A DNA stretch of 63,988 nucleotides, from assembly GCA_903901975.1 (NCBI GenBank), contig CAIUTB010000125.1:1-63988 (forward strand), in the 5' to 3' direction. The translations under genes and the position numbers were made by a program. Shown piece after piece: positions 1 through 63,988 of this stretch. This stretch comes from an uncultured Bacteroidales bacterium. Lineage in GTDB: Bacteria; Bacteroidota; Bacteroidia; Bacteroidales; Paludibacteraceae. Positions within the stretch are counted from its first letter, which is position 1; each line of letters begins with the position of its first letter. The notes beneath the pieces were generated by a model. That model ran no database searches, had not been told where the DNA came from, and saw only the letters and a program-made list of their open reading frames with translations.

Positions 1-102
1 ATACTTGGTGTTTCTGCCTTAGACAAAACACCTATACGTGACTTGCTATGCGAAGAACGTCAATTCAATCAAAATGTCAAAGAGCAACTTAGCTTATTTT
101 AA
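1..102 (+). CDS. C-terminal end of a gene cut by the window edge
   Basis: Frame 1 is open from the first base to a TAA at 100-102 and encodes 33 residues ending in VKEQLSLF. There is no start codon in view, so this is the tail of a gene that begins outside the window. The tail carries no motif I recognise, and I do not assign a function. No terminator hairpin is visible behind it. The 250 bases that follow are AT-rich and hold nothing else I can support apart from the promoter of the next gene. Confidence 0.45.
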   Translation: MLGVSALDKTPIRDLLCEERQFNQNVKEQLSLF

Positions 103-326
103 TATCAATACATGTTAAATGTAAACGCAACAGCAGTAATTTTCTTACATCAGGTTTAGTTGTTTAATATTTAGACGAGATGAATATTCTGTTTGGATTT
201 AGACTTTCGTAAATAATTCATATATTATTATAATTCAACTGTATTTGTAGTTTAAGTGTTTTGTAATCAGCAATTTGATTTTTTTTTTGGGTTTTCAGTT
301 TTGTTTATAACTATTCTCACACAAGC

Positions 327-357
327 TCTGTTTTTTCTCGAAAAAGCACTAACTTTG
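327..357 (+). promoter_or_regulatory. Bacteroidetes-type promoter of the 378-1253 lipoprotein gene
   Basis: A perfect -7 element TAACTTTG lies at 350-357, with a TCTG (consensus TTTG) at 327-330, 19 bases upstream. Transcription would begin near 364. This rules out the GTG at 357 as a start and supports the ATG at 378. Assignment is by consensus only. Confidence 0.5.
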
Positions 358-377
358 TGGCTCTTAAAAAACAATTA

Positions 378-1253
378 ATGATTTCCCGACCCACGCTATC
401 AGTTTATCTGTTGATTTTCGTCCTTTCTTTTGTGATGACTTCCTGCTCGTGGTTTCAGGAACCTACAAAATCATCAGCATACATATCTCAGGTTTTCGAT
501 TATGTTTATGCTCCTGGCCAGCATGCGTTGCTGGCGAAGAAAACAGACAGTTCTAACTTTATCGGCGAACCAACTGCTGACAAAGATTTTCTATATTTAG
601 GAGGATTTGGTGGCTATGTAGTGGCCGGATTCGATCATAATGTGCTGAATGACGATGGATTTGACTTTGAGCTTATTGCGTTGAAAGGTGCTTCGGCCGA
701 GCCCGGGATTGTTTACGTGATGAGCGATACCAACGGAGATGGATTACCAAACGAAACCTGGTACGAACTGAAAGGAAGCCAGTTCTCAAATTCCAAAAGG
801 CATTATTGGGTGAGGTATTATAAAGCCATTACGGATACAACCAATATTATATGGAAAGACAGCGAAGGAACGATCGGAGAATTGAAATCGGGTTATGGCT
901 CAAAATTTACTGCAACATGGTGGTGGCCTACTACAACAACTGACAGCATAACACTTTACGGAACCCGATTGCCTGATTCCTATGTAAATAATTCAACAAC
1001 CGGTATTCAAAATTGGATTGTTCCTCCCACACTTTTTAGCTGGGGCTATGCCAAAAATCTGAATGGAACTGATTATGACTCAGATTTGGGTGCGAATAAG
1101 TTTGATATTTCCAATGCCATTGACTCTATGGGAAATGCTATAAAATTGCCAACTATCCGTTTTGTCAAAATTCAGACTGCTGTATTTCAACAAGCTGGTT
1201 GGCTCAATGAAGTATCAACTGAGGTGAGAGGCGCAAAAGATTTGAGGAAATAG
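378..1253 (+). CDS. Secreted lipoprotein of the Bacteroidetes 'cell surface protein' (PKD-associated) type
   Basis: The 291-residue protein starts with a hydrophobic signal ending MTSC, a lipobox, so the mature protein should be anchored by a lipidated cysteine. The body contains features typical of a Bacteroidetes surface-protein family: a VYAPGQ stretch, LGGFGGYVVAGFDH, EPGIVYVMSDTNGDGLPNE and TWYELKGS. The DTNGDGLPNE segment looks like a calcium-binding loop. In other Bacteroidetes, related proteins often sit next to TonB receptors, sometimes in corrinoid or metal uptake loci, but no such genes are adjacent here. A GTG 21 bases upstream is in frame but lies on the promoter -7 element, so I chose the ATG. 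The gene is convergent with the next one, with only 3 bases between the stops. The function is unknown. Confidence 0.75.
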   Translation: MISRPTLSVYLLIFVLSFVMTSCSWFQEPTKSSAYISQVFDYVYAPGQHALLAKKTDSSNFIGEPTADKDFLYLGGFGGYVVAGFDHNVLNDDGFDFELIALKGASAEPGIVYVMSDTNGDGLPNETWYELKGSQFSNSKRHYWVRYYKAITDTTNIIWKDSEGTIGELKSGYGSKFTATWWWPTTTTDSITLYGTRLPDSYVNNSTTGIQNWIVPPTLFSWGYAKNLNGTDYDSDLGANKFDISNAIDSMGNAIKLPTIRFVKIQTAVFQQAGWLNEVSTEVRGAKDLRK

Positions 1254-1256
1254 GAC

Positions 1257-1826
1257 TCATTCAATCGCAATCCCATATTTATCCAGTAATCCTGCTAAGC
1301 CCATTCTCGAGAATCGGGCTTTTTTCAGTTTGTTTACTTCCGGTTCGATTGAATAATTAAACGAAGTTCTGAAATCAACTTTTTCAAGGTTTGTACGTTG
1401 AAAAATTGCTCGTTGAAGGTCACAGTTTTCGAATATGGATTCAGTCAGGTCCGCTTCCGTGAAATCAGTTTCCTGCAGATTACAGTTTTTGAAGCGAGTC
1501 TTTTTAATTTTTCGTTTGAAGAAAACAGACAGTTTCAAATCGCATTTTTCAAATCTCACCGAAAATAAAAAATCTCTGCAGTTCTCGAATTGGACACCAA
1601 CCAACTTGCAGCCAATGAAAACCACATCGTTTAGCGTCGAGTCTGTCAGATTGCACAAACTTAAATCACAATCTTCAAAAATACAGTCTCTGAGAATATT
1701 ATCAATCAGATTGATTCCGTGGAAATTGCAATTTATAAACCGGCAATTTTCGTATTCAGCTCTCTGAAAATGTATTTCCGAGTAATTTAACCGCTCAAAA
1801 AGTTTGTTTTCGATTAACATTTTCAA
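1257..1826 (-). CDS. Pentapeptide-repeat protein (Qnr/McbG-like)
   Basis: The 189 residues are built almost entirely of tandem A(D/N)LXX-type pentapeptides from about residue 18 to 155 (for example CRFINCNFHGINL, CNLTDSTLNDVVF, TDFTEADLTESIF). These fold as a right-handed quadrilateral beta-helix. A short non-repeat C-terminus, PEVNKLKKARFS then GLAGLLDKYGIAIE, matches the closing segment of Qnr-like proteins. Some family members mimic DNA and protect gyrase from quinolones or from microcin B17 and similar toxins, but most have no known role, and resistance cannot be claimed from sequence. There is no signal peptide, so it is cytosolic. An ATG two codons downstream is an alternative start. 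Confidence 0.85.
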   Translation of the reverse strand: MKMLIENKLFERLNYSEIHFQRAEYENCRFINCNFHGINLIDNILRDCIFEDCDLSLCNLTDSTLNDVVFIGCKLVGVQFENCRDFLFSVRFEKCDLKLSVFFKRKIKKTRFKNCNLQETDFTEADLTESIFENCDLQRAIFQRTNLEKVDFRTSFNYSIEPEVNKLKKARFSRMGLAGLLDKYGIAIE

Positions 1827-1877
1827 TTTTTTTTCAGGACAAAAATAGTGATTTATTTTTACAAATTAGAAATAAAA

Positions 1878-1910
1878 AAACAGAGAATTGCAACTTACAA
1901 TTCTCTGTTT
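1878..1910 (-). terminator. Rho-independent terminator of the DUF1566 gene
   Basis: An inverted repeat AAACAGAGAATTG / CAATTCTCTGTTT with a 7-base loop sits just behind the stop of the 1930-3498 gene. Read on the minus strand it is followed by a T-rich run. Confidence 0.75.
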
Positions 1911-1929
1911 CCTTTTTCAAAATCAAAAT

Positions 1930-3498
1930 TTAATTTTTCAATAGTTTGATTGTTTGGATATTTTTTTGATTTGCTATGTTCAAAAAATAGATACCCGAAG
2001 TCAGGTGAACAAAATTTTGTTTTTCAATTTGATTTCCGACCCAGACTGTTTGACCCATCACATTGACTAACTGATAATTTTCCGCTCCGGTCGTGTTTTG
2101 AATAATAATAGTTTGATAGAAAGGATTTTCAGTGGGTTTATATTCATTTGCTGAAGAACTCGTATTGAAAATTTCGGTTGAGCCACTTATGGTACGGACA
2201 ATTCGTACATAATTTGCACCACGAATCGCATCTCCTTGTGGTCCAAAAGAGTATCCAGTATAAGTTACAGCATTTACAATTGTAGTTTTGAGAATTGCCC
2301 ACGAATAGGGCGGACCAATTTTCTGGTCGCTTCGCTGGCAACCTGCACCGTGAACATCAACCCATTTTGTTTGAGTAGAAGGCCAACCAAGCGCTCTGCC
2401 AAAGGGAATATAATCAGCTTCGGCACCACCACCGTTCGTTGTCGTGTAACTTTCATGGGTTGTCGACGACCAGTAATATCCCCAATCAGACTGTCCTGCT
2501 TCATTGATTGTCGGAGTACAGTTGAAATAGCTGGTATTGATTGCCGGACTATTGTCATAATCTGGCGAGTGCGAATAATCGATAATACTTTGCAATTCTT
2601 TGATATCAGGCATCCGCCAGTCGTTATGACCAAGATAATTCTGTGAATTTTTGGTTTGAACCCAAGCTAGCGCATCCGTCCAATTTAGACCTGAACCATT
2701 ATCATTTTTTGCCCACATCAATTTTGTTTCATTGTCGGTAATTGTTTGGTTGCCATTATCCACAAAATTGTTTATTCCATAGTTTGTTTTACCCCGCACC
2801 AACTGAACATAAAATGTTTTAGTGAGTTTACTCAGTGCATCCACCATGTCATAACCTTTAATTCTTCCGTCCGAAAAATTCACACCAAAATCTTTTGTGT
2901 AACCTGATTCACTTGGGTTTAGAATAAAAATATTACTCGACAAATATTGTTGATCAATCAAGCGCTCGCCAATCGAAGTATTTCCATAGGCAAATTTAAA
3001 ATAGGTATCATCCAAAAAAGGTGTTAAACCTGCTGAAGAAGTTGAGCCACCCGGGTCAATTCCTTTTGCCAAATACAAGGAATATAATTCTTTTATAGTT
3101 GGAATGCGCCAGTCATTAAAACCACCAAAGTTTGCAGCATTTACAGTAGATACCCATGATTGTGCAGCACTGTAACTCATTCTGTCTGTTTTAACCGGAG
3201 CTGTGTTTGTCATATTCGGACTACTCATCCAGGTCAATCCGGTGATGTTGTCGTAAACAGTTTTTGTGTCGGAACTTAGGGTATAACTTGAAGTATTGCC
3301 CGTATATGCTGCATCCTGTCCATACAAGCTTTGTCCGGCAGAAGGAGAAGTGATTGAACCTGTAGTATTAAAACATTTCGTTTGGCCACCATCTACCACT
3401 TTGTAATTCTGGCTTTGAAGATAATTGCCGGAAAAGGAAAATAATAGTATTGCTGATAATAATCTGCTTATCATGTTGATTTTATTGTTCTTTTTCAT
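1930..3498 (-). CDS. Exported protein with two DUF1566 (Lcl C-terminal) domains and a T9SS sorting domain
   Basis: The protein has a signal peptide (MISRLLSAILLFSFSG) and two tandem DUF1566 modules. They are recognisable by the paired signatures GFNDWRIPTIKELYSLY (first) and GHNDWRMPDIKELQSII (second), each preceded by a 'TGLTWM' or 'TKLMWAKN' strand. The last 70 residues form a type IX secretion C-terminal domain (NPFYQTIIIQN, GQTVW, LTSGIYFLNI, IQTIKLLKN). It should therefore cross the outer membrane by T9SS and be released or anchored at the surface. DUF1566 is common in secreted and adhesive proteins, but its function is not established. I start at the ATG at 3498 and not at the in-frame one at 3615, because the longer form adds 39 residues before the signal peptide and would cover the promoter. 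Monocistronic. Confidence 0.8.
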   Translation of the reverse strand: MKKNNKINMISRLLSAILLFSFSGNYLQSQNYKVVDGGQTKCFNTTGSITSPSAGQSLYGQDAAYTGNTSSYTLSSDTKTVYDNITGLTWMSSPNMTNTAPVKTDRMSYSAAQSWVSTVNAANFGGFNDWRIPTIKELYSLYLAKGIDPGGSTSSAGLTPFLDDTYFKFAYGNTSIGERLIDQQYLSSNIFILNPSESGYTKDFGVNFSDGRIKGYDMVDALSKLTKTFYVQLVRGKTNYGINNFVDNGNQTITDNETKLMWAKNDNGSGLNWTDALAWVQTKNSQNYLGHNDWRMPDIKELQSIIDYSHSPDYDNSPAINTSYFNCTPTINEAGQSDWGYYWSSTTHESYTTTNGGGAEADYIPFGRALGWPSTQTKWVDVHGAGCQRSDQKIGPPYSWAILKTTIVNAVTYTGYSFGPQGDAIRGANYVRIVRTISGSTEIFNTSSSANEYKPTENPFYQTIIIQNTTGAENYQLVNVMGQTVWVGNQIEKQNFVHLTSGIYFLNIANQKNIQTIKLLKN

Positions 3499-3534
3499 AT
3501 TGATTTGTTCTGTTGGTCGACCAATTATTTTCTG

Positions 3535-3542
3535 CAAAACTA
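3535..3542 (-). promoter_or_regulatory. -7 element of the DUF1566 gene
   Basis: On the minus strand the bases read TAGTTTTG, a match to TAnnTTTG, 37 bases before the chosen start. The -33 box is poor, so this is a partial match. Confidence 0.4.
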
Positions 3543-3620
3543 AATTATTTATTCTAAAAACTAACTCAATATTCAGTGAAATGGCAATAAAATCAGGTAG
3601 ATTGTCAGTTTTCACCTAAA

Positions 3621-3656
3621 AAAAAGACTATCACAATTAATTGCGATAGTCTTTTT
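3621..3656 (-). terminator. Terminator behind the SPFH gene
   Basis: Arms AAAAAGACTATCACAA and TTGCGATAGTCTTTTT pair with one A-C mismatch around a TTAA loop. The stem has A/T runs on both sides and lies between the SPFH stop at 3673 and the next minus-strand gene. Confidence 0.75.
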
Positions 3657-3672
3657 AATTTGAATCTGTTAT

Positions 3673-4602
3673 TTATGACTTTTCATTCGTTTTCATCATA
3701 CCCATCATTTGGTTTATGGTTTTATTCATTCCGTCAGTGGAACCATCAAGAAAAATAACATTTCCTTTACCAGTTTCACCAAAATGTTTAATTGCTTCCG
3801 TCCACATACTAAACAACAGAAATGAAGCATCCAGATCGGCATCAGTCATTTCTTTAGCAGCCAATGCCATACCTTTGGCCACTTCTTCACGAAATAAAGC
3901 AATACCCTGTCCACGTTGTTGAGCAGCTTCTTTTTCGGCAAGTGCTGAAATTTTTATTGCATTTCCTTCAGCTTCGGCAGCTTTTGTTCGGGTAATCAAC
4001 AGGGCTTGTCCCTCATTTTCGGCAGCAGCTTTCAGGTTGTTCGAAGCTACCACACGCGACATGGATTTAATGATTTCTTCATCAAAGGTAATATCATTTA
4101 GCTGAATATCAATCATGTGGAAACCCCATTCCTGAAGGGTGTCATCCAAATGTTTCTTCACTTCCTGAATAATCTCTGTACGAAGTCCAAGTATTTCGGC
4201 TTGTTTTTTAGTCGCCACAAAACTACGGATAGTACCTTCAATAGTGCGAATTAATGCTTGCATAAAGCTACGATCGTCCACAAATTTAAATGCTACATTT
4301 TTGATGGTTTCATCCGATTGATTAAAAACAGCATAAAGTAACATGGCTTTAAAATAAACATTTGCCTGATCTTGTGACACAGCCTGAAATTCCAATTCAG
4401 CCGAACGGTTCTGAATTGAAATCCGTTTGTACACCAATTCGATAAATGGAATTTTAAAGTTTAGACCCGGAGCCATAATACGCCGGTACTTTCCGAAAAT
4501 AGTAATAACAGCTACATTTCCCTGATTTACAGTAACAAATCCTGAAAAAATAAAGAGGAGAATAATTACTCCCAGAACGATTAGACTAATAGGTAGTTCC
4601 AT
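3673..4602 (-). CDS. SPFH/band-7 membrane protein (stomatin/QmcA-like)
   Basis: The 309-residue protein has one N-terminal membrane span (about residues 5-24) followed by a band-7 domain (FVTVNQGNVAVITIFGKYRRIMAPGL...). After that comes an Ala/Glu-rich helical segment (about 190-245, AEAEGNAIKISALAEKEAAQ) that is typical for oligomerisation of stomatins. It has no NfeD partner nearby. Such proteins form large rings in the membrane, scaffold microdomains and often modulate FtsH-type proteolysis; the role here is inferred from family only. The short Met-rich C-terminus (GMNKTINQMMGMMKTNEKS) is ordinary for the family. It follows the 4657-5151 membrane gene by 54 bases and may be cotranscribed with it and ogt. 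Confidence 0.9.
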   Translation of the reverse strand: MELPISLIVLGVIILLFIFSGFVTVNQGNVAVITIFGKYRRIMAPGLNFKIPFIELVYKRISIQNRSAELEFQAVSQDQANVYFKAMLLYAVFNQSDETIKNVAFKFVDDRSFMQALIRTIEGTIRSFVATKKQAEILGLRTEIIQEVKKHLDDTLQEWGFHMIDIQLNDITFDEEIIKSMSRVVASNNLKAAAENEGQALLITRTKAAEAEGNAIKISALAEKEAAQQRGQGIALFREEVAKGMALAAKEMTDADLDASFLLFSMWTEAIKHFGETGKGNVIFLDGSTDGMNKTINQMMGMMKTNEKS

Positions 4603-4656
4603 ACGATGTTGATTTTAGTTAGATGATGAATTTATTTGTACTTGATTTTAGTAATA

Positions 4657-5151
4657 TTAAATTACGTAATCAGGATTTTCAATTTTTGAAATTTCGGTTT
4701 GATCTAATTCTAATTCGTTAATTGCTGATTTAATTGATGGTTTTTTAATAAGTATGAAAATAAGCATTGCAGCTGCGTAAATTAAATATTCACTGTTGTT
4801 GGTCAGAAACACAGAAACAAGTGCAAATATACCAGGACCTTCAAGTAAGGCGTACCTAATAATTAATGCTTCTCTATATTTTTCCAATTTAAGTTTAAAA
4901 TCCATTTCGTCTTTTAAAATATTTAATCTGTTACTAAATACCATTTTACTTGCAACTATTCCCACAATTAGTAATCCGGGAACTAAATAAACTAATATTT
5001 TTGCAAAATCAGATTCATTATCAGGGTGTTGGAAATCAGCGACCAGAAACGAAATAACTAGCCCGAACACAGTAATACCCAACGCTAAAGCAAAATGAAA
5101 AATTGAAATTATCTTGAAATACTCTTTTATTGTTTGTTGAATGTTCTCCAT
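4657..5151 (-). CDS. Small membrane protein, four predicted spans, unknown function
   Basis: The 164 residues hold about four hydrophobic spans: IISIFHFALALGITVFGLVI, ILVYLVPGLLIVGIVA, a third around ALLEGPGIFALVSVFL, and YLIYAAAMLIFILI. A basic, charged stretch (SNRLNILKDEMDFKLKLEKYREAL) lies between the second and third. The acidic tail ends IENPDYVI. I do not recognise a named domain. The gene starts 14 bases after the ogt stop, so it is probably in one transcript with ogt and the SPFH gene. That arrangement does not reveal its job. Confidence 0.7.
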   Translation of the reverse strand: MENIQQTIKEYFKIISIFHFALALGITVFGLVISFLVADFQHPDNESDFAKILVYLVPGLLIVGIVASKMVFSNRLNILKDEMDFKLKLEKYREALIIRYALLEGPGIFALVSVFLTNNSEYLIYAAAMLIFILIKKPSIKSAINELELDQTEISKIENPDYVI

Positions 5152-5165
5152 ATTAATTTTTTAGA

Positions 5166-5663
5166 CTATTTTTTTTCCCATTCCAGCATTTTCTTTTTGC
5201 AATCTAGTCCCCAACGGAAACCGCCCAAACCGCCATCCGATCTGATAACTCGATGACAGGGAATAAGATACGCTATCGGATTTGCACCAATAGCAGTCCC
5301 CACGGCCCGTACCGCTTTCGGGCGTCCAATCGCTTCAGCTATTAGTGCATAGGTTGTAGTTTCACCGGCTGGAATTCTTTGTAAGGCTTTCCATATTGAT
5401 TGCTGAAAATCACTACCAATTGGATTTAAAGTTGGGTTTTCTCCTTTTTCAAAAATCTGATTTGCAAGTCGTTCAGCTCCTTTGTCATTTTGCTGAAAAT
5501 CAGTTTCCGGAAAACGATTCTCAAGATCGAGATATGCTCCTTCATGATTTTCGGGAAAAGTGAGTGCACATATTCCGTCATTCGAAAAGGCAATGCAACA
5601 TTCACCAAAAGGAGAATTGGAAAAACCAAAAGATGGGTCGGATTGAGGAGGTAATTGTCTCAT
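5166..5663 (-). CDS. ogt: Methylated-DNA--protein-cysteine methyltransferase
   Basis: This is a direct-reversal DNA repair protein that removes O6-alkyl groups from guanine in a suicide reaction. The active-site motif PCHRV is at residues 135-139, with Cys136 as the alkyl acceptor. Upstream lie the helix-turn-helix and 'arginine finger' region (FQQSIWKALQRIPAGETTTY, then GRPKAVRAVGTAIGANPIA) and the asparagine hinge. The 165-residue length fits Ogt without an Ada regulatory domain. An in-frame upstream start at 5762 would add 33 AT-rich-coded residues unlike the family, so I use the ATG at 5663. It leads a possible three-gene unit with a membrane protein and the SPFH protein. Confidence 0.92.
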   Translation of the reverse strand: MRQLPPQSDPSFGFSNSPFGECCIAFSNDGICALTFPENHEGAYLDLENRFPETDFQQNDKGAERLANQIFEKGENPTLNPIGSDFQQSIWKALQRIPAGETTTYALIAEAIGRPKAVRAVGTAIGANPIAYLIPCHRVIRSDGGLGGFRWGLDCKKKMLEWEKK

Positions 5664-5763
5664 TTTAATCAGATTTTTGTATAGAAAAATAAAAGTAGAG
5701 CAGTTTTGGATAATTTTTTGTAAAATATTTATCCTTAGATAGGAACTTAGACCAAAAGTCAAC

Positions 5764-5782
5764 TACATTTGTGGCAAAGTTA
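5764..5782. promoter_or_regulatory. Face-to-face -7 elements of a divergent promoter pair
   Basis: TACATTTG (5764-5771, plus) and the minus-strand TAACTTTG (5775-5782) are separated by three bases, giving the palindrome-like TACATTTGTGGCAAAGTTA. The plus element would serve the 5861 gene and the minus element ogt. Neither has a strong -33 box, so activity is inferred. Confidence 0.4.
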
Positions 5783-5860
5783 ATGAATATATTTAGTTCA
5801 ATCGCGTTATTAACAATTGATTTTTCTCAAATGAACGTTAAGCTTAATTTATCACAGAAA

Positions 5861-6739
5861 ATGAAAAGAATGTTTCCAATAGTGCTGTTAAGCCTTTTAG
5901 CTTTGTCAAGCAATGTTTTCGCACAGTTAAGTTCAGCCAAATGGCAAACACAGCCCATTAAAATTGATGGTGATGGCTCTGATTGGGGCTTGTTACCCCG
6001 TTTTTTTAATACAGAATCAAATTTGAAATATGAATTCAGAAACGATGCTACGAACTTATATTTTATACTCAAAGCTGCTGATCGAGCCACTCAAATGCAA
6101 CTTTTCCGGGCTGGTTTTTCTATAAGATTTAAACTTAAAATAGCCACACCGTTGAAAACTGAAATAACTTTTCAGGCAAATAAATTTACTGAAATGCCAC
6201 CAATGAATTCTCAGGAAGTAAGAAAGGATATTTTGGTTGATAAATCCGTTACGAAGCCCGAGATTATTCTGAATGATACAGTTTTACTGGACGGATTTCA
6301 GTTTAGCAATGGAATGATAACAGCTAAAAATACGGAAAATATCTTTTTTGCTCGTAGCAAATCCAATAAAGAGTTAGCAACCTATGAAATTCAGGTGCCA
6401 TTACGTGAGTTGTTTGGGAATAATTACAGTTTGGATAAAGTTGCCGCCACACAAATTCAACTTCAGGTTATTGTAAACGAGTTGTCACAGAATGAAATAC
6501 ACAAAATGAGAACCCGATCGGGTGGTGGTCGTAGCGGTGGAATCTACGGCGGTGGACGTGGAATGGGTGAAGGTCGGGGTATGAATGGAGGTGCTGAAAT
6601 GGGTGGCGAAATGCAAGGTAGTATGGGTCAAATGCAAGGATCAGAGATGAATGCAGAAATGCCAACCGAGATGCGTGGAGGATCATCTATGGAACGAAAA
6701 AGTTTCAACAAAGATTTTATGTTATCTTCGGGGAAATAA
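5861..6739 (+). CDS. Secreted protein with a CBM9/DOMON-like N-terminal region and a Met/Gly-rich tail
   Basis: The 292-residue protein begins with a clear signal peptide (MKRMFPIVLLSLLALSSNVFA, cut before QLSS). The following IKIDGDGSDWG...FFNTESNLKYEFRNDATNLYFILKA is the usual opening of CBM9-like/DOMON beta-sandwich domains. The last 65 residues are strikingly low in complexity: Gly/Arg-rich (SGGGRSGGIYGGGRGMGEGRG), then Met/Glu/Gly-rich (GGEMQGSMGQMQGSEM). Methionine clusters in exported proteins often bind copper or silver, but this is only a possibility here. I use the ATG at 5861 because earlier in-frame starts place residues in front of the signal. Its end overlaps the convergent menE gene by 23 bases. 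Confidence 0.7.
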   Translation: MKRMFPIVLLSLLALSSNVFAQLSSAKWQTQPIKIDGDGSDWGLLPRFFNTESNLKYEFRNDATNLYFILKAADRATQMQLFRAGFSIRFKLKIATPLKTEITFQANKFTEMPPMNSQEVRKDILVDKSVTKPEIILNDTVLLDGFQFSNGMITAKNTENIFFARSKSNKELATYEIQVPLRELFGNNYSLDKVAATQIQLQVIVNELSQNEIHKMRTRSGGGRSGGIYGGGRGMGEGRGMNGGAEMGGEMQGSMGQMQGSEMNAEMPTEMRGGSSMERKSFNKDFMLSSGK

Positions 6740-7790
6740 CTTTTGCTAATGTTTCATTCCGCAAGAATTTATTGCTTTCGGAATAAATGAAAGCCGACAA
6801 ATAGAAGATCTGCTTTGGAATTTCGTATTTTGAAAGAACTTTTGCAAAGTGAGCTTTTAAGTTTTCTTCCCTCTCGTGATTAAATGTCTCTGATTCAATA
6901 ACTAATACAACTTTATTTCCCAGCAATTCATCGGGAACTGAAGAAATAAAAAAGTTGGATGCAATATATTCTTCCAGCTTTTTTTCCAGTTGTTCCGGAT
7001 GAATTTTCACTCCACCTGAATTAATTACAGAATCAAAGCGCCCAAGCCATCGAAATGATTTTGAGTCCTTAAGTTCTACAATATCATTGCTTATAAATTC
7101 CTTCTCAGCTAAATGTGATGCCGAAATTGCCAGACAATTTCGCTCATCCTGCCGAATGGAAACTCCATCGAGTACCGTAAAATAATCCGATTTTCGATTC
7201 CCATTTAAACAACGCAATGCAATGTGTGAAGCTGTTTCGGTCATTCCATAGGTTTCGTACAGGGAAGCAGAAATTTCAGCAGCTAATGCTTCAAGTTTTG
7301 CATTAATATGCCCTCCACCAACAATGATATTTCGAATCGTTCCGGACTTTAATGTTTCAGCAGAATGATATAATTGATAAGGAGTTATAGCTGTAAAATC
7401 AATTAATAGGGTAAGATTTTCAAATGGATTTGCTTTCGGCTCAACAATTATCAGATTAAATCCACCAACTATTCCCCGAACCAGCATCATTTTGCCCGCA
7501 ATATACGAAGCCGGTAAACAAAGCAAAGCAGTTTTCGTTTTATCAAGACCGAAAAAAGCATTAGTCATGCGAGCTGAATTACGCATTGATGTTTTCAATA
7601 GTCTGATTTCTTTGGGAGTGCCGGTTGAACCGGAAGTAAAAGAGACGATAAAATCCGAATCGTCAAACCAGTTAGTCAGAAATTCATAAATGGAACTTTG
7701 CCAGGAAACAGTTGATTCGTAGCTTGTTTTCAAATCGGCAATTTTCTCCCGATTGAAAATTTCCCCGTTTAGTTTTATAGTTTCTGACAT
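6717..7790 (-). CDS. menE: o-Succinylbenzoate--CoA ligase
   Basis: MenE activates o-succinylbenzoate with ATP and CoA in menaquinone synthesis. The AMP-binding loop FTSGSTGTPKE is at residues 51-61. Further adenylate-forming signatures are YETYGMTETASHIA (A5 region), WLGRFDSVINSGGVKIHPEQLE (A7/A8) and a C-terminal KYEIPKQIFYL stretch followed by KFLRN, where the A10 lysine is expected. At 357 residues it is shorter than the approximately 450-residue E. coli enzyme, as is common in Bacteroidetes, where the N-terminal subdomain is reduced. Its ATG overlaps the TGA of menC in the sequence TGATG, so the two are translationally coupled. It is the last gene of the menaquinone operon. Confidence 0.93.
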   Translation of the reverse strand: MSETIKLNGEIFNREKIADLKTSYESTVSWQSSIYEFLTNWFDDSDFIVSFTSGSTGTPKEIRLLKTSMRNSARMTNAFFGLDKTKTALLCLPASYIAGKMMLVRGIVGGFNLIIVEPKANPFENLTLLIDFTAITPYQLYHSAETLKSGTIRNIIVGGGHINAKLEALAAEISASLYETYGMTETASHIALRCLNGNRKSDYFTVLDGVSIRQDERNCLAISASHLAEKEFISNDIVELKDSKSFRWLGRFDSVINSGGVKIHPEQLEKKLEEYIASNFFISSVPDELLGNKVVLVIESETFNHEREENLKAHFAKVLSKYEIPKQIFYLSAFIYSESNKFLRNETLAKVISPKIT

Positions 7791-8824
7791 CAGCTTAAAA
7801 TCGAACTTAAATCCCAGGTTTCATTATTGTTGTAAAACAACTTTGCATCCCGAATTTCAAGTGGTGAAGGGATATTATTGTGGTAGAGCTGACCAGTTCC
7901 CAATCCTTGTGGCAATTTTGAACCCAGTGTGGCGGTCCATTGTGCTATCGCATTCAAACCAATATTCGCTTCAAGTGCCGAAGTAATCCACCAAGCTATT
8001 TTATGCTTTTCTGCTAACCGAATCCATTCTTCAGCCACTTTGAATCCACCCAGCAAACTTGGTTTCAGAATAACATAAGCAGGTTGAATTGTTTTCAGCA
8101 TTTCTTCATCCGGAGCAGTTCCAATCAGTTCTTCATCCAGCACAATGGGAATAGGTGATTTCAGACAAATTTCCGCCATAACTTCCCATTGCCGCGGTTT
8201 TATCGGTTGTTCGATGGAATGAATATTATAACCCGATAGTCGTTCAAGCTTGTTCAATGCATTTGATGCCGTAAAACCGCCATTTGCATCCAGTCGTATT
8301 TCCATATTGCTGGCTGAAAATTCTTTTCGGATACCGGAAATTAGTTCGACTTCTGTTTCGAAATCAATAGCTCCTACTTTTAGTTTAATGCATCGGAAAC
8401 CGGCTGTAATTTTGTCCCGAATTTGTTTTTGCATAAAGTCTTTATCGCCCATCCACACCAATCCATTGATCGGAATTCCGGTTTTTCCTTCCGTAAAAGC
8501 AGAAGGGAAAAGATTTTTTGAAACACTGGCTTCCAAATCAAGTAAAGCCGTTTCCAATCCGAAAGCTATGGAAGGATAAGCTAACAAATCTAAAGAATCA
8601 AGCTGTTGACCCGAATTAATAACCCGGCAAAGTTCATCCATTTTCTGATTGTAAGTTTCGTGTGGATCGATGCTTAAATCGGGAATGGTTGAGCATTCAC
8701 CAATACCTATAAAATCATCCTTTTCCAATATCAGAAACGAAGTTGGTTTTTGCAATAAAACCCCCCTGGAAGTTCCAGCCGGGGATTTGAATTGTAAATT
8801 GATATGATGATAGCTGGCTTTCAA
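7790..8824 (-). CDS. menC: o-Succinylbenzoate synthase
   Basis: MenC dehydrates SHCHC to o-succinylbenzoate. The protein belongs to the enolase superfamily. The acid/base lysines lie in CIKLKVG (Lys147, Lys149) and near Lys254 (VILKPSLLGGF). The metal ligands are in IRLDANGG (Asp179), SIEQP (Glu205) and VLDEELIG (Asp230). The order capping domain then TIM-barrel and the length of 344 residues are normal. It sits 10 bases after menA and overlaps menE by one base. Sequence alone cannot exclude a side activity such as N-acylamino-acid racemase, but the operon settles the main role. Confidence 0.92.
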   Translation of the reverse strand: MKASYHHINLQFKSPAGTSRGVLLQKPTSFLILEKDDFIGIGECSTIPDLSIDPHETYNQKMDELCRVINSGQQLDSLDLLAYPSIAFGLETALLDLEASVSKNLFPSAFTEGKTGIPINGLVWMGDKDFMQKQIRDKITAGFRCIKLKVGAIDFETEVELISGIRKEFSASNMEIRLDANGGFTASNALNKLERLSGYNIHSIEQPIKPRQWEVMAEICLKSPIPIVLDEELIGTAPDEEMLKTIQPAYVILKPSLLGGFKVAEEWIRLAEKHKIAWWITSALEANIGLNAIAQWTATLGSKLPQGLGTGQLYHNNIPSPLEIRDAKLFYNNNETWDLSSILS

Positions 8825-8834
8825 TTATCCTCTT

Positions 8835-9788
8835 TTATAAGATTACCCCCAGCAAAAACAACAGTGAAAACAGCAAAGCTGCCAATGATACTCGCGGTAA
8901 TTCAGCGTAAAGTTCAAGTCCACTTTTATAACTGAAAACTTTTTTGAGATTCATAAGAAGTATTGGTGTAGAAAGTAAGAAAAGCCATTGCCAGGGCTTG
9001 TGGTAGTTCAATAAGGTGAAAAAAGCCGTAAACAGAACAGCTCCACCCAACAAAAATAAATGATAAAAAGCAGCATTTCGTTCACCTATAGCCACCACGA
9101 TGGTTCTCTTTCCTGCATTTTTGTCGGCTTCATAATCACGCATATTATTCATATTCAGTACGCCCATACTTAAAAAACCAATAGAAGAGGCCGGAAGTAA
9201 CAAATCCCAACGGAAACTTTGTGTGTGCATAAAATAGGTTCCGATGACACCAACCAATCCGAAAAAGATGAATACGAACAAATCGCCTAATCCACGATAA
9301 CCATAGGGATTTTTGCCAACAGTATATTTTATGGCAGCTGCAATGGCAGCTAATCCCAACACCGCGAAAATAAGCATATTGCCAATATCAATTCCCTTAG
9401 TGCCAATCCAGATTAATGATACTCCGGTAATAGAACACAAAACACCCACCACAATCATGCCTTTCAACATAGTTTGAGCTGAAATTTCTCCCGACTGCAC
9501 CATTCGTTTTGGTCCAACACGCTCTGCTGTGTCTTTTCCATTCACAAAATCACCATAATCGTTGGCCATGTTCGATAATATTTGCAGTAAAACAGTTGTC
9601 AGCGCTGCCAGTACAAATACCGACCAACTAAAACCACCATCCATCACAGCCAGTGCCGATCCAACCAAAGTATTTGATATAGCAAGTGGCAATGTTTTCA
9701 GTCGAAATGCTGCAATCCAGGGTTTCCAGCCCACTAAATCCCCCGAAGGGGGAGTTGTAGTTAGTTCTTTCTGTTTTTTGTTTGTCAT
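8835..9788 (-). CDS. menA: 1,4-Dihydroxy-2-naphthoate polyprenyltransferase
   Basis: MenA joins the polyprenyl chain to DHNA in the inner membrane. It is a UbiA-family protein of 317 residues with about eight or nine spans. The first aspartate motif is NMANDYGDFVNGKD (residues 73-86) and the second is MRDYEADKNAGKRT. The N-terminus is odd: residues 11-20 (TTPPSGDLVG) are encoded by a copy of the GC-rich dispersed repeat, so the true conserved domain begins only at WKPWIAAFRLKTLPLA. The start at 9788 is the only ATG upstream of that domain. Upstream is menB, separated by 62 bases that carry a second, inverted copy of the repeat. Confidence 0.92.
   Translation of the reverse strand: MTNKKQKELTTTPPSGDLVGWKPWIAAFRLKTLPLAISNTLVGSALAVMDGGFSWSVFVLAALTTVLLQILSNMANDYGDFVNGKDTAERVGPKRMVQSGEISAQTMLKGMIVVGVLCSITGVSLIWIGTKGIDIGNMLIFAVLGLAAIAAAIKYTVGKNPYGYRGLGDLFVFIFFGLVGVIGTYFMHTQSFRWDLLLPASSIGFLSMGVLNMNNMRDYEADKNAGKRTIVVAIGERNAAFYHLFLLGGAVLFTAFFTLLNYHKPWQWLFLLSTPILLMNLKKVFSYKSGLELYAELPRVSLAALLFSLLFLLGVIL
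9729..9756. repeat. GC-rich palindromic repeat, copy A (inside menA)
   Basis: The bases CCACTAAATCCCCCGAAGG and flanks match the dispersed repeat in forward orientation. This copy lies within the menA coding sequence and encodes residues 11-20. Together with copy B at 9821-9847 it forms an inverted pair with a 64-base spacer. Confidence 0.7.
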
Positions 9789-9820
9789 AAATAATATTGT
9801 TTTAAATTCTGCGTTTTAAA

Positions 9821-9847
9821 GTCCCCTTTAGGGGGATTTAGGGGGCT
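9821..9847. repeat. GC-rich palindromic repeat, copy B (menB-menA gap)
   Basis: CCCCTTTAGGGGGATTTAGG and flanks are the reverse-orientation form of the repeat. It fills most of the gap between menB and menA and can itself fold as a CCCC...GGGG hairpin. Confidence 0.75.
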
Positions 9848-9850
9848 TCT

Positions 9851-10666
9851 TTATGGCATTTTCGGATATTTAGAGAAATCCGGTTTACGTTTTTCCAGAA
9901 AAGCATTTTTGCCTTCGTGCGCTTCCTCGGTCATGTAGTAAAGCATGGTGGCATTACCCGCAAGCTCCTGAATACCAGCTTGTCCGTCAAGCTCGGCATT
10001 GAGTCCGGCTTTAATCATACGCAAGGCCAGCGGACTGTGCTGCATCATTTCCTTGCACCATTTTACAGTTTCATCTTCCAATTGGTCCAATGGAACAACG
10101 GTGTTTACTAATCCCATTTCTAACGCTTCAGCAGCTGAGTATTGGCGGCACAAAAACCAAATTTCGCGGGCTTTTTTCTGTCCGACTATGCGGGCAAGAT
10201 ACGATGATCCAAAACCTGCATCAAAACTTCCTACTTTAGGTCCTGTTTGTCCGAAAATAGCATTTTCAGAAGCAATGGACAAATCACAAACCACCTGCAA
10301 TACATGACCACCACCAATAGCAAAACCATTTACCATAGCCACAACGGGTTTTGGCAGACTACGAATCAGTTTTTGTAAATCGAGTACATTCAATCGTGGA
10401 ACACCATCTTTACCAATATATCCGCCAATTTGTTTTACATTGATATCACCTCCGCTACAAAATGCCATGTCGCCTTCGCCGGTCAAAATCACAGTAGCAA
10501 TATCTTCACTGTCACGGCAAAAGACCATACATTCAATGATTTCTTTGATTGTATCAGGTGTAAAAGCGTTACGATAACGCGGACGGTTAATGGTTATTTT
10601 GGCTATTCCTTCGAAATATTCGAACTTAATTTCTTCAAATTCTTTAATGCTTGTCCAGATTCTCAT
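9851..10666 (-). CDS. menB: 1,4-Dihydroxy-2-naphthoyl-CoA synthase
   Basis: MenB catalyses the intramolecular Claisen ring closure of OSB-CoA to DHNA-CoA. It is a crotonase-fold enzyme of 271 residues. The oxyanion-hole segments [18 protein letters not shown] and [20 protein letters not shown] are intact. The MenB signature [21 protein letters not shown] contains the catalytic Asp, and [14 protein letters not shown] is the substrate loop. It is in the middle of the men operon, 27 bases after menD. Confidence 0.96.
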
Positions 10667-10693
10667 ATAAAAAATGCTTATTTGTTGAGTTGC

Positions 10694-12379
10694 TTAATCG
10701 ATTATTTGTTTTATGTTTTTAAAATACCCCTTATAATTCTCAGTATTTAAATTGGAATCGGTAAATATTTCTAGAACTGTTGCTTTTTCAGAAAAAAGTA
10801 AATTTTCTATTTTAATTTCCAGTTCTTCAGTCGTATTGCAAGCCATATAATTCAATCCATAGGCTTTCACCAATGATTCTATATTGACTTTGTGCGGTGT
10901 TGTAAAGAAATCCAGACTTTTTGCCATCAATTCTTTATCTCCAATAAAGCGGAAGATGTTTCCGCCGTTATTATTCATCACAATGATTTTCAGGTTGTCA
11001 GCAATATAATTATTCCATAAGCCGTTAGAATCGTAGATAAACGACAAATCGCCTGTTAGGAAAACCGTTGCTTGCTTTGAACTGTAAGCATAACCAGCAG
11101 CAGTAGAAACACTTCCATCAATACCCGATGTGCCACGGTTACAAATGTAAGTCAAATCAGGCCGAGCTGGAAAAAGCTGTGTCCAGCGAACTGAAGTGCT
11201 GTTAGCGAGGTGCAAGACCGTTCCGGCAGGAGTCTGTTTTAGTAATTCAACCGTTACTCTCATGTCCGACAATGGTTTATTATTTACAAAGTCAGTGTGA
11301 AGTACCGCTATTTTTGCCATTTCCGATTGATAAACAGTCGAAAAATGGCTTTCAATTTGCCTGAATGGCATTTCTGAAAGCACATCGGTTGCCAAACCAG
11401 GGACAATGGAAGTCAGGCTTTTGTATGTATCCACATAAGGCATCGACGATTCAACTTGCCATTGCTCAGTAGGTTGATGACCACGCAGAAAGATTTTCAA
11501 TTGTTTGCAAATTACTGAATGACCAATGGTTATAAGTAAATCAGGAGCAAAATCTTCCGAATTTTCCGTTGAGTTCACTCTCGAAAACAAAGATTCCAAC
11601 TGAGTAATAATATTCTTCCCGCTAATATTGGATAAATTTTCAGCTAAAACCACCACATCCGGTTCATTAGCCAAATGATTTGCCAAAGCATTCAATGCTG
11701 TATTTTCAGGGAAAACTCCGAAAACAACCAACTTCTTTTTATGCTTCAACCAAGTTCCTTTAAGTTGTTGCAGGCACTCTGTACTCAAAGTATTTGTTGT
11801 CCTAAGCGTTTTGAGAATCTTTGGGTTACTGTGCATTTCGGGCAAAGCCGTATAAATAGGCTCACGCATTGGCACATTAATCTGCACCGGACCTTGTGGG
11901 TATGAAATAGCTGTGTCAATTGCTTGCGAAACCTGACGGTCGGAAAAATCCAAATCCGAAGTAACTACCGTTTCAACCGGCAAATCGAAACTTGCTTTTA
12001 TATAATTGGCGTAAATATTGGCTTGACGAAGCGTTTGTCCATCAGCCTGATCAATCATTTCTGCTGGACGATCGGCAGTAAAAATAAGCAGCGGCAGGTT
12101 TTGATAATAGGCTTCAGCAATGGCCGGTGCAAAGTTCAAAACAGCCGTTCCCGATGTACAAATAAGTGCCACAGGTTCAGTACTTTGAAGTGCAATTCCT
12201 AATGCAAAGTAAGCAGCCGAACGTTCATCAATCATGCTCAGACATTCCATATCCGGCTGATCCGTAAAAGCAAAGATCAAGGGTGCATTGCGCGATCCGG
12301 GAGCAATAATTACTTTCCTTACGCCATGACGAGCGCAGATTTCGGGTATGTTTTTAATTCCCTGTCGGAAATGAGGCAT
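10694..12379 (-). CDS. menD: 2-Succinyl-5-enolpyruvyl-6-hydroxy-3-cyclohexene-1-carboxylate synthase
   Basis: MenD is a thiamine-diphosphate enzyme that adds the succinyl semialdehyde unit from 2-oxoglutarate to isochorismate. The N-terminal Pyr domain carries APGSRNAPL (residues 26-34) and DERSAAYFALG, with the conserved cofactor glutamate at Glu52. The PP domain has NRGTSGIDGSVSTAAGYA and the TPP motif GDLSFIYDSNGL...NNNGGNIFRF. The 561-residue length is normal. It starts 33 bases after the menF stop. The gap contains a short direct repeat of AATTGTCAACT. Confidence 0.96.
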   Translation of the reverse strand: MPHFRQGIKNIPEICARHGVRKVIIAPGSRNAPLIFAFTDQPDMECLSMIDERSAAYFALGIALQSTEPVALICTSGTAVLNFAPAIAEAYYQNLPLLIFTADRPAEMIDQADGQTLRQANIYANYIKASFDLPVETVVTSDLDFSDRQVSQAIDTAISYPQGPVQINVPMREPIYTALPEMHSNPKILKTLRTTNTLSTECLQQLKGTWLKHKKKLVVFGVFPENTALNALANHLANEPDVVVLAENLSNISGKNIITQLESLFSRVNSTENSEDFAPDLLITIGHSVICKQLKIFLRGHQPTEQWQVESSMPYVDTYKSLTSIVPGLATDVLSEMPFRQIESHFSTVYQSEMAKIAVLHTDFVNNKPLSDMRVTVELLKQTPAGTVLHLANSTSVRWTQLFPARPDLTYICNRGTSGIDGSVSTAAGYAYSSKQATVFLTGDLSFIYDSNGLWNNYIADNLKIIVMNNNGGNIFRFIGDKELMAKSLDFFTTPHKVNIESLVKAYGLNYMACNTTEELEIKIENLLFSEKATVLEIFTDSNLNTENYKGYFKNIKQIID

Positions 12380-12393
12380 ATTTTTATTGTTTT

Positions 12394-12418
12394 AATTGTC
12401 AACTTTCAATTGTCAACT
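12394..12418. repeat. Short direct repeat at the menF 3' end
   Basis: AATTGTCAACT occurs at 12394-12404 and again at 12408-12418, a period of 14. The second copy covers the menF stop codon and its last Ser codon. Confidence 0.5.
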
Positions 12419-13543
12419 GTTCATCACATTCATCATTGTAAGCATTTTATTATCCGTTTCTGTCCATTCATTCTCAGCAACGGATGATGCGGTAATTCCT
12501 GCTCCGCTGTACAATACAAATTGTTTGTCAAACAATTTAAGGCAGCGAAGGTTTACAAAGATATCTATTTTTTTGTTGATATTAATAGGACCAAGAAAGC
12601 CTGTATAATAACTCCTATCGTGTCTTTCGTTTGCCAGAATGAAATTGCGTGCTTCCGTTTTAGGCAATCCACCCACCGAAGGGGTTGGGTGTAAAGCTTT
12701 CAGTAAGTCACTAAAGCTATTTTTCAATTCAGCTTGTGGAAATTCGAAAGCTGTTTTTAAATGGATCAAATTAGCCGCCTGATAATTCATTGGTCCGGTT
12801 TTGCTGTAATTCGTAATGTCCAGGGATTGAAGGGTGTTTTCGACAAAATCGGTCACAATTCCTTGCTCTTCCAATTCTTTTTCAGCCCACAGATAAGAAT
12901 CTACAGTAGCTCCGGTGGCAATTTGCGTTCCGGCAAGCGAAACCGTTTTCACCGTTTCGGCTTCCACCACTAACAAAGGTTCCGGTGTAGCACCCATCCA
13001 ACACCCAAGCTCAGGTAATTGAAGTAGATAAACCATGGCTTGCGGATATTTCTCACATAATTTCAGAAAAAACACTTCAGGTTGAAAGCCAACAGCTAAT
13101 TGTTCCAATCGTACTTTTGAGAGTACCACTTTGTGAAACTCACCCGCATTCATAGCTTCCACCGCTTTGTTTACGTTGCTGATAAATTCATCGCTGGAAG
13201 TAGATTGTGTCGAATTTATACCTTTTTTTAATTCAACAAAGTTATTGTTGTCCGACAGTTTCTGTATATAAATATCATCAATCTCGTTGGAGAAAAAAAC
13301 GCAATCGGGTTTTAGAAGAAAACTTCCATGATCAACAGATTCGTTAAAAGGGGACACAACAAAACCAATACTCTTATCAATATCCCGCATGGAATGTAAC
13401 TTTTCGGGTAATGACTGATGCTGAACCAGTGTAATGATTTCCGTTTCGAGGGGTAATCGATACGAAGTAAAAGGAATGTTCTGTTTGAGTAAAACCTTTT
13501 GAAGTTTGCTAAGTTGCTGATATGAATTGGTTTCCGGAATCAT
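12413..13543 (-). CDS. menF: Isochorismate synthase (menaquinone-specific)
   Basis: MenF converts chorismate to isochorismate, the first committed step. The C-terminal chorismate-binding domain shows FHKVVLSKVRLEQL, MVYLLQLPELGCWMGATPEPLL, VSLAGTQ, a glutamate-rich segment around WAEKELEEQ, LHPTPSVGGLPK and RSYYTGFLGPININ. These are characteristic of the anthranilate synthase/isochorismate synthase fold. I choose the ATG at 13543 because it overlaps the stop of the upstream thioesterase gene as ATGA, a coupling arrangement. An earlier in-frame ATG at 13579 would add only 12 residues of upstream coding overlap. The protein is then 376 residues. The last codons fall in a short direct repeat. 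Confidence 0.92.
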   Translation of the reverse strand: MIPETNSYQQLSKLQKVLLKQNIPFTSYRLPLETEIITLVQHQSLPEKLHSMRDIDKSIGFVVSPFNESVDHGSFLLKPDCVFFSNEIDDIYIQKLSDNNNFVELKKGINSTQSTSSDEFISNVNKAVEAMNAGEFHKVVLSKVRLEQLAVGFQPEVFFLKLCEKYPQAMVYLLQLPELGCWMGATPEPLLVVEAETVKTVSLAGTQIATGATVDSYLWAEKELEEQGIVTDFVENTLQSLDITNYSKTGPMNYQAANLIHLKTAFEFPQAELKNSFSDLLKALHPTPSVGGLPKTEARNFILANERHDRSYYTGFLGPININKKIDIFVNLRCLKLFDKQFVLYSGAGITASSVAENEWTETDNKMLTMMNVMNS

Positions 13544-13947
13544 TTCTTTAGTGGAACAATACGGTTTGTAAGGCGGCAAAGCGAAATTAATTTACCGGAT
13601 TTATCTTCTACTCGAATTTCCCAAACATGCTGTGTAGCTCCACGATGAATCAATGTGCCAATACCAAAAACTTCATTCTCACTGGTTGTAGCCACATGAC
13701 TTCCGCTGATTTCAACCCCCAGTACGGCAAATTGTTTTGGATCAATCAGTGTCATCGATCCGGCACTCCCAACTGATTCGGCTAAAGCCATCGTGGCGCC
13801 GCCATGCAGTCGTTTCATGGGTTGAAAAGTCCGGCTGTCGACCGGCATTTTGGCCACAATCCGGCCATCGGAGACTTCGGTATATACAATATCCAAATGC
13901 TCCATCAAGGTATCTTTGCAGAATTTATTCAGTTGTTCGCAGTTCAT
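13540..13947 (-). CDS. menI: Hotdog-fold thioesterase, probable DHNA-CoA thioesterase
   Basis: This is a 135-residue PaaI/YdiI-type hotdog protein. The key helix MKRLHGGATMALAESVGSAG carries the catalytic glutamate of the family (in AES) and the CoA-facing HGG. The strand VLGVEISGSHVATTSENEVFG follows. Being first in the menaquinone operon, it most likely hydrolyses DHNA-CoA to DHNA, the step performed by YdiI/MenI in other bacteria. The fold and residues are seen; the substrate is inferred from context. The stop overlaps the menF start by four bases (ATGA). Confidence 0.85.
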   Translation of the reverse strand: MNCEQLNKFCKDTLMEHLDIVYTEVSDGRIVAKMPVDSRTFQPMKRLHGGATMALAESVGSAGSMTLIDPKQFAVLGVEISGSHVATTSENEVFGIGTLIHRGATQHVWEIRVEDKSGKLISLCRLTNRIVPLKK

Positions 13948-13970
13948 TTTCGTTCTAATTTATAAGAATG

Positions 13971-13978
13971 CAAACTTA
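13971..13978 (-). promoter_or_regulatory. -7 element of the menaquinone operon
   Basis: The minus strand reads TAAGTTTG, a match to TAnnTTTG, 24 bases before the thioesterase start. No TTTG is at the ideal distance; the nearest TTGC is 23 bases away. Confidence 0.45.
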
Positions 13979-14293
13979 CATAAAAATCGACGATTTGTAA
14001 GCAACTCAAAAAAAATCAAAACCACTTTTTCCAAAAGTTCTTCAAAATTGTTTTTCGATGAATTATTTAACGTGAATATGCCACAAATCTGTAGTTTATA
14101 GCAGAAATATTCAGAAACGAATAAGTGGTTTTGAGCTATACAAAGATAGTGAGTAACTGCGTATTTTGCAAGAAAACGGAGAAATAAATGAGGAGCAATC
14201 TCGTATACTGATTCCTAAGTTTAACAGATTGTTTGAGTCCTATGTATTGTATAAGTTATAAGAAGTAGCAAGGGTAAATCCTTGTTTTTGGTT
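13979..14293. other. Intergenic region without recognisable genes
   Basis: These AT-rich 315 bases separate the men operon from the sugar transferase gene. A weak stem CAAGG...CCTTG near 14268-14284 is followed by T-rich sequence on the plus strand, but no plus-strand gene leads into it. I see no coding potential or RNA structure I can defend. Confidence 0.5.
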
Positions 14294-15697
14294 TTACACT
14301 CCCTTTCCTTTAAAGATAATTTCGAAGGTGTACATCAAAATTTTCATATCAGTAGCCAACGACATATTTTCCATATAAATAATGTCGTAATTTAGTCGTT
14401 CAATCATCTTTTCCACGGTGTCGGAATAGCCAATTTTAATTGGTCCCCACGAAGTCAATCCCGGTCGGATTTTGTAGAGCAGGCAATAATATGGAGCTTC
14501 GTCCATAATTTTGTTGATATAGTAGCGGCGTTCCGGGCGTGGTCCTACCAGACTCATATCACCTTTCAGGATGTTCCAGAACTGTGGAATTTCATCAATG
14601 CGGTATTTGCGGAGCATACGCCCAATCGGAGTTATACGTTCGTCGTTGGAGCTGCTTAATTTCGGTGTGCCGTTTTCAGCTCCGGTATACATGGTTCGGA
14701 ATTTCAGGATTTTGAAGGGTCGGCCAAATTGCCCAATCCGTTCCTGACGATAAAAAATTGGTCCTTTTGAATCGGCTTTAATTCTGATGCTGAAAAAAAT
14801 GATAAAGGGCGAAACTAAGCTAAGCGAAATAAGTGAAATAACTATATCCAAAAAACGTTTGAAACTTGCCTGCCAATCGGACATCGACGATTTGGTGATG
14901 CTTACCAAGGGGCTGATTCCTAGTTTAGTGATTTTGGCACTACCAATCAGAATTTCGTACAAACGAGGCGTAAACTGAATCTCGATATTGAATTTGTAAA
15001 GTGAGTTAATAATCTCAAACAATTCAGTTTCATCTTCCTCATTATCTAAGGCTACAATGGTTTCTTCGATGCTGTATTTTTCAATAATAGCAGCAATTTG
15101 TGACATATTTCCAATCAATTTATCCGCGGGAATTGCTGTTTTTTTATCTGTCGTGACAAAGCCGGTGATTGTGTTTTGTGGTGCGTGTTTTTCAATGTCA
15201 CCGGCAATCTTTAGTGCATTAGCTCCATTACCGATAATTAAGGTATTAATGGTCCATTTCTTGGATTTGTAATTATTTTGAATTTTGGAAAAGATAATAT
15301 TTCTAAATGAAAAAGTAAAGATGAACAACAATCCAAACAAGACTAGTAATGAGAAGTAAAAATACTCGTATGAAACCACCACATCGCCCAGTTTCAGTAC
15401 CAAAAAGACTGACACAGAAATAATAGAAGACGATGCCAGTGTGCTTAGAATCAGATTAATTCTGTTTTTCTTATGTGTGTTAAGATACACTCCTGTCAAA
15501 TAATGAACAAAAATACAATAGAAAGGAAAAAGCAGCAGACTCGTGAGGTAATCGTAATTTGGAATTAATATATGAATACTATCCAGAATTTGAATATCAT
15601 TTATTGTTTTCCGGAAGATGACAAACGAAATCCACACCATAAGTGCAGCCAAAATATCGTAAGAAATATATTTTTGATAGAGTCTGTTTTTATCCAT
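14294..15697 (-). CDS. Polyprenyl-phosphate sugar phosphotransferase (WbaP/WcaJ-type)
   Basis: This membrane enzyme starts a surface polysaccharide by loading the first sugar-phosphate on undecaprenyl phosphate. Four N-terminal spans (about residues 10-125) are followed by a Rossmann-like CoA-binding-type domain (TLIIGNGANALKIAGDI, about 150-165). Next come a re-entrant hydrophobic segment (FLDIVISLISLSLVSPFIIFF) and the catalytic bacterial sugar transferase domain with GPIFYRQERIG, FKILKFRTM, RMLRKYRIDEIPQFWNIL and GDMSLVGPRPE. The 467 residues are complete. The sugar cannot be told from sequence. It follows tsaC by 7 bases, so they probably share a transcript; no glycosyltransferase cluster is adjacent, which is unusual for an initiating enzyme. 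Confidence 0.9.
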   Translation of the reverse strand: MDKNRLYQKYISYDILAALMVWISFVIFRKTINDIQILDSIHILIPNYDYLTSLLLFPFYCIFVHYLTGVYLNTHKKNRINLILSTLASSSIISVSVFLVLKLGDVVVSYEYFYFSLLVLFGLLFIFTFSFRNIIFSKIQNNYKSKKWTINTLIIGNGANALKIAGDIEKHAPQNTITGFVTTDKKTAIPADKLIGNMSQIAAIIEKYSIEETIVALDNEEDETELFEIINSLYKFNIEIQFTPRLYEILIGSAKITKLGISPLVSITKSSMSDWQASFKRFLDIVISLISLSLVSPFIIFFSIRIKADSKGPIFYRQERIGQFGRPFKILKFRTMYTGAENGTPKLSSSNDERITPIGRMLRKYRIDEIPQFWNILKGDMSLVGPRPERRYYINKIMDEAPYYCLLYKIRPGLTSWGPIKIGYSDTVEKMIERLNYDIIYMENMSLATDMKILMYTFEIIFKGKGV

Positions 15698-15704
15698 TTA
15701 ATGG

Positions 15705-16274
15705 CTATTCTCTGATAATTTGAATCACATTCCCTTTTCCTAACTTAATAATCGATGATGGTCTGGGAGCACTTGTTTCGTTTTGGCGAAAATTGACCAC
15801 ATAATCAACTGAAGATTTGATCTCTTTCGAAATGTGACTGAAATTTGCCGGACTTGGTTCGCCGCTCAGGTTGGCTGATGTAGAAACAAGTGGCTTTCTA
15901 AATCGTTCACACAGTGTTTTCGAAAAGGTTTCTTTCGTCACCCGAATGCCTATGGATTTATCATCCGCAAGCAGGTTTTTAGCCAGATTTTTGGCTTCGG
16001 GGTAAATAATGGTCAGCGGTTTTTCACTCACGTCAATCAGCTCCCACGCCATATCTGGCACTTCGTCTACATATCCCTGAATTCGGGTGGCATTATCCAC
16101 CAGCACCAGCATAGCTTTGACATCAGCTCGTTTTTTAATTTCAAAAATCCGTTTCACTGCTTCTTCATTGGTCGCATCGCAGCCCAATCCCCACACAGTA
16201 TCCGTCGGATACAGGATTACGCCACCCGCCCGAAGTACTTCAATTGCTTTTTTTATTTCATCCTGCATAGTCAT
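15705..16274 (-). CDS. tsaC: L-threonylcarbamoyladenylate synthase (YrdC/Sua5 family)
   Basis: TsaC makes threonylcarbamoyl-AMP from threonine, bicarbonate and ATP for the universal t6A37 modification of ANN-decoding tRNAs. The YrdC domain is complete in 189 residues: GGVILYPTDTVWGLGCDATN (about 18-37), the KKR motif (FEIKKRADVKAMLVLV), IGIRVTKE and the C-terminal PLVSTSANLSGEPSP. There is no Sua5 C-terminal domain, so it is the short form. An ATG two codons in (16268) is an equally good start. It precedes the sugar transferase gene with a 7-base gap. Confidence 0.94.
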   Translation of the reverse strand: MTMQDEIKKAIEVLRAGGVILYPTDTVWGLGCDATNEEAVKRIFEIKKRADVKAMLVLVDNATRIQGYVDEVPDMAWELIDVSEKPLTIIYPEAKNLAKNLLADDKSIGIRVTKETFSKTLCERFRKPLVSTSANLSGEPSPANFSHISKEIKSSVDYVVNFRQNETSAPRPSSIIKLGKGNVIQIIRE

Positions 16275-16367
16275 TCTGAACTAAAAACATAAAAACAGTA
16301 GTTTGCTAAAATAAATAAACGTGAAAATTAGCGATTTATTTTTAAAGACCTAAAATAAAATTTAGTG

Positions 16368-16375
16368 CAAAAATA
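16368..16375 (-). promoter_or_regulatory. Possible -7 element of the tsaC unit
   Basis: The minus strand reads TATTTTTG, about 94 bases before the tsaC start. No convincing -33 box was found, so the call is weak. Confidence 0.3.
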
Positions 16376-16438
16376 CAAATTAATTCCCTATTTGATAAGA
16401 TAAATAATGCCTCTTTCCAAAAGATGAGTAAAATACGG

Positions 16439-16470
16439 TTTGTCGGTTTAATTTTTTTTGGCTACTTTTA
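16439..16470 (+). promoter_or_regulatory. Promoter of recJ
   Basis: TTTG at 16439-16442 is followed after exactly 20 bases by TACTTTTA at 16463-16470 (consensus TAnnTTTG, last base differs). Transcription would start near 16477, giving a leader of about 117 bases. Confidence 0.5.
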
Positions 16471-16593
16471 CAGCACACAAACAGCAAGTTGTTGAGTGAT
16501 GTTGATCCGTTGCATAAGAGATTGAAAAATAAGGGCTTGTTTTTAGTTCAGGAATAGCGTAGGTCCTGATTCAGAGAGAAAAAATAATACACA

Positions 16594-18318
16594 ATGATAA
16601 ATACCTGGATTTACAGAACACTTAACGAACAACAAATTGAGATACAAAACAAATTAGCAGAAGAACTTAGCATAAGTCCCATACTTGCCCAATTGTTGAT
16701 TCAACGGGATATCTTGACTTTTGAAGATGCCCGTCGTTTTTTTCGCCCCGATTTAAACGATTTACACGACCCATTCCTGATGACCGACATGCAAAATGCA
16801 GTCGATCGGCTTACTAAAGCCATGCATCGGAACGAGAAAATTCTTGTTTACGGCGATTACGACGTAGATGGAACAACCTCTGTGGCCTTGGTCTATAAGT
16901 TCCTCAAACAATTTTACTCCAATATCGATTTTTATATCCCCGACCGCTATAATGAAGGTTACGGCATATCCATTCAGGGAATTGATTTTGCTGCTGCCAA
17001 CGATTTTAAACTTGTCATTGCGCTCGATTGTGGTATAAAAGCGGTGGCCAAAGTAGAATATGCACTCAGTAAAGGCGTAGATTTTATTATTTGCGACCAT
17101 CATACTCCCGATGAAGTTTTGCCACCAGCCGTGGCTGTTCTCGACCCGAAACGGGACGATTGCACGTATCCTTACAAACATCTTTCCGGTTGTGGAGTGG
17201 GCTTTAAGCTGATGCAGGCTTTTGCCATTACCAACGACATAGATTTTTCAAAGCTTACACCATTGCTCGATTTACTGGCATTGAGCATTGCCTCTGATAT
17301 TGTGCCAATAACGGGTGAAAACCGCATATTGGCATTTTATGGACTGAAACAAATCAATTCCAACCCAAGTGTCGGCCTGAAAGGCATTCTGGAAGTGTGC
17401 GGCCTGACCGATAAAGAAATTTCCATCAGCGATATTGTGTTCAAAATTGGTCCACGCATCAACGCTTCGGGACGTATGAAACTGGCTTCGGAAGCGGTGG
17501 AACTGCTTGTTTCGAGCGATCATGCTTTTGCCAAAGAAAAAAGTGACACGATAAACGAATACAATAACGACCGTAAAGATCTCGATAAAAACATAACCGA
17601 TGAAGCCATTGCACTGATTGCTGCTGACAAACGCTATGCTGAACGAAGATCAATAGTCGTTCATAAACCTGACTGGCACAAAGGCGTAATTGGAATTGTG
17701 GCTTCGCGCCTTTCGGAAGAATTCTACAAACCAAGTATCGTTTTGTCTAATTCCAATGGCTTTGCCTCCGGTTCGGCTCGTTCTGTTCCTGGTTTCGACA
17801 TTTATAAAGCCATTGATTCATGCCGCGATTTGCTTGAAAACTTTGGTGGTCACATGTATGCTGCCGGTTTGACAATGAAGGAAGAAAACGTGCTGATATT
17901 TACCGACCGTTTTGAAAAATATGTAGCTGAAACGATATTGGAAGAGCAAACCTATCCACAAATAGAAATGGATTCGGTGCTTGAATTTAAGGATATAACT
18001 CCCAAATTCTTCCGGGTGCTGAAACAGTTTGGTCCCTTTGGTCCGGGCAATATGAAGCCGGTATTTGTATCGAAAAAGGTTTTTGATTACGGCACAAGCC
18101 GCCTGGTAGGGAAGGAGCAGGAACACCTGAAACTGGAACTGGTCGATTCAAGTTCCGAAAACGTGATGAACGGCATTGCTTTCCGTATGTTTGAGTACAA
18201 CGACCACCTGAAAGCCCTCAATCCGCTTGATATTTGTTACACGCTGGAAGAAAATTCATTCAACAACAATACGTCGATTCAGTTAATGATACGGGATATA
18301 AAGATTGAGGAGAATTAA
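16594..18318 (+). CDS. recJ: Single-stranded-DNA-specific exonuclease RecJ
   Basis: RecJ degrades single-stranded DNA 5' to 3' in recombination and mismatch/base-excision repair. The DHH-family motifs are intact: GDYDVDGTTS (87-96), ALDCGIK, CDHHTPDE (166-173) and LSGCGVGFKL. The DHHA1 domain shows HKGVIGIVASRL, FASGSARSVPGFDIYKAI and NFGGHMYAAGLTM. The C-terminal OB-type domain is present (KQFGPFGPGNMKPVFVSK). The 574 residues match the usual size. It stands alone, with the tsaC unit divergent on its left. Confidence 0.97.
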   Translation: MINTWIYRTLNEQQIEIQNKLAEELSISPILAQLLIQRDILTFEDARRFFRPDLNDLHDPFLMTDMQNAVDRLTKAMHRNEKILVYGDYDVDGTTSVALVYKFLKQFYSNIDFYIPDRYNEGYGISIQGIDFAAANDFKLVIALDCGIKAVAKVEYALSKGVDFIICDHHTPDEVLPPAVAVLDPKRDDCTYPYKHLSGCGVGFKLMQAFAITNDIDFSKLTPLLDLLALSIASDIVPITGENRILAFYGLKQINSNPSVGLKGILEVCGLTDKEISISDIVFKIGPRINASGRMKLASEAVELLVSSDHAFAKEKSDTINEYNNDRKDLDKNITDEAIALIAADKRYAERRSIVVHKPDWHKGVIGIVASRLSEEFYKPSIVLSNSNGFASGSARSVPGFDIYKAIDSCRDLLENFGGHMYAAGLTMKEENVLIFTDRFEKYVAETILEEQTYPQIEMDSVLEFKDITPKFFRVLKQFGPFGPGNMKPVFVSKKVFDYGTSRLVGKEQEHLKLELVDSSSENVMNGIAFRMFEYNDHLKALNPLDICYTLEENSFNNNTSIQLMIRDIKIEEN

Positions 18319-18416
18319 GAGCTAAGAATTAAATGTATTTGCTCACTATACAAAAGTGCGCCAGCGTGTGTTTCTCGATTATTTTTCAAAGGCAAATCTT
18401 AAGATTACCAAATCTT

Positions 18417-19340
18417 TCAATCTTTTCTTTTTGGCAAATTTATTTTTATTGTTTTTATATCTGTCCCATCAAAATTTATGGAATAAAAATTCTTATCGCC
18501 ATCTACTGTAAAAAGTACACGAGGACAAGTATTGAACATGCAAAAACTGGAAATTCTACCATCAGGTAAATTATAAATAGTTTTTACAAACCTCTTACCA
18601 TCCATTAAACTTAATCCATAGCCATTTGAGAAAACAAAGCAGTTAAATTTTTCTGAAAATAAAATATCATAGTAATGATTTCGTGTTTCATCAGATTCAT
18701 TTTTTGCACAAATCTTTAGCAATTTTGATGGGTCATTTCTTGTGAAAATATACATACCATGATCTTTATCAAAATAATGAACTACGAATATATCTTTATT
18801 TAACTCAGAAACATTGGCTAATAAATAAGCTTTTAACTTTGAAATTTTGGTTATTTGGTTATTGTCAAGATTTAATGAATAAATATCTGTACCACGATTA
18901 CTTGCTTTTGCAATTGGAGAATTTTGAGCAAATGTATCTGATTTACAAAAGATTATTGAGTTACTATATCGAGACGGAAATGCTTCTGTAATTATACTCT
19001 CACTTCCAGTTAAACGTTTTACTGATAATGTTTTTAAATCAGATTTGAATATAGCTGCTTTATTTGAATATGGGTCTCCCCCGATTAAAACAAAATTTTG
19101 GTTATCATTGAAAAAACGCAGACGATAAAATGAAATATTGTTTATTGCCGGGATTAATATTTTCACATTATTTCCTGATGAATCAACTCTATATATTGAT
19201 GAGCTTATTCCATTGAAGAAGTTAAAGTATATTTGTTTGTCGTCTCCTGAAAAAACAAAGTCACCTACACCTGTTGAAATTTTCTCATTTGTACAAGAAA
19301 GAATAATTAAGCAAATAAGTGCAATAATAATTTTTTTCAT
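18417..19340 (-). CDS. AT-rich orphan lipoprotein, probable beta-propeller
   Basis: The 307-residue protein begins MKKIIIALICLIILSC, a lipoprotein signal. The body shows repeated beta strands with aromatic and Asp/Gly turns (DFVFSGDDKQIYFNFFNG, IYRVDSSGNNVKIL, DIYSLNLDNNQITKI, VLFTVDGDKNFYSINFDGTDIKTI), like TolB/WD40-type propeller blades. No catalytic residues can be named. Codon use is strongly A/T biased compared with recJ next door, which suggests a recent arrival or weak selection. Nothing in the neighbourhood points to a function. Confidence 0.65.
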   Translation of the reverse strand: MKKIIIALICLIILSCTNEKISTGVGDFVFSGDDKQIYFNFFNGISSSIYRVDSSGNNVKILIPAINNISFYRLRFFNDNQNFVLIGGDPYSNKAAIFKSDLKTLSVKRLTGSESIITEAFPSRYSNSIIFCKSDTFAQNSPIAKASNRGTDIYSLNLDNNQITKISKLKAYLLANVSELNKDIFVVHYFDKDHGMYIFTRNDPSKLLKICAKNESDETRNHYYDILFSEKFNCFVFSNGYGLSLMDGKRFVKTIYNLPDGRISSFCMFNTCPRVLFTVDGDKNFYSINFDGTDIKTIKINLPKRKD

Positions 19341-19461
19341 ATCTGCTAGCCTCAGGTCTGTTATATTTAGCTACTGATAATATCGGGTTAATGAATCACT
19401 TCAAAAGATAATTTTAGGCTTTCAGGCACTCTGAACATTACCGAATACAAACATAAAATTA

Positions 19462-19707
19462 TCACTCATAAATAGAAAAAACCTTTATAACAATTTTTAA
19501 ATCTCCGATATTTTGAAAATCAAAATCTACCTTTCTGCCTTTCAACAAAGTATCTATTTCTCTTTTAGTAATTGGTGATTTTAGTTTATGTTTTGTGTAA
19601 TAATTTTCTTCCATAATAAAATAATCATTGTCAAATACGTCAATTATAACATAAAGCCAATTATTATTTCGTTTCAAATCAATGCCATATTTTACTATTC
19701 CTTTCAT
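19462..19707 (-). CDS. Small hypothetical protein
   Basis: From the ATG at 19707 the frame encodes 81 residues (MKGIVKYGIDLKRNNNWLYV...KVFSIYE). An upstream in-frame start at 19806 would add 33 residues, but that stretch is encoded by the repeat block at 19720-19940 and so is unlikely to be genuine. The product has no signal, no membrane span and no recognised domain. It is AT-rich like the neighbouring orphan lipoprotein. It may not be expressed. Confidence 0.4.
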   Translation of the reverse strand: MKGIVKYGIDLKRNNNWLYVIIDVFDNDYFIMEENYYTKHKLKSPITKREIDTLLKGRKVDFDFQNIGDLKIVIKVFSIYE

Positions 19708-19786
19708 AATTACCAAAGTCTTAAAGAATTGTCCCGTCCTGCCGGATATATTCTTTACATTAAATGTACCAAATTTGTGCATTGTC

Positions 19787-19940
19787 GTTGGGATTTGCAA
19801 TCCCAACTGTATGTATTCTTAGGATTTGCCGCTCGGCTCTGCCGCTTGGCTTGCCAAGAATCCCGTCTTAATCTATACAACCATAACTTCCCCCGTTCAC
19901 CGTAGCGTATCATTTTTTCTCCCGACGTTCACCACAGCGT
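19787..19940. repeat. Composite non-coding repeat block
   Basis: Three structures lie side by side. First is a perfect inverted repeat GTTGGGATT / AATCCCAAC with a TGC loop (19787-19807). Second is a GC-rich stretch with two near-copies of GCCGCTYGG and the palindrome CTTGGC-TT-GCCAAG (19845-19858). Third is an imperfect direct repeat CGTTCACCGTAGCGT (19894-19908) and CGTTCACCACAGCGT (19926-19940), period 32. The GC content is far above the flanks. It is probably a mobile or dispersed repeat remnant. Confidence 0.6.
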
Positions 19941-19980
19941 CCTGTTATGACAAAGTTAAAAAGAAAGCTCTGCTTTCATA

Positions 19981-21111
19981 TTACTCTATTATTTTCTTTT
20001 CTGCAGCCTCTTCAGCTGCCGGAATTGTTTCTTCCGCTTTATTTTCTTCCAGCACAAAGCGTTTGTAATACGAAATCATAAGCGTGGTGAGCGGAAGGGC
20101 AATAATCAGTCCCACCATTCCCATCAACGAGCCCCAAATGGAAAGCGATAGCAGAATGACAGCCGGATTAAGTCCGGTAACTTTTCCCATAATGCGTGGC
20201 GTGAGAATCAGGTCTTCGAGCAACTGAATAACCACAAATACCACTGCAATTCCAATCAGCACCGACGTTAAATTTTGACCGGTTTCGAACGATTGAAGCA
20301 AGCCCAGCATCAAGGAAGGAATTAGGGCGACGGCTTTCAGATAAGGCACCATATTCAATACGCCAATCAGTACGCCCATAACAATGGCGAGCGGCATGCC
20401 AATAATGCTGAATCCGATGATGAAAAGTATTCCCACAATAAGGGCTATTAATGCCTGCCCACGGAAATAGCGGTTCATACCACTTTCCATATCCACAATG
20501 ATTTCAGTTATCAGTTCTTTGTACTTAGGCGGAATAATTCCCAACATGGAGGCGGATATTTTTTCGAAATCCAACAGAATGAAAATCAGATACAGAAAAA
20601 CAATAATTACCACCGAAAATCCCAGAATAAAGTCGAGCGAACCATTAATAAAATCCCACAATTGTGGTGCCAGTTTGCGGATGCTGTTCATGATGTTTTC
20701 ATCTTTCAGAATGGTCTGAAGATTCATGTGCGAAAGGTAACGCTGAATTTCGTGTTGCCAGGCTTTGGGCAAAAATGAATTCATATTCAGATTTTGGCTA
20801 TAGCTAACAACGAGTTCCGAAAGTTTCTGAATTTCCACACTTACAATGGGAGCTAATAATAGAATTATTCCGGTTATTGAACCGAAAAACAATATAAGTG
20901 TCGCAAGAATCGAGAGACTGCGACTTTTAAATTTTAGTTTGTGTTGAAAAAATGACACGAATGGTTGCATTAAATAAGCCATCAACCAGGCAACCAGGAA
21001 GGGAAGTAATACATTACTCAGTCTGACAATCAACAAATAAAGCAGTGCCAGAATGCTTAAACCGATAAGCATTCTTACCACCCGATCGAAGGTATAAGGT
21101 TTTGAGTTCAT
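19981..21111 (-). CDS. AI-2E family (PerM/YdiK-like) membrane transporter
   Basis: The roughly 376-residue protein has about eight spans in the typical 3 + 5 arrangement: an N-terminal set (LIGLSILALLYLLIVRL, NVLLPFLVAWLMAYLMQPFVSFF, SLSILATLILFFGSITGIILLLA), a long periplasmic region, and a C-terminal set. The family signature is the block GVLIGVLNMVPYLKAVALIPSLMLGL and later EDLILTPRIMGKVTGLNPAVILLSLSIWG. Family members have been linked to AI-2 export or Na+/H+ exchange, so the substrate is unknown. An in-frame start at 21255 overlaps tdk and runs through two repeat copies; I use the ATG at 21111 (MNSKPYTFDRV). Confidence 0.87.
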   Translation of the reverse strand: MNSKPYTFDRVVRMLIGLSILALLYLLIVRLSNVLLPFLVAWLMAYLMQPFVSFFQHKLKFKSRSLSILATLILFFGSITGIILLLAPIVSVEIQKLSELVVSYSQNLNMNSFLPKAWQHEIQRYLSHMNLQTILKDENIMNSIRKLAPQLWDFINGSLDFILGFSVVIIVFLYLIFILLDFEKISASMLGIIPPKYKELITEIIVDMESGMNRYFRGQALIALIVGILFIIGFSIIGMPLAIVMGVLIGVLNMVPYLKAVALIPSLMLGLLQSFETGQNLTSVLIGIAVVFVVIQLLEDLILTPRIMGKVTGLNPAVILLSLSIWGSLMGMVGLIIALPLTTLMISYYKRFVLEENKAEETIPAAEEAAEKKIIE

Positions 21112-21117
21112 AAATAA

Positions 21118-21146
21118 GCCCCCTTTGATCCCCCGCAGGGGGAATT
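21118..21146. repeat. GC-rich palindromic repeat, copy C
   Basis: Forward-orientation copy of the dispersed repeat, containing CCCCCGCAGGGGG, 7 bases before the AI-2E transporter start codon. It forms an inverted pair with copy D across 44 bases. Confidence 0.7.
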
Positions 21147-21190
21147 CTATAATGTAACTTTTTATATTTATTTCTAATTTCTCTGCACTA

Positions 21191-21218
21191 AAATCCTCTT
21201 TAGGGGTTTGGGGTTGTC
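21191..21218. repeat. GC-rich palindromic repeat, copy D (tdk 3' end)
   Basis: Reverse-orientation, degenerate copy (CTTTAGGGGTTTGGGG core). It overlaps the tdk coding end and supplies its stop codon and last residues TTPNP. Confidence 0.65.
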
Positions 21219-21790
21219 CTCGTTTTATTAAAGCAATCCCTGCAAATGGGTTCATATTCAGTCATCTCACCTAGTAGAACGCGTTTGTCGCTGTCAACTA
21301 AGCGGTGCGAAACATAAGCCAGCGATCCACACCGAACACATATAGCATGAACTTTATACACATCTTCGGCAATCGCGCAGAGAGCAGGCATAGGTCCGAA
21401 CGGTATGCCCTTGAAATCCATATCCAGTCCGGCAATGATGACCCGAATACCCTGATTGGCAAGCTGTGTGCAAACATCCACTAATCCATCGTCGAAAAAC
21501 TGAGCCTCGTCAATTCCGACCACATCCACATCACCAGCCATAAGCAAAATGCTACCCGACGAATCAACCGGTGTGGAACGAATGGCAGTCCGGTCATGCG
21601 AAACAACCTCATCTTCCGAATAACGCGTGTCAATTTTTGGTTTGAAAATCTCCACTTTTTGCTTAGCAAAATTGGCACGTTTTAATCTCCGTATCAACTC
21701 CTCTGTTTTTCCTGAAAACATCGAGCCGCAAATTACTTCAATACTCCCACGTTTTTGTTGAATTGGATGGTTCTGTTCGAAATATATCAT
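21200..21790 (-). CDS. tdk: Thymidine kinase (type II)
   Basis: Tdk phosphorylates thymidine in the salvage pathway. The P-loop GSMFSGKT is at residues 22-29, the catalytic glutamate is in DEAQFF (94-99), and the lasso domain has two zinc cysteine pairs ([13 protein letters not shown] and CRDC). At 196 residues it is slightly long. The extra C-terminus (NKTRTTPNP) is encoded by repeat copy D, which also provides the TAA. The core enzyme is complete, so activity should be unaffected. Confidence 0.95.
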
Positions 21791-21889
21791 GGTATTTTAT
21801 TGAAAATTAGGTGATTTTCGTTATAGTTTATTCCGATTATAGTACCTTTACTGCGGTTTATATCTTCATGCCGGTAGTTAGCACTTTTA

Positions 21890-21904
21890 ATCTTTGCAAA
21901 GATA
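21890..21904 (-). promoter_or_regulatory. Palindrome containing the tdk -7 element
   Basis: ATCTTTGCAAAGAT is a perfect 14-base palindrome (21890-21903). With the next base it gives the minus-strand -7 element TATCTTTG for tdk. The opposite face, towards rsmI, is one base off spacing. Confidence 0.35.
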
Positions 21905-21980
21905 AAAAAATAACAAGGATAGAAAATATATTTACAAAAAAAGATATGAACACATACGTTAATTAAATACTGAGATTATT

Positions 21981-22652
21981 ATGAAACTTTTTGTTGTACC
22001 TACACCGATTGGAAACCTCGAAGATATGACTTTTCGTGCCATTCGGGTACTGAAAGAAGCCGATTTAATTTTGGCAGAAGATACACGCACCAGTGGGTTT
22101 TTGCTCAAACATTTTGAAATTAAGACTCCTATGCAATCGCACCATAAATTCAACGAGCATAAAACAGTTGAAAATGTGGTTCAGCGTATTATGAACGGTC
22201 AGAAAGTGGCGTTGATTTCCGATGCCGGTACACCTGCCATTTCCGATCCCGGATTCTTGGTGGTGCGTCAGTGCATAGAGAATGGTATTGAAGTAGAATG
22301 TTTACCCGGTGCAACGGCTTTTGTGCCCGCTTTAGTTACTTCCGGTTTGCCCAACGACCGTTTTACTTTCGAAGGCTTCTTACCTCCCAAAAAAGGCCGT
22401 CAAACTAAAATCAGAGAACTTTCCACCGAAAAACGAACCATGATTTTTTACGAATCACCCTTCCGATTGGCAAAAACCCTGACTCAGCTCGCTGAATTTT
22501 TCGGAAATGAACGAAAAGCTTCTGTTTCACGCGAAATTTCAAAGCTATTTGAAGAAACCAAACGGGGCACTTTGCAGGATTTAAGCCTTTATTACACAGA
22601 ACATAACCCCAAAGGAGAAATTGTTGTAATTGTTGCAGGATTAGAAGAATAA
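21981..22652 (+). CDS. rsmI: 16S rRNA (cytidine-1402-2'-O)-methyltransferase
   Basis: RsmI 2'-O-methylates C1402 in the ribosomal P site. The tetrapyrrole-methylase fold is evident from VPTPIGNLEDMTFRAIRVL (5-23), LAEDTRTSG, SDAGTPAISDPGFLVVR, LPGATAFVPALVTSGLP, FEGFLPPKKGRQ and ISKLFEETKRG. The 223 residues match the usual length. It is divergent from tdk and followed by a lipoprotein gene with its own promoter. Confidence 0.95.
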   Translation: MKLFVVPTPIGNLEDMTFRAIRVLKEADLILAEDTRTSGFLLKHFEIKTPMQSHHKFNEHKTVENVVQRIMNGQKVALISDAGTPAISDPGFLVVRQCIENGIEVECLPGATAFVPALVTSGLPNDRFTFEGFLPPKKGRQTKIRELSTEKRTMIFYESPFRLAKTLTQLAEFFGNERKASVSREISKLFEETKRGTLQDLSLYYTEHNPKGEIVVIVAGLEE

Positions 22653-22663
22653 CATTACCTTTG
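22633..22663 (+). promoter_or_regulatory. Promoter of the coiled-coil lipoprotein gene
   Basis: TTG at 22633-22635, then 20 bases, then TACCTTTG at 22656-22663. The implied start near 22670 leaves a leader of about 80 bases. The -33 box overlaps the end of rsmI. Confidence 0.55.
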
Positions 22664-22748
22664 CAGCCGAAAACAAACCGAATCAATTGCTAAGTTTTCA
22701 ATAGGTACTTAAACTTTCCATTCAACTCACTATTTAGTTTTTTAAGTT

Positions 22749-23618
22749 ATGAAACCGTTTTTTTACACATTCGCTCTGATGGCTGTGATACTGACATCAT
22801 GCGTCAAAAATTCTACTGATTACAAGGCTCTTCAGGCTCAAAATGATTCGTTGATGAATTCAAAAATCAAACTCCAACAGGAAGTTGACAGTTATTTCTC
22901 GGCAATGAATCAGATCGAGCAGAATATTGAGAAAATCAAGGAAACTGAAAAAGTTATTTCAGTTCAACCTGTTGGAACAGAGTTGACTGCCGATGTTCGC
23001 ACAAAAGTGAATGAGGATATGACTTATTTGTTTGATATGCTGAGAGCTAACAAACAGGAATTAGCCCGCTTAAAGTCAAAACTCAGAAAAAGCGCATTCA
23101 AATCTTCTCAACTGGAAAAAACTATCATTAAACTGACCAAATCGCTTGAAGAAGAAACGGCAAAAGTGGCCGTATTACATGGTGAATTAGCCAAAAAAGA
23201 CTCCTTGATTGTAAAACTGGACACTCAGGTAGTTAAATTAGGTCGTTATGTTGAGAATCTGACCGTTGAAAATAAATCCAAAGATGTAAAAATTAAAGAA
23301 CAGGAGGAAACCATTCATACTGCGTGGTATGTCTTTGGAACGATTAATGAGTTGAAACAACAGAAAATTGTTTCCATAGAAGGAATGTTCAGCCAGCAAC
23401 GTATTCTGCAACATGATTTTAATAAAAATTATTTTGTTCGGATTGATGCACGGAAAACGAAATCAATTCCATTGTATTCAACTCATGCAAAGATTCTTAC
23501 CGGTCATCCTAAATCTTCCTACACCCTGGAAAAAGAAAATGGAAACTTTGTATTACTGATTGTTGATCCTGAAGAATTCTGGAGTATAAGTAAATATCTG
23601 GTTATTGAGGTGGAATAA
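22749..23618 (+). CDS. Coiled-coil lipoprotein
   Basis: The signal ends LTSC, a lipobox, so the protein is anchored in the membrane. Residues about 25-200 are heptad-rich (for example LQAQNDSLMNSKIKLQQEVD and KSLEEETAKVAVLHGEL), predicting a long coiled coil. The final 90 residues form a compact domain ending FWSISKYLVIEVE. Bacteroidetes relatives have been annotated as Cbp1-family collagen-binding adhesins, but I cannot confirm the link, and collagen binding should not be assumed. It has its own promoter and is followed by an inverted repeat pair. Confidence 0.7.
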   Translation: MKPFFYTFALMAVILTSCVKNSTDYKALQAQNDSLMNSKIKLQQEVDSYFSAMNQIEQNIEKIKETEKVISVQPVGTELTADVRTKVNEDMTYLFDMLRANKQELARLKSKLRKSAFKSSQLEKTIIKLTKSLEEETAKVAVLHGELAKKDSLIVKLDTQVVKLGRYVENLTVENKSKDVKIKEQEETIHTAWYVFGTINELKQQKIVSIEGMFSQQRILQHDFNKNYFVRIDARKTKSIPLYSTHAKILTGHPKSSYTLEKENGNFVLLIVDPEEFWSISKYLVIEVE

Positions 23619-23621
23619 TAG

Positions 23622-23717
23622 GCCCCTAACCCCTAAAGGGGAACCATAATACCGCCTTCTCTTTGTTCATTTTTGTCAAACCAATACTAACTTAGTTCCC
23701 CTTTAGGGGTTAGGGGC
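23622..23717. repeat. Perfect inverted pair of GC-rich repeats (copies E and F)
   Basis: Copy E (23622-23644) and copy F (23695-23717) are exact reverse complements over 23 bases (core CCCCTAACCCCTAAAGGGG), with a 50-base spacer. Each arm can form a small hairpin and the pair can form one long stem. Copy F ends two bases before the start codon of the phosphatase gene. Confidence 0.85.
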
Positions 23718-23719
23718 TT

Positions 23720-24412
23720 ATGTATAAATATGTTTTTATTGATTTAGACGATACTATTTGGGATTTTCATGCCAATGCAAAATCATCGTTACATGAAATT
23801 TTCGAAACCAGAAAATTATACAATCATTTTGATAATTTCGATCAGTATTTTGAAATTTATGCCAAGCGGAATCTTGAGTTATGGGATCAGTACGGCAAAG
23901 GATTTATAACCAAAGAAGCTCTTTCCTTGGAACGATTTCTGCATCCTCTGAAAATGGTTGGTATTGATGATGCCGAATTAGCCATTGCGATAGGGAAGGA
24001 GTATCTCGATTTATTACCCACCCGAACAACTCTCATACCTTATGCTATCGAACTCTTAGATTATCTGGCACCGAAATATCCACTGACCATCGTTTCAAAT
24101 GGATTTATTGAAGTGCAATACCGCAAACTCAAGAGTTGTCAGATTGAGCAATACTTCTCACATGTGGTACTTTCGGAAGCTGCAGGAGCTTTGAAACCTG
24201 ATAAACGTATATTCGAATATGCCTTGGGTTTAAACGAAGCAACCGTCTCTGAAACGATTATGATTGGTGACAGTTACGAAGCTGATATTATTGGTGCCCA
24301 AAATGCAGGGTTGGATCAGATTTACTTTAATCCGAATGTTGCAGCATCTCCAACTAATTTTCCTGCTACGTATTTTGCTAAAAGTCTAGATCAGATTCTA
24401 GCTATATTGTAA
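23720..24412 (+). CDS. HAD-family noncanonical nucleotidase (YjjG type)
   Basis: YjjG-like HAD phosphatases remove phosphate from odd pyrimidine and other nucleotides. Motif I is DLDDTIWDF (Asp8 and Asp10), motif II is TIVSNGF, the motif III lysine is in GALKPDKRIF and motif IV is MIGDSYEADIIGAQ. A helical cap lies between motifs I and II. The 230 residues match the family. The start codon directly follows repeat copy F, so any ribosome binding region lies inside the repeat. It ends at a bidirectional terminator. Confidence 0.88.
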   Translation: MYKYVFIDLDDTIWDFHANAKSSLHEIFETRKLYNHFDNFDQYFEIYAKRNLELWDQYGKGFITKEALSLERFLHPLKMVGIDDAELAIAIGKEYLDLLPTRTTLIPYAIELLDYLAPKYPLTIVSNGFIEVQYRKLKSCQIEQYFSHVVLSEAAGALKPDKRIFEYALGLNEATVSETIMIGDSYEADIIGAQNAGLDQIYFNPNVAASPTNFPATYFAKSLDQILAIL

Positions 24413-24431
24413 AGATATTCATTATTCGACA

Positions 24432-24467
24432 AAAAAAAGAGTTTCTCGGCTGAGAAACTCTTTTTTT
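24432..24467. terminator. Bidirectional terminator
   Basis: AAAAAAAGAGTTTCTC and GAGAAACTCTTTTTTT pair perfectly around a 4-base GGCT loop. It lies between the convergent phosphatase and DUF1735 genes. Confidence 0.9.
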
Positions 24468-24487
24468 GTAAAGTAAATAGAACGTGT

Positions 24488-25450
24488 TTACGGTCTTTTA
24501 CCAATATACGTAAATACTTCAACATAATGAGTACGGTGACCTGCAATAACAGATGGTTGATTCATCCAGTAAGAAACACTTAATGTATGCGTTGCAGCAT
24601 CAAACTTGTTAATCCCTGATGGATCCAATTCACCAGATCGTGTACTTGATGCTGGTTGACCATAATAATTCGTTACTGAAGTTACATTGCCACTTCCATC
24701 AAAATGGAAAATTGGAGCAAACGTTCCATACATACTAAGTGCACCTCCACTCTTAATTAAGTGATAAAAATTACCGGCTGTAACATCATACATAACTACA
24801 GAAGTTGCATCCAAGGTTTCAAGATATACTTCATTAGGATATGCTCCTACTATACCAGCATTTGCTGCATCAACCAAAGTACCTGTAAGCGTATAATCAC
24901 CATCGTATTGGTTTTTGATCCCGAATTTAACGAACCCGGTTACCAAATTACTCAAGGTGTATTTTGGATCACTTACGGCAGTTAATTTTACTCCAAATGA
25001 ATAAAAACCACCAAAATTTGAAGGATTAAACTTCACTTTAATATATCCAGTACTTGATCCGGCAGGAATAGTTACCGTATTTCCAGTATTCAGAACAATA
25101 AATTTTGTTGGATCAGGAATTGCATTTCCTGCAGCAATCAGTTTAGCCATTGCAGCATTAGTAGCATTCAACAATTCGAATGTAACAGTAACATCACTTG
25201 TAGCAGGACCAGAAGTCAAGTTAACAGGGATGAAATTAATGGTTGTATCACGATTAAATCCGTCGTATGCACGTGAAACAGCATTTGTTGTATCCGCTGA
25301 GGTCAAATGAACTTCAACAAAATTTTGATTCGCAGTATTTTTCGTACCAATCAAATTGTTCGAATAATCGCTATCATTCAAGCAGGCAGTCATTGTCAAT
25401 ACAAAGGCCAGCGTCAGGATAGGAAAAATTTTATTTATTATCTTATTCAT
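24488..25450 (-). CDS. DUF1735/SusE-position surface lipoprotein
   Basis: The protein is a 320-residue lipoprotein (MTACLND lipobox). The N-terminal half resembles the DUF1735 beta-sandwich (VEVHLTSAD...INFIPVNLTSGPATSDVTVTFELL, VTIPAGSSTGYIKVKFN). The C-terminal half resembles the DUF4361-type domain (YDGDYTLTGTLVD, VYLETLDATSVVMYDV). Such genes commonly follow SusC/SusD and encode surface ligand-binding proteins. Here it is third in the operon, 86 bases after SusD. There is no enzyme gene in the operon, so the ligand is unknown. Confidence 0.8.
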   Translation of the reverse strand: MNKIINKIFPILTLAFVLTMTACLNDSDYSNNLIGTKNTANQNFVEVHLTSADTTNAVSRAYDGFNRDTTINFIPVNLTSGPATSDVTVTFELLNATNAAMAKLIAAGNAIPDPTKFIVLNTGNTVTIPAGSSTGYIKVKFNPSNFGGFYSFGVKLTAVSDPKYTLSNLVTGFVKFGIKNQYDGDYTLTGTLVDAANAGIVGAYPNEVYLETLDATSVVMYDVTAGNFYHLIKSGGALSMYGTFAPIFHFDGSGNVTSVTNYYGQPASSTRSGELDPSGINKFDAATHTLSVSYWMNQPSVIAGHRTHYVEVFTYIGKRP

Positions 25451-25536
25451 AATTATTTATTTATTAAGTTTTTAATTATGTTATAGTTTGAAGAGTGCTA
25501 GTTCAACAAACTATAACATGATATTAATTATTCTTA

Positions 25537-27102
25537 TCACGGTTGCCAGAATAGTTTTTCTGTAAATATATTATCAGCTGTTCTTGCTGGTAAGCTGGCT
25601 GAATTTGTAGTCAATTCAGTTTGTGGATAAGGCATTACTCTTGGAAGACCTCTGGAATCTTTATTCACATTGTTTGACAGATACGAATAACCAGAAGCAG
25701 CTGGTAAAACCAATACACCACGTCTCAAATCAGACCACGATTCAACGGCATCAATACCACATAAAGCTACGTACTTCTGAAAAGCTATAAATTGTATTTT
25801 AGCTGCGCTTGTTGTTCCTGAATTAGCCCACATTGCTGAAGGTACCGTAGTGATATAGGTCGTTGCAGCTGCAGGTGCAGTTGCTACACCAAGCCATACA
25901 AATGATTGGGTAATTGCACTTTCGAATAATGTTTGAGCTGTACCGGCTATCCAACCTCTTTGAGCAGCTTCGGCCTGAAAGAATAAACTTTCAAATGAAG
26001 GTAAAATAAACTGATCTTGAGTTGCTGAACCTGCTAAGCCCGGACCTATTTCAGTGCCTGTAAATACAGGTAAACCACCTACGGATGCTTTATTTCCACC
26101 TACTGCACCATAATCAGTTCCGGTTATACCTGTTGGTAAACCATTTGAAGAGGCATAAAACCTTTCTAATCGTGGATCTGTAGTGCTCAAAAGCGCTTTG
26201 AAATAATTATTAGGTTTGTTATTTGTAGTTGCAGGTGCACCTGATGGTGTCAACCCAAACTGGGCATAAAATGGATTCTGTTTTGCAGTTTGATTGCTAT
26301 AACCAGGTTGAACAGCTACATCTTCACCGGCAGCTAAAAATCCGCCATCAGCAACAATTTTAGCTATTTGAGTAGAACTTGGAACAAAACCTTTTTCAGA
26401 TTGACGTAAAAACATGCGCAATTTGATTGTATTTGCAAACTTCTTCCACAATACAATAGCATCAGGTATTTCCATACCTTTATTGGCTGCATTAATTGCT
26501 CCACCACGACAGAAAATAAGATCTGTTTTTACAAAACTTGATTTGGGTGCTGCTGCATCAAGATAAGAAATAGCTTTATCCATTTTTACTAATAAATCTG
26601 CATAAATATCAGCTGCAGGCGTATAAGCAGGGCGTGGATAATTTACATAATCAAATGCTTGAGCATAAGGTATTGCACCAAACTGATCAACAGTTTCCTG
26701 CCAAAGTTTAACTGATAATACCATGGAAGCTCCTGCCAACACAGAATCATTTGCTGCTAAAGCTCTTGTTTGTACCTGATACAAATCAAATAAAGTATTG
26801 TACGCTTGATCCCAATTAGTTTCAGGGAACGTGTTGGCAACTTTATAAGTTGTTTCTTCTTGTTCCACGATAAATGTACCAGAACGAGACATATATCCCA
26901 TCCAGTTATTAAGGTAAATAAATCGAGTTGCTTGTTGGGCACCAACCGAAGTTTGTGCATTTGTAAAAATCAGGTCAGGAGTAATATTGTCTCCGGTCAC
27001 ACGGTTCGGATCCGTGTTCACATTTAGGAAGTCACTACAAGAGCTTGTTGCAAAAACAACAGCTAAAAGTGACAGCATCACTATATTTTTAATTTTTTTC
27101 AT
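25537..27102 (-). CDS. SusD/RagB-like outer-membrane lipoprotein (SusD_2 type)
   Basis: The 521-residue lipoprotein has the signal ending TSSC and a typical start, SDFLNVNTDPN. A TPR-like helical core is seen (WDQAYNTLFDLYQVQTRAL, ADIYADLLVKMDKAISYLD). The C-terminal region carries the SusD signatures FFQAEAAQRGW and RVMPYPQTEL. SusD-like proteins form the lid over the SusC pore and capture the ligand. The SusD_2 subgroup is not restricted to glycans. The gene lies 21 bases after SusC and is surely cotranscribed. Confidence 0.93.
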   Translation of the reverse strand: MKKIKNIVMLSLLAVVFATSSCSDFLNVNTDPNRVTGDNITPDLIFTNAQTSVGAQQATRFIYLNNWMGYMSRSGTFIVEQEETTYKVANTFPETNWDQAYNTLFDLYQVQTRALAANDSVLAGASMVLSVKLWQETVDQFGAIPYAQAFDYVNYPRPAYTPAADIYADLLVKMDKAISYLDAAAPKSSFVKTDLIFCRGGAINAANKGMEIPDAIVLWKKFANTIKLRMFLRQSEKGFVPSSTQIAKIVADGGFLAAGEDVAVQPGYSNQTAKQNPFYAQFGLTPSGAPATTNNKPNNYFKALLSTTDPRLERFYASSNGLPTGITGTDYGAVGGNKASVGGLPVFTGTEIGPGLAGSATQDQFILPSFESLFFQAEAAQRGWIAGTAQTLFESAITQSFVWLGVATAPAAATTYITTVPSAMWANSGTTSAAKIQFIAFQKYVALCGIDAVESWSDLRRGVLVLPAASGYSYLSNNVNKDSRGLPRVMPYPQTELTTNSASLPARTADNIFTEKLFWQP

Positions 27103-27123
27103 ATTTCTATAGTTTTATAATTA

Positions 27124-30100
27124 TTAAAACTGCAAATTAACTGTAGCTCCAAAGAATCTCGAAGAAGGAGTTTCATAAGCACTACTTACACCCATAGTAT
27201 TTCCTGTTGAAGTATAGTTAAACTCAGGATCTCCCCATTGATTTGAATCAGGTAAGAACATTAACAAGTTCTTTCCTACTAAGCTTACAGTAGCTTTTTT
27301 GAGGAAGCTGGTGTTGTTTTTCAAGAATTTAGATGGAACATTATAGGTGATATTTAATTCACGTAATCTCCATGCAGCTGCACTTGCAAAATAGTTTGTA
27401 GCAACTCCGGTATTTTGGGTTTTACTTGTCCAGAAACCATAATTACCATCAGTTACAAGTCTGTTCGTGTTAGGAACATATGTATTTGTTGCTGCATCTA
27501 AATAAACAGAGTTTGGAAATACAAAACGTTGACGACCATATTCAGCCGAGCGTGCAGAAATTCCGGAGAAATCCATATCAGCACCAGCTCCTGCATAGAA
27601 ATTATGCCCACCTTTATAATCCCAGGTCATTGAGATACTAAAGTCACCAAGGGTGTATGAAGGAGAAATACCTATTACCCAAAGAGGTAATGTTCTTCCT
27701 TTAGTAATTAATGCTGAAGATACATTAGGATTTCCTGATGCGTCAACAATTACTTTACCTGTGGCAGGGTCACGAGTATAATCGGTCATTTGGAATGAAT
27801 AAGCAGGTTGGCCAACAACTGCAATGTTGTTAACAGTAGGATTACTTGCTGCATTTTGAATGAATCCGCTATTACCTGCTAAAACTACAGGTATATTACC
27901 CAACGTTTGAGTTACAATATTGTTATTATAGGTAGCGTTCACTAATAAATTAAAATCACCATCTCCAATTTTCACAAGAGGGGTTAATTTCAAATCCATT
28001 TCAAATCCCCAGTTACGGAAACTAGCTGCATTGGCCAATGCTACCGGATAACCTGTTGCCCAAGATTGAGAAACTGATAAAATCTGGTTCGTACAATCCT
28101 GATTGAAGTAAGTAGCTTCGATACCAACACGATCATTTTCCATTAAGCGAAGTTCAAAACCTGCTTCAGTAGTTGTAACAAATTCGGGTTTCAAATCCGG
28201 ACTTGGAATCGTATTACCGGCGCTAAAACCTACATTATTTCCAAAAGGATAACCACCACCAAGTGAATAAACAGCCTGGGTTGAATAAGCTGCAAGGTTT
28301 ACATTCCCTGATTTATTCAATGCACCTCTTAATTTCAAGTAGTTGATTGAATTATCTTTTAATGTTGGGAAAATATCAGACAGAATTACCGAAGCACTAG
28401 CACCCGGATAAAATACCGATTGATTTGCCACAGCTAAACGGCTATCCCAGTCATTACGACCAGTTAATTCCAAATAAGCTAATTTTTTATAACCAATTGA
28501 AACGTTTCCATAAGCAGAAACTAATCGGCTTTGAATGGTTGCATTATAGGGATAAGTTCCTACAGAAGCGTCACCTGAACGAACTGCAACATTATATAAA
28601 CCAGGAACTGATAAGTTATTACCACCCACTTCAACATCAACATAGCTATTGCTACGTACAGTTGAACCTGCAACATATTTTACATCATAATCGCCCGAAT
28701 TCACTTCACCGCTTAAGAAAGCATCTAAGTTTATTCTGCTTGTAGTCGACATATCAGAGGCAACTAATCCAGGTTGATTGTGATATTGTGTTGTATTACG
28801 TTGTAGTACATTTAATGTATAATCGGAAACAACAACCGGAGCATCTGTATTTTGGAAAGTAGCAATAGAAACGTTTGTACTTGCTTTCACATCTGCTTTT
28901 AACCATTTTGCAAACTTGTAAGATAAATTGATATTACCCATAAAGTCATGGCTTGAACCTTTTTGTCTTAAACTGGCAATTACCCAATATGGATTCCATG
29001 CATATTCACAGAAATAATTATCATATTTACCCCATTCGCTTTTAAGATCTTTGTAAGATAATAAAGGAACATTAGCTCCTGCCTGAAGTAAATTGGCTAA
29101 AATACTACCGGTATAAGAACTGGTAGATAAGTTAGGCATATCACCTTCATTCACTACATCGTAGGTATTGTTAGTGTAATTTACATTATAACTCACTGAT
29201 AAATTTTTATATTCTTTACCGGAGTTGAAACGTAAAGTTGTTCTATTGTTCTTATCACTTGGCATTAATCCTTGAATGTCAGCATTGGTAACACTAAAGA
29301 AAAAGTCTTTGCTGGATAAAGAAACTGCATTTTGGAAAGTAAGACCTGTATTCCAAAAATCAATTTTATCATTGGCATGAATAGCGCTATAAGGACCTGT
29401 TTGTTGATGTCCCTGTTCGTTTACAATACCAATTGGTTGAATTGAACCGTCAAAACGAGGTCCATAATTTTGATTTTCAATTGGACAATAAATTGTATTT
29501 CCAAATTCATCGGTAGATTCTCCACCCCATCCGCCAAACTCAGATTGAAGTTTTGGGAAGTAAGCAACACGAGTTGCCTGAAGTGAAGAAGTAATAGAAA
29601 CAGTAGTTTTGTCTGTGTCTCCTCTTTTGGTTGTAACTAAAATTACACCGTTTACAGCATCAGGACCGTATAATGCAGCTGAAGCAGCACTTTTCAAAAC
29701 GGTAACATCCTGAACATCTTCCGGAGCAATTGAATTTAAATAACCTAAACTAACCGGTGAACCATCCAGTACAAACATGGGTTGGTTATTTCCTGTAAGA
29801 GAACGGATACCACGAATGTTCATTTTTGCATTTTCAAATACACCACTATTAGTAGTCGTAATGTTCAATCCTGAAATCTTACCATTCAAAGACTGCTGAA
29901 CGTTAGTAGAATTTGCCTGAGTAATAAATTTGTTTTTAATTGTTGTAGCGGCATAACCAACTTCTCTCTCTTGTCGTTTAATACCAAGAGCAGTAGCAAC
30001 AACTACTACTTCATCCATTTGTCTAGTGTCAGATTCTAATCTAACTACCAAATTGTTTTTTGCATCCACTTCAATGGTCTTCATACCTACATACGATACG

Positions 30101-30318
30101 ACAAGACTTTTTGCATTTGCCTGCAAACTAATTTTAAACTCTCCTGAAGTACCGGTAATTGTACCAACAGTTGTGCCTTTTACCTTTACAGTAGCACCAA
30201 TAACAGGTTGCCCGTCATCCGCGGAAAATACCTTTCCCGAAATGGATTTTGACTGAGCATTAACCACACCTACGCTAACCAATAATAGGCAAGCCAATAA
30301 GAACGTTAGTTTTCTCAT
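27124..30318 (-). CDS. SusC/RagA-like TonB-dependent outer-membrane transporter
   Basis: The 1064 residues show the SusC order: signal peptide (to VNAQ), a CarboxypepD_reg beta-sandwich (ISGKVFSADDGQPVIGATVKVKGT), a TonB-box-like MDEVVVVATALG, a plug (LNGKISGLNIT, MNIRGIRSLTG, VLKSAASAALYGPDAVNGVILVTTKRG), and a long barrel ending in an aromatic, GATVNLQF. Energy-dependent uptake of an oligomeric ligand is the established role of the family. It heads a three-gene operon with a strong promoter. No hydrolase or regulator lies beside it, so the substrate cannot be guessed. Confidence 0.96.
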   Translation of the reverse strand: MRKLTFLLACLLLVSVGVVNAQSKSISGKVFSADDGQPVIGATVKVKGTTVGTITGTSGEFKISLQANAKSLVVSYVGMKTIEVDAKNNLVVRLESDTRQMDEVVVVATALGIKRQEREVGYAATTIKNKFITQANSTNVQQSLNGKISGLNITTTNSGVFENAKMNIRGIRSLTGNNQPMFVLDGSPVSLGYLNSIAPEDVQDVTVLKSAASAALYGPDAVNGVILVTTKRGDTDKTTVSITSSLQATRVAYFPKLQSEFGGWGGESTDEFGNTIYCPIENQNYGPRFDGSIQPIGIVNEQGHQQTGPYSAIHANDKIDFWNTGLTFQNAVSLSSKDFFFSVTNADIQGLMPSDKNNRTTLRFNSGKEYKNLSVSYNVNYTNNTYDVVNEGDMPNLSTSSYTGSILANLLQAGANVPLLSYKDLKSEWGKYDNYFCEYAWNPYWVIASLRQKGSSHDFMGNINLSYKFAKWLKADVKASTNVSIATFQNTDAPVVVSDYTLNVLQRNTTQYHNQPGLVASDMSTTSRINLDAFLSGEVNSGDYDVKYVAGSTVRSNSYVDVEVGGNNLSVPGLYNVAVRSGDASVGTYPYNATIQSRLVSAYGNVSIGYKKLAYLELTGRNDWDSRLAVANQSVFYPGASASVILSDIFPTLKDNSINYLKLRGALNKSGNVNLAAYSTQAVYSLGGGYPFGNNVGFSAGNTIPSPDLKPEFVTTTEAGFELRLMENDRVGIEATYFNQDCTNQILSVSQSWATGYPVALANAASFRNWGFEMDLKLTPLVKIGDGDFNLLVNATYNNNIVTQTLGNIPVVLAGNSGFIQNAASNPTVNNIAVVGQPAYSFQMTDYTRDPATGKVIVDASGNPNVSSALITKGRTLPLWVIGISPSYTLGDFSISMTWDYKGGHNFYAGAGADMDFSGISARSAEYGRQRFVFPNSVYLDAATNTYVPNTNRLVTDGNYGFWTSKTQNTGVATNYFASAAAWRLRELNITYNVPSKFLKNNTSFLKKATVSLVGKNLLMFLPDSNQWGDPEFNYTSTGNTMGVSSAYETPSSRFFGATVNLQF

Positions 30319-30378
30319 AAATTTAACATTTTGTTTATTAATCTTCTTTAATTTAAAGGAAGTTTATTTATTGCTTGG

Positions 30379-30410
30379 CAAAAATAAAGTATTAATAATT
30401 AAAAAACAAA
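30379..30410 (-). promoter_or_regulatory. Promoter of the susC operon
   Basis: On the minus strand TTTG (30407-30410) is followed after exactly 20 bases by TATTTTTG (30379-30386), a perfect Bacteroidetes promoter. The leader would be about 54 bases. Confidence 0.7.
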
Positions 30411-30632
30411 TGTTTTTGATGATAAATAGAAAAAATATACAGAATATTTGTTTCATTCTGTAGGCAACAGGCTTTTTTGAAATATATATAAGCACTGATG
30501 TGTGTAATTTCTACAATTTTTATAAAATGTTATTATATTGATATACAGATAAATAAATAAATTTGCTAAATCGAACTAAAGAAAATATCGAAAATTGCAA
30601 ACAAACCAAAAAGGAAAAATAAATAATAAAAT

Positions 30633-30677
30633 ATTTTCGTCCCAAAGAAATATTTAACATATTAATTGGACGAAAAT
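30633..30677. repeat. Inverted repeat in the 611-base gap upstream of susC
   Basis: ATTTTCGTCC (30633-30642) and GGACGAAAAT (30668-30677) are perfect arms with a 25-base loop. It may be a regulator site or a decayed terminator of the helicase gene. The rest of the AT-rich gap 30411-30929 shows no gene. Confidence 0.5.
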
Positions 30678-30929
30678 TTCACAATTTAAGCTCTTTATAT
30701 AGCAAAATATGGGTATTACAGAATTATTTCAGTAATAATATACTGTTTTTCATCTATCAACTTACGAATTTTAGACTGAAAGTGACGTTTTTTCTTTGAA
30801 TTAAAAAATTAATTAAAGAAAGTCCATTTCTCAGTAAAAAACAAACAGATACTTAAAACAAATAGATTTATTCAATTTTTTCGGGTAGGGTTGGCTGCTA
30901 AGTGGCTGATAAATAGATGAAAAAAGAGC

Positions 30930-33900
30930 TTAGTTAAAATCACTGATAGATTCCACTTTTCCCAAACTCACATAACAGACAAAACCGCTTGTTTGATAGC
31001 CCATTTCGGCAATCAAACTCATGTATTGTTTCACTTGTTGAATGTGAGTTTTGCTCTCTTTATCCCCAAATTTATAATCCACAATCGTAGCTTTGTTATC
31101 TTTAATGACAACCCTGTCAGGCCGATATTGTGCTCCGCCTGGTGTGAGGATGGTTGTCTCATTCAGCACACATAATGTATCTCCAAACCAGTTTTCGGTT
31201 TCAGGTAAGCTCCAGAATTTTTCCATTTCCTGCTCTACTATTTTACTTTCCTTTTCGTTGATTCTACCTTCACGAATCATTGCCTGAATAGCATTCGATT
31301 GGTCTAACTTGCGGGTAATATTGTGCAAAATGTCGTGCATGATGATTCCATAATTCAATTTACTATCTGTCAATTTTTGATTTTCAAGCAAATAATCGAG
31401 GCTTTGGTGGCGTATGTGCAAGCGATCGGAACTACTTACCGACGGATAGTTATTTATCTTCTCATTGTCACCGTAATTTTGGGAGTTTTGAAATGTCACT
31501 TTTGTGGGTTTACCTAAAGAGAACACATTAGAAACATCATCAAATGAGTTGGACAAGGGAATGATTTCTTTATCCAAACCCGCTGTTTCCACACTGATAC
31601 AAGCTGAAAGTAAGGCTGACATGGAATTAATCTTATCTAAACTTTCTAGACCGTTTTTCGGAGCCGGAGCCATACAAATCAATTCATTTTTAGCACGGGT
31701 AAAAGCCACATAAGCCACATTCAAACTATCAATATATAAATGCATTTGTTCGTCGAAGTAATTTTCGGCAAAAATGGATTGTCCGAGCTTAGAACCATAT
31801 TCAATTGGCAATAAAGGCAATTCGTTGAAAGGAGCTATGGTTGGTTCGCACCAAAGAATATTTCGCATACGGCTATCTAAATCCCATTCACAAAAAGGCA
31901 TAATCACTACAGGGAAGTCCAGTCCTTTCGACTTGTGTACTGTCATAATACGCATAGCACTTTGATTGTCGGGAGTAGAAATGCATTGTTTAGCGCCGTT
32001 CTTTTTCCACCAGCTAAGGAAACTGTTGAGGTCGACCGTTTTTCCGGAAGTATATCGAAAGATCATATCCTGAAAAGCCTGTATAAATACTGCTTCATTG
32101 TGCCACGATCCAATATCGAACAAGGAAATGATTTGTTCCACCATATCATAAAGCGAACTGTGCTGAACTTGTTTCAATCGTTCGTTTTCTTCGTTTTTAA
32201 ATAATGAAGAAAATACATTTTCTTGCGAAGGTGGAGAAAAACAAGCATTCAGGGCATCATTTTCCGTTTTGTTTAGTTTGGCTCTGGCATATTCGTAATT
32301 GACTACAGTTTGTTGAATGCTGTCGGATGGATTGAGAAATAATTGCAAAACTCCCAATACAAAGCGCACCGAAGCGGCTGAAGCAATCAATAATCCTTCA
32401 TTACCCATAATATCATAGCACAGTTCTGGTTTTGCTTTCGGAGTGGTTTTGTAATTAAGTAATCGATGTATAACTTGTTGTTCCTCATCGTTTTTACGCA
32501 CTATAATACAAATATCTGCCGGACGATAACCGCGCACCTGCAACTCTTCGAGCATAGCCGGCAGTCGCTCCAAACTTTCAGCTTTCCAACCGTCTTCATT
32601 TTCATCCGCAGCAATAAAACGCAGTTCTACTCTCCCTGTTTCAGCTTTAGGAGAAGTTTGTTGATGAATGTTGGTATAGGCATGTTCAATTTTATGTGTC
32701 AACCCTTCTAAGGCAGGATAAACCGGCAAAACAGCCTGAAGGTTTTCATTCAGCTTGCTTTGCAATAAAATAGCAGCACGACGGAAGAACGAATTATTGA
32801 AATCGATAATGTTTTTATCGCTTCGCCAGTTGGTTGCTAGGTTTTCCTCGAGAATTTGTTCCGTGCGAAAATCAGTCAGTATTTGTTCATCGAGCAATTT
32901 CCAATCAGAATTTCGCCATCGATATATACTTTGTTTCACATCACCAACCACCAGATTGAATTTCCCGGCCGCCAAACTATTCGCCATTAACGGATGAAAA
33001 TTTTTCCATTGTAAGGTGGAAGTATCCTGAAATTCATCAATCATAAAATTATCAATCGTAATACCTGTCTTTTCATATACAAAAGGCGTATCACTGTTGT
33101 CGATAATTCTGTTGAGCAACATGTTGGAGTCTGAAATCAGCATGGTATTTTGCTCGTCGGTGAGTTTTTTTATTTGCACCGCTAAATCAGATAAAATACC
33201 AAGTGTATTGATATGCTTAAGCACCATTACTGCCGAATTATAGGTCACTATATCAACGCTCATTAACTCCACAATCTGCTTAAAGCATTTTCCCAACCCC
33301 GAATTGTAAGCCGATTCGATAGCCGATTTCACATCTTGTGGCGTTTTTTTTGTAAAGCAATTCGTTACATCGTCGGCATATTTAGAAAAGCGCTTACTAA
33401 TGTCCAACTTTCCTTTGACTAATTTTTCTAATGTCGTAGTGTCTTTATACGAAAAGTCATCGTGCGATAAACCATTAAGAGCCATCAGGTTAAGTCCGTC
33501 GGTGGCAGCTCGTTTTAGCTTGTCTTCGAAGGTCGTTTTAATCTCGCGCAGGCTTTTGCGGTAATTGGTCAGGAATTCGCGTTCGTGGAGTTTGCGATTA
33601 GTATCTTCGGCTTTATGCTGGTAACTTTCCTTGAAAATTTCCTTGCCCAAGTCCATAATATTGTTGCGCATGTTCCAGTTTTCCGACTGTTCAATGCGTT
33701 CCTCGGCATATGCTGTGAGCCATTGAAGCAATTGTTTATTTTCTTCTTTCGACAAATCGAGAAACAGGTTATCAACCGATTGTTCCAGGGTCGCGGTATT
33801 ATCCAACTCGAGGTTATAACCGCCGTGTACTCCAATGTCACGGGCAAACGAACGAATAACCTGTTGGAAAAAGCGGTCAATGGTACTTATAGAAAAGGAT

Positions 33901-34199
33901 GAATAATCGTGAAGAATGGTGCTAAGTATTTTTTTAGCCCGTGCATTCACTGCTTCTTCTGAAGGATAATATTTCGAAATTAAATCAGCTCTATAATCTG
34001 ATGTTGAACCCTGCGATAACGCGTGAAGTTCTTTCAGGATGCGCGTTTTCATTTCGTCGGTGGCCTTGTTGGTAAACGTTACCGCCAAAATACGACGATG
34101 CGCCTGTTCCCGCTTTGAGTCGAACAGTAATTTAATGTAATCTTTGGTTAGTTGGTATGTTTTACCCGAACCGGCTGAGGCACGATAGATTTTGAGCAT
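30930..34199 (-). CDS. AddA-like UvrD/Rep helicase with C-terminal nuclease domain
   Basis: The 1089-residue protein begins with the Walker A motif ASAGSGKT (8-15). It continues with helicase motif Ia (AVTFTNKATDEMKTRIL), motif II (FMIDEFQDTSTLQW), motif III (VVGDVKQSIYRWR), motif V/VI region (TVHKSKGLDFPVVIMPFCEW, VAYVAFTRAKNELI) and a PD-(D/E)XK nuclease (YRPDRVVI...IVDYKFGDKE, about 1040-1065). This is the layout of AddA, which processes double-strand breaks for recombination. The AddB partner is not adjacent in the window. The start is fixed by a perfect promoter 17 bases upstream. Confidence 0.92.
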   Translation of the reverse strand: MLKIYRASAGSGKTYQLTKDYIKLLFDSKREQAHRRILAVTFTNKATDEMKTRILKELHALSQGSTSDYRADLISKYYPSEEAVNARAKKILSTILHDYSSFSISTIDRFFQQVIRSFARDIGVHGGYNLELDNTATLEQSVDNLFLDLSKEENKQLLQWLTAYAEERIEQSENWNMRNNIMDLGKEIFKESYQHKAEDTNRKLHEREFLTNYRKSLREIKTTFEDKLKRAATDGLNLMALNGLSHDDFSYKDTTTLEKLVKGKLDISKRFSKYADDVTNCFTKKTPQDVKSAIESAYNSGLGKCFKQIVELMSVDIVTYNSAVMVLKHINTLGILSDLAVQIKKLTDEQNTMLISDSNMLLNRIIDNSDTPFVYEKTGITIDNFMIDEFQDTSTLQWKNFHPLMANSLAAGKFNLVVGDVKQSIYRWRNSDWKLLDEQILTDFRTEQILEENLATNWRSDKNIIDFNNSFFRRAAILLQSKLNENLQAVLPVYPALEGLTHKIEHAYTNIHQQTSPKAETGRVELRFIAADENEDGWKAESLERLPAMLEELQVRGYRPADICIIVRKNDEEQQVIHRLLNYKTTPKAKPELCYDIMGNEGLLIASAASVRFVLGVLQLFLNPSDSIQQTVVNYEYARAKLNKTENDALNACFSPPSQENVFSSLFKNEENERLKQVQHSSLYDMVEQIISLFDIGSWHNEAVFIQAFQDMIFRYTSGKTVDLNSFLSWWKKNGAKQCISTPDNQSAMRIMTVHKSKGLDFPVVIMPFCEWDLDSRMRNILWCEPTIAPFNELPLLPIEYGSKLGQSIFAENYFDEQMHLYIDSLNVAYVAFTRAKNELICMAPAPKNGLESLDKINSMSALLSACISVETAGLDKEIIPLSNSFDDVSNVFSLGKPTKVTFQNSQNYGDNEKINNYPSVSSSDRLHIRHQSLDYLLENQKLTDSKLNYGIIMHDILHNITRKLDQSNAIQAMIREGRINEKESKIVEQEMEKFWSLPETENWFGDTLCVLNETTILTPGGAQYRPDRVVIKDNKATIVDYKFGDKESKTHIQQVKQYMSLIAEMGYQTSGFVCYVSLGKVESISDFN

Positions 34200-34215
34200 A
34201 GCTGAAATTTGATTT

Positions 34216-34247
34216 CAAAGATACAATATTGTTTCAGAAAATGCAAA
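34216..34247 (-). promoter_or_regulatory. Promoter of the AddA-like gene
   Basis: Minus-strand TTTG (34244-34247), 20 bases, TATCTTTG (34216-34223): a perfect match. The transcript would have a leader of only about 10 bases. The -33 box lies in the T-run of the preceding gene's terminator. Confidence 0.7.
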
Positions 34248-34289
34248 AACAGCATCGGCTGAACTTCTTGTTTGAAATTCAGCCGATGC
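34244..34289 (-). terminator. Terminator of the small lipoprotein gene
   Basis: GCATCGGCTGAA (34252-34263) and TTCAGCCGATGC (34278-34289) are perfect 12-base arms with a 14-base loop, followed on the minus strand by TGTTTTTGC. It lies 35 bases behind the small lipoprotein stop. Confidence 0.8.
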
Positions 34290-34323
34290 CGTTATTCTTT
34301 AATCCTGTTCCTGATTTAATCCG

Positions 34324-34461
34324 CTATTTCTTTGCTGTAATAGTGGTAGCACCTGTAGTAGCATTTACCGGAGGATTCTGTGTGTAACAACTTGTTGCAG
34401 CAAGCAAACAAAACACGAATGTTATCGAAACCAAAACTATTCTCTTACCTACAGATTTCAT
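34324..34461 (-). CDS. 45-residue lipoprotein
   Basis: The minus-strand ATG at 34461 opens a 45-codon frame. It encodes a basic start (MKSVGKR), a hydrophobic stretch (IVLVSITFVFCLLAA), a lipobox ATSC with the cysteine at residue 25, and a short Thr/Ala/Pro-rich mature peptide ending ITAKK. It has its own strong terminator. The mature peptide would be only about 21 residues, too short for an enzyme. This resembles entericidin-like or other small lipoproteins in design, but I recognise no family. Signal, lipobox and terminator together argue that it is a true gene. Confidence 0.65.
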   Translation of the reverse strand: MKSVGKRIVLVSITFVFCLLAATSCYTQNPPVNATTGATTITAKK

Positions 34462-34565
34462 AATAATGATTGTATTAATTATAAATTTGTTATTAGAACG
34501 CGAAAATTACTATAAAGTTGTAGCTTAGATTAATTTTCTGTACAATATTAATATAGATTAAAGAA

Positions 34566-34898
34566 TTACTTAAAATTTATTTTCTTTACTTTGAAACCCA
34601 TTTCCACCAAAATGTCAACTATTTTCAGCCGAAAATCGCCCTGAACCAGTATTTCACCTTCGCGTGAAGAACCACCTGCACCACATTTTACTTTCAGCAG
34701 TTTGGCTAATTCCTTTAGTTCAGCATCTTTTCCTTTGAAATCAGTAATAAGTGTTGCCGGTTTGCCATTGCGTTTATTCAGTTCCACTCGCAAAGGTTCA
34801 ACCTGACGTTTTTTTGTTGGTTTTAGTTCTGCAGCAGGCTTTTCTTCTACTTGAGGTAGTTCTGATTTTAATCCACTTAGTTTATCTCTCCAATCCAT
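34566..34898 (-). CDS. yciH: SUI1/eIF1-family translation factor (YciH-like)
   Basis: The 110-residue protein has a lysine/proline-rich linker (to about residue 40) followed by the SUI1 domain: ELNKRNGKPATLITDFKG, then ELKELAKLLKVKCGAGGSSREGEILVQGD, the family signature, and FRLKIVDILVEMGF. YciH in E. coli affects the fidelity of start-site selection in vitro. It follows the trmH-like gene with a 69-base gap holding repeat copy G and a stretch of ATTTACAATTTACAATT-like sequence. Confidence 0.92.
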   Translation of the reverse strand: MDWRDKLSGLKSELPQVEEKPAAELKPTKKRQVEPLRVELNKRNGKPATLITDFKGKDAELKELAKLLKVKCGAGGSSREGEILVQGDFRLKIVDILVEMGFKVKKINFK

Positions 34899-34953
34899 AG
34901 ACCCATTTACGATTTTATCATTTACAATTTACAATTAAATATAACAAAGTATA

Positions 34954-34976
34954 TTCCCCCTTCGGGGTTAGGGGGC
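34954..34976. repeat. GC-rich palindromic repeat, copy G (trmH 3' end)
   Basis: Reverse-orientation copy (CCCCCTTCGGGGTTAGGGGG). It is solitary. Its TTA at 34968-34970 is the stop codon of the methyltransferase gene and its GGGGGC encodes the last two residues. Confidence 0.75.
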
Positions 34977-35498
34977 TAACTTCATAAATATCTCCCAAAT
35001 AATAATTCCCCCGGTAACGCTCACATTTAGCGAGTGTTTTGTGCCAAATTGAGGAATTTCGATGCAGCCATCACAAACATCCACCACGCTTTGTTGAACA
35101 CCTTTCACTTCATTACCAAGAATTACAGCATATTTTTTTGATTTGTCCAATTTTAAGTTTGGCAACAGAGTGCTTCCTTTGGCTTGTTCGATCGCATAAA
35201 CTGTGTAACCCTGAGTTTTCAACTCGTCAACAGCAAGGTGTGTATCTTCAAAATGTTTCCAGTCGACAGTATTTTCAGCTCCGAGAGCTGTTTTGTGAAT
35301 TTCGGCATGAGGCGGTGTGCTGGTAATGCCACATAAATAAACTGCTTCCAACAAAAATGCATCAGATGTGCGAAAGATTGAACCAACATTATGCAAACTA
35401 CGCACATTATCAAGAACAACAATCAATGCTGTTTTCTTTTCTTCTTTGAATTCCTCAATGCTGAGGCGATTCATTTCGGTTATTTTGAGTTTCTTCAT
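34968..35498 (-). CDS. TrmH/SpoU-family RNA 2'-O-methyltransferase
   Basis: The SPOUT methyltransferase domain is complete in 176 residues: VLDNVRSLHNVGSIFRTSDAF (motif 1 with the conserved Asn and Arg), KYAVILGNEVKGV (motif 2) and HSLNVSVTGGIIIWEIF (motif 3 with the trefoil knot). It methylates tRNA or rRNA ribose; the target cannot be chosen from sequence. No N-terminal RNA-binding L30e-like domain is present. The last codons GCC CCC TAA come from repeat copy G. Confidence 0.9.
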   Translation of the reverse strand: MKKLKITEMNRLSIEEFKEEKKTALIVVLDNVRSLHNVGSIFRTSDAFLLEAVYLCGITSTPPHAEIHKTALGAENTVDWKHFEDTHLAVDELKTQGYTVYAIEQAKGSTLLPNLKLDKSKKYAVILGNEVKGVQQSVVDVCDGCIEIPQFGTKHSLNVSVTGGIIIWEIFMKLAP

Positions 35499-35513
35499 AA
35501 ATTCAATGTGCTA

Positions 35514-35551
35514 ATGTGCCAATGGGCCAATGAAATCAGGTATTGGCACAT
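35514..35551. repeat. Inverted repeat with GCCAAT units
   Basis: ATGTGCCAAT (35514-35523) and ATTGGCACAT (35542-35551) are perfect arms, with extra partial copies (GGGCCAAT, ATTGGCATA, CATTGGC) around them. It fills the gap between the S41 peptidase and the methyltransferase genes. Confidence 0.6.
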
Positions 35552-35563
35552 TGGCATATTGAA

Positions 35564-36571
35564 TCATTGGCTTATTATTTTTATTGCCCGTTCAATAATG
35601 GTGTCAATGCCTTTAGCCTGATCTTCAACTTTGATACTGTCGCGTACATCGGGATCAATACCCCATTCGGTGTCTTGCATGGCCGAATCGTACATGGGCG
35701 ACGAGGAGAACCGTACTAACCATCCGTTTGGCAGTTCGCTTGAAAGTGGTAAACCTCCGCCACCACCGGTTTTATCACCAACTATAATGGCATTAGGAGC
35801 TTTTTTCATGCGATTTACAAAATCGTTGGTGGCACTGTACGACATACGATTAGTAAGCACTGCAACCGGTCGCTGCCATTGAATATTTTTGCTGGCAGGT
35901 GTTTTTATTTCTACCGGTGCTGAAAAATCAGCATGTCCATCCCCTGTTTTATGACGCATATAGCCAGTTAGCGTTTCCACTTTATAAAAATACGATGCCA
36001 GTTGTTTGGAATAATCAAGCGAACCGCCTCCGTTGTTACGCACATCAATTATCAGTGCTTTGCAAGCACTGAAATAATTCATAATGTAGGCAATGTTACT
36101 GTCACTGAATGCATCCGAAAAATCATCGTAATACATATAGCCAATCGTTCCATTACTTATTTTTCCATATCGAAAACCACCAGCCAGCAGGTAATTTGAA
36201 CCCAGATACCGACTATTATATATTAATGTTGTGTTGAAATTCACAGGATAATCCTGAAACCACTTCCAGTAATGGCTTTTGTTGAAATCGGAATACAGAT
36301 TTACGTGTCCGTCTTTCAGTTCATTGAGCATATTTCCCATTAAATCAAAAAATGGGAAAGTACTTTTAACGGTATCAACTCTGGCTGCATAAATAGTATG
36401 AATCGAATCCCAGTTGATGTTTTTATAATCAAGATAGCAATATTTGCTGTCAATAATTTGCCACAGCGATTCAAAATTCCCTTTGTAGGTATTCGGCTGT
36501 TCTGCCGGCTCGTTCATACACGAAGGAAGTAAAAATACTGATAGTATGATGATTAAACTGATTTTCTTCAT
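35564..36571 (-). CDS. S41-family (C-terminal processing type) peptidase, lipoprotein
   Basis: The 335-residue lipoprotein (signal ending LLPSC) has an N-terminal helical cap and tail-specific-protease core. ALIIDVRNNGGGSLDYSKQLASYF is the oxyanion strand and loop. VLTNRMSYSATNDF carries the catalytic serine, and AIIVGDKTGGGGGLP is the conserved S41 strand with the lysine region. No PDZ domain is evident, as in several Bacteroidetes S41 proteins. It should act in the periplasm or at the cell surface. It follows the DUF3316-type gene by 40 bases. Confidence 0.88.
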   Translation of the reverse strand: MKKISLIIILSVFLLPSCMNEPAEQPNTYKGNFESLWQIIDSKYCYLDYKNINWDSIHTIYAARVDTVKSTFPFFDLMGNMLNELKDGHVNLYSDFNKSHYWKWFQDYPVNFNTTLIYNSRYLGSNYLLAGGFRYGKISNGTIGYMYYDDFSDAFSDSNIAYIMNYFSACKALIIDVRNNGGGSLDYSKQLASYFYKVETLTGYMRHKTGDGHADFSAPVEIKTPASKNIQWQRPVAVLTNRMSYSATNDFVNRMKKAPNAIIVGDKTGGGGGLPLSSELPNGWLVRFSSSPMYDSAMQDTEWGIDPDVRDSIKVEDQAKGIDTIIERAIKIISQ

Positions 36572-36611
36572 TGTATCTTATCGAAAATTGGGAATTGAAT
36601 CATTGGAAATT

Positions 36612-37463
36612 CTAGTCTTGTGTTGAAACGAAATTCTTTGGAGCTTTGTTTTTTCGTCCGGCAAAATTGAAAGTATCAAAGCTTGTTCCAACGAGCAGAC
36701 TAAACTCATTTTTGTCAAAAACTAAATCGTTAGCCGAATAGCGTAAGATTTTCATTTTTAATCCAAAACGCCAGACAGAACGATTAAACGGAACTTCAAC
36801 TGTCAGTGTACTGTTAAGTCCTCGTTTATTGTATAATGAACTGAAATGAAAAGCATCGGTCAAATTTCCCAAATCGAACATTTCGTAATACGATGCTCCT
36901 GCTTTAGGAACAAACATATAGCCTATTACCGGAGTTTGTAAAGCTAGTTGAAGTTGAAGCGTTTTATGTCGCAAGGGAATGGTATATCGTGCCAACGCAG
37001 ACAGATTCAGATTGGTTGATATATCAAGATTTACGGGATTATTGACGTTTCGTTCCATGTTTTTAAAACCAAAGTCAATATCCAAAAGTCCACCAACAAG
37101 CACTTTCAAGCCTTTTATCGGGATTACTGCATGGTAGCACATTTCCCAACCATAATTCGCACCCAGATATAACATGTCGCTGCTAACCGGGGTATTCAAC
37201 AAAATTCCAGCCTGCAGATTAAGTAAACTTTGTGTTGAAATGTTGGTATTTTCTGTAGATAAAAACCGCCGTGCTTCATTGTCGTAACTGATAGCCAACC
37301 CATCATAAGTCAAAGGTGAAAGATAGGGATCGACGAAAGACAGGGTTGAAATACCAATAGTATTGGTCTTTGAGGTCAATAAATATTTTTTATCGTCGGT
37401 GTTCTGAGCGGAAACAACCATAGTTGCAAACAAAAAAAGCAACAGAAACCTGATTTTATTCAT
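36612..37463 (-). CDS. Outer-membrane protein, DUF3316-like
   Basis: The signal peptide is MNKIRFLLLFLFATMVVSAQ. The rest alternates short amphipathic strands (TIGISTLSFVDPYLSPLTYDG, LYLGANYGWEMCYHA, LKVLVGGLLDIDFGFKN, WRFGLKMKILRYSAND) ending near FSLLVGTSFDTFNF, which suggests a small outer-membrane barrel. It resembles DUF3316 proteins of Bacteroidetes, whose function is unknown. An ATG three codons earlier (37472) is possible, but the transcription start is predicted near 37483, making either plausible. Confidence 0.7.
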   Translation of the reverse strand: MNKIRFLLLFLFATMVVSAQNTDDKKYLLTSKTNTIGISTLSFVDPYLSPLTYDGLAISYDNEARRFLSTENTNISTQSLLNLQAGILLNTPVSSDMLYLGANYGWEMCYHAVIPIKGLKVLVGGLLDIDFGFKNMERNVNNPVNLDISTNLNLSALARYTIPLRHKTLQLQLALQTPVIGYMFVPKAGASYYEMFDLGNLTDAFHFSSLYNKRGLNSTLTVEVPFNRSVWRFGLKMKILRYSANDLVFDKNEFSLLVGTSFDTFNFAGRKNKAPKNFVSTQD

Positions 37464-37489
37464 TGGATACATTTGAAGCGATTAAGTTG

Positions 37490-37497
37490 CAAAAATA
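37490..37497 (-). promoter_or_regulatory. -7 element of the DUF3316-like gene
   Basis: The minus strand reads TATTTTTG, 18 to 27 bases before the candidate start codons. The -33 box is only ATTG at a spacing of 24. Confidence 0.4.
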
Positions 37498-37538
37498 GTG
37501 AAAATATATGTAAGTAGAGTTCAATACATATTTTCAAT

Positions 37539-37582
37539 AAAAACTCCCGTTCAATTGGCATTCAATCCAACCAAAACGGGAG
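37539..37582 (-). terminator. Terminator behind ispG
   Basis: CTCCCGTT (37544-37551) and AACGGGAG (37575-37582) pair around a 23-base loop. On the minus strand TTTTTATTG follows, 22 bases after the ispG stop. Confidence 0.75.
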
Positions 37583-37604
37583 AAATTAATAATACAATGC
37601 GCTT

Positions 37605-39389
37605 TTATTCGTGCCAGTCACCGTTGACCTTAATCAAATCTATTAGTTTTTCAACCGCCTCATCTTCAGGAATATTCCGCTCCAGACACTCTTTTTTCTT
37701 ATACAGACTTACTTTGCCACGACCGGCGCCCACATACCCATAATCGGCATCGGCCATTTCACCCGGACCGTTTACAATACAGCCCATAATACCGATTTTC
37801 AGTCCGGTGAGGTGTGACGTTTTTGCTTTTATCCGTCCAACTACTGTCTGCAAATTAAACATGGTTCGACCACAACTCGGGCAGGAAATAAATTCTGTTT
37901 TTGTAACGCGAACCCGTGAAGCCTGTAAAATGCCAAATGCCACCGAATTAATTTCTTCAACCGTAATTTCCCCTTCGTTTTCGAGGAAAATACCATCGCC
38001 GAAACCATCAATAAATAGTACTCCCAAATCGGTTGCCGATTTTATCTGGAGATATTGAAGGTCATTTTCAGCGTATTTTCGACAAAGAATCACCGGAACA
38101 GTGCAACCGGCATTCAATAAGGTGTGAAAGAATGCACGCTGCTCACCCACTCCGTTTTTATGATGGGTCTGAAGTAATACCACCACATCGTTTCGTTCCA
38201 TTAAAACAGCGAGCACTGAAGGTGATAATTGAGGATAAGTTAGTTGTATAAATTTAATTTCAGCCGTATCGTGTTTTAATTCCTGAATTTTCTCAGCAGT
38301 ATAAATTGTATAGGAATTGCCGTTAGTTGACAATATTTTTCCATTCGACAAGATATAATCCGGAATGGTTGCAAAGCCACCATCGCCCGAAGCGATAACA
38401 ACCGGCACATTATCTGCACCAATAGTTCCAACCGCATGGGTTTTGCGACGATTGTATTCAAATCTGTTATGCAGTAAGTTTTCAGTAGCCAGGATGGGTT
38501 CATGTCCGACACGCTCCGAAGTGTAAGCCACTAATAACCGACCAACCGGAACTTCAACTTCAGGATCTTCGCTGAGTGAAACGCGAATAGTATTGCCAAT
38601 GCCATCACTCAATAAGCCACCAATTCCAACAGCTGATTTAATACGACCATCTTCACCATCTCCCGCTTCGGTAACTCCCAAATGCAACGGGTAATTAAAG
38701 CCATATTTCGCCATTTCTTCAACCAGTAGGCGTACGGTTTGTACCATCATCACGGTGTTTGAGGTTTTCATGGAAATTACCACATCGTGAAAATTTTCTT
38801 CGTTGCAAATGTTCAGAAACTCCATACACGATTCTACCATTCCACGTGACGTATCACCATAACGGTTCATCATACGTTCACTCAGTGAACCATGATTTAT
38901 CCCCAGACGAATGGCTGTTTTATGTTGTTTGCAAATTTTCAGGAAAGGAATAAAACGAGCTCTAACTTTTTGATATTCAGTTTCAAATTCATCATCCGTA
39001 TAATCAGAAGTGTCGCCAATTTTAATGCTACCCACATAATTTCCAGGGTTAATGCGCACCTTCTCAACCTGAGTTGCTGCCACATCGGCCGCATTGGCAT
39101 TAAAATGAATATCAGCCACCAAAGGCACTTCACAACCTTTTTCACGCAAAGCAGTATGAATTTTACCAATACTTTCGGCTTCGCGAATTCCCTGCGTTGT
39201 GAACCGTACAATATCGCCTCCGGCTTCCACAATCCGCAAGCACTGAGCTACTGAATTTTCAATATCATTGGTGTCGGTATTGGCCATCGATTGAACACGA
39301 ACAGGCTGATTTCCACCTAATAAAAGTTTTCCAATATGAATCGTATCCGAAATACGACGGTTATAATTAAACTGATTGAGTTTCCACAT
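37605..39389 (-). CDS. ispG: 4-Hydroxy-3-methylbut-2-enyl diphosphate synthase (long form)
   Basis: IspG catalyses the penultimate step of the MEP isoprenoid pathway. At 594 residues it is the long form with a central insert found in Bacteroidetes, Chlamydiae and plants. The N-terminal TIM barrel shows QPVRVQSMANTDTND, GGDIVRFTTQG, PLVADIHFNA and VRINPGN. The C-terminal cluster domain has CPSCGRT and IGIMGCIVNGPGEMADADYGYVGA, with three cysteines for the [4Fe-4S] cluster. Menaquinone side chains made by MenA (8835-9788) depend on this pathway. It is monocistronic, with a perfect promoter and a terminator. Confidence 0.97.
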   Translation of the reverse strand: MWKLNQFNYNRRISDTIHIGKLLLGGNQPVRVQSMANTDTNDIENSVAQCLRIVEAGGDIVRFTTQGIREAESIGKIHTALREKGCEVPLVADIHFNANAADVAATQVEKVRINPGNYVGSIKIGDTSDYTDDEFETEYQKVRARFIPFLKICKQHKTAIRLGINHGSLSERMMNRYGDTSRGMVESCMEFLNICNEENFHDVVISMKTSNTVMMVQTVRLLVEEMAKYGFNYPLHLGVTEAGDGEDGRIKSAVGIGGLLSDGIGNTIRVSLSEDPEVEVPVGRLLVAYTSERVGHEPILATENLLHNRFEYNRRKTHAVGTIGADNVPVVIASGDGGFATIPDYILSNGKILSTNGNSYTIYTAEKIQELKHDTAEIKFIQLTYPQLSPSVLAVLMERNDVVVLLQTHHKNGVGEQRAFFHTLLNAGCTVPVILCRKYAENDLQYLQIKSATDLGVLFIDGFGDGIFLENEGEITVEEINSVAFGILQASRVRVTKTEFISCPSCGRTMFNLQTVVGRIKAKTSHLTGLKIGIMGCIVNGPGEMADADYGYVGAGRGKVSLYKKKECLERNIPEDEAVEKLIDLIKVNGDWHE

Positions 39390-39432
39390 ATTTGAGTTTG
39401 AAAGTTTTTAAAGTAAAAAGTTCAATTGAGCA

Positions 39433-39464
39433 CAAAAATACTCATTTTGACAATGAAACGCAAA
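39433..39464 (-). promoter_or_regulatory. Promoter of ispG
   Basis: Minus-strand TTTG (39461-39464), exactly 20 bases, TATTTTTG (39433-39440). The leader is about 37 bases. Confidence 0.7.
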
Positions 39465-39516
39465 TGAGCAAAAAAAGTTGAGAAACAGGGATGAAAAAAA
39501 CAATAGAACTCTATTT

Positions 39517-39550
39517 TTTGAACACTTTTTACTAAAAAGCCTTACCTTTG
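39517..39550 (+). promoter_or_regulatory. Promoter of the SulP transporter gene
   Basis: TTTG (39517-39520), 22 bases, TACCTTTG (39543-39550). The predicted transcript starts near 39557, so the in-frame GTG at 39548 cannot be the start codon. Confidence 0.6.
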
Positions 39551-39574
39551 CAGTGCTTATTAATCCGTATCAAA

Positions 39575-41254
39575 ATGAAAATCCATTTTCAGCCCAAATT
39601 ATTCAGTACGCTCAAAAATTACACAAAAGAGCAGTTTTATGCCGACGTTATGGCCGGTGTTATTGTAGGAATTGTCGCTTTACCGTTAGCTATCGCATTT
39701 GGTATTGCTTCTGGTGTTACGCCTGAAAAAGGAATTTTTACAGCCATTATTGCCGGATTTATTATTTCATTTTTTGGTGGCAGTAAAGTCCAGATTGGTG
39801 GTCCTACCGGAGCATTTATCGTCATTGTTTACGGCATTGTTCAGCAATTTGGTGTTGCCGGACTGGCTATTGCTACCATGATTGCGGGCGTTATGCTTAT
39901 TGCTATGGGATTGCTCAAACTCGGTACGGTTATTAAATTCATTCCCTATCCGGTTATTGTAGGATTTACCAGCGGAATTGCGTTGACTATTTTTGCTACT
40001 CAGATTAAAGATTTATTCGGCTTACATATTGCCAAAGTTCCGGCTGATTTTATCAGCAAATGGGTTGTTTATGGACAACATTTCGACACAGTGAATTTCT
40101 GGGCATTGGCTGTGGGCATTATTTCCGTTGTTATTATTGCTATTACGCCTAAGTTCTCAAAGAAAATTCCCGGATCGCTGATTGCGATAGTCGTGATGAC
40201 TGTAATTGTGTATTTCTTACGTAATAAATTCGGTATTGCTGGGATCGAAACCATTGGCGACCGGTTTACGATTGATCCATCGTTACCCAAAGCTGCTACA
40301 CCTCAAATTGACTTTGCTGCTATTCGTATGTTGCTTCCCACCGCCTTTACCATTGCCATGCTGGGTGCCATTGAATCTCTGCTTTCGGCAACTGTAGCCG
40401 ATGGTGTGATTGGCGATAAACATCATTCAAATACCGAACTTATTGCACAGGGAATTGCCAATATCGTCGCACCAATTTTCGGTGGAATTCCTGCTACAGG
40501 AGCTATTGCTCGTACTATGACTAATATCAATAACGGCGCCCGAACTCCGGTTGCTGGTATTATACATGCCGTGGTTCTTGCACTAATTTTGCTTTTCCTG
40601 GGTGGACTCACCAAACATATTCCAATGGCTTGTCTGGCTGGCGTGTTGGTTATTGTGGCTTACAATATGAGTGAATGGCGGACGTTCAAAGGCTTGTTGA
40701 AAAATGCCAAATCGGATGTGGCAGTTTTGCTGACTACTTTCTTTTTGACTGTAATTTTCGACCTGACCATTGCCATAGAAATCGGTCTTCTAATGGCAGC
40801 TGTACTGTTTATTCGTCGTATTTCCGAAACGTCGTCTATTTCTGTTTTCAAGGAAAAAGTGAAAGAAGCCGACTTTGTGGAAGGAAGTGCTGATACCGAA
40901 AAACTGTCTGTCCCAAAAGGCGTGGAGGTCTACGAAATTGAAGGTCCGTTCTTCTTTGGTGTGGCTAATAAGTTTGAAGAAACCATGAAGACCCTTAGCG
41001 ACCGTAATAAAGTGCAGATTATTCGTATGCGAAAAGTGCCTTTTATGGATTCCACCGGTGCGCATAACCTTAAGAACCTTATTCAGTCCGCACAAAAAGA
41101 TAAAGTTACGATTCTGCTTTCGGGTGTAAATGAAAACGTTCATGCTGTGTTGGAGAAAAACGGAATTGTAGAACTACTTGGTACGACTAATGTGTGTAGC
41201 AATATCAATGAAGCACTCGCCCGAGCCGAAGAAATAGTCAAAGTGAAGAAATAA
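39575..41254 (+). CDS. SulP-family anion transporter with STAS domain
   Basis: The 559-residue inner-membrane carrier has the SLC26/SulP fold with about 12-14 spans. The signature region is YADVMAGVIVGIVALPLAIAFGIASGV, followed by KVQIGGPTGAFIVI, VGFTSGIALTIFATQIKDLFG and TGAIARTMTNINNGARTPVAG. The cytosolic STAS domain at the C-terminus (EVYEIEGPFFFGVANKFE, RMRKVPFMDSTGAHNLK) is intact. Substrates in the family include sulfate, bicarbonate and dicarboxylates; the choice here is open, and no carbonic anhydrase is fused. The start is set by the promoter. Confidence 0.93.
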   Translation: MKIHFQPKLFSTLKNYTKEQFYADVMAGVIVGIVALPLAIAFGIASGVTPEKGIFTAIIAGFIISFFGGSKVQIGGPTGAFIVIVYGIVQQFGVAGLAIATMIAGVMLIAMGLLKLGTVIKFIPYPVIVGFTSGIALTIFATQIKDLFGLHIAKVPADFISKWVVYGQHFDTVNFWALAVGIISVVIIAITPKFSKKIPGSLIAIVVMTVIVYFLRNKFGIAGIETIGDRFTIDPSLPKAATPQIDFAAIRMLLPTAFTIAMLGAIESLLSATVADGVIGDKHHSNTELIAQGIANIVAPIFGGIPATGAIARTMTNINNGARTPVAGIIHAVVLALILLFLGGLTKHIPMACLAGVLVIVAYNMSEWRTFKGLLKNAKSDVAVLLTTFFLTVIFDLTIAIEIGLLMAAVLFIRRISETSSISVFKEKVKEADFVEGSADTEKLSVPKGVEVYEIEGPFFFGVANKFEETMKTLSDRNKVQIIRMRKVPFMDSTGAHNLKNLIQSAQKDKVTILLSGVNENVHAVLEKNGIVELLGTTNVCSNINEALARAEEIVKVKK

Positions 41255-41348
41255 TCAGGATGTCAAAACAAGGATTTTCCACAAAAAACCACAAAACATT
41301 TTACTAATTCAAAGCAAAAGCGTATTTTTGTATAGATTTTTTTGAAAA

Positions 41349-41642
41349 ATGACCAATAAATACGAAGAACTGATACACGCGTTTGAAACCAAACTGCGAA
41401 AACTGATTTCGGAATACAAGTCATTGCAAGAACAAAACTCCCTGCTAACGACTGAATTAGACCGAAAGCAAACGGATTTAATGAAAGCACATCAGGAGAT
41501 ATTGGAACTTCGAAAAAATTACGACCATTTACAAATGGCAAGTAACTTAAGCGGTTCGGAAGCAGAAAAAGCCGAATCGAAAAAGAAAATTGCCGGAATG
41601 GTGCGGGAAATTGACAAATGTTTAGCTCTTTTGGATGAATAG
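41349..41642 (+). CDS. Small coiled-coil protein upstream of zapA
   Basis: The 97 residues are almost wholly alpha-helical with heptads (YEELIHAFETKLRKLISEYKSLQEQNSLLTTEL, then EILELRKNYDHLQMA). A gap follows and then a second helix, KKKIAGMVREIDKCLALLDE. There is no signal or membrane span. It ends 5 bases before zapA, so the two are cotranscribed. The layout suggests a division-associated partner, similar in size to ZapB-type coiled coils, but homology is not claimed. Confidence 0.75.
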   Translation: MTNKYEELIHAFETKLRKLISEYKSLQEQNSLLTTELDRKQTDLMKAHQEILELRKNYDHLQMASNLSGSEAEKAESKKKIAGMVREIDKCLALLDE

Positions 41643-41647
41643 AGCTT

Positions 41648-41941
41648 ATGAAAGACGATAAATTCACAATAAATGTTCAGATTAGTGGCTTGCGAATGCC
41701 ATTAAATATTCCCCGTAAAGACGAGGAATTATATCGGAAAGCAGAAAAAATGGTTAATACCTATCTGAATCAATTTCAGAAACTGTACAACCAACGTCCG
41801 TCTGAAGAAATACTTATTATGGTGGCATTTCAAATTGCAGTTATTGTGTCGAAACAGGAACTGAATGAAGATAAGGTGCCATTGGCTGAAAAAATTATGG
41901 AATTGGATGAAGAACTAAAGCAATTGTTGTCCAATAAGTAA
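41648..41941 (+). CDS. zapA: Cell division protein ZapA
   Basis: ZapA bundles FtsZ filaments at the division ring. The 97-residue protein has the N-terminal strand-helix domain (FTINVQISGLRMPLNIPRKDEELYRKAEKMVNTYLNQF), then a C-terminal coiled coil (ILIMVAFQIAVIVSKQELNEDKV, MELDEELKQLL). Size and order are as in other ZapA proteins. It precedes the candidate RNA and rny. Confidence 0.88.
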   Translation: MKDDKFTINVQISGLRMPLNIPRKDEELYRKAEKMVNTYLNQFQKLYNQRPSEEILIMVAFQIAVIVSKQELNEDKVPLAEKIMELDEELKQLLSNK

Positions 41942-41955
41942 TATCGTTTTTTAGA

Positions 41956-42040
41956 TACATTTAAAACCCGCATTAGCTTGTAAAAGGAAGATTTCCGGTC
42001 TATTGGGATTCTTTTGGTTGCAATGTCAATGCGTTTTTTT
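41956..42040 (+). ncRNA. Candidate 6S-like RNA between zapA and rny
   Basis: A near-consensus -7 element TACATTTA (41956-41963) precedes a sequence whose ends pair. GCATT (41970-41974) pairs with AATGC (42028-42032), and CTTG (41977-41980) pairs with CAA..G (42021-42025, one bulge). Inside are an open region and an upper stem (AAAAG with CTTTT, TCC with GGGA). A run of seven T follows at 42034-42040. The long imperfect hairpin with a central opening, and the place behind zapA, recall 6S RNA, which follows zapA in E. coli. The length of about 65-70 nt is short for 6S RNA, so the identity is uncertain; the structure and T-run are seen directly. Confidence 0.4.
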
Positions 42041-42091
42041 ATTTCAGGAATTAACTAAACAGTATAAATTATTAATCTTTAAACTATCAAT

Positions 42092-43612
42092 ATGGTAAAC
42101 GTCATAATCGGATTGATTGCTTTTGTGATAGGCAGTGGAGGTGCTTTTGCACTTTTGCGCTTTGTCAACAAACGAGCAGTTGTAGAAGCAGCGGCAGAGG
42201 CCGAACTGCTTAAGAAAAATAAGCTTATCGAGGCAAAAGAAAAATTTATTGCTCTGAAAGCGGAACACGAACAACAGGTTCAGGAACGAAATGCTAAAGT
42301 TCAGGAACGTGAAGTGAAACTTCAACAACGCGAAATGCAGCTGAACCAGAAACAAAGTGAAGTTCAACGCAAAATCAATGAAGTAGATGCCTTGAAAGAC
42401 AGTAATGAACAACAGGTTCATGCCCTGGAAATTAAGAAAAAAGAACTTGAACATCTTCAACATCAAACACAAGCAGAATTAGAAACGATCTCTGGGCTAT
42501 CTGCAGAGCAAGCCAAAGAGCGATTGGTGGAAGCACTGAAAGAAGAAGCCAAAACCAATGCCATGTCATACATTAATGACATTATGGAAGAGGCCAAAAT
42601 GACTGCTAATAAAGAAGCTAAAAAGATTGTGGTTCAAAGTATTCAACGAGTAGCTACCGAAACTGCTATTGAAAACTCGGTTACCGTTTTCCATATCGAA
42701 TCGGACGAAATTAAAGGACGTATAATCGGTCGTGAAGGACGTAATATTCGTGCATTGGAAGCAGCCACAGGTGTTGAAATTATTGTCGACGACACCCCTG
42801 AAGCTATTGTACTTTCAGCATTTGACCCTGTTCGTCGCGAAATTGCCCGTTTATCCTTACACCAATTGGTAACCGACGGTCGTATTCACCCCGCTCGTAT
42901 TGAGGAAGTGGTAACAAAAGTGCGCAAGCAAGTTGAAGAAGAAATTATTGAAATTGGGAAACGTACCACTATCGATCTGGGTATTCACGGATTGCATCCT
43001 GAATTGATTCGTATGGTGGGTAAAATGAAATACCGCTCATCGTACGGACAAAACCTGCTGCAACACTCGCGTGAAGTAGCAAACCTATGTGCCACAATGG
43101 CTTCGGAACTTGGATTGAATCCTAAAAAAGCAAAACGTGCCGGATTGTTGCACGATATTGGTAAAGTACCGGATGATGAGCCCGAATTGCCACATGCAAT
43201 ACTTGGTATGCGTTTGTGTGAAAAATACAAAGAAAAACCGGATATTTGTAATGCTGTAGGCGCTCACCACGATGAGGTAGAAATGGAAACACTAATTGCA
43301 CCTATCGTGCAGGTTTGCGATGCTATTTCAGGTGCCCGTCCGGGTGCCCGTCGTGAAATTGTGGAAGCCTATGTAAAACGATTGAACGATTTAGAAGCGT
43401 TGGCATTATCTTACCCCGGCGTACTTAAAACTTATGCCATTCAGGCTGGTCGTGAATTACGCGTGATTGTAGGTGCCGACAAACTCGACGATAAAGAAAC
43501 CGAATTATTGTCGTTCGATATTGCGAAAAAAGTACAAGACGAAATGACCTATCCGGGTCAGGTGAAAATTACCGTTATCAGAGAGACGAGAGCGGTAAGT
43601 TATGCAAAATAG
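42092..43612 (+). CDS. rny: Ribonuclease Y
   Basis: RNase Y is a membrane-anchored endoribonuclease that starts mRNA decay. The 506 residues show an N-terminal span ([19 protein letters not shown]), a long coiled coil to about residue 190, a KH domain with [22 protein letters not shown], and an HD domain with [20 protein letters not shown] and GAHHDEVE, the metal-binding residues. Length and order are normal. It is followed by tmRNA. Confidence 0.97.
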
Positions 43613-43682
43613 TTGATAGTTTTTAGATGTCAATTGATAGTTTGTTCTGTTCACTGATAACTGTTCATTGTAAATTGAAAAA

Positions 43683-44075
43683 GGGGCTGTTTGGTTTTGA
43701 CAGCAGGTAGAAAGGGTAAGTAAGCATGTCGAGCATTGAGAAAGCGGCTCGTTAATCTCGGATCTCAAACAACTAACTGGCGAAAATTCTTACGCTCTTG
43801 CTGCTTAATCGAATCAAGTAGATTAAGCTTAATTCCGGTACTAGGTGCTGGAACGGGACATTTCCCTAAGGCCGTCGCTCCGAGGCTAAAGATATGGAAA
43901 TGCAGCTAAATCGGGGATAGTCGTGCTTAGCCTTGGAGGCACGATGAAATAAAAAGGATAAGGTGCAGATTGGTGGCTTTGGTCTTGCCTGCGCACGAAA
44001 ACTTAAGCGAAGATAAACATGTAGAAAGCTTATTATTTCCTTGTTTGGACGAGGGTTCGACTCCCTCCAGCTCCA
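43683..44075 (+). ncRNA. ssrA: Transfer-messenger RNA
   Basis: tmRNA rescues stalled ribosomes and tags the unfinished protein for proteolysis. The 5' GGGGCTG pairs with the 3' CAGCTCC, including the G3-U wobble read by alanyl-tRNA synthetase. A T-arm GAGGGTTCGACTCCCTC (44051-44067) is present. The tag frame runs from GGC at 43779 to TAA at 43806-43808 and encodes GENSYALAA, close to Bacteroidetes tags such as GENNYALAA. The CCA end is not encoded (the sequence after the discriminator A is CAA). The gene is one piece of about 393 nt. A weak promoter (TCTG, 21 bases, TAAATTGA) precedes it. Confidence 0.95.
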
Positions 44076-44085
44076 CAAAAACAAA

Positions 44086-44119
44086 AAACACCTGTTATTC
44101 TATTGAATAACAGGTGTTT
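44086..44119. terminator. Terminator of tmRNA (bidirectional)
   Basis: AAACACCTGTTATT and AATAACAGGTGTTT are perfect 14-base arms with a 6-base loop. The stem lies between the tmRNA 3' end and the convergent beta-glucosidase remnant. Confidence 0.88.
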
Positions 44120-44145
44120 AAAATTTAAAGAAGAATTTTTATTTT

Positions 44146-44241
44146 TTATTTTACTATTTCAAACTCGCCCTTCAGTTTTATATCTTCGGAACTGCTTCCA
44201 ATCCAAACTTCAAATTTTCCGGGTTCAACTGTCCAATGCAT
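44146..44241 (-). pseudogene. Remnant of a GH3 beta-glucosidase (C-terminal 31 residues)
   Basis: The minus strand encodes WTVEPGKFEVWIGSSSEDIK and then LKGEFEIVK with a TAA at 44146-44148. This is the end of the fibronectin-type-III-like domain that closes GH3 glucosidases (pattern W-EPG-F-V-GSSS-DI-L). All catalytic domains are gone. The reading frame stops matching at 44236-44241, exactly where the plus-strand regulator fragment begins. This is a truncated gene and cannot be active. Confidence 0.7.
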
Positions 44242-44934
44242 GTGTTGGAAGCAAATAATGGTAAAATTGGCTATCAGATAGCTGTTAGTAAACATCCCGA
44301 TTTAATACTCAGCGATGTAATGATGCCCGAAATGAATGGAAATGAACTATGTACTAAACTGAAGAGTAATTTCGAAACCTGTCATATTCCGGTGGTACTT
44401 CTGACCGCTCAAACAAGCCTTGAGCAAAACCTGGATGGGTTAAAACGAGGCGCTGACGACTATATAACCAAACCTTTTAATGTTAATATATTGGTTACAC
44501 GTTGCAGTAATTTGCTGATGAGCCGAAAAGTGCTGCAGGAAAAATTCAGCAAACAAATTGACAATTCTGCTTTTACAATCGCAACCAACGAATTAGACCA
44601 GGCATTTATTGAAAAGATTATCAGCATCGTAGAAGCACATATTAGCGATGAAAAATTAGATGTCGATTTGCTCTGTTCCGAAATGGCTATTGGCAGACGT
44701 GTATTTTTCTATAAAATGAAAAGTATCACCGGCCAGACCCCCAATGACTTTATCCAGAATATCCGCCTGAAAAAAGCGGCCTGGATTCTACAAAATGTAC
44801 CGGATAAAACCATCAGCGAGCTTTCTGAAGAATTGGGTTATAATTCAGTGAGTTATTTTGGCAAGTGCTTTAAAGCTAAATTTGGGGTTCTACCCTCGGA
44901 ATACCGAAATAATAAGATCGAAACACAAGAGTGA
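44236..44934 (+). pseudogene. Truncated hybrid two-component regulator (receiver + AraC HTH)
   Basis: The fragment begins inside the receiver domain (HVLEANNGKIGYQIAV) and keeps DLILSDVMMPEMNG with the phospho-acceptor Asp27, LLTAQTS and TKPFN (Lys79). A complete AraC-type DNA-binding domain follows (residues about 125-228, ending SYFGKCFKAKFGVLPSEYR). The first strand with the acidic pocket residues, the histidine kinase, and the periplasmic sensor of the parent (normally about 1300 residues) are missing. It could still be translated from ATG 44236 as a 232-residue protein, but it lacks metal-binding acidic residues and its own promoter. Confidence 0.8.
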
Positions 44935-45005
44935 GAAGATTGATTTATTTTAATCCACCCACTCTAATATTTTCGCCTTCAGCCTCTTTCAGTATAATTG
45001 AAATC

Positions 45006-47192
45006 TTATTTTACAATTTTCATTTCATTCAACACATATCCCGAAGGTGAATATTTATCTAAAACAAAGAGTAAATATCGGACATCAAGCGTAATACTGC
45101 GACTTAATTCAGGAAGATAGCAATAATCGGAAGCAACCCCTTCGGCCATGCGGTCAAAATTTAAGCCAACCATTTCGCCTTTAGCATTGAGAACGGGACT
45201 TCCGGAATTACCACTGGAAGTATGACAATTGGTTAGGAAGCAGGTTCGAACAGTTCCGTTTAAAGCATATTTTCCAAAATCTTTTTTTGTATAAAGTTCG
45301 CGCATTTTCTTGGGGATATAGTAATCCTCATTCCCTGAGTTTTTCTGACTCTTTTCAAAAACACCATTCAGGGTACTGAAATAAGTATAAGTCATACCAT
45401 CTGCAGGAATACTGCCGGTCACTTTTCCATACGAAAGTCGTTGCGATTGATTTGCATCGGGACAATATAGCAGACCTTTGTTTTTCTCCATCAGGGCTTG
45501 CATGTACAATTTATAGTATTTCGATTGTTGCTCCTGCATACGTTTTAGCGGTCCTGAAATTTTTTCGATATATCCTTTATAATAGCTTAATGCCATTTTG
45601 TAAACCGGGTCATTGGTAAGCATTTCAATCGTAGTACTATCAACTTTTTCCAAAAAAGCATCCATTTTAGCTTTATTGGTCAGAATAGATTTGCTGAATG
45701 CATCATTCGTGTATTTATCCACATCACCATCAAATGGAGCTAAAGCCTGTGTCATTTCTTCTGTAATAAATTTCTTATTCACATTCTCGTAAAAACGATA
45801 AAGCAGGCGGCAATAAATCTGTTTATCAAGCTCATAATCCCAGTTTGTAAAGAATTGATCTGACAGCGGTTTAATCCGCTTTGCCTCTCCTGCAATAGCT
45901 TTCTGATTAATTTTAGTACGCTTAAACATCTGCACCAGTTTTTCAAATTTTCCGGCAAATGGAATCACCTCAGCACCATTTATACCAGCTTCATTGAAAT
46001 AGGTATCAGCCAATTTATAGGGTTTCAAATCAACGTAGATCTTCTTTTGAACATCCATTATCTCGCCATATTTTTTTAGGCGGGAAGAATCGGCATGAAT
46101 CCAGTTCATCAACTCTTTTTCTTCAGCTAATTTCTTGTTTAGCAAATCCATCCGCTTGATTCCGGCGAGCTCACCTTTCCAGCGCAGATAGCTGTTGGCT
46201 ATTGAATTAACCCTGGCGGTATACCTAAATTTACTTCCGGGATTTTGTTGAATAGAACTTTTAATCAACGATAATTTTTCTCCACGAATGCCTATCTCAG
46301 CCGGTAACTCTTCATTTTCGAGATATTCAATGGCAAACGACGGTATATATAACTTGGAATGAGCCGGATAACCCATTACCATTACAAAATCATTTTCTTT
46401 TACCCCGGCAAGGGAAATTTTAAGAAACGGATTGCCTGTGAGTGGGACATTTTCTTTATTGTATTTCGCCGGATTATTATTTTTGTCGGCATACACCCGA
46501 ATCAGCGAAAAATCACAAGTATGGCGTGGCCAGGTCCAGTTATCGTCATCACCCCCAAATTTACCCATAGTCATAGGCGGTGCAGCCACCATCCGAACAT
46601 CTCTGTAAATGCGGTAAACCGACAAAATAAACTGATTTCCGGCCATAAACGAAGCCACCTGACCTTCGAGTTTTTTACCTTTCGTGAAGCGTTTTACAAT
46701 TTCTTTTCCTCTTTCATTAATCGTGTTCGATTTCTCACTTACTGACATGGTATCCGTTCCGGCAAGTAATTCATCGGTTACATCCAGCATTTGAACCAGT
46801 TGTGACACCTGCAATCCGAAACAATTCGATTCTTCGTCGTTTTTTTGCGCCCAATAGCCAAATTTCAGAAAGTCTTTTTCCTTGTTGGATAATATTTCAA
46901 TATACTTAATCATCGGGTGATAATTAGTAACCATCAATCCTTTATCCGAAATAAAACTGGCGGTACAAAACGGATCAAATTCGTTGTTTTCGGTGGTTAA
47001 TCCCACCACTGCATCTTTCAGACAGACTATGTTGATACTGTAAATATCTTCGGCAGATAATTTCAGACCGGCTTTGCGCATTTGCGACAAGTTTTGCGAA
47101 ATGGTCAACGGAAGCCACATGCCTGAATCGGCCACAGCCTGAAAACTGAATGCACCAATCAACAGTGCAAACATTAAATTTTTTATTCTCAT
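45006..47192 (-). CDS. S46 dipeptidyl-peptidase, DPP11-like but with a changed histidine motif
   Basis: S46 peptidases release dipeptides from the N-terminus of oligopeptides in the periplasm. The 728 residues start with a signal peptide (to AVAD). The catalytic Asp227 is in RHTCDFSLIRVYAD, and the catalytic Ser663 is in SSGNSGSPV. NFDR places Arg681 exactly 18 residues after the serine, the spacing of the Arg that gives DPP11 its preference for Asp/Glu at P1. The histidine motif, usually TNHHC, is TNYHP (His92 kept, first His and Cys lost). It ends a nine-gene tandem array, separated from the metalloprotease gene by 114 bases with repeat copy H. Confidence 0.9.
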   Translation of the reverse strand: MRIKNLMFALLIGAFSFQAVADSGMWLPLTISQNLSQMRKAGLKLSAEDIYSINIVCLKDAVVGLTTENNEFDPFCTASFISDKGLMVTNYHPMIKYIEILSNKEKDFLKFGYWAQKNDEESNCFGLQVSQLVQMLDVTDELLAGTDTMSVSEKSNTINERGKEIVKRFTKGKKLEGQVASFMAGNQFILSVYRIYRDVRMVAAPPMTMGKFGGDDDNWTWPRHTCDFSLIRVYADKNNNPAKYNKENVPLTGNPFLKISLAGVKENDFVMVMGYPAHSKLYIPSFAIEYLENEELPAEIGIRGEKLSLIKSSIQQNPGSKFRYTARVNSIANSYLRWKGELAGIKRMDLLNKKLAEEKELMNWIHADSSRLKKYGEIMDVQKKIYVDLKPYKLADTYFNEAGINGAEVIPFAGKFEKLVQMFKRTKINQKAIAGEAKRIKPLSDQFFTNWDYELDKQIYCRLLYRFYENVNKKFITEEMTQALAPFDGDVDKYTNDAFSKSILTNKAKMDAFLEKVDSTTIEMLTNDPVYKMALSYYKGYIEKISGPLKRMQEQQSKYYKLYMQALMEKNKGLLYCPDANQSQRLSYGKVTGSIPADGMTYTYFSTLNGVFEKSQKNSGNEDYYIPKKMRELYTKKDFGKYALNGTVRTCFLTNCHTSSGNSGSPVLNAKGEMVGLNFDRMAEGVASDYCYLPELSRSITLDVRYLLFVLDKYSPSGYVLNEMKIVK

Positions 47193-47206
47193 TGGATTTG
47201 TTTTTT

Positions 47207-47232
47207 GCCCCCTAACCCCCTAAAGGGGGAAT
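47207..47232. repeat. GC-rich palindromic repeat, copy H
   Basis: Forward-orientation copy with CCCCCTAAAGGGGG, between the metalloprotease stop (47307) and the S46 start. It has no inverted partner nearby. Confidence 0.75.
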
Positions 47233-47306
47233 GGAGAAATGTTTCTTATTTTATTATCATGCCCTTATATTTCATGGATTTATATATTGGTCATGGGTAT
47301 TTTAAT

Positions 47307-49733
47307 TTATTTCGTTACTTTTTCTATCAAACTCAAAATCAACCTGTAATGACCTGCATTTTGTGGTTGTGCCTGTAAAAGCTCATTTACACGGGCAGTC
47401 GTTGCAATAAGCTGAGTGGCTGCTGCAGATGCCCAAAGTGTTTCGTTCATACTCTTACTTTCATTCATTTTATCGGAACTGTACATCGGACGAATTAATG
47501 AAATTAATTTATCAATATAAACCAACTGAATATGTTTGTCCGCCCTTGTTAAAACAGGCTGAGCTGTACTTTTCCAAAGCTGATTATCCAGGTCTATCAG
47601 GTATTCGGTCAATGAATAAGCGTTGGTGGAAACCAAGGTTTCCGAAGCAGTTAATCTGCTCAACACAAAATTCCCAAGCAACGCGCCAATCACATTCGAT
47701 TGGAGTTTCATCACATCATCGGTTTGTGAACCAATGTATTTATTCAATTCCGGTTGGTCGAGCCAATCGCAGGTCGTTATTTCTTTCAATGCAAATCCTA
47801 TTGTTTCCTGCTGTTTCGCTTTTTCCACCGGAACATATTTAGCCGGAAATTGCCCCATCGTTCCCTGATAGGTATATACGCCACCTAAATAGGATATGGG
47901 AAAAGATACCAGTCTATCATACAATTTGTTGATTCCTTCAAATCTTTTGGTAAGTAATTCTAAGTCATCGCCTTCACTAAAAGTCCATTTCAGCAGATTT
48001 TTGGTCGTGATTTTAAGGTTTGAAATCCCGTACAGCGACGATTTAATCAGATCATTTCCAAGCATATCGGTTTGAGAGGAAGGATCGGGTGAAACCTGCG
48101 AAATAATGGCCGGAGCAAAAAGATACATCGGATTATTCCCTTTATCTACGAACCATTTATTGAGGGTTGTTTTCTCATCTTCAGGTGTTTTTGCACTGTA
48201 AATGGGGACATATCCCCATTTGATAGCAAAATAATCGTAAGGACCAAGAATCGGCGGCGAAAGACGTACGCCTTTTTCTTTATCGCCGGGTTGCGCCACG
48301 TAATTACTGCGGGCATAATCCATGATACTGGCAGTTGTTCCGTACTTTTTAGTAAATGCCGGTGAACGAAGCGAATCAACCGGATATGCATACGAGCCCC
48401 GCATATTGTGCTGAAGTCCAAGTGTATGACCGGTTTCGTGAGCCACCGCATAACGAATCGTTTCACCCATGAATTTTTCGTCCAGCACCTTTTTTCGTGC
48501 GTCGGGATCAACAGCTGAAGTTTGAACAAATTTCCAGGTTTGTAACAAATCAATCACATTGTGCCACCAAAGTATATCAGCCTGAATAATTTCACCGCTT
48601 CGTGGGTCAATCCATTGCGGACCGGAAGCATTGGCTTCAGTCGAAGTAATATAGCGGAAACAGGAATTGCGGATATCTTCCGAGTCGAAATTTGGATCGC
48701 GTGGATAGTCTTTCGCTACAATAACGTTCTTAAAACCAATTTCTTTGAATGCCAGATTCCAGTCTTCAATTCCCTGCCGGACATAGGTCCGCCAAACTGA
48801 TGGCATCACGGTATCTACATAATAAATCAGCTGTTTTTTGGGTACAACCAATTCACCGCGTTTATATTTTGCTACATCCTCATCGCGTGGTTCAATGCGC
48901 CAACGATCAATTATCTTGAGCGATAGTTCAGGTTTTTCCGAAACGTATTTTCGCTTATTCTCAGCACTGTAGCCAATTCGCTCGTCGGAAAAACGAACTT
49001 TCATAGGAACTTTTGGAAGCAAAACAAAGGAGTAGTTTACAGTAATACAAAATGGTTCTTTCCCTCCAACGAAATTGTAGTACGATTTTACTTCCACATT
49101 TTGAGGAAAAGATTTCATTTCCAGAATCTGACTGGCTTTGGAATCTAAATGCCCACTGCCACCCACTCCGGCGGGAAAAACCAAATCAACTTCAGAAGAG
49201 AAAAATTTGGTGACATCAATCAGTGAGGCGTCATTTTTTTCATTTCGAGATATTATGTCGAACGAAATAGCAACCGGAGTAACATTATTCCGGGCTAAGG
49301 ATGCCGAAATCGGGTCTTTGGGGTCGGCATACGAAATTCCCGTTGGCTGATTAATAAACAGGTATTTATCACGACGGCTGAAGTAAATCAGCACCGGATT
49401 AGCACGCATTTGTCCGGCTGAAATTTTGGAATTATCGCTAACGCTGACCACCCGTGCTGCAATGAGCATATCACGACCAAGCACAGAGTCAGGCACTTCC
49501 AGATAATAGCTTGCCAATTTGGTTTTGTAGATATTGAAAAGTCCGTTTGTAACTTTCGCTCCAGCCGTAATTTTGGAAAAATCTTTCAATTTAGTTGCTG
49601 TCGAAGCAGAATCGGACGAAGCCGTATTGTCGGAACCAGATGTTGAAGTTATTACACGACCGTGCGTACGTTGTCCATATGAAAATGAACAAAAAATAAA
49701 AAATAGGCTTAGAAAAATAAGTTTGATTTTCAT
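47307..49733 (-). CDS. Secreted zinc metalloprotease (DUF5117/DUF4953 family)
   Basis: The 808-residue protein has a signal peptide (to FSYG). A long N-terminal DUF5117/DUF5118-like region (LASYYLEVPDSVLGRDMLIAARV) leads to a metzincin-like core: AHETGHTLGLQHN with zinc ligands His432, His436 and His442 and base Glu433, and a Met-turn SIMDY at 469-473. The DUF4953 C-terminal part is helical. Substrates of this family are unknown. It is 13 bases after the barrel protein gene, so surely in the same transcript, which ties it to the TonB receptor system. Confidence 0.92.
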   Translation of the reverse strand: MKIKLIFLSLFFIFCSFSYGQRTHGRVITSTSGSDNTASSDSASTATKLKDFSKITAGAKVTNGLFNIYKTKLASYYLEVPDSVLGRDMLIAARVVSVSDNSKISAGQMRANPVLIYFSRRDKYLFINQPTGISYADPKDPISASLARNNVTPVAISFDIISRNEKNDASLIDVTKFFSSEVDLVFPAGVGGSGHLDSKASQILEMKSFPQNVEVKSYYNFVGGKEPFCITVNYSFVLLPKVPMKVRFSDERIGYSAENKRKYVSEKPELSLKIIDRWRIEPRDEDVAKYKRGELVVPKKQLIYYVDTVMPSVWRTYVRQGIEDWNLAFKEIGFKNVIVAKDYPRDPNFDSEDIRNSCFRYITSTEANASGPQWIDPRSGEIIQADILWWHNVIDLLQTWKFVQTSAVDPDARKKVLDEKFMGETIRYAVAHETGHTLGLQHNMRGSYAYPVDSLRSPAFTKKYGTTASIMDYARSNYVAQPGDKEKGVRLSPPILGPYDYFAIKWGYVPIYSAKTPEDEKTTLNKWFVDKGNNPMYLFAPAIISQVSPDPSSQTDMLGNDLIKSSLYGISNLKITTKNLLKWTFSEGDDLELLTKRFEGINKLYDRLVSFPISYLGGVYTYQGTMGQFPAKYVPVEKAKQQETIGFALKEITTCDWLDQPELNKYIGSQTDDVMKLQSNVIGALLGNFVLSRLTASETLVSTNAYSLTEYLIDLDNQLWKSTAQPVLTRADKHIQLVYIDKLISLIRPMYSSDKMNESKSMNETLWASAAATQLIATTARVNELLQAQPQNAGHYRLILSLIEKVTK

Positions 49734-49746
49734 TATTCAATGTTTT

Positions 49747-51351
49747 TTAAAAACTAATAATACCGATAGAAATACCCAGAAGCATCCAAGAACCACGACC
49801 GACACTTAACTGATTAGCATAAAATGCTTTAGCAAAACCACTTAACTTGCTATTCTTCATTTTCAATGGAAAGCTATACCGTACATCAATTCGATAATCA
49901 TACACATTTTGTCTATAATAATCCAAATCAGGTATTAATATCTCTGTTGCAATTTTATGGGTGGCTTTTTCAAACATGGATGATCCGTTATTTGGAATTG
50001 TACTTGCAATAGGATTTAATTGGAGGTTGTTATATAATCCGAATCCGAATCCAGTTTTAGCATTCACATTAACACGGTGTCCGTTTTTATTTAAAACCCG
50101 AATACCATAACTTGCTCCCAGATGCAATCTCTGACTTTCAAAGACCGAATAGGGCAAATAATATTTATTGCTAAATCCGGTAAGCTGTGCATCTACAGCT
50201 GCTAGCCATGAATAATCAGTTCCCTTGTTGAGCAAATCCCGAAGACTAATACTTATATCGGCATTGTACGAATCAGTTGTATAACGATCTTTGTAAATAT
50301 AAAGTGTCTCCCAACGTCTTGAAACGCTACCATTGCTAGTATCACGTACTTCAATTGATTCCTGTAAAAATTCATCAGCAGCTCCGTAATTGTAAACACC
50401 TTTTAAAGAAATGTTTAATAATCTGTTGTCGGATTTAATAGTTGCTACAGATTTTATAGCGTATTTCTTTTCGGCATACGATCCGGGACTTTCGTGTTCG
50501 CTCCCAAAAATTTGTTGGTTTCTGCTCACATATTCAATACTGTTGAACAAATTAATCTGTTCAGTACCGTAATTATGTTGTAAACCAACCGAATAGATCA
50601 TGTTAATAAACTGACGATCAAAACCATTATACCCATCAATTACTGCTGAAGTATTTTCGTTCCCCAAAAAGTTGTAGTAGTTAATTATTGGATCGGATTG
50701 AACGTTTGAAATACCCGGCATTTTTTCTTTTTCGAACCGAATACCCATTGTTAATCCCAAAGTATGATGTGTAGAAAAACGGTAAGAAACTGATGGAATT
50801 ACAGCGTAGTTTACAACAAATGAGCGTGTTCTGGCATCACGCAACCTCGACATATCACCTGCATAATAATCAATACCAGCTCCAATTGCCCAACGGTTAC
50901 CAATTTTGCGGCTGAATTTGGCATGAAGATCAAAACTCTGAGTATCATAATTGCCTTTGATACTATCGCCAAAATTGTAAGGTGAAGAATTGTAGGTATT
51001 GAATACGTTAGACCAGCAACGATCTGTTTCGGTTTTCATTTGAAATTCAAAACTTCCCCACACCAACCAGTTTTTACTCATTTTATCATATCGTTCGGAG
51101 ATAAAGCGAAGTCCGTTCAATCGGTTTCCTTCCTGCGCACGATGATAATCTCCTCCGTAATCCTGATACCCCAATTCTGTATTACCATGAACGGGAATAT
51201 CATTAATACTTAAACCCGAAGCGTTATTTGAATTTAACCATTGATTTTTAAGCAAGACAAGTTCATGTTGCTCGGGATAAAAAACACCCTGAGCATAAAT
51301 AACTGAAATTGAGCATAAAAAAATGCTGACGAAAACTATAAAATTGCGCAT
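49747..51351 (-). CDS. Outer-membrane beta-barrel protein, DUF6850-like
   Basis: The 534 residues begin with a signal peptide (SISVIYAQ) and then form alternating amphipathic strands with aromatic girdles (WLVWGSFEFQMKTET, SFVVNYAVIPSVSYRF, HRVNVNAKTGFGFGLYNN), ending WMLLGISIGIISF with a terminal Phe. This is the picture of an outer-membrane barrel. Genes of this type sit next to DUF4876 lipoproteins and TonB receptors in Bacteroidetes. No enzyme signature is seen. It lies 49 bases after the DUF4876 gene and 13 before the metalloprotease gene. Confidence 0.75.
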   Translation of the reverse strand: MRNFIVFVSIFLCSISVIYAQGVFYPEQHELVLLKNQWLNSNNASGLSINDIPVHGNTELGYQDYGGDYHRAQEGNRLNGLRFISERYDKMSKNWLVWGSFEFQMKTETDRCWSNVFNTYNSSPYNFGDSIKGNYDTQSFDLHAKFSRKIGNRWAIGAGIDYYAGDMSRLRDARTRSFVVNYAVIPSVSYRFSTHHTLGLTMGIRFEKEKMPGISNVQSDPIINYYNFLGNENTSAVIDGYNGFDRQFINMIYSVGLQHNYGTEQINLFNSIEYVSRNQQIFGSEHESPGSYAEKKYAIKSVATIKSDNRLLNISLKGVYNYGAADEFLQESIEVRDTSNGSVSRRWETLYIYKDRYTTDSYNADISISLRDLLNKGTDYSWLAAVDAQLTGFSNKYYLPYSVFESQRLHLGASYGIRVLNKNGHRVNVNAKTGFGFGLYNNLQLNPIASTIPNNGSSMFEKATHKIATEILIPDLDYYRQNVYDYRIDVRYSFPLKMKNSKLSGFAKAFYANQLSVGRGSWMLLGISIGIISF

Positions 51352-51400
51352 AAATCTATAATTTGTATAGCACTAATAGTTGTATATTTTACTTATTTCT

Positions 51401-52627
51401 TTATTGGTTCAGCAGAGCTTTATCATATTTTCTAGGAGTAGGATCGGTCAGATTTATCATGTCATTCTGGCTATTATTGGTGTCAATCAAATACACACGA
51501 TCTGCCGTCGATTTTCTGGTATCCACTTTCCGTTCTATACTTTCATGGTTTAAACCACTAATTGAAGAAATGTTCATATAACCCGCATCGATGAAATTTT
51601 GAAGTCTTTTTGAGTTCGGGTCAATCCCGGTAGTTCGGTACGAAAGTATTTCCACTCCATCAAAAACCACGCTCGATGGCAACCGCATAAACATATTTCC
51701 AGAAGTTTTTCCGGGAGGATAATCAATGGGATAATTCGACACATTATCCTTTGTTGAAATCAAACACAATGAATTTATACCACCCCGTTGTAAATTAATT
51801 TCGCGAATGGCAATATAGGCTGAATATACCTGAATCATTCCGGGAATATTATCATTATTAGGATATTTAGTGCCTTTAAACTCAAAGTCTGCATTTTGTA
51901 AATCCACCGAAGTTGGCGCAACAAATGTATGATTGCGGGCACTATTAGCAATGACAATACTTTTACCGGGCATAACTTTATAATCTTTCCCTGTCCCCGG
52001 GAAACGATATACTTGCCGTGCATGTAATGCTGTTGGGTTAAGCGAAGCAGGAAAAGCCATTGGACTATCACCTTCAACCAACATTAAATAGATACTATCC
52101 ATGTACTGAATTTCGTCAGAATTATTGAATATTTCTACATAAACATCCGCATCATACCGGGCATTATTTATATCGCGAGTGCCTGAAGCATATACTTTGC
52201 TAATAAGTAGACTTTGTTTGAGTGACAGGTTAGTTGGTAATTCAATAGATTGTTCGGTAAAGACAGACATTTTGGACTTAACACCTCCAATCAGGGCTGG
52301 TTTACTTTCCACTAATGTGTCGGCAATTGCCACATATTCATCACCGCTAAGTTCCCATGAAGCATAAACATTATAAATATCAGGGATAATGTCTGTAAAT
52401 TCAGCAACACCTTCATCATTTGTTTCACCAGTGTAGGTCATCCTATCACTTCGTAAGGTAACAATTCGATGAGCAAATTTTATTTCTTTTTTAATTCCCG
52501 AAGGCATTATCACAGACACGACACATTTCGAAACTTTGGAATGAAGATTCTCCTGTTGACATGAAATGAACATTGCCAATGAGACATATAGAATGATAAA
52601 GTATTTTAATAATTTGAATAATTTCAT
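51401..52627 (-). CDS. DUF4876 surface lipoprotein
   Basis: The 408-residue lipoprotein has a lipobox FISC. Residues about 30-110 look like a small beta-sandwich (KCVVSVIMPSGIKKEIKF, GETNDEGVAEFTDIIPDIYNVYASW). The remainder matches the DUF4876 layout, with SKVYASGTRDINNARYDADVYVEIFNNSDE, GKSIVIANSARNH and ERKVDTRKSTADRVYLID; the middle resembles lamin-tail-like folds. Its position directly after a TonB receptor gene (20 bases) suggests a ligand-binding or capping partner of that receptor, in the way SusD serves SusC. That is inference. Confidence 0.8.
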   Translation of the reverse strand: MKLFKLLKYFIILYVSLAMFISCQQENLHSKVSKCVVSVIMPSGIKKEIKFAHRIVTLRSDRMTYTGETNDEGVAEFTDIIPDIYNVYASWELSGDEYVAIADTLVESKPALIGGVKSKMSVFTEQSIELPTNLSLKQSLLISKVYASGTRDINNARYDADVYVEIFNNSDEIQYMDSIYLMLVEGDSPMAFPASLNPTALHARQVYRFPGTGKDYKVMPGKSIVIANSARNHTFVAPTSVDLQNADFEFKGTKYPNNDNIPGMIQVYSAYIAIREINLQRGGINSLCLISTKDNVSNYPIDYPPGKTSGNMFMRLPSSVVFDGVEILSYRTTGIDPNSKRLQNFIDAGYMNISSISGLNHESIERKVDTRKSTADRVYLIDTNNSQNDMINLTDPTPRKYDKALLNQ

Positions 52628-52647
52628 AGAATTACTTATTTTTCAAT

Positions 52648-55431
52648 CTATAATTTCAAAAACAACTCCATGCCAAAACTAAATTTTCCCAGATTTCTCT
52701 GTATAAGGGTATTTGAATTGGAACTTGGCAACCAGGGTTCGTAAAACAAAGTGTTATTCACAAAAAATGAAAAACCTGCTATTTTGGATATTTCTTTCGT
52801 CAATCTGGTGGAGATATTCCAGATTGGGGCTACACTTCTGGTAGGCAAATCATCTGCATTATTTATATTTCCATCGGAAAGAAGATAGCCTTTAATTCTA
52901 TAATTTGGATCTGCAAGCATAGCATCGGTAATTGGGTAAGTATCCACACCACCTGATAAATTTGCTGTAATATAGGCAAATGGAACTTTAATATAACGGG
53001 TTACTGCACTTGATGTATACCAGGTTACATAAACCGAATTGGAAAGCACCATTCCTAGACTTGGGATATTGGTAACCGCCCTAAATGTGGTGTTTATACT
53101 CGTTGTAATATCAATAACTTTTCCGGCTTGATACACATATTTAAATGGAGGTGTATCAACATCAATGTAGTTTCCACCATATTTTTTTGGGTTTTGATAT
53201 TCAATTCCGGCAGATTTTGAATAGGATTCTACATAAGCTCCACTAAAAAAGATGCTGGTATTCCACGACTCAATTCTTCCTAAATTGGCATCCAACTCAA
53301 TCCCTTGATTTTTTGACCATTCCGTATTGCCAAACATCCCCTTGGAAGCATAAACGGTGTCGACCCGTGCAGGTGGAGCTGAAAAATCGCGCGTGGGTTT
53401 AGCTCCGGGATTGTAAGTTAAGCCTTTACCAATTTGATAATATTCTGCCAAATAAGTAAAATATTCCGAGCGGTTACCAAAACCGTTTGCTGTAATATCC
53501 TGATAGGCTATTATAGAAATACTTCTATCTTCAGGTAATTTTATATCAATACCAAGTTCATATTTAGTGTTCACCGCATTTTTCAATCCCGTGCTTCTTT
53601 GCACATCGTACACCATAGTATTATATAAAACCATTCTTTCGGCTGGATTGGAAGCAGCTACTGTACTGGCAGCCAGCCGATCTATATATTTATTATCAGG
53701 ATACAAATGAGTCAGACCCGGTGTTTTTGCGTTCTGACCAAAACCGGCACGTATTTCAATATTTTTTGAAACAGAAATGGATGCATTGATACGAGGAGAT
53801 ATTGCCGAGACTTGTTCGTCTTTTCCTGGTTGAAGTATATTATATCTAAGTCCGGCAGTCAGATTGGTTTTCATCCCAAAAGTTTTCCATGTCATTTTAT
53901 CTTCAATATATGCCGAAATCTGATTAACCGGTGGAATATCGTAATAAGGACGTGGGCGGCCATCGCTGTTGGGTTTAAGTGGTTTAATTGGATCGTCATT
54001 ATAATATCCTTGAGCTTTGTTCTGTTCATAACGGTACTCTGCTCCCATCCCAATCTGGTGAGTCCATTCATTGAACAATTTAAAACCGAAACTATTGGAT
54101 ACTTTTACAAACAAATCTTGAGGATTACTTTTTACACCGCCACCTGTAAAATACGATACTGTATCGAACGGCACATCGTTATAGCCGGATTGCATAGCCG
54201 TAAGTATTGGAAGAAAACCTTTCGGATTTAAAACTTTGGCTGTTGTATGAGTTTCACTGTTAGTAGTCGAAAATCCAATAACATATGACAATGTACGCAT
54301 AAGGGGCAGATTCAACGCTAATTTTCCTTCGTGACTGAATTTAAAACTGTTATTCTTTTGTGTGTCAATTGTTCCATCAGTTACTTGATCTTGATCGGGA
54401 CCTGTCCAGTCAACTAAACCGCTAAAACTGAATTTTGTATTCGTACGCCATTTTTTAAAAAAAGTATTGCCGTAATTCAATGAGAATGAATAGCGGTCGA
54501 ATGATTCTGTTTTTTTACGTGGATCGCCCCAGGCCTGAACATAATCAAAATTAGTATTTAAGAAACCAGCCTTATCTCCAAGCGCAAAACCTTTACCAAC
54601 AGAAGTATTAATCGTTGTTGGGTTTACTTTAGTGCGAATTTCGAATGGTGTGCGACCTGATTTTGATTTAACAACCACTGCACCCGAAGTTAAATCGCCA
54701 TATTCAGCCGAAGGAATACCACGGATCACTTCAACAGATTCAATATTATCGGCCGAAATTTGGCGTAAATCAACTCCCTGACCGGCTGTATTATTATTCC
54801 CTCCCAGTTTTGAATCAATATTAGCATTATTCGAAACAGGTACACCATCTACAATTATCGAAGCTCCAAACGAATTGTTTTTATCTAAACCGGCATTTGA
54901 GGCAGTTCTTATTTGTAAAGTACTTGCGACAGTTAAATCGGGTGTTTGCATCGTTGCACCCGGAAGAAGTTGCATTAAATCCCCCAGATTAGTGGCTTGC
55001 AAGTGGTCAATGGCCTGACGACCAATTTTGGATGAGGTCGATGAGCCAGCTGCACTGTTTTTGGCCACAACATTTACTTCTTTCAGTTTGAGCGATGTTT
55101 CTATCAGTTTAATTTTCAACGATAAATCAGCAGTAACATTTATTGTTTTTCCGCCCGATTCATATCCCAGGTAACTGATCTCTATTTTGGCTTCGCCGGA
55201 AGGAATATTTTTGAAAATTGCTATTCCCGAAACATCCGTCACTGCAAAAACACCCAATTCTTTTATCTGGCAGGGCGCACCGATCAATACTTGACCTGAA
55301 AGACTGTCCAACACCGTTAAACGTATGCTGTATTTTTCGCGTTTTGACGATGCGGCCTGACTTGTCACTACTGCGGCAAACAATAGCAACAAAACAAGAA
55401 ATGAATACTGAAGAGAATGTTTTAAGTTCAC
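52648..55431 (-). CDS. TonB-dependent receptor with carboxypeptidase-regulatory-like domain
   Basis: The 927-residue outer-membrane receptor starts with a signal peptide (to SQAA). It then has a CarboxypepD_reg-like domain (IRLTVLDSLSGQVLIGAPCQI, IEISYLGYESGGKTINV), the plug (LGDLMQLLPGATMQT, ASIIVDGVPVSNNANID, VEVIRGIPSAEYGDLTSGAVVVKSKSG) and a 22-strand-type barrel ending FGMELFLKL. It is not a SusC: it is shorter and lacks a SusD neighbour. Its partner is DUF4876. The ligand cannot be read from sequence; the proteases in the operon favour a peptide or a protein-bound cofactor. Confidence 0.93.
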   Translation of the reverse strand: MNLKHSLQYSFLVLLLLFAAVVTSQAASSKREKYSIRLTVLDSLSGQVLIGAPCQIKELGVFAVTDVSGIAIFKNIPSGEAKIEISYLGYESGGKTINVTADLSLKIKLIETSLKLKEVNVVAKNSAAGSSTSSKIGRQAIDHLQATNLGDLMQLLPGATMQTPDLTVASTLQIRTASNAGLDKNNSFGASIIVDGVPVSNNANIDSKLGGNNNTAGQGVDLRQISADNIESVEVIRGIPSAEYGDLTSGAVVVKSKSGRTPFEIRTKVNPTTINTSVGKGFALGDKAGFLNTNFDYVQAWGDPRKKTESFDRYSFSLNYGNTFFKKWRTNTKFSFSGLVDWTGPDQDQVTDGTIDTQKNNSFKFSHEGKLALNLPLMRTLSYVIGFSTTNSETHTTAKVLNPKGFLPILTAMQSGYNDVPFDTVSYFTGGGVKSNPQDLFVKVSNSFGFKLFNEWTHQIGMGAEYRYEQNKAQGYYNDDPIKPLKPNSDGRPRPYYDIPPVNQISAYIEDKMTWKTFGMKTNLTAGLRYNILQPGKDEQVSAISPRINASISVSKNIEIRAGFGQNAKTPGLTHLYPDNKYIDRLAASTVAASNPAERMVLYNTMVYDVQRSTGLKNAVNTKYELGIDIKLPEDRSISIIAYQDITANGFGNRSEYFTYLAEYYQIGKGLTYNPGAKPTRDFSAPPARVDTVYASKGMFGNTEWSKNQGIELDANLGRIESWNTSIFFSGAYVESYSKSAGIEYQNPKKYGGNYIDVDTPPFKYVYQAGKVIDITTSINTTFRAVTNIPSLGMVLSNSVYVTWYTSSAVTRYIKVPFAYITANLSGGVDTYPITDAMLADPNYRIKGYLLSDGNINNADDLPTRSVAPIWNISTRLTKEISKIAGFSFFVNNTLFYEPWLPSSNSNTLIQRNLGKFSFGMELFLKL

Positions 55432-55450
55432 AAATCTTTTTTTGAAAAAG

Positions 55451-57109
55451 CTACTTTACAAAAACTTTAGAAACAGAAGCTCCAATCTTAATAAAATAAA
55501 TTCCACCAGTGAGTGTAATTGAATTCTGTCCTGCAACTGAATCCATTGATTTCACACACTGTCCTGTAACAGAATATACTTTCACTTTTTCAACTGAAGC
55601 AGTTTCAAACCTTACTTTTCCATCGGAAACGGAAAGATTTAGAATTGAAGGAGTAGAAAGACCGGTTGGGTCTTTAAATGCAACATCTAAATCGGCTGCA
55701 TTACGGGTAAACAAGTAAGGAGTAGTTACAACCGAACTGTTTTTTGCAATCAAACAAATTATATTTCGTTGAGCAGGAATAATTGTATTGATATAATCGG
55801 GATTAGGCATTCCACTGGGGGTACGGAAAGTAGTAGTGGTAGTTGCCATCGAAGCATCATGGATTACATATGGTGAATTTGGTCCAAATGTTTTTGTTCC
55901 ATTGGCTTCATCAAAAGTCAAATTATTAATTTGAACCAACTGGTTGAGTCTGTTCGGAACATCTACCAGGCTTACAACAGGAGCTGTAATTGTATTTCCG
56001 GTCGAAACAACTGTAAAATCGTTATATGGATAAAGCTGAGGCGTGTCGTTTATACGGTTAACCTGAGCTATAATATTACTAATTTTATCACCAGCATTAT
56101 TCGTCAATGTAGTATATCTATAAGTATCTGATATTAGTATTCCGGCAGTATTATCCTGTAAAAATAATGTTTTATAAGTAGCAAGATAAGAAACTGTTAC
56201 GATAGCTTCACCTGAATATTTATAATACGTAAGGTTTGTACCTGTTGTTGCCATTTTGCTATATAAGGCTGCTAAATTATCCACTAGCTCAGGGAAACTA
56301 ATCAACACCACTTCTTCACGACTATCAACTTTCCCTGCAGCAATAGCGATAGCTCTGATTTTGGTTGTGGAAGTAATGTTTAAGGGCGAAGAATATACTG
56401 ACGAAGCAGTTGTAGGTGCACTGCCATCGGTACTGTAATAAATCGTTGCACCGGCAGTTGCAGAAGTAATTGATACAGATTGTGCTGTTTCGTAAATTCC
56501 AGTTATAGAAGAACTTACTGGTATTGCGGTTTGTTCAGTTCCGAAATCGCTAATCTGAAAATCATCAATATTAACCTGTTCGTTAGCATTATTTGGAGTG
56601 CGTAATGTCATAACAATTTTAAATCGTATATTCCCATCGTAATTCACGGCTAACGAATAAGTGAGGAAAGTTCCACTCCATTTTGGAACTGTTATCGGGG
56701 TACCCGCATTAACCCAATTAACACCACCATCAGTTGATTTCTGAATTGTGAATTCACCTCCACTATGATTAGAATACGAACCATAATTAAATGAAAGTAC
56801 ACCGGCACCTGCTTTATCAAATTTCATAAACATGAAATTCTGATTCGCCAAACCCCTCATTCTCATGGAATAAATGCCATTTATTCTATCATTTTCAGTA
56901 GCGTTTGTTGGCTTAGTAATCCCGGCAGTATTCCAAATGCCTGATGGATAAGTAATGTCTTTTGCAGAATTAGTTGGTGAAGCTATTGATGGACTATCAA
57001 AATTCTCAAAAAGTGTGGCAGCACTAATGTTTAGACTTGCAAAAGCGAATAATACAATGCTAAGAAACTTTGTATATTGTTTATAACGAAGAATATGTTT
57101 TGGTTTCAT
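55451..57109 (-). CDS. T9SS-exported protein with CHB_HEX_C-like and OB-like (DUF5689-type) domains
   Basis: The 552-residue protein has a signal peptide (to ISAA) and a jelly-roll-like N-terminal domain (LFENFDSPSIAS...MRMRGLANQNFMFMKFDKAG). A short chitobiase/hexosaminidase C-terminal-like module follows (TSATAGATIYYSTDGSAPT...SPLNITSTTKIRAIAI). Then comes a DUF5689-type OB-like region (LFLQDNTAGILISDT) and a T9SS C-terminal sorting domain (VKVYSVTGQCVKSM, LTGGIYFIKIG, SKVFVK). It is therefore sent to the surface. It ends 19 bases before the TonB receptor start, so they are cotranscribed. No active site is seen; a binding role is likely. Confidence 0.8.
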   Translation of the reverse strand: MKPKHILRYKQYTKFLSIVLFAFASLNISAATLFENFDSPSIASPTNSAKDITYPSGIWNTAGITKPTNATENDRINGIYSMRMRGLANQNFMFMKFDKAGAGVLSFNYGSYSNHSGGEFTIQKSTDGGVNWVNAGTPITVPKWSGTFLTYSLAVNYDGNIRFKIVMTLRTPNNANEQVNIDDFQISDFGTEQTAIPVSSSITGIYETAQSVSITSATAGATIYYSTDGSAPTTASSVYSSPLNITSTTKIRAIAIAAGKVDSREEVVLISFPELVDNLAALYSKMATTGTNLTYYKYSGEAIVTVSYLATYKTLFLQDNTAGILISDTYRYTTLTNNAGDKISNIIAQVNRINDTPQLYPYNDFTVVSTGNTITAPVVSLVDVPNRLNQLVQINNLTFDEANGTKTFGPNSPYVIHDASMATTTTTFRTPSGMPNPDYINTIIPAQRNIICLIAKNSSVVTTPYLFTRNAADLDVAFKDPTGLSTPSILNLSVSDGKVRFETASVEKVKVYSVTGQCVKSMDSVAGQNSITLTGGIYFIKIGASVSKVFVK

Positions 57110-57144
57110 ATTACACAGAATGATGTAGGTTGGAAAATAGATTA

Positions 57145-57184
57145 AATTCCCATCCCCACTTTTTAAAGTCGGGATGGGAATTTG
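57145..57184 (-). terminator. Long hairpin between the two T9SS genes
   Basis: AAATTCCCATCCC / GGGATGGGAATTT (13-base arms) are extended inside by ACTTT / AAAGT after a single C-C mismatch, giving a stem of about 18 pairs with a 2-base TT loop. It lies 21 bases behind the beta-helix gene. The T-run after it is weak, so it may be a partial terminator or an mRNA-stabilising stem that sets differential expression. Confidence 0.65.
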
Positions 57185-57204
57185 AAAGAAATAAGTTAAA
57201 GCAA

Positions 57205-60200
57205 TTATTTGATAAACTTGCTTACTTCATTGTTTACTTTTATCAGGTAAATACCGGCATTCAGATTTCGGTTGAGTGACAAGCTGTTTTTTACTTTGTC
57301 CAACAGAATTCCATTAAGGGTATAAATCTCAATATCAGAGAGTTTGTCACAATTTACAGTTACGCCATTAATAGTAGCCATAATTTTTGCAGCCGTTGAT
57401 ACTGGATTAACTGCTGTAAATACAAATGGAGTTGACTGAAAAGCACCGGCATAAGTAGTTGCACTACGACTAGTACCCAAAAAATCGGTCAAAACCGTTG
57501 CCAAACGAGGAACTGCAAGGTTTGCATCCTGAACTGAACTGCCTGTTAAAGTAAGATCTCCTGTAAGTTGATTTGTGAAATAAACTGTAGTTGATTTAGA
57601 TGCTGCATCCTGTGTAGTACCACTTGTCCAATTAGTAAGATTTGAGTAATCAGTTGCACCCACAACCCCTATTAAACCGCCCGTTCCAGGAACATTAACC
57701 ACATTATAATTTGAAGTCAATGTAGTATTGTCAACAAGGTTAAATGCATAATGCTTTTGGGTGTTCCCTATAGCATTTGAACGTTCGTTTATAAAAATAT
57801 TGTTCTTAACTTCATCAGTTGAGCTAAATAATACCCTGACAAAAGCACTTGTAGATGTTGTACCTGCTACTCCAACTCCGCTACCAGTTATCAATACAGT
57901 ATTATGATAGAAATTATCATTTTGCGTTATGGCAGTTCCATCTTTTCTAATACCACTAATGCTTATCGCATTTGTGATTCCACTACCCAAACTTATCATA
58001 TTATTCCTTGTTGTAGTCAATCCTCTTGTAATATTAATACCAGAAACAACAGATGCAGTTGCTGAAGATAGCGTTGTGATATTATAAATTTTGTTGTTTT
58101 CAATAGTTGAAGCTCCTGCATTTAAACTATGGAAGTTAATACCATAAGCATCAACAGCAAGACTTGTATTTGAATTCTCCAAATTATAAATGCTATTTCC
58201 AGCAATTACATTTCCTGCACTGTTTGAGTTAATTAGAATTCCAATAAGTGAAGCAGTAATACCTTGGGTTGCAATCACAGTACTACCAGATGTTTTTATG
58301 TCTCTAATAGTATTTGAACTTATGGTATTTACACCAGCTCCATTTTCGTAAATCCCATTGGTTGTACTTGTTCCAGTTGATGAACAAGTTAAATTTGCAA
58401 TCGTGTTCCCTGTTATAGTTGCTGCACCTGCATTTCCAAAGGATAAGCCCCGTAAATTAAATGCTCCAGCAGCATAAGTAGAACCTTTGTGCTCTATGCT
58501 ATTGGCAATTGTAGTACTGCCTATTACATTATTTGTAAAAGTAAGTGCGCCCGCTCCAAGAGTGTTCACAGCGTACAGATGACCTCTGTTTACAGTATTA
58601 TTATAGTCGGCAATGATACCACCAATTTTATTGTTGGAAAAAACTATTGAGACACCTGCTGCAGTAGAAATATTCATTCCTAAAACAGTTGTGCCTGCTG
58701 CAGCTCCTGTAAATTTCACTTTAATTGCACCAGTTGCTGTGGTTGAACCAATTGTATTTCCGGTTACAGTACCTACATTTACAGCTCCAACTTGATGCCA
58801 ATGTCCAATAAAACAATTAGCATTACCAGCGTAATCTGAAGTAATATCAAAGTTTGTAATTGTATTGCCTTGTATGCTTGTGGGAGTAACTGTCCCAACC
58901 TGGGTGTACATTGCATAAGGCCTGATTTGTCCACCGGTTGTAGTCCATGGAGTACCACCTGCATTTGGTGCGGAACCACCAATAAAATTATTTTCGATTA
59001 AATTATTATTTCCCGAAACAATGTAAATTCCATATAAAATTGTAGCTGTTGCCGAATACGCTCTTGCAGCAGTTTGATAAATGCTATTACCTGAAATTGT
59101 CCAATCTGTATTATTTGCACCAATATTTATACCATAGGTTATACTTGTAGATGCACTACCTAAGTAGAAGTCAAAGATGTTATTATTCAATAAGCTATTC
59201 CCATTATTGAATATTACAGCTGTGCCAACCGAACCAACACCTACAGCTGCACCTGCAGCGTTTATATCACAATATTTGATTGTGTTGTTATTATTTCCAA
59301 CTGTTGATGCCGTTGAAAGAAAAATCACTCCTGCACCAGTTGATGGACATTTACCTGTTATAGTACAGTATTGAATTGTATCACTTACAGCATCGTTTAT
59401 AAATCGGATTGTACGTGAAGTGTTGTCTGTCGTTTCTGATTGAGAGATAGTCAGGTTTTTTCCGGCACCCGTCTTGTTAAGTTTTCCTGTAATATTTACT
59501 TTATCAGCACCATTCAAATCAAGAAGAGTACCAATGAAATTACCACCAATAGTTACATTAGAAGCTGTAGGATAAATAGTTAATGAATTCCAAGTGGCAG
59601 TTGCCGGTTGGTTAAGAACGGCCGAAGCAGTTTCAGTAGTATTTGCACCAACTTTAATTTGAATATCTTTTCCTGTTTGGTCGGCTTGTAAGTTAATAGC
59701 ATCAAAAGCAGCTTTCAATGTTGTGTAACCTGTACCATCAGCAATTCCATTTACACCCGAAACAGTAACAGGATTATAGGTGAATGTAGCCACATAATTT
59801 GCACTACTATTTGATAACCAGCTGTCACCTTGACCTGAACCCATACTTTGTGCCCAAACCTGGAGTTGATACGTTGTTCCATATACAAGGCCACTTAATA
59901 AATTAATACTGGAAGCAAGTGTTCCCTGAAAATCATTCCCTCCCAATGCGTTTTGAACCCAAGCGGTCTGAACCGGGGCAACAATTTGTGTCAATCCATC
60001 AGAGGACATGATTTTATAATATAAAAATCCTCCGGTTCTGTCCTGTGTATCGCTCCAGTACTTCATGTCACAACCGTCAATGCTTAATGTAGAAACTGTT
60101 CCTAAATTTGTTCCTTGTAACGCTGTTGCATAAGATGGATCGCCACCAATCCAATACCAACCTGTAGGAGCTGCTGTTCCTGCTCCGTTTACATTAACTT

Positions 60201-60288
60201 TTACATAATCGTTATACCAACCTGTTGCAGCAGTTGCAAACGATATTGCCATTACAATGGCAACAAATAAAAAAGTAAATTTTCTCAT
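57205..60288 (-). CDS. Large T9SS-exported right-handed beta-helix protein
   Basis: The 1027 residues have a signal peptide (to FATA) and an N-terminal beta-sandwich of about 170 residues. A long parallel beta-helix follows, with repeated rungs of the type N-x-I-x-G-N-S-I/T-I (ISGNSIYQT, NNLIENNFIGG, ITGNTIANLTCSS, IAGNSIYNLENSN). The protein ends with a T9SS sorting domain (IEIYTLNGILLDKVKN, LNAGIYLIKVNNEVSKFIK). Composition is rich in Asn, Thr, Gly and Ala with almost no Cys, typical of surface adhesins and polysaccharide-binding helices. No lyase or esterase residues can be pointed to. It follows the FMN-binding gene by 106 bases. Confidence 0.88.
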   Translation of the reverse strand: MRKFTFLFVAIVMAISFATAATGWYNDYVKVNVNGAGTAAPTGWYWIGGDPSYATALQGTNLGTVSTLSIDGCDMKYWSDTQDRTGGFLYYKIMSSDGLTQIVAPVQTAWVQNALGGNDFQGTLASSINLLSGLVYGTTYQLQVWAQSMGSGQGDSWLSNSSANYVATFTYNPVTVSGVNGIADGTGYTTLKAAFDAINLQADQTGKDIQIKVGANTTETASAVLNQPATATWNSLTIYPTASNVTIGGNFIGTLLDLNGADKVNITGKLNKTGAGKNLTISQSETTDNTSRTIRFINDAVSDTIQYCTITGKCPSTGAGVIFLSTASTVGNNNNTIKYCDINAAGAAVGVGSVGTAVIFNNGNSLLNNNIFDFYLGSASTSITYGINIGANNTDWTISGNSIYQTAARAYSATATILYGIYIVSGNNNLIENNFIGGSAPNAGGTPWTTTGGQIRPYAMYTQVGTVTPTSIQGNTITNFDITSDYAGNANCFIGHWHQVGAVNVGTVTGNTIGSTTATGAIKVKFTGAAAGTTVLGMNISTAAGVSIVFSNNKIGGIIADYNNTVNRGHLYAVNTLGAGALTFTNNVIGSTTIANSIEHKGSTYAAGAFNLRGLSFGNAGAATITGNTIANLTCSSTGTSTTNGIYENGAGVNTISSNTIRDIKTSGSTVIATQGITASLIGILINSNSAGNVIAGNSIYNLENSNTSLAVDAYGINFHSLNAGASTIENNKIYNITTLSSATASVVSGINITRGLTTTRNNMISLGSGITNAISISGIRKDGTAITQNDNFYHNTVLITGSGVGVAGTTSTSAFVRVLFSSTDEVKNNIFINERSNAIGNTQKHYAFNLVDNTTLTSNYNVVNVPGTGGLIGVVGATDYSNLTNWTSGTTQDAASKSTTVYFTNQLTGDLTLTGSSVQDANLAVPRLATVLTDFLGTSRSATTYAGAFQSTPFVFTAVNPVSTAAKIMATINGVTVNCDKLSDIEIYTLNGILLDKVKNSLSLNRNLNAGIYLIKVNNEVSKFIK

Positions 60289-60361
60289 AACCTGATAATT
60301 TTAAATGAATAATTGATTAATTTTTTATGATTTGATATTTATTTCAAAATTTAAGCTAGTA

Positions 60362-60369
60362 CAAATATA
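60362..60369 (-). promoter_or_regulatory. Possible -7 element before the beta-helix gene
   Basis: The minus strand reads TATATTTG, 74 bases before the start. The nearest TTTG is only 10 bases upstream, so the promoter is incomplete and this may be an internal start at best. Confidence 0.3.
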
Positions 60370-60394
60370 GTAATAATTTCAAAACGCTGTTGAA

Positions 60395-60928
60395 TTATTT
60401 ATTTTTTGGTAATTTGCTTACCCCTTTACTCAGCATGAAATCTACATTCTTCGTTACAGCTACTACAGTCAGGGTTGCACCGGTAAAACCATCCGGTTTT
60501 ACCGATTTTGCTTCTTTTAATGTTTTACCAACCCAAAGATCAAAAAAACCTTTTTTGGTTAATTTTCGAATATAACTCAATGTTTCCCAATTTGATAACA
60601 AGGCTACTTTTTGAATTACCCAGTTTTTATCGGTAATAATCATTACAGGGGTTAAGTCATTGTATCCTTTCACATTTTTACAAAACGGAACGCTGGACAT
60701 CGCAAACCCTAAGGGTTTGCCTTCATTATTTAAGATACAATACCAATAATCATTCACCTTATCTACTTTAACTGCATCCGAAAAAACACTGGTAACCACA
60801 TCTTTATTGGAAACCTCATGAAAAACAGGTGGCTTTCTCTTTTCTTTAGACTCTTTTTCTTCATTTTCTTGTCCAAAAACTCCACTGGCAAATAGAACCA
60901 GTAGTATTAAAATTGCATTAAACTTCAT
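60395..60928 (-). CDS. Exported FMN-binding protein, predicted to be covalently flavinylated
   Basis: The 177-residue protein has a signal peptide (to GVFG) and an FMN_bind domain. The motif DGFTGATLT at residues 146-154 fits the ApbE flavin-transferase target Dxx(S/T)GAT exactly, so FMN should be attached to Thr152 by a phosphodiester bond. Such domains pass electrons outside the cytoplasm, for example in NqrC and RnfG and in Bacteroidetes redox proteins linked to TonB receptors. There is no membrane span except the signal and no second redox domain. It starts 26 bases after the M16 gene stop and precedes the beta-helix gene. Confidence 0.87.
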   Translation of the reverse strand: MKFNAILILLVLFASGVFGQENEEKESKEKRKPPVFHEVSNKDVVTSVFSDAVKVDKVNDYWYCILNNEGKPLGFAMSSVPFCKNVKGYNDLTPVMIITDKNWVIQKVALLSNWETLSYIRKLTKKGFFDLWVGKTLKEAKSVKPDGFTGATLTVVAVTKNVDFMLSKGVSKLPKNK

Positions 60929-60954
60929 ACTAAACCTTGTCTTTGTTGATTTTT

Positions 60955-63759
60955 TTACTTTTTACTCTCTGGATATAACACTAAACGGGCATAATTTGTT
61001 CCAAAAATTTTCTTTGCAAATTGTTGTAAATCTTTCGATGACAATTGCTCAATTTGCTTGATTTCATCTTTCCCATCAGTGGTTTTAATCCCATTTGCTG
61101 TATTGATTGTCAGTTTATTTACCCAATACGAATTGTTTTTCAGATTTATTTCCAGTTCATTTTTCTGTGCAAGTTTCACTTTAGTTAAATTTGTATCTTC
61201 CACACCGCCCACTTTGACTTTTTCTATTTCTTCCAATGCAGCAGCAATAAGGGTTTCCACATTTTCGGGAGCACATTGAAAAGTGATTTGTTCTACATAA
61301 TTCTCGTAGGGATTATGCACAAACCGGCCACTCGACCGAACTCCATAAACGCCGCTTTTTTTCTCTCTCAGATTCTCCGTAAACTTAATCGTCAGTACAT
61401 CATTCAGGGATTTAAGCAGAAATTCATCTTTGGAGCTAAACTTAATGGCATTGCTAAAAGTCAGGTTCACATTGCTTTTTGAATCTGTTCCTTTATAGAA
61501 AACTTTCTCTACTTTCCCTTTTGGAGGACGAATGCCCAGATCTTTTGGTTTTTCGCGTTGGGAAGTTGCAGGCAAACTGGCAATATAAGTTTGCAAAAGT
61601 ACTTTGATTTTTTCTACTTCGAATGAACCTACTATCACAAAAACAAAATCAGCTGCATTAGCAAAACGTTGATGGAAAATATCGAGCGATTTTTGGATAT
61701 TTACTTTATCTAAATCAGCCGTTTCGGGGAAACCACCACCTCGTGGATTATTACACGATAAGGTCCGTGAAACCTGATCTTCGAAGTATTTCTGAGGATT
61801 CAGTCTCAAGGTTGACAATCCTGATTTCGTCTTCTTGATAAAGGTTTTAAAGACTGTACTGTCAATCCGGGCTTGAGTAAAATACAAATTCGTCAGTTGA
61901 AGAAAAGTCTCTAAATCTTTGAGATTTGTTTTTCCGCTAAGTCCCTCGCTTGTAGCATTCAGAAATGGTGATACCCCTACTTCTCTTCCAATAAATGCTT
62001 TCACTTTATCGCTTTTCGACAAATTTGCTATACCACTTTCGCTTACCAGTGCCGAAGAATATATGGCTGAAAAGAAATCAGCATCGGCGCATAAACTATG
62101 ACCACCTTTACTGTAGGCTATAAACTGAATTTCGTTGTTTTTGAAATCAGTAGGTTTTAGCAGCACTTTTGCACCATTGGATAATGTAAGGGTAGTCAGA
62201 TTTATTGATTCATTTTTTTCTTCCTTCGCGATACTTCCCGCAAGCGGTTTTTGACCTGGCCATTCAAAGGCAATAGTTTTATCTTCTTTTGCTATCAATT
62301 CTGTTTTAGGAATCTGATTCACAATAGTACGCAAGTTGTCTTCGGTTGGCATTTTAATTCCCTCTTTTTCGGGACCTGTAACCACAATAACACGGTTTGA
62401 ATCGGTCAGAAAAGCATTATCAAAACTGTTTACATCTTTTAGCGTAATCGATGGCAGTTGGTTTTTAGTAAATTCATATTCGAAAGGAACACCCGGAATA
62501 GGTTCCTTATTCAGGAAATTTCGTACAAGTTCAGAAGCATATCCATCGGATTCAGATTTTCCCCGTTCGTTATACACGTGGTCGTATTTGTTCAAAATCC
62601 CCTTCTTCGCACGTTCCAGTTCCGATTCCGTAAATCCAAATCGTTTAACCCGTTCAACTTCTTCTAACATGGCTTTCAAGCCTTTTTCCACACCATCCGA
62701 ACTCACCCGGGCAGTTACACTAAATGCATCTTTGTTTCTGGCGATAGCCTGATAACCTGCTTTTGCAGAAATATAGGGTGGATTAGCCGAACGACCAAGT
62801 TCTCCAAAACGTTCGTTTAAAATTAAATGATAGAGCTGTTCAACTATAAATCCCCGATAATCAGCAAGAGTAGATTCGTCGGTATGACCGGTTTTTGAAT
62901 AAAACATGATTTGAGTTTGTGTTGCTTCTTTATCGGTGCTGATAGAGTAGAATGTGGAAGCATGATCCGGCACATCAAATGTTGGACGAGGGCGCTCAGT
63001 GGTTCGGGTAGGAATCGTGTTAAAGTGATCCTTAATCTTTTGTTCGTATTTGTCAACATCAATATCACCAACTACAATTACAGCCATTAAATCTGGCCGA
63101 TACCAGTCAGCATAATAGCGTCGAATAGTTTCAGGTTTGAAACTTTCAATTATTTCCTTTTTGCCTATTGGTAAACGTTGTGCATATTGCGAGTTATGAA
63201 ATATTACCGGATAATATTTGTCCTGCAAGCGTTGGTTAGCTCCCCGACCAATTCGCCATTCTTCGGTTATAACACCTCGTTCACTCTCAATTTCTTTAGG
63301 GTCGAAAGATACATTATGCGCCCAGTCTTCGAGTACTAATAAGGCTTTATCAACCACTTCGTCTTTATCGGTGGGTACCAAAAGACGATAAACAGTTTCA
63401 TTAAAACTCGTATAGGCATTCAAATCTTTCCCAAATTTGATACCTACCGATTGTAGATAACTAATCAATTCATTTTTATCAAAATGCTTTGTTCCGTTAA
63501 AACACATATGCTCAGTGAAATGTGCCAACCCACGCTGATCTTCATCTTCCAGAATTGATCCGGCATTGATTGCTAAACGCATTTCAACACGGTCTTTCGG
63601 CAAATTGTTCTTTCGTAGATAATAAGTTAATCCGTTTGGAAGTTTACCGACTCTAATGTTTTTATCAACCGAAAGTTTATCACTCAGATTATACTCTTGT
63701 GCTATGCCTGAGAAAGAAATTCCAAAGCAAAAAATGATTATGAATTTGATTAATCTCAT
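60955..63759 (-). CDS. M16 (insulinase/pitrilysin-type) zinc peptidase, PqqL-like
   Basis: The 934-residue exported protein (signal to GIAQ) contains two M16 halves. The N-terminal half has the inverted zinc motif HFTEH (His80, Glu83, His84) and the third ligand region in EIESERGVITEEWR. The C-terminal half lacks the motif, as expected, and has the usual substrate-channel region (YKGTDSKSNVNLTFSNAIKF, GVYGVRSSGRF). M16 enzymes digest peptides held in a closed chamber. It is the first gene of the nine-gene tandem array and starts 229 bases from the window edge. Confidence 0.94.
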   Translation of the reverse strand: MRLIKFIIIFCFGISFSGIAQEYNLSDKLSVDKNIRVGKLPNGLTYYLRKNNLPKDRVEMRLAINAGSILEDEDQRGLAHFTEHMCFNGTKHFDKNELISYLQSVGIKFGKDLNAYTSFNETVYRLLVPTDKDEVVDKALLVLEDWAHNVSFDPKEIESERGVITEEWRIGRGANQRLQDKYYPVIFHNSQYAQRLPIGKKEIIESFKPETIRRYYADWYRPDLMAVIVVGDIDVDKYEQKIKDHFNTIPTRTTERPRPTFDVPDHASTFYSISTDKEATQTQIMFYSKTGHTDESTLADYRGFIVEQLYHLILNERFGELGRSANPPYISAKAGYQAIARNKDAFSVTARVSSDGVEKGLKAMLEEVERVKRFGFTESELERAKKGILNKYDHVYNERGKSESDGYASELVRNFLNKEPIPGVPFEYEFTKNQLPSITLKDVNSFDNAFLTDSNRVIVVTGPEKEGIKMPTEDNLRTIVNQIPKTELIAKEDKTIAFEWPGQKPLAGSIAKEEKNESINLTTLTLSNGAKVLLKPTDFKNNEIQFIAYSKGGHSLCADADFFSAIYSSALVSESGIANLSKSDKVKAFIGREVGVSPFLNATSEGLSGKTNLKDLETFLQLTNLYFTQARIDSTVFKTFIKKTKSGLSTLRLNPQKYFEDQVSRTLSCNNPRGGGFPETADLDKVNIQKSLDIFHQRFANAADFVFVIVGSFEVEKIKVLLQTYIASLPATSQREKPKDLGIRPPKGKVEKVFYKGTDSKSNVNLTFSNAIKFSSKDEFLLKSLNDVLTIKFTENLREKKSGVYGVRSSGRFVHNPYENYVEQITFQCAPENVETLIAAALEEIEKVKVGGVEDTNLTKVKLAQKNELEINLKNNSYWVNKLTINTANGIKTTDGKDEIKQIEQLSSKDLQQFAKKIFGTNYARLVLYPESKK

Positions 63760-63969
63760 GTTCTTATCTTTTTAATTATGAATTAATTACCCGATGGAAA
63801 TGAAAGAATCAGATTCATCGATTGATGTTTTTTTATTAAAATTCTACAAGGTCGAAACAGACCTGAATTATCAATGTTGTCTACTAAACTTTATATATTT
63901 TGTTTTTGGGAGAAATTTCTCACTTCGTTCGAAATGACAGATTATTTTATGTTTTCATGAGGAGGTTGG

Positions 63970-63988
63970 TTGGGGGGGAATCCCCCAA
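63970..63988. repeat. GC-rich palindrome at the window edge
   Basis: TTGGGGG (63970-63976) and CCCCCAA (63982-63988) pair around five bases. It resembles the dispersed GC-rich repeats but is cut by the window end. No gene was seen in 63760-63969. Confidence 0.45.

Follow-up and report, generated by a model that had tools for sequence, protein, structure and literature searches.

RagA-RagB, a pair of the SusC/D type from Porphyromonas, reportedly imports peptides. In Proteobacteria, protease-associated import systems have been described that employ M16 proteases, with other proteases or redox enzymes as alternatives, and the available part of this source (PMC6793856) presents PqqL and FusC as periplasmic and iron-dependent and carries a heading according to which PqqL and YddB fail to sustain growth in LB when iron is limiting. 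Iron regulation of loci with TonB-dependent receptors is also on record in other genera. In the part available, PMC10434189 lists P. gingivalis PG1019-22 as up 20.8-214.5-fold and B. thetaiotaomicron BT3625-33 as up 36.7-128-fold in low iron, BT1933-39 of the latter species, which includes a DUF4876 gene, as induced only 3.5-7.4-fold, and a P. intermedia locus annotated 'TonB-dep. receptor, peptidase', whose membership in the family described below is not established, as up 9.4-72.4-fold. A DUF4876 gene is among the strongly hemin-responsive genes in the available text of PMC10470040, and PG1019 and PG1020 are listed in a transcriptome (PMC10101095, available part). As far as these texts go, DUF4876/receptor loci are among the genes strongly induced by iron starvation in an oral pathogen and in a gut commensal. 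In the accessible literature, however, we found nothing on DUF6850 and no description of the receptor-DUF4876-DUF6850 core, and what there was on DUF4876 and DUF4857 consisted of expression tables or descriptions of such lists.

The locus reported here lies in the window, that is, the whole 63,988-nt stretch of DNA that was analysed, which is the entire contig C125 of a Bacteroidales genome (3.97 Mb, 98.6% complete). Its nine genes probably comprise, judging from gene order in relatives, the tail of one system (system 1) and a complete second one (system 2) rather than one unit. Like the Fus pairs (FusA-FusC of Pectobacterium, YddB-PqqL of E. coli), these systems place a TonB-dependent receptor beside a signal-bearing M16 protein of PqqL/FusC size, related loci show iron-responsive expression in the available sources, and proteases or other modules alternate beside the receptor. 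The FusC/PqqL-type M16 protein, with HxxEH and a signal peptide beside a receptor, is found in system 1; in system 2 a met-zincin and an S46 peptidase take its place. The published Fus set, in the part of PMC6793856 available, is FusA-related and proteobacterial, whereas here the partners are DUF4876, DUF6850 and T9SS-type proteins, and M16 is not the only peptidase, S46, met-zincin or C25-like ones occurring too. The receptor shows no detectable likeness to FusA among solved structures: a PDB search with the window receptor (E<=0.1) gave only enterobactin-receptor plug matches. The likeness to RagA-RagB consists of a receptor with a surface lipoprotein and of periplasmic dipeptidyl-peptidases downstream in the pathway, but the lipoprotein here does not belong to the SusD/RagB type: it is a DUF4876 protein and carries a lamin-tail-like domain. 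With flavinylated extracytosolic electron transfer, as presented in the available part of PMC11334425, the genome shares an FMN_bind protein with an invariant flavinylation motif and an ApbE; here, however, there is a single soluble secreted FMN_bind protein, with no recognised electron-transfer partner beside its gene. Finally, the BT3625-33 layout (TonB receptor, DUF4876, PepSY-TM, ABC, DUF4857) matches several loci in our samples, e.g. L035; PG1019-22 and BT3625-33 differ in being listed only as regulated genes, no peptidase being named for either in the available text of PMC10434189.

All nine minus-strand open reading frames of the original prediction are present, in the order it gave and within its range of 13-114 bases for the gaps (from the M16 gene onwards 26, 106, 95, 19, 20, 49, 13 and 114 nt; Table 1). 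The array is incomplete on the M16 side, where the contig ends 229 bp upstream of the gene. Pfam bore out the family calls for eight genes (M16, FMN_bind, CHB_HEX_C_1, TonB plug, DUF4876, DUF6850, the DUF5118/DUF5117/DUF4953 met-zincin and S46); the beta-helix protein matched no Pfam family and was named by eye, as were the signal peptides and lipobox of the window proteins. As to the T9SS sorting domains ascribed to the array, the tails of the CHB_HEX protein (TIGR04183, 21.4 against a cut-off of 23) and of the beta-helix protein (PF18962, 15.2 against 27) score below threshold; the genome does encode SprA, a T9SS protein. The two T9SS proteins of L008, a second locus of the same genome, score 23.1 and 28.3 against a cut-off of 23. 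Through the receptor, the closest named relatives are Paludibacter and Bacteroidales metagenome assemblies, the receptors of L005-L007 being 66-73% identical.

Table 1. Features of the array and its surroundings in window coordinates.
Feature	Position	Strand	Basis
M16 zinc peptidase of 934 aa with HFTEH; last but one in system 1	60955..63759	-	Pfam, motif, orthologues in L118/L119/L120
Secreted FMN_bind protein carrying DGFTGAT, a motif of ApbE type; closes system 1	60395..60928	-	Pfam and motif
TATATTTG, promoter-like -7 box of Bacteroidota type, about 74 nt 5' of the beta-helix start; system 2 may begin here	60362..60369	-	
Beta-helix-like protein, probable T9SS tail; opens system 2	57205..60288	-	By eye; homologues in the same place in L006, L007/L122
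Strong hairpin in the beta-helix/CHB_HEX gap; whole gap folds at -28.6 kcal/mol	57144..57183	-	Folding
CHB_HEX_C_1/Fn3_assoc protein, weak DUF5689, probable T9SS tail	55451..57109	-	Pfam
TonB-dependent receptor, N-terminal CarbopepD_reg domain, GTG start	52648..55431	-	Pfam; relatives L005-L007
DUF4876 lipoprotein, lamin-tail-like domain	51401..52627	-	Pfam, lipobox, solved relative 4q1z
DUF6850 protein, probable outer-membrane beta-barrel	49747..51351	-	Pfam; barrel nature inferred
Met-zincin, DUF5118/DUF5117/DUF4953, HETGHTLGLQH	47307..49733	-	Pfam and motif; homologues in L006, L019
DPP11-like S46 dipeptidyl-peptidase; closes system 2	45006..47192	-	Pfam, PDB search, motifs
Repeat arm by the contig end; a similar inverted arm ends C100	63913..63939	-	

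The motifs given in Table 1 for the M16, met-zincin and FMN_bind proteins are intact, as is GNSGSP in S46. In PDB searches the M16 protein matched 9ldy (569 bits), PqqL (276 bits) and FusC (139 bits), the likeness to the latter two extending over most of its length, and the met-zincin and FMN proteins gave no match. The lipobox cysteine of DUF4876 is invariant (49/49) and its solved relative, 4q1z, is a putative lipoprotein; a lamin-tail domain was detected at E<=0.1 in 26 of 49 DUF4876 proteins, that of the window (0.0066) lying below the cut-off. DUF6850 found only chance-level matches in the PDB, with no credible solved relative. The same holds for the PDB matches of a family of OB-fold-like proteins encountered in related loci, in which one cysteine is invariant (27/27) and a few members give weak Pfam matches that suggest an OB fold. 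Structure predictions for DUF4876 (pLDDT 31.5) and the receptor (four rows, 34.7) were too low for a fold search.

The order of the array is more than chance, for the seven genes from beta-helix to S46 (beta-helix, CHB_HEX, receptor, DUF4876, DUF6850, met-zincin, S46) recur in window order in L006, where opposite-strand genes lie upstream and neither M16 nor FMN is present. L007 (the same locus as L122) holds the first four genes of this set up to a contig end, L126, L128 and L123 hold parts of it on short contigs, and L019 keeps five core genes of system 2. CHB_HEX homologues adjoin the receptor in L006, L007/L122, L123, L126 and L128, and a met-zincin homologue occupies the same place in L006 (71% identical) and L019 (35%). 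A conserved neighbourhood, on which the original prediction had staked the array, was thus found, the core and its pairing with peptidases recurring across loci.

The other two genes have a different setting. A search of 47 further genomes of the genus found, in four of them, an M16 protein 55-83% identical to that of the window. L118 and L120 share the order receptor-DUF4876-DUF6850-S46-OB-fold-like-M16-FMN; L119 shows S46-OB-fold-like-M16-FMN from the contig start, the part before S46 lying beyond the contig; and L121 follows the same order as far as M16, its S46 being broken into two frames and its FMN gene lying upstream of the receptor on the opposite strand. The M16 orthologues of L118, L119 and L120 (83, 80 and 72% identical) lie directly 3' of the S46 and OB-fold-like genes. 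The predicted association of M16, S46 and FMN with a receptor is accordingly seen in L118, L120 and L121, where all occur together. In the genome of the window, L008 lies on contig C100 and comprises two T9SS-tailed proteins, receptor, DUF4876, DUF6850, S46 and an OB-fold-like protein, after which the contig runs on for 105 bp; the five genes that start with the receptor are 84 (over the 532 receptor residues compared), 81, 71, 83 and 72% identical to those of L118. Given the order in L118 and L120, these identities and those of the window M16 (83%) and FMN (71%) proteins to their L118 counterparts, the M16-FMN pair of the window most probably completes the C100 cluster. The two contigs would then probably be adjacent, with the systems in tandem. 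No overlap was found between their ends, which carry similar repeat arms inverted relative to each other; these may have broken the assembly.

In the relatives examined, the nine genes fall into two sets, M16-FMN and the other seven, and L006 and L118, taken as one genome (G469) by their matching gene map, carry the two systems on different contigs. A single nine-gene operon was rejected on this synteny, the promoter-like box before the beta-helix gene giving weaker support for the rejection. What had been taken as one unit most probably consists of M16-FMN ending the preceding system and of the beta-helix gene opening the next; the picture of three proteases and a flavoprotein sharing one receptor gives way likewise, since it arises from two systems lying side by side at a contig break, each with its own receptor and S46. 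The next same-strand gene after FMN follows at 376 nt in L118, 394 nt in L119 and 614 nt in L120; that of L119 is a weak beta-helix-type homologue (83 bits), which counts against a system boundary.

Both systems belong, by sequence, to a recurrent and widespread core family of predicted outer-membrane import systems. DUF4876 occurs in 48 of 295 genomes of an order sample and in 30 of 150 of a family sample, the window's own genome included. From the order sample 52 loci were examined, covering 57 of the 69 DUF4876 match rows outside this genome (12 rows were left out); from the family sample all 31 such rows were taken, one being already among the loci. Duplicates (L122, L124, L125), FMN-anchored stretches (L009-L015, L068-L076, L106, L107), short loci (L001-L004, L108-L117) and L129-L132 were dropped from the counts. 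Among the 94 loci counted, DUF4876 is present in 91, an adjacent receptor in 87 and all three core genes in 83; there are 86 co-directional runs with receptor and DUF4876, and DUF6850 joins 82 of these. The three core genes of the window are adjacent and co-directional, in agreement with the definition of the family. Near the core, PepSY_TM-type (c8) genes were found in 19 and OB-fold-like (c6) genes in 49 of the 94 loci; PepSY_TM, like the DUF4857 assignment used below, was confirmed by Pfam in one member.

The pairing of peptidases with the core, part of the original prediction, proved recurrent across loci. Peptidases are found in 26 of the 86 runs (S46, M16 or met-zincin in 14, a C25-like HEAT-repeat protein in 12) and DUF4857, accompanied by a gene that looks by eye like an ABC ATPase, in another 26, no run having both. 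This exclusion gives Fisher p values of 1e-5 with all peptidases and of 0.004 without the C25-like proteins, to be read as guides only, the loci being related and some having been picked because of this finding. L044, with M16 and DUF4857 within 10 kb on either strand, is an exception. The 52 runs of the order sample contain S46 in 4, M16 in 3, met-zincin in 1, C25-like proteins in 9 and DUF4857 in 23; for S46 this compares with 0.73 expected (p 0.007) from 2.38 S46 per genome and a mean genome size of 3.4 Mb set by eye. M16 was counted by runs, since the locus-based count takes in opposite-strand matches of 356-418 aa (L038, L049, L056, L064). That either a protease module or a DUF4857/ABC module, but hardly ever both, lies behind a constant gate predicts polypeptide as the substrate in the one case and a small chelate in the other.

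The C25-like protein with HEAT repeats (c7, e.g. L052:5848-8037), seen in the runs of 12 cores, is presumably a member of clan CD; it is so assigned from one sub-threshold Pfam match among six proteins tested and from invariant blocks, the HxHG and DxCxNG positions being conserved in 19 of 19.

The FMN protein of the window combines an FMN_bind domain, secretion as called by eye and a motif, invariant in 9 of 9 FMN proteins, that fits what we take to be the ApbE flavinylation motif, Dxx[ST]GAT; with ApbE encoded in the genome, covalent flavin is predicted. The genome has one ApbE, one FMN_bind match (this protein) and no match to NqrB or RnfD, so that the window protein is the only recognisable ApbE client found; ApbE has been kept although this is the only FMN_bind match. 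No membrane electron donor is encoded beside the gene, and flavoprotein-driven reduction would be a further step of reasoning from these features. Profile searches found neither M16 nor DUF4876 in any of the 18 other FMN-anchored stretches examined (7 from 46 order-sample rows and 11 from 26 family-sample rows, own genome excluded). Within this set, a receptor adjoins FMN on the other strand in L075, and a small CxxCH protein follows FMN in L010.

FMN was rejected as a general part of the core family, one FMN_bind protein having been found near a core in the order sample. This protein (L053:15491-17359), on the opposite strand beside the core, fuses FMN_bind, 4Fe-4S (polyferredoxin) and flavin reductase parts. 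The 'FMN' match of L036 is a flavin-reductase-like protein caught because the profile had absorbed L053, and the locus-based FMN count of 7 was therefore overstated.

Upstream signals were compared in the window and the core runs. The octamer TATATTTG, which fits what we assume to be the Bacteroidota -7 box consensus, recurs ahead of the beta-helix gene of L006 and L007, and in L008 it precedes the 600-aa T9SS gene. TAnnTTTG is absent from the 229 nt that precede M16 and was likewise not found before the receptor or the 612-aa gene of L008; a strict -33/-7 pattern had no match anywhere in the array, and a loose one had none in the 106-nt beta-helix gap. Upstream of core runs, TAnnTTTG is enriched (41 of 85 versus 17.8 expected from approximate shuffles), whereas E. 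coli-type Fur boxes are not (8 observed versus 5.8 expected of 85). The hairpin between the beta-helix and CHB_HEX genes may be an attenuator or mRNA stabiliser. The 9-mer AAATACCTA precedes 9 of 85 runs (0.3 expected from shuffles) and is also scattered elsewhere in the loci. Shared upstream 9-mers were discarded as candidate signals: a palindromic one is confined to a few close relatives, the others are scattered, and none occurs in the array.

We propose, with an even chance of being right, that the window holds the last part of one protease-equipped, TonB-dependent uptake system and all of a second, for Fus-like import of iron- or haem-bearing polypeptides. This proposal draws on the content, order and conservation of the genes, on catalytic and flavinylation motifs that are intact, and on the recurrent core-peptidase pairing. 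Secreted proteins and the DUF4876 lipoprotein would capture an iron-, haem- or metal-bearing polypeptide, presumably at the cell surface, and the receptor would pass it, or a large piece of it, into the periplasm, where M16 or the met-zincin might cut it and the S46 dipeptidyl-peptidase trim the fragments. Handling of the released cofactor would also be periplasmic and would fall, in system 1, to the OB-fold-like and FMN proteins, the latter of which, with its predicted covalent flavin, could reduce ferric iron. A haem-binding ChaN-family protein in a core-M16 cluster (L066) supports the link to haem, and the iron-linked capture and digestion of the original prediction fits the iron-starvation induction of DUF4876/receptor loci in the available published data, although these concern other genera and were matched to the window by annotated families rather than by sequence comparison. 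Against Fus-like import, BT3625-33 has, as listed in the available text, the DUF4857/ABC rather than the peptidase layout. The weaker induction of BT1933-39, the heading on PqqL and YddB, the missing Fur-box enrichment and -33/-7 match, the lack of detectable FusA likeness and the 18 FMN-anchored stretches devoid of M16 and DUF4876 also count against it. The broader notion that Bacteroidota own an independently evolved Fus counterpart is possible but doubtful; it would consist of a receptor-DUF4876-DUF6850 gate for iron-bearing polypeptides, interchangeable M16/S46/met-zincin/C25-like or DUF4857/ABC modules and, in one lineage, a flavinylated last step.

Two serious rivals have to be weighed. 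Receptor and DUF4876 might import oligopeptides as a carbon and nitrogen source, with S46, M16 and met-zincin completing digestion in the manner of RagA-RagB and iron being only a regulatory cue. The S46 protein speaks for such peptide nutrition, its nearest PDB structures being Asp/Glu-specific DPP11 (471 bits). Its domain is full-length, what we take to be the catalytic His, Asp and Ser are kept, and NFDR stands at the presumed DPP11-type (Arg) specificity position; the window protein has TNYHP, whereas 9 of the 12 S46 frames showing this motif have TNHH. In addition, Pfam recognised no redox or metal family in system 2. The strong iron response of DUF4876/receptor loci elsewhere, in the available sources, and the FMN protein, ChaN-family protein or 4Fe-4S polyferredoxin of related clusters make peptide nutrition rather unlikely.

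Alternatively, the core might import free haem or another small metal chelate, the peptidases stripping ligands at the surface or being loosely related to uptake. DUF4857 runs are as numerous as peptidase runs (26 versus 26 of 86), PepSY_TM-type and OB-fold-like genes often lie close to the core, and regulation by hemin and iron is reported elsewhere in the available sources. Such chelate uptake leaves unexplained why four peptidase families replace the DUF4857 module, and we regard it as distinctly unlikely. That unrelated envelope genes are co-directional by accident is highly improbable. The lack of M16 and DUF4876 in 18 of 18 FMN-anchored stretches speaks for it, but the seven-gene order is kept in L006 and the system 1 order in L118, L119 and L120, so that synteny, as read from sequence, refutes it for both gene sets, though the adjacency of the sets could be accidental.

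A divergent DUF4876 subfamily (L080-L091) shows the order OB-fold-like, DUF4876, receptor, DUF6850, and proteins of about 660 and 100 aa are often added after DUF6850. Pfam, applied to L081 alone among these loci, shows the added proteins to be a second receptor and an HMA-type protein; because they follow the core, metals other than iron are possible.

Just downstream of the array, positions 44147-44934 are likely a deletion scar, in which a minus-strand 3' remnant, resembling what we take to be the end of a GH3 beta-glucosidase, abuts the plus-strand 3' remnant of a hybrid two-component regulator, whose receiver begins at profile position 24 and is followed by an AraC-type HTH.
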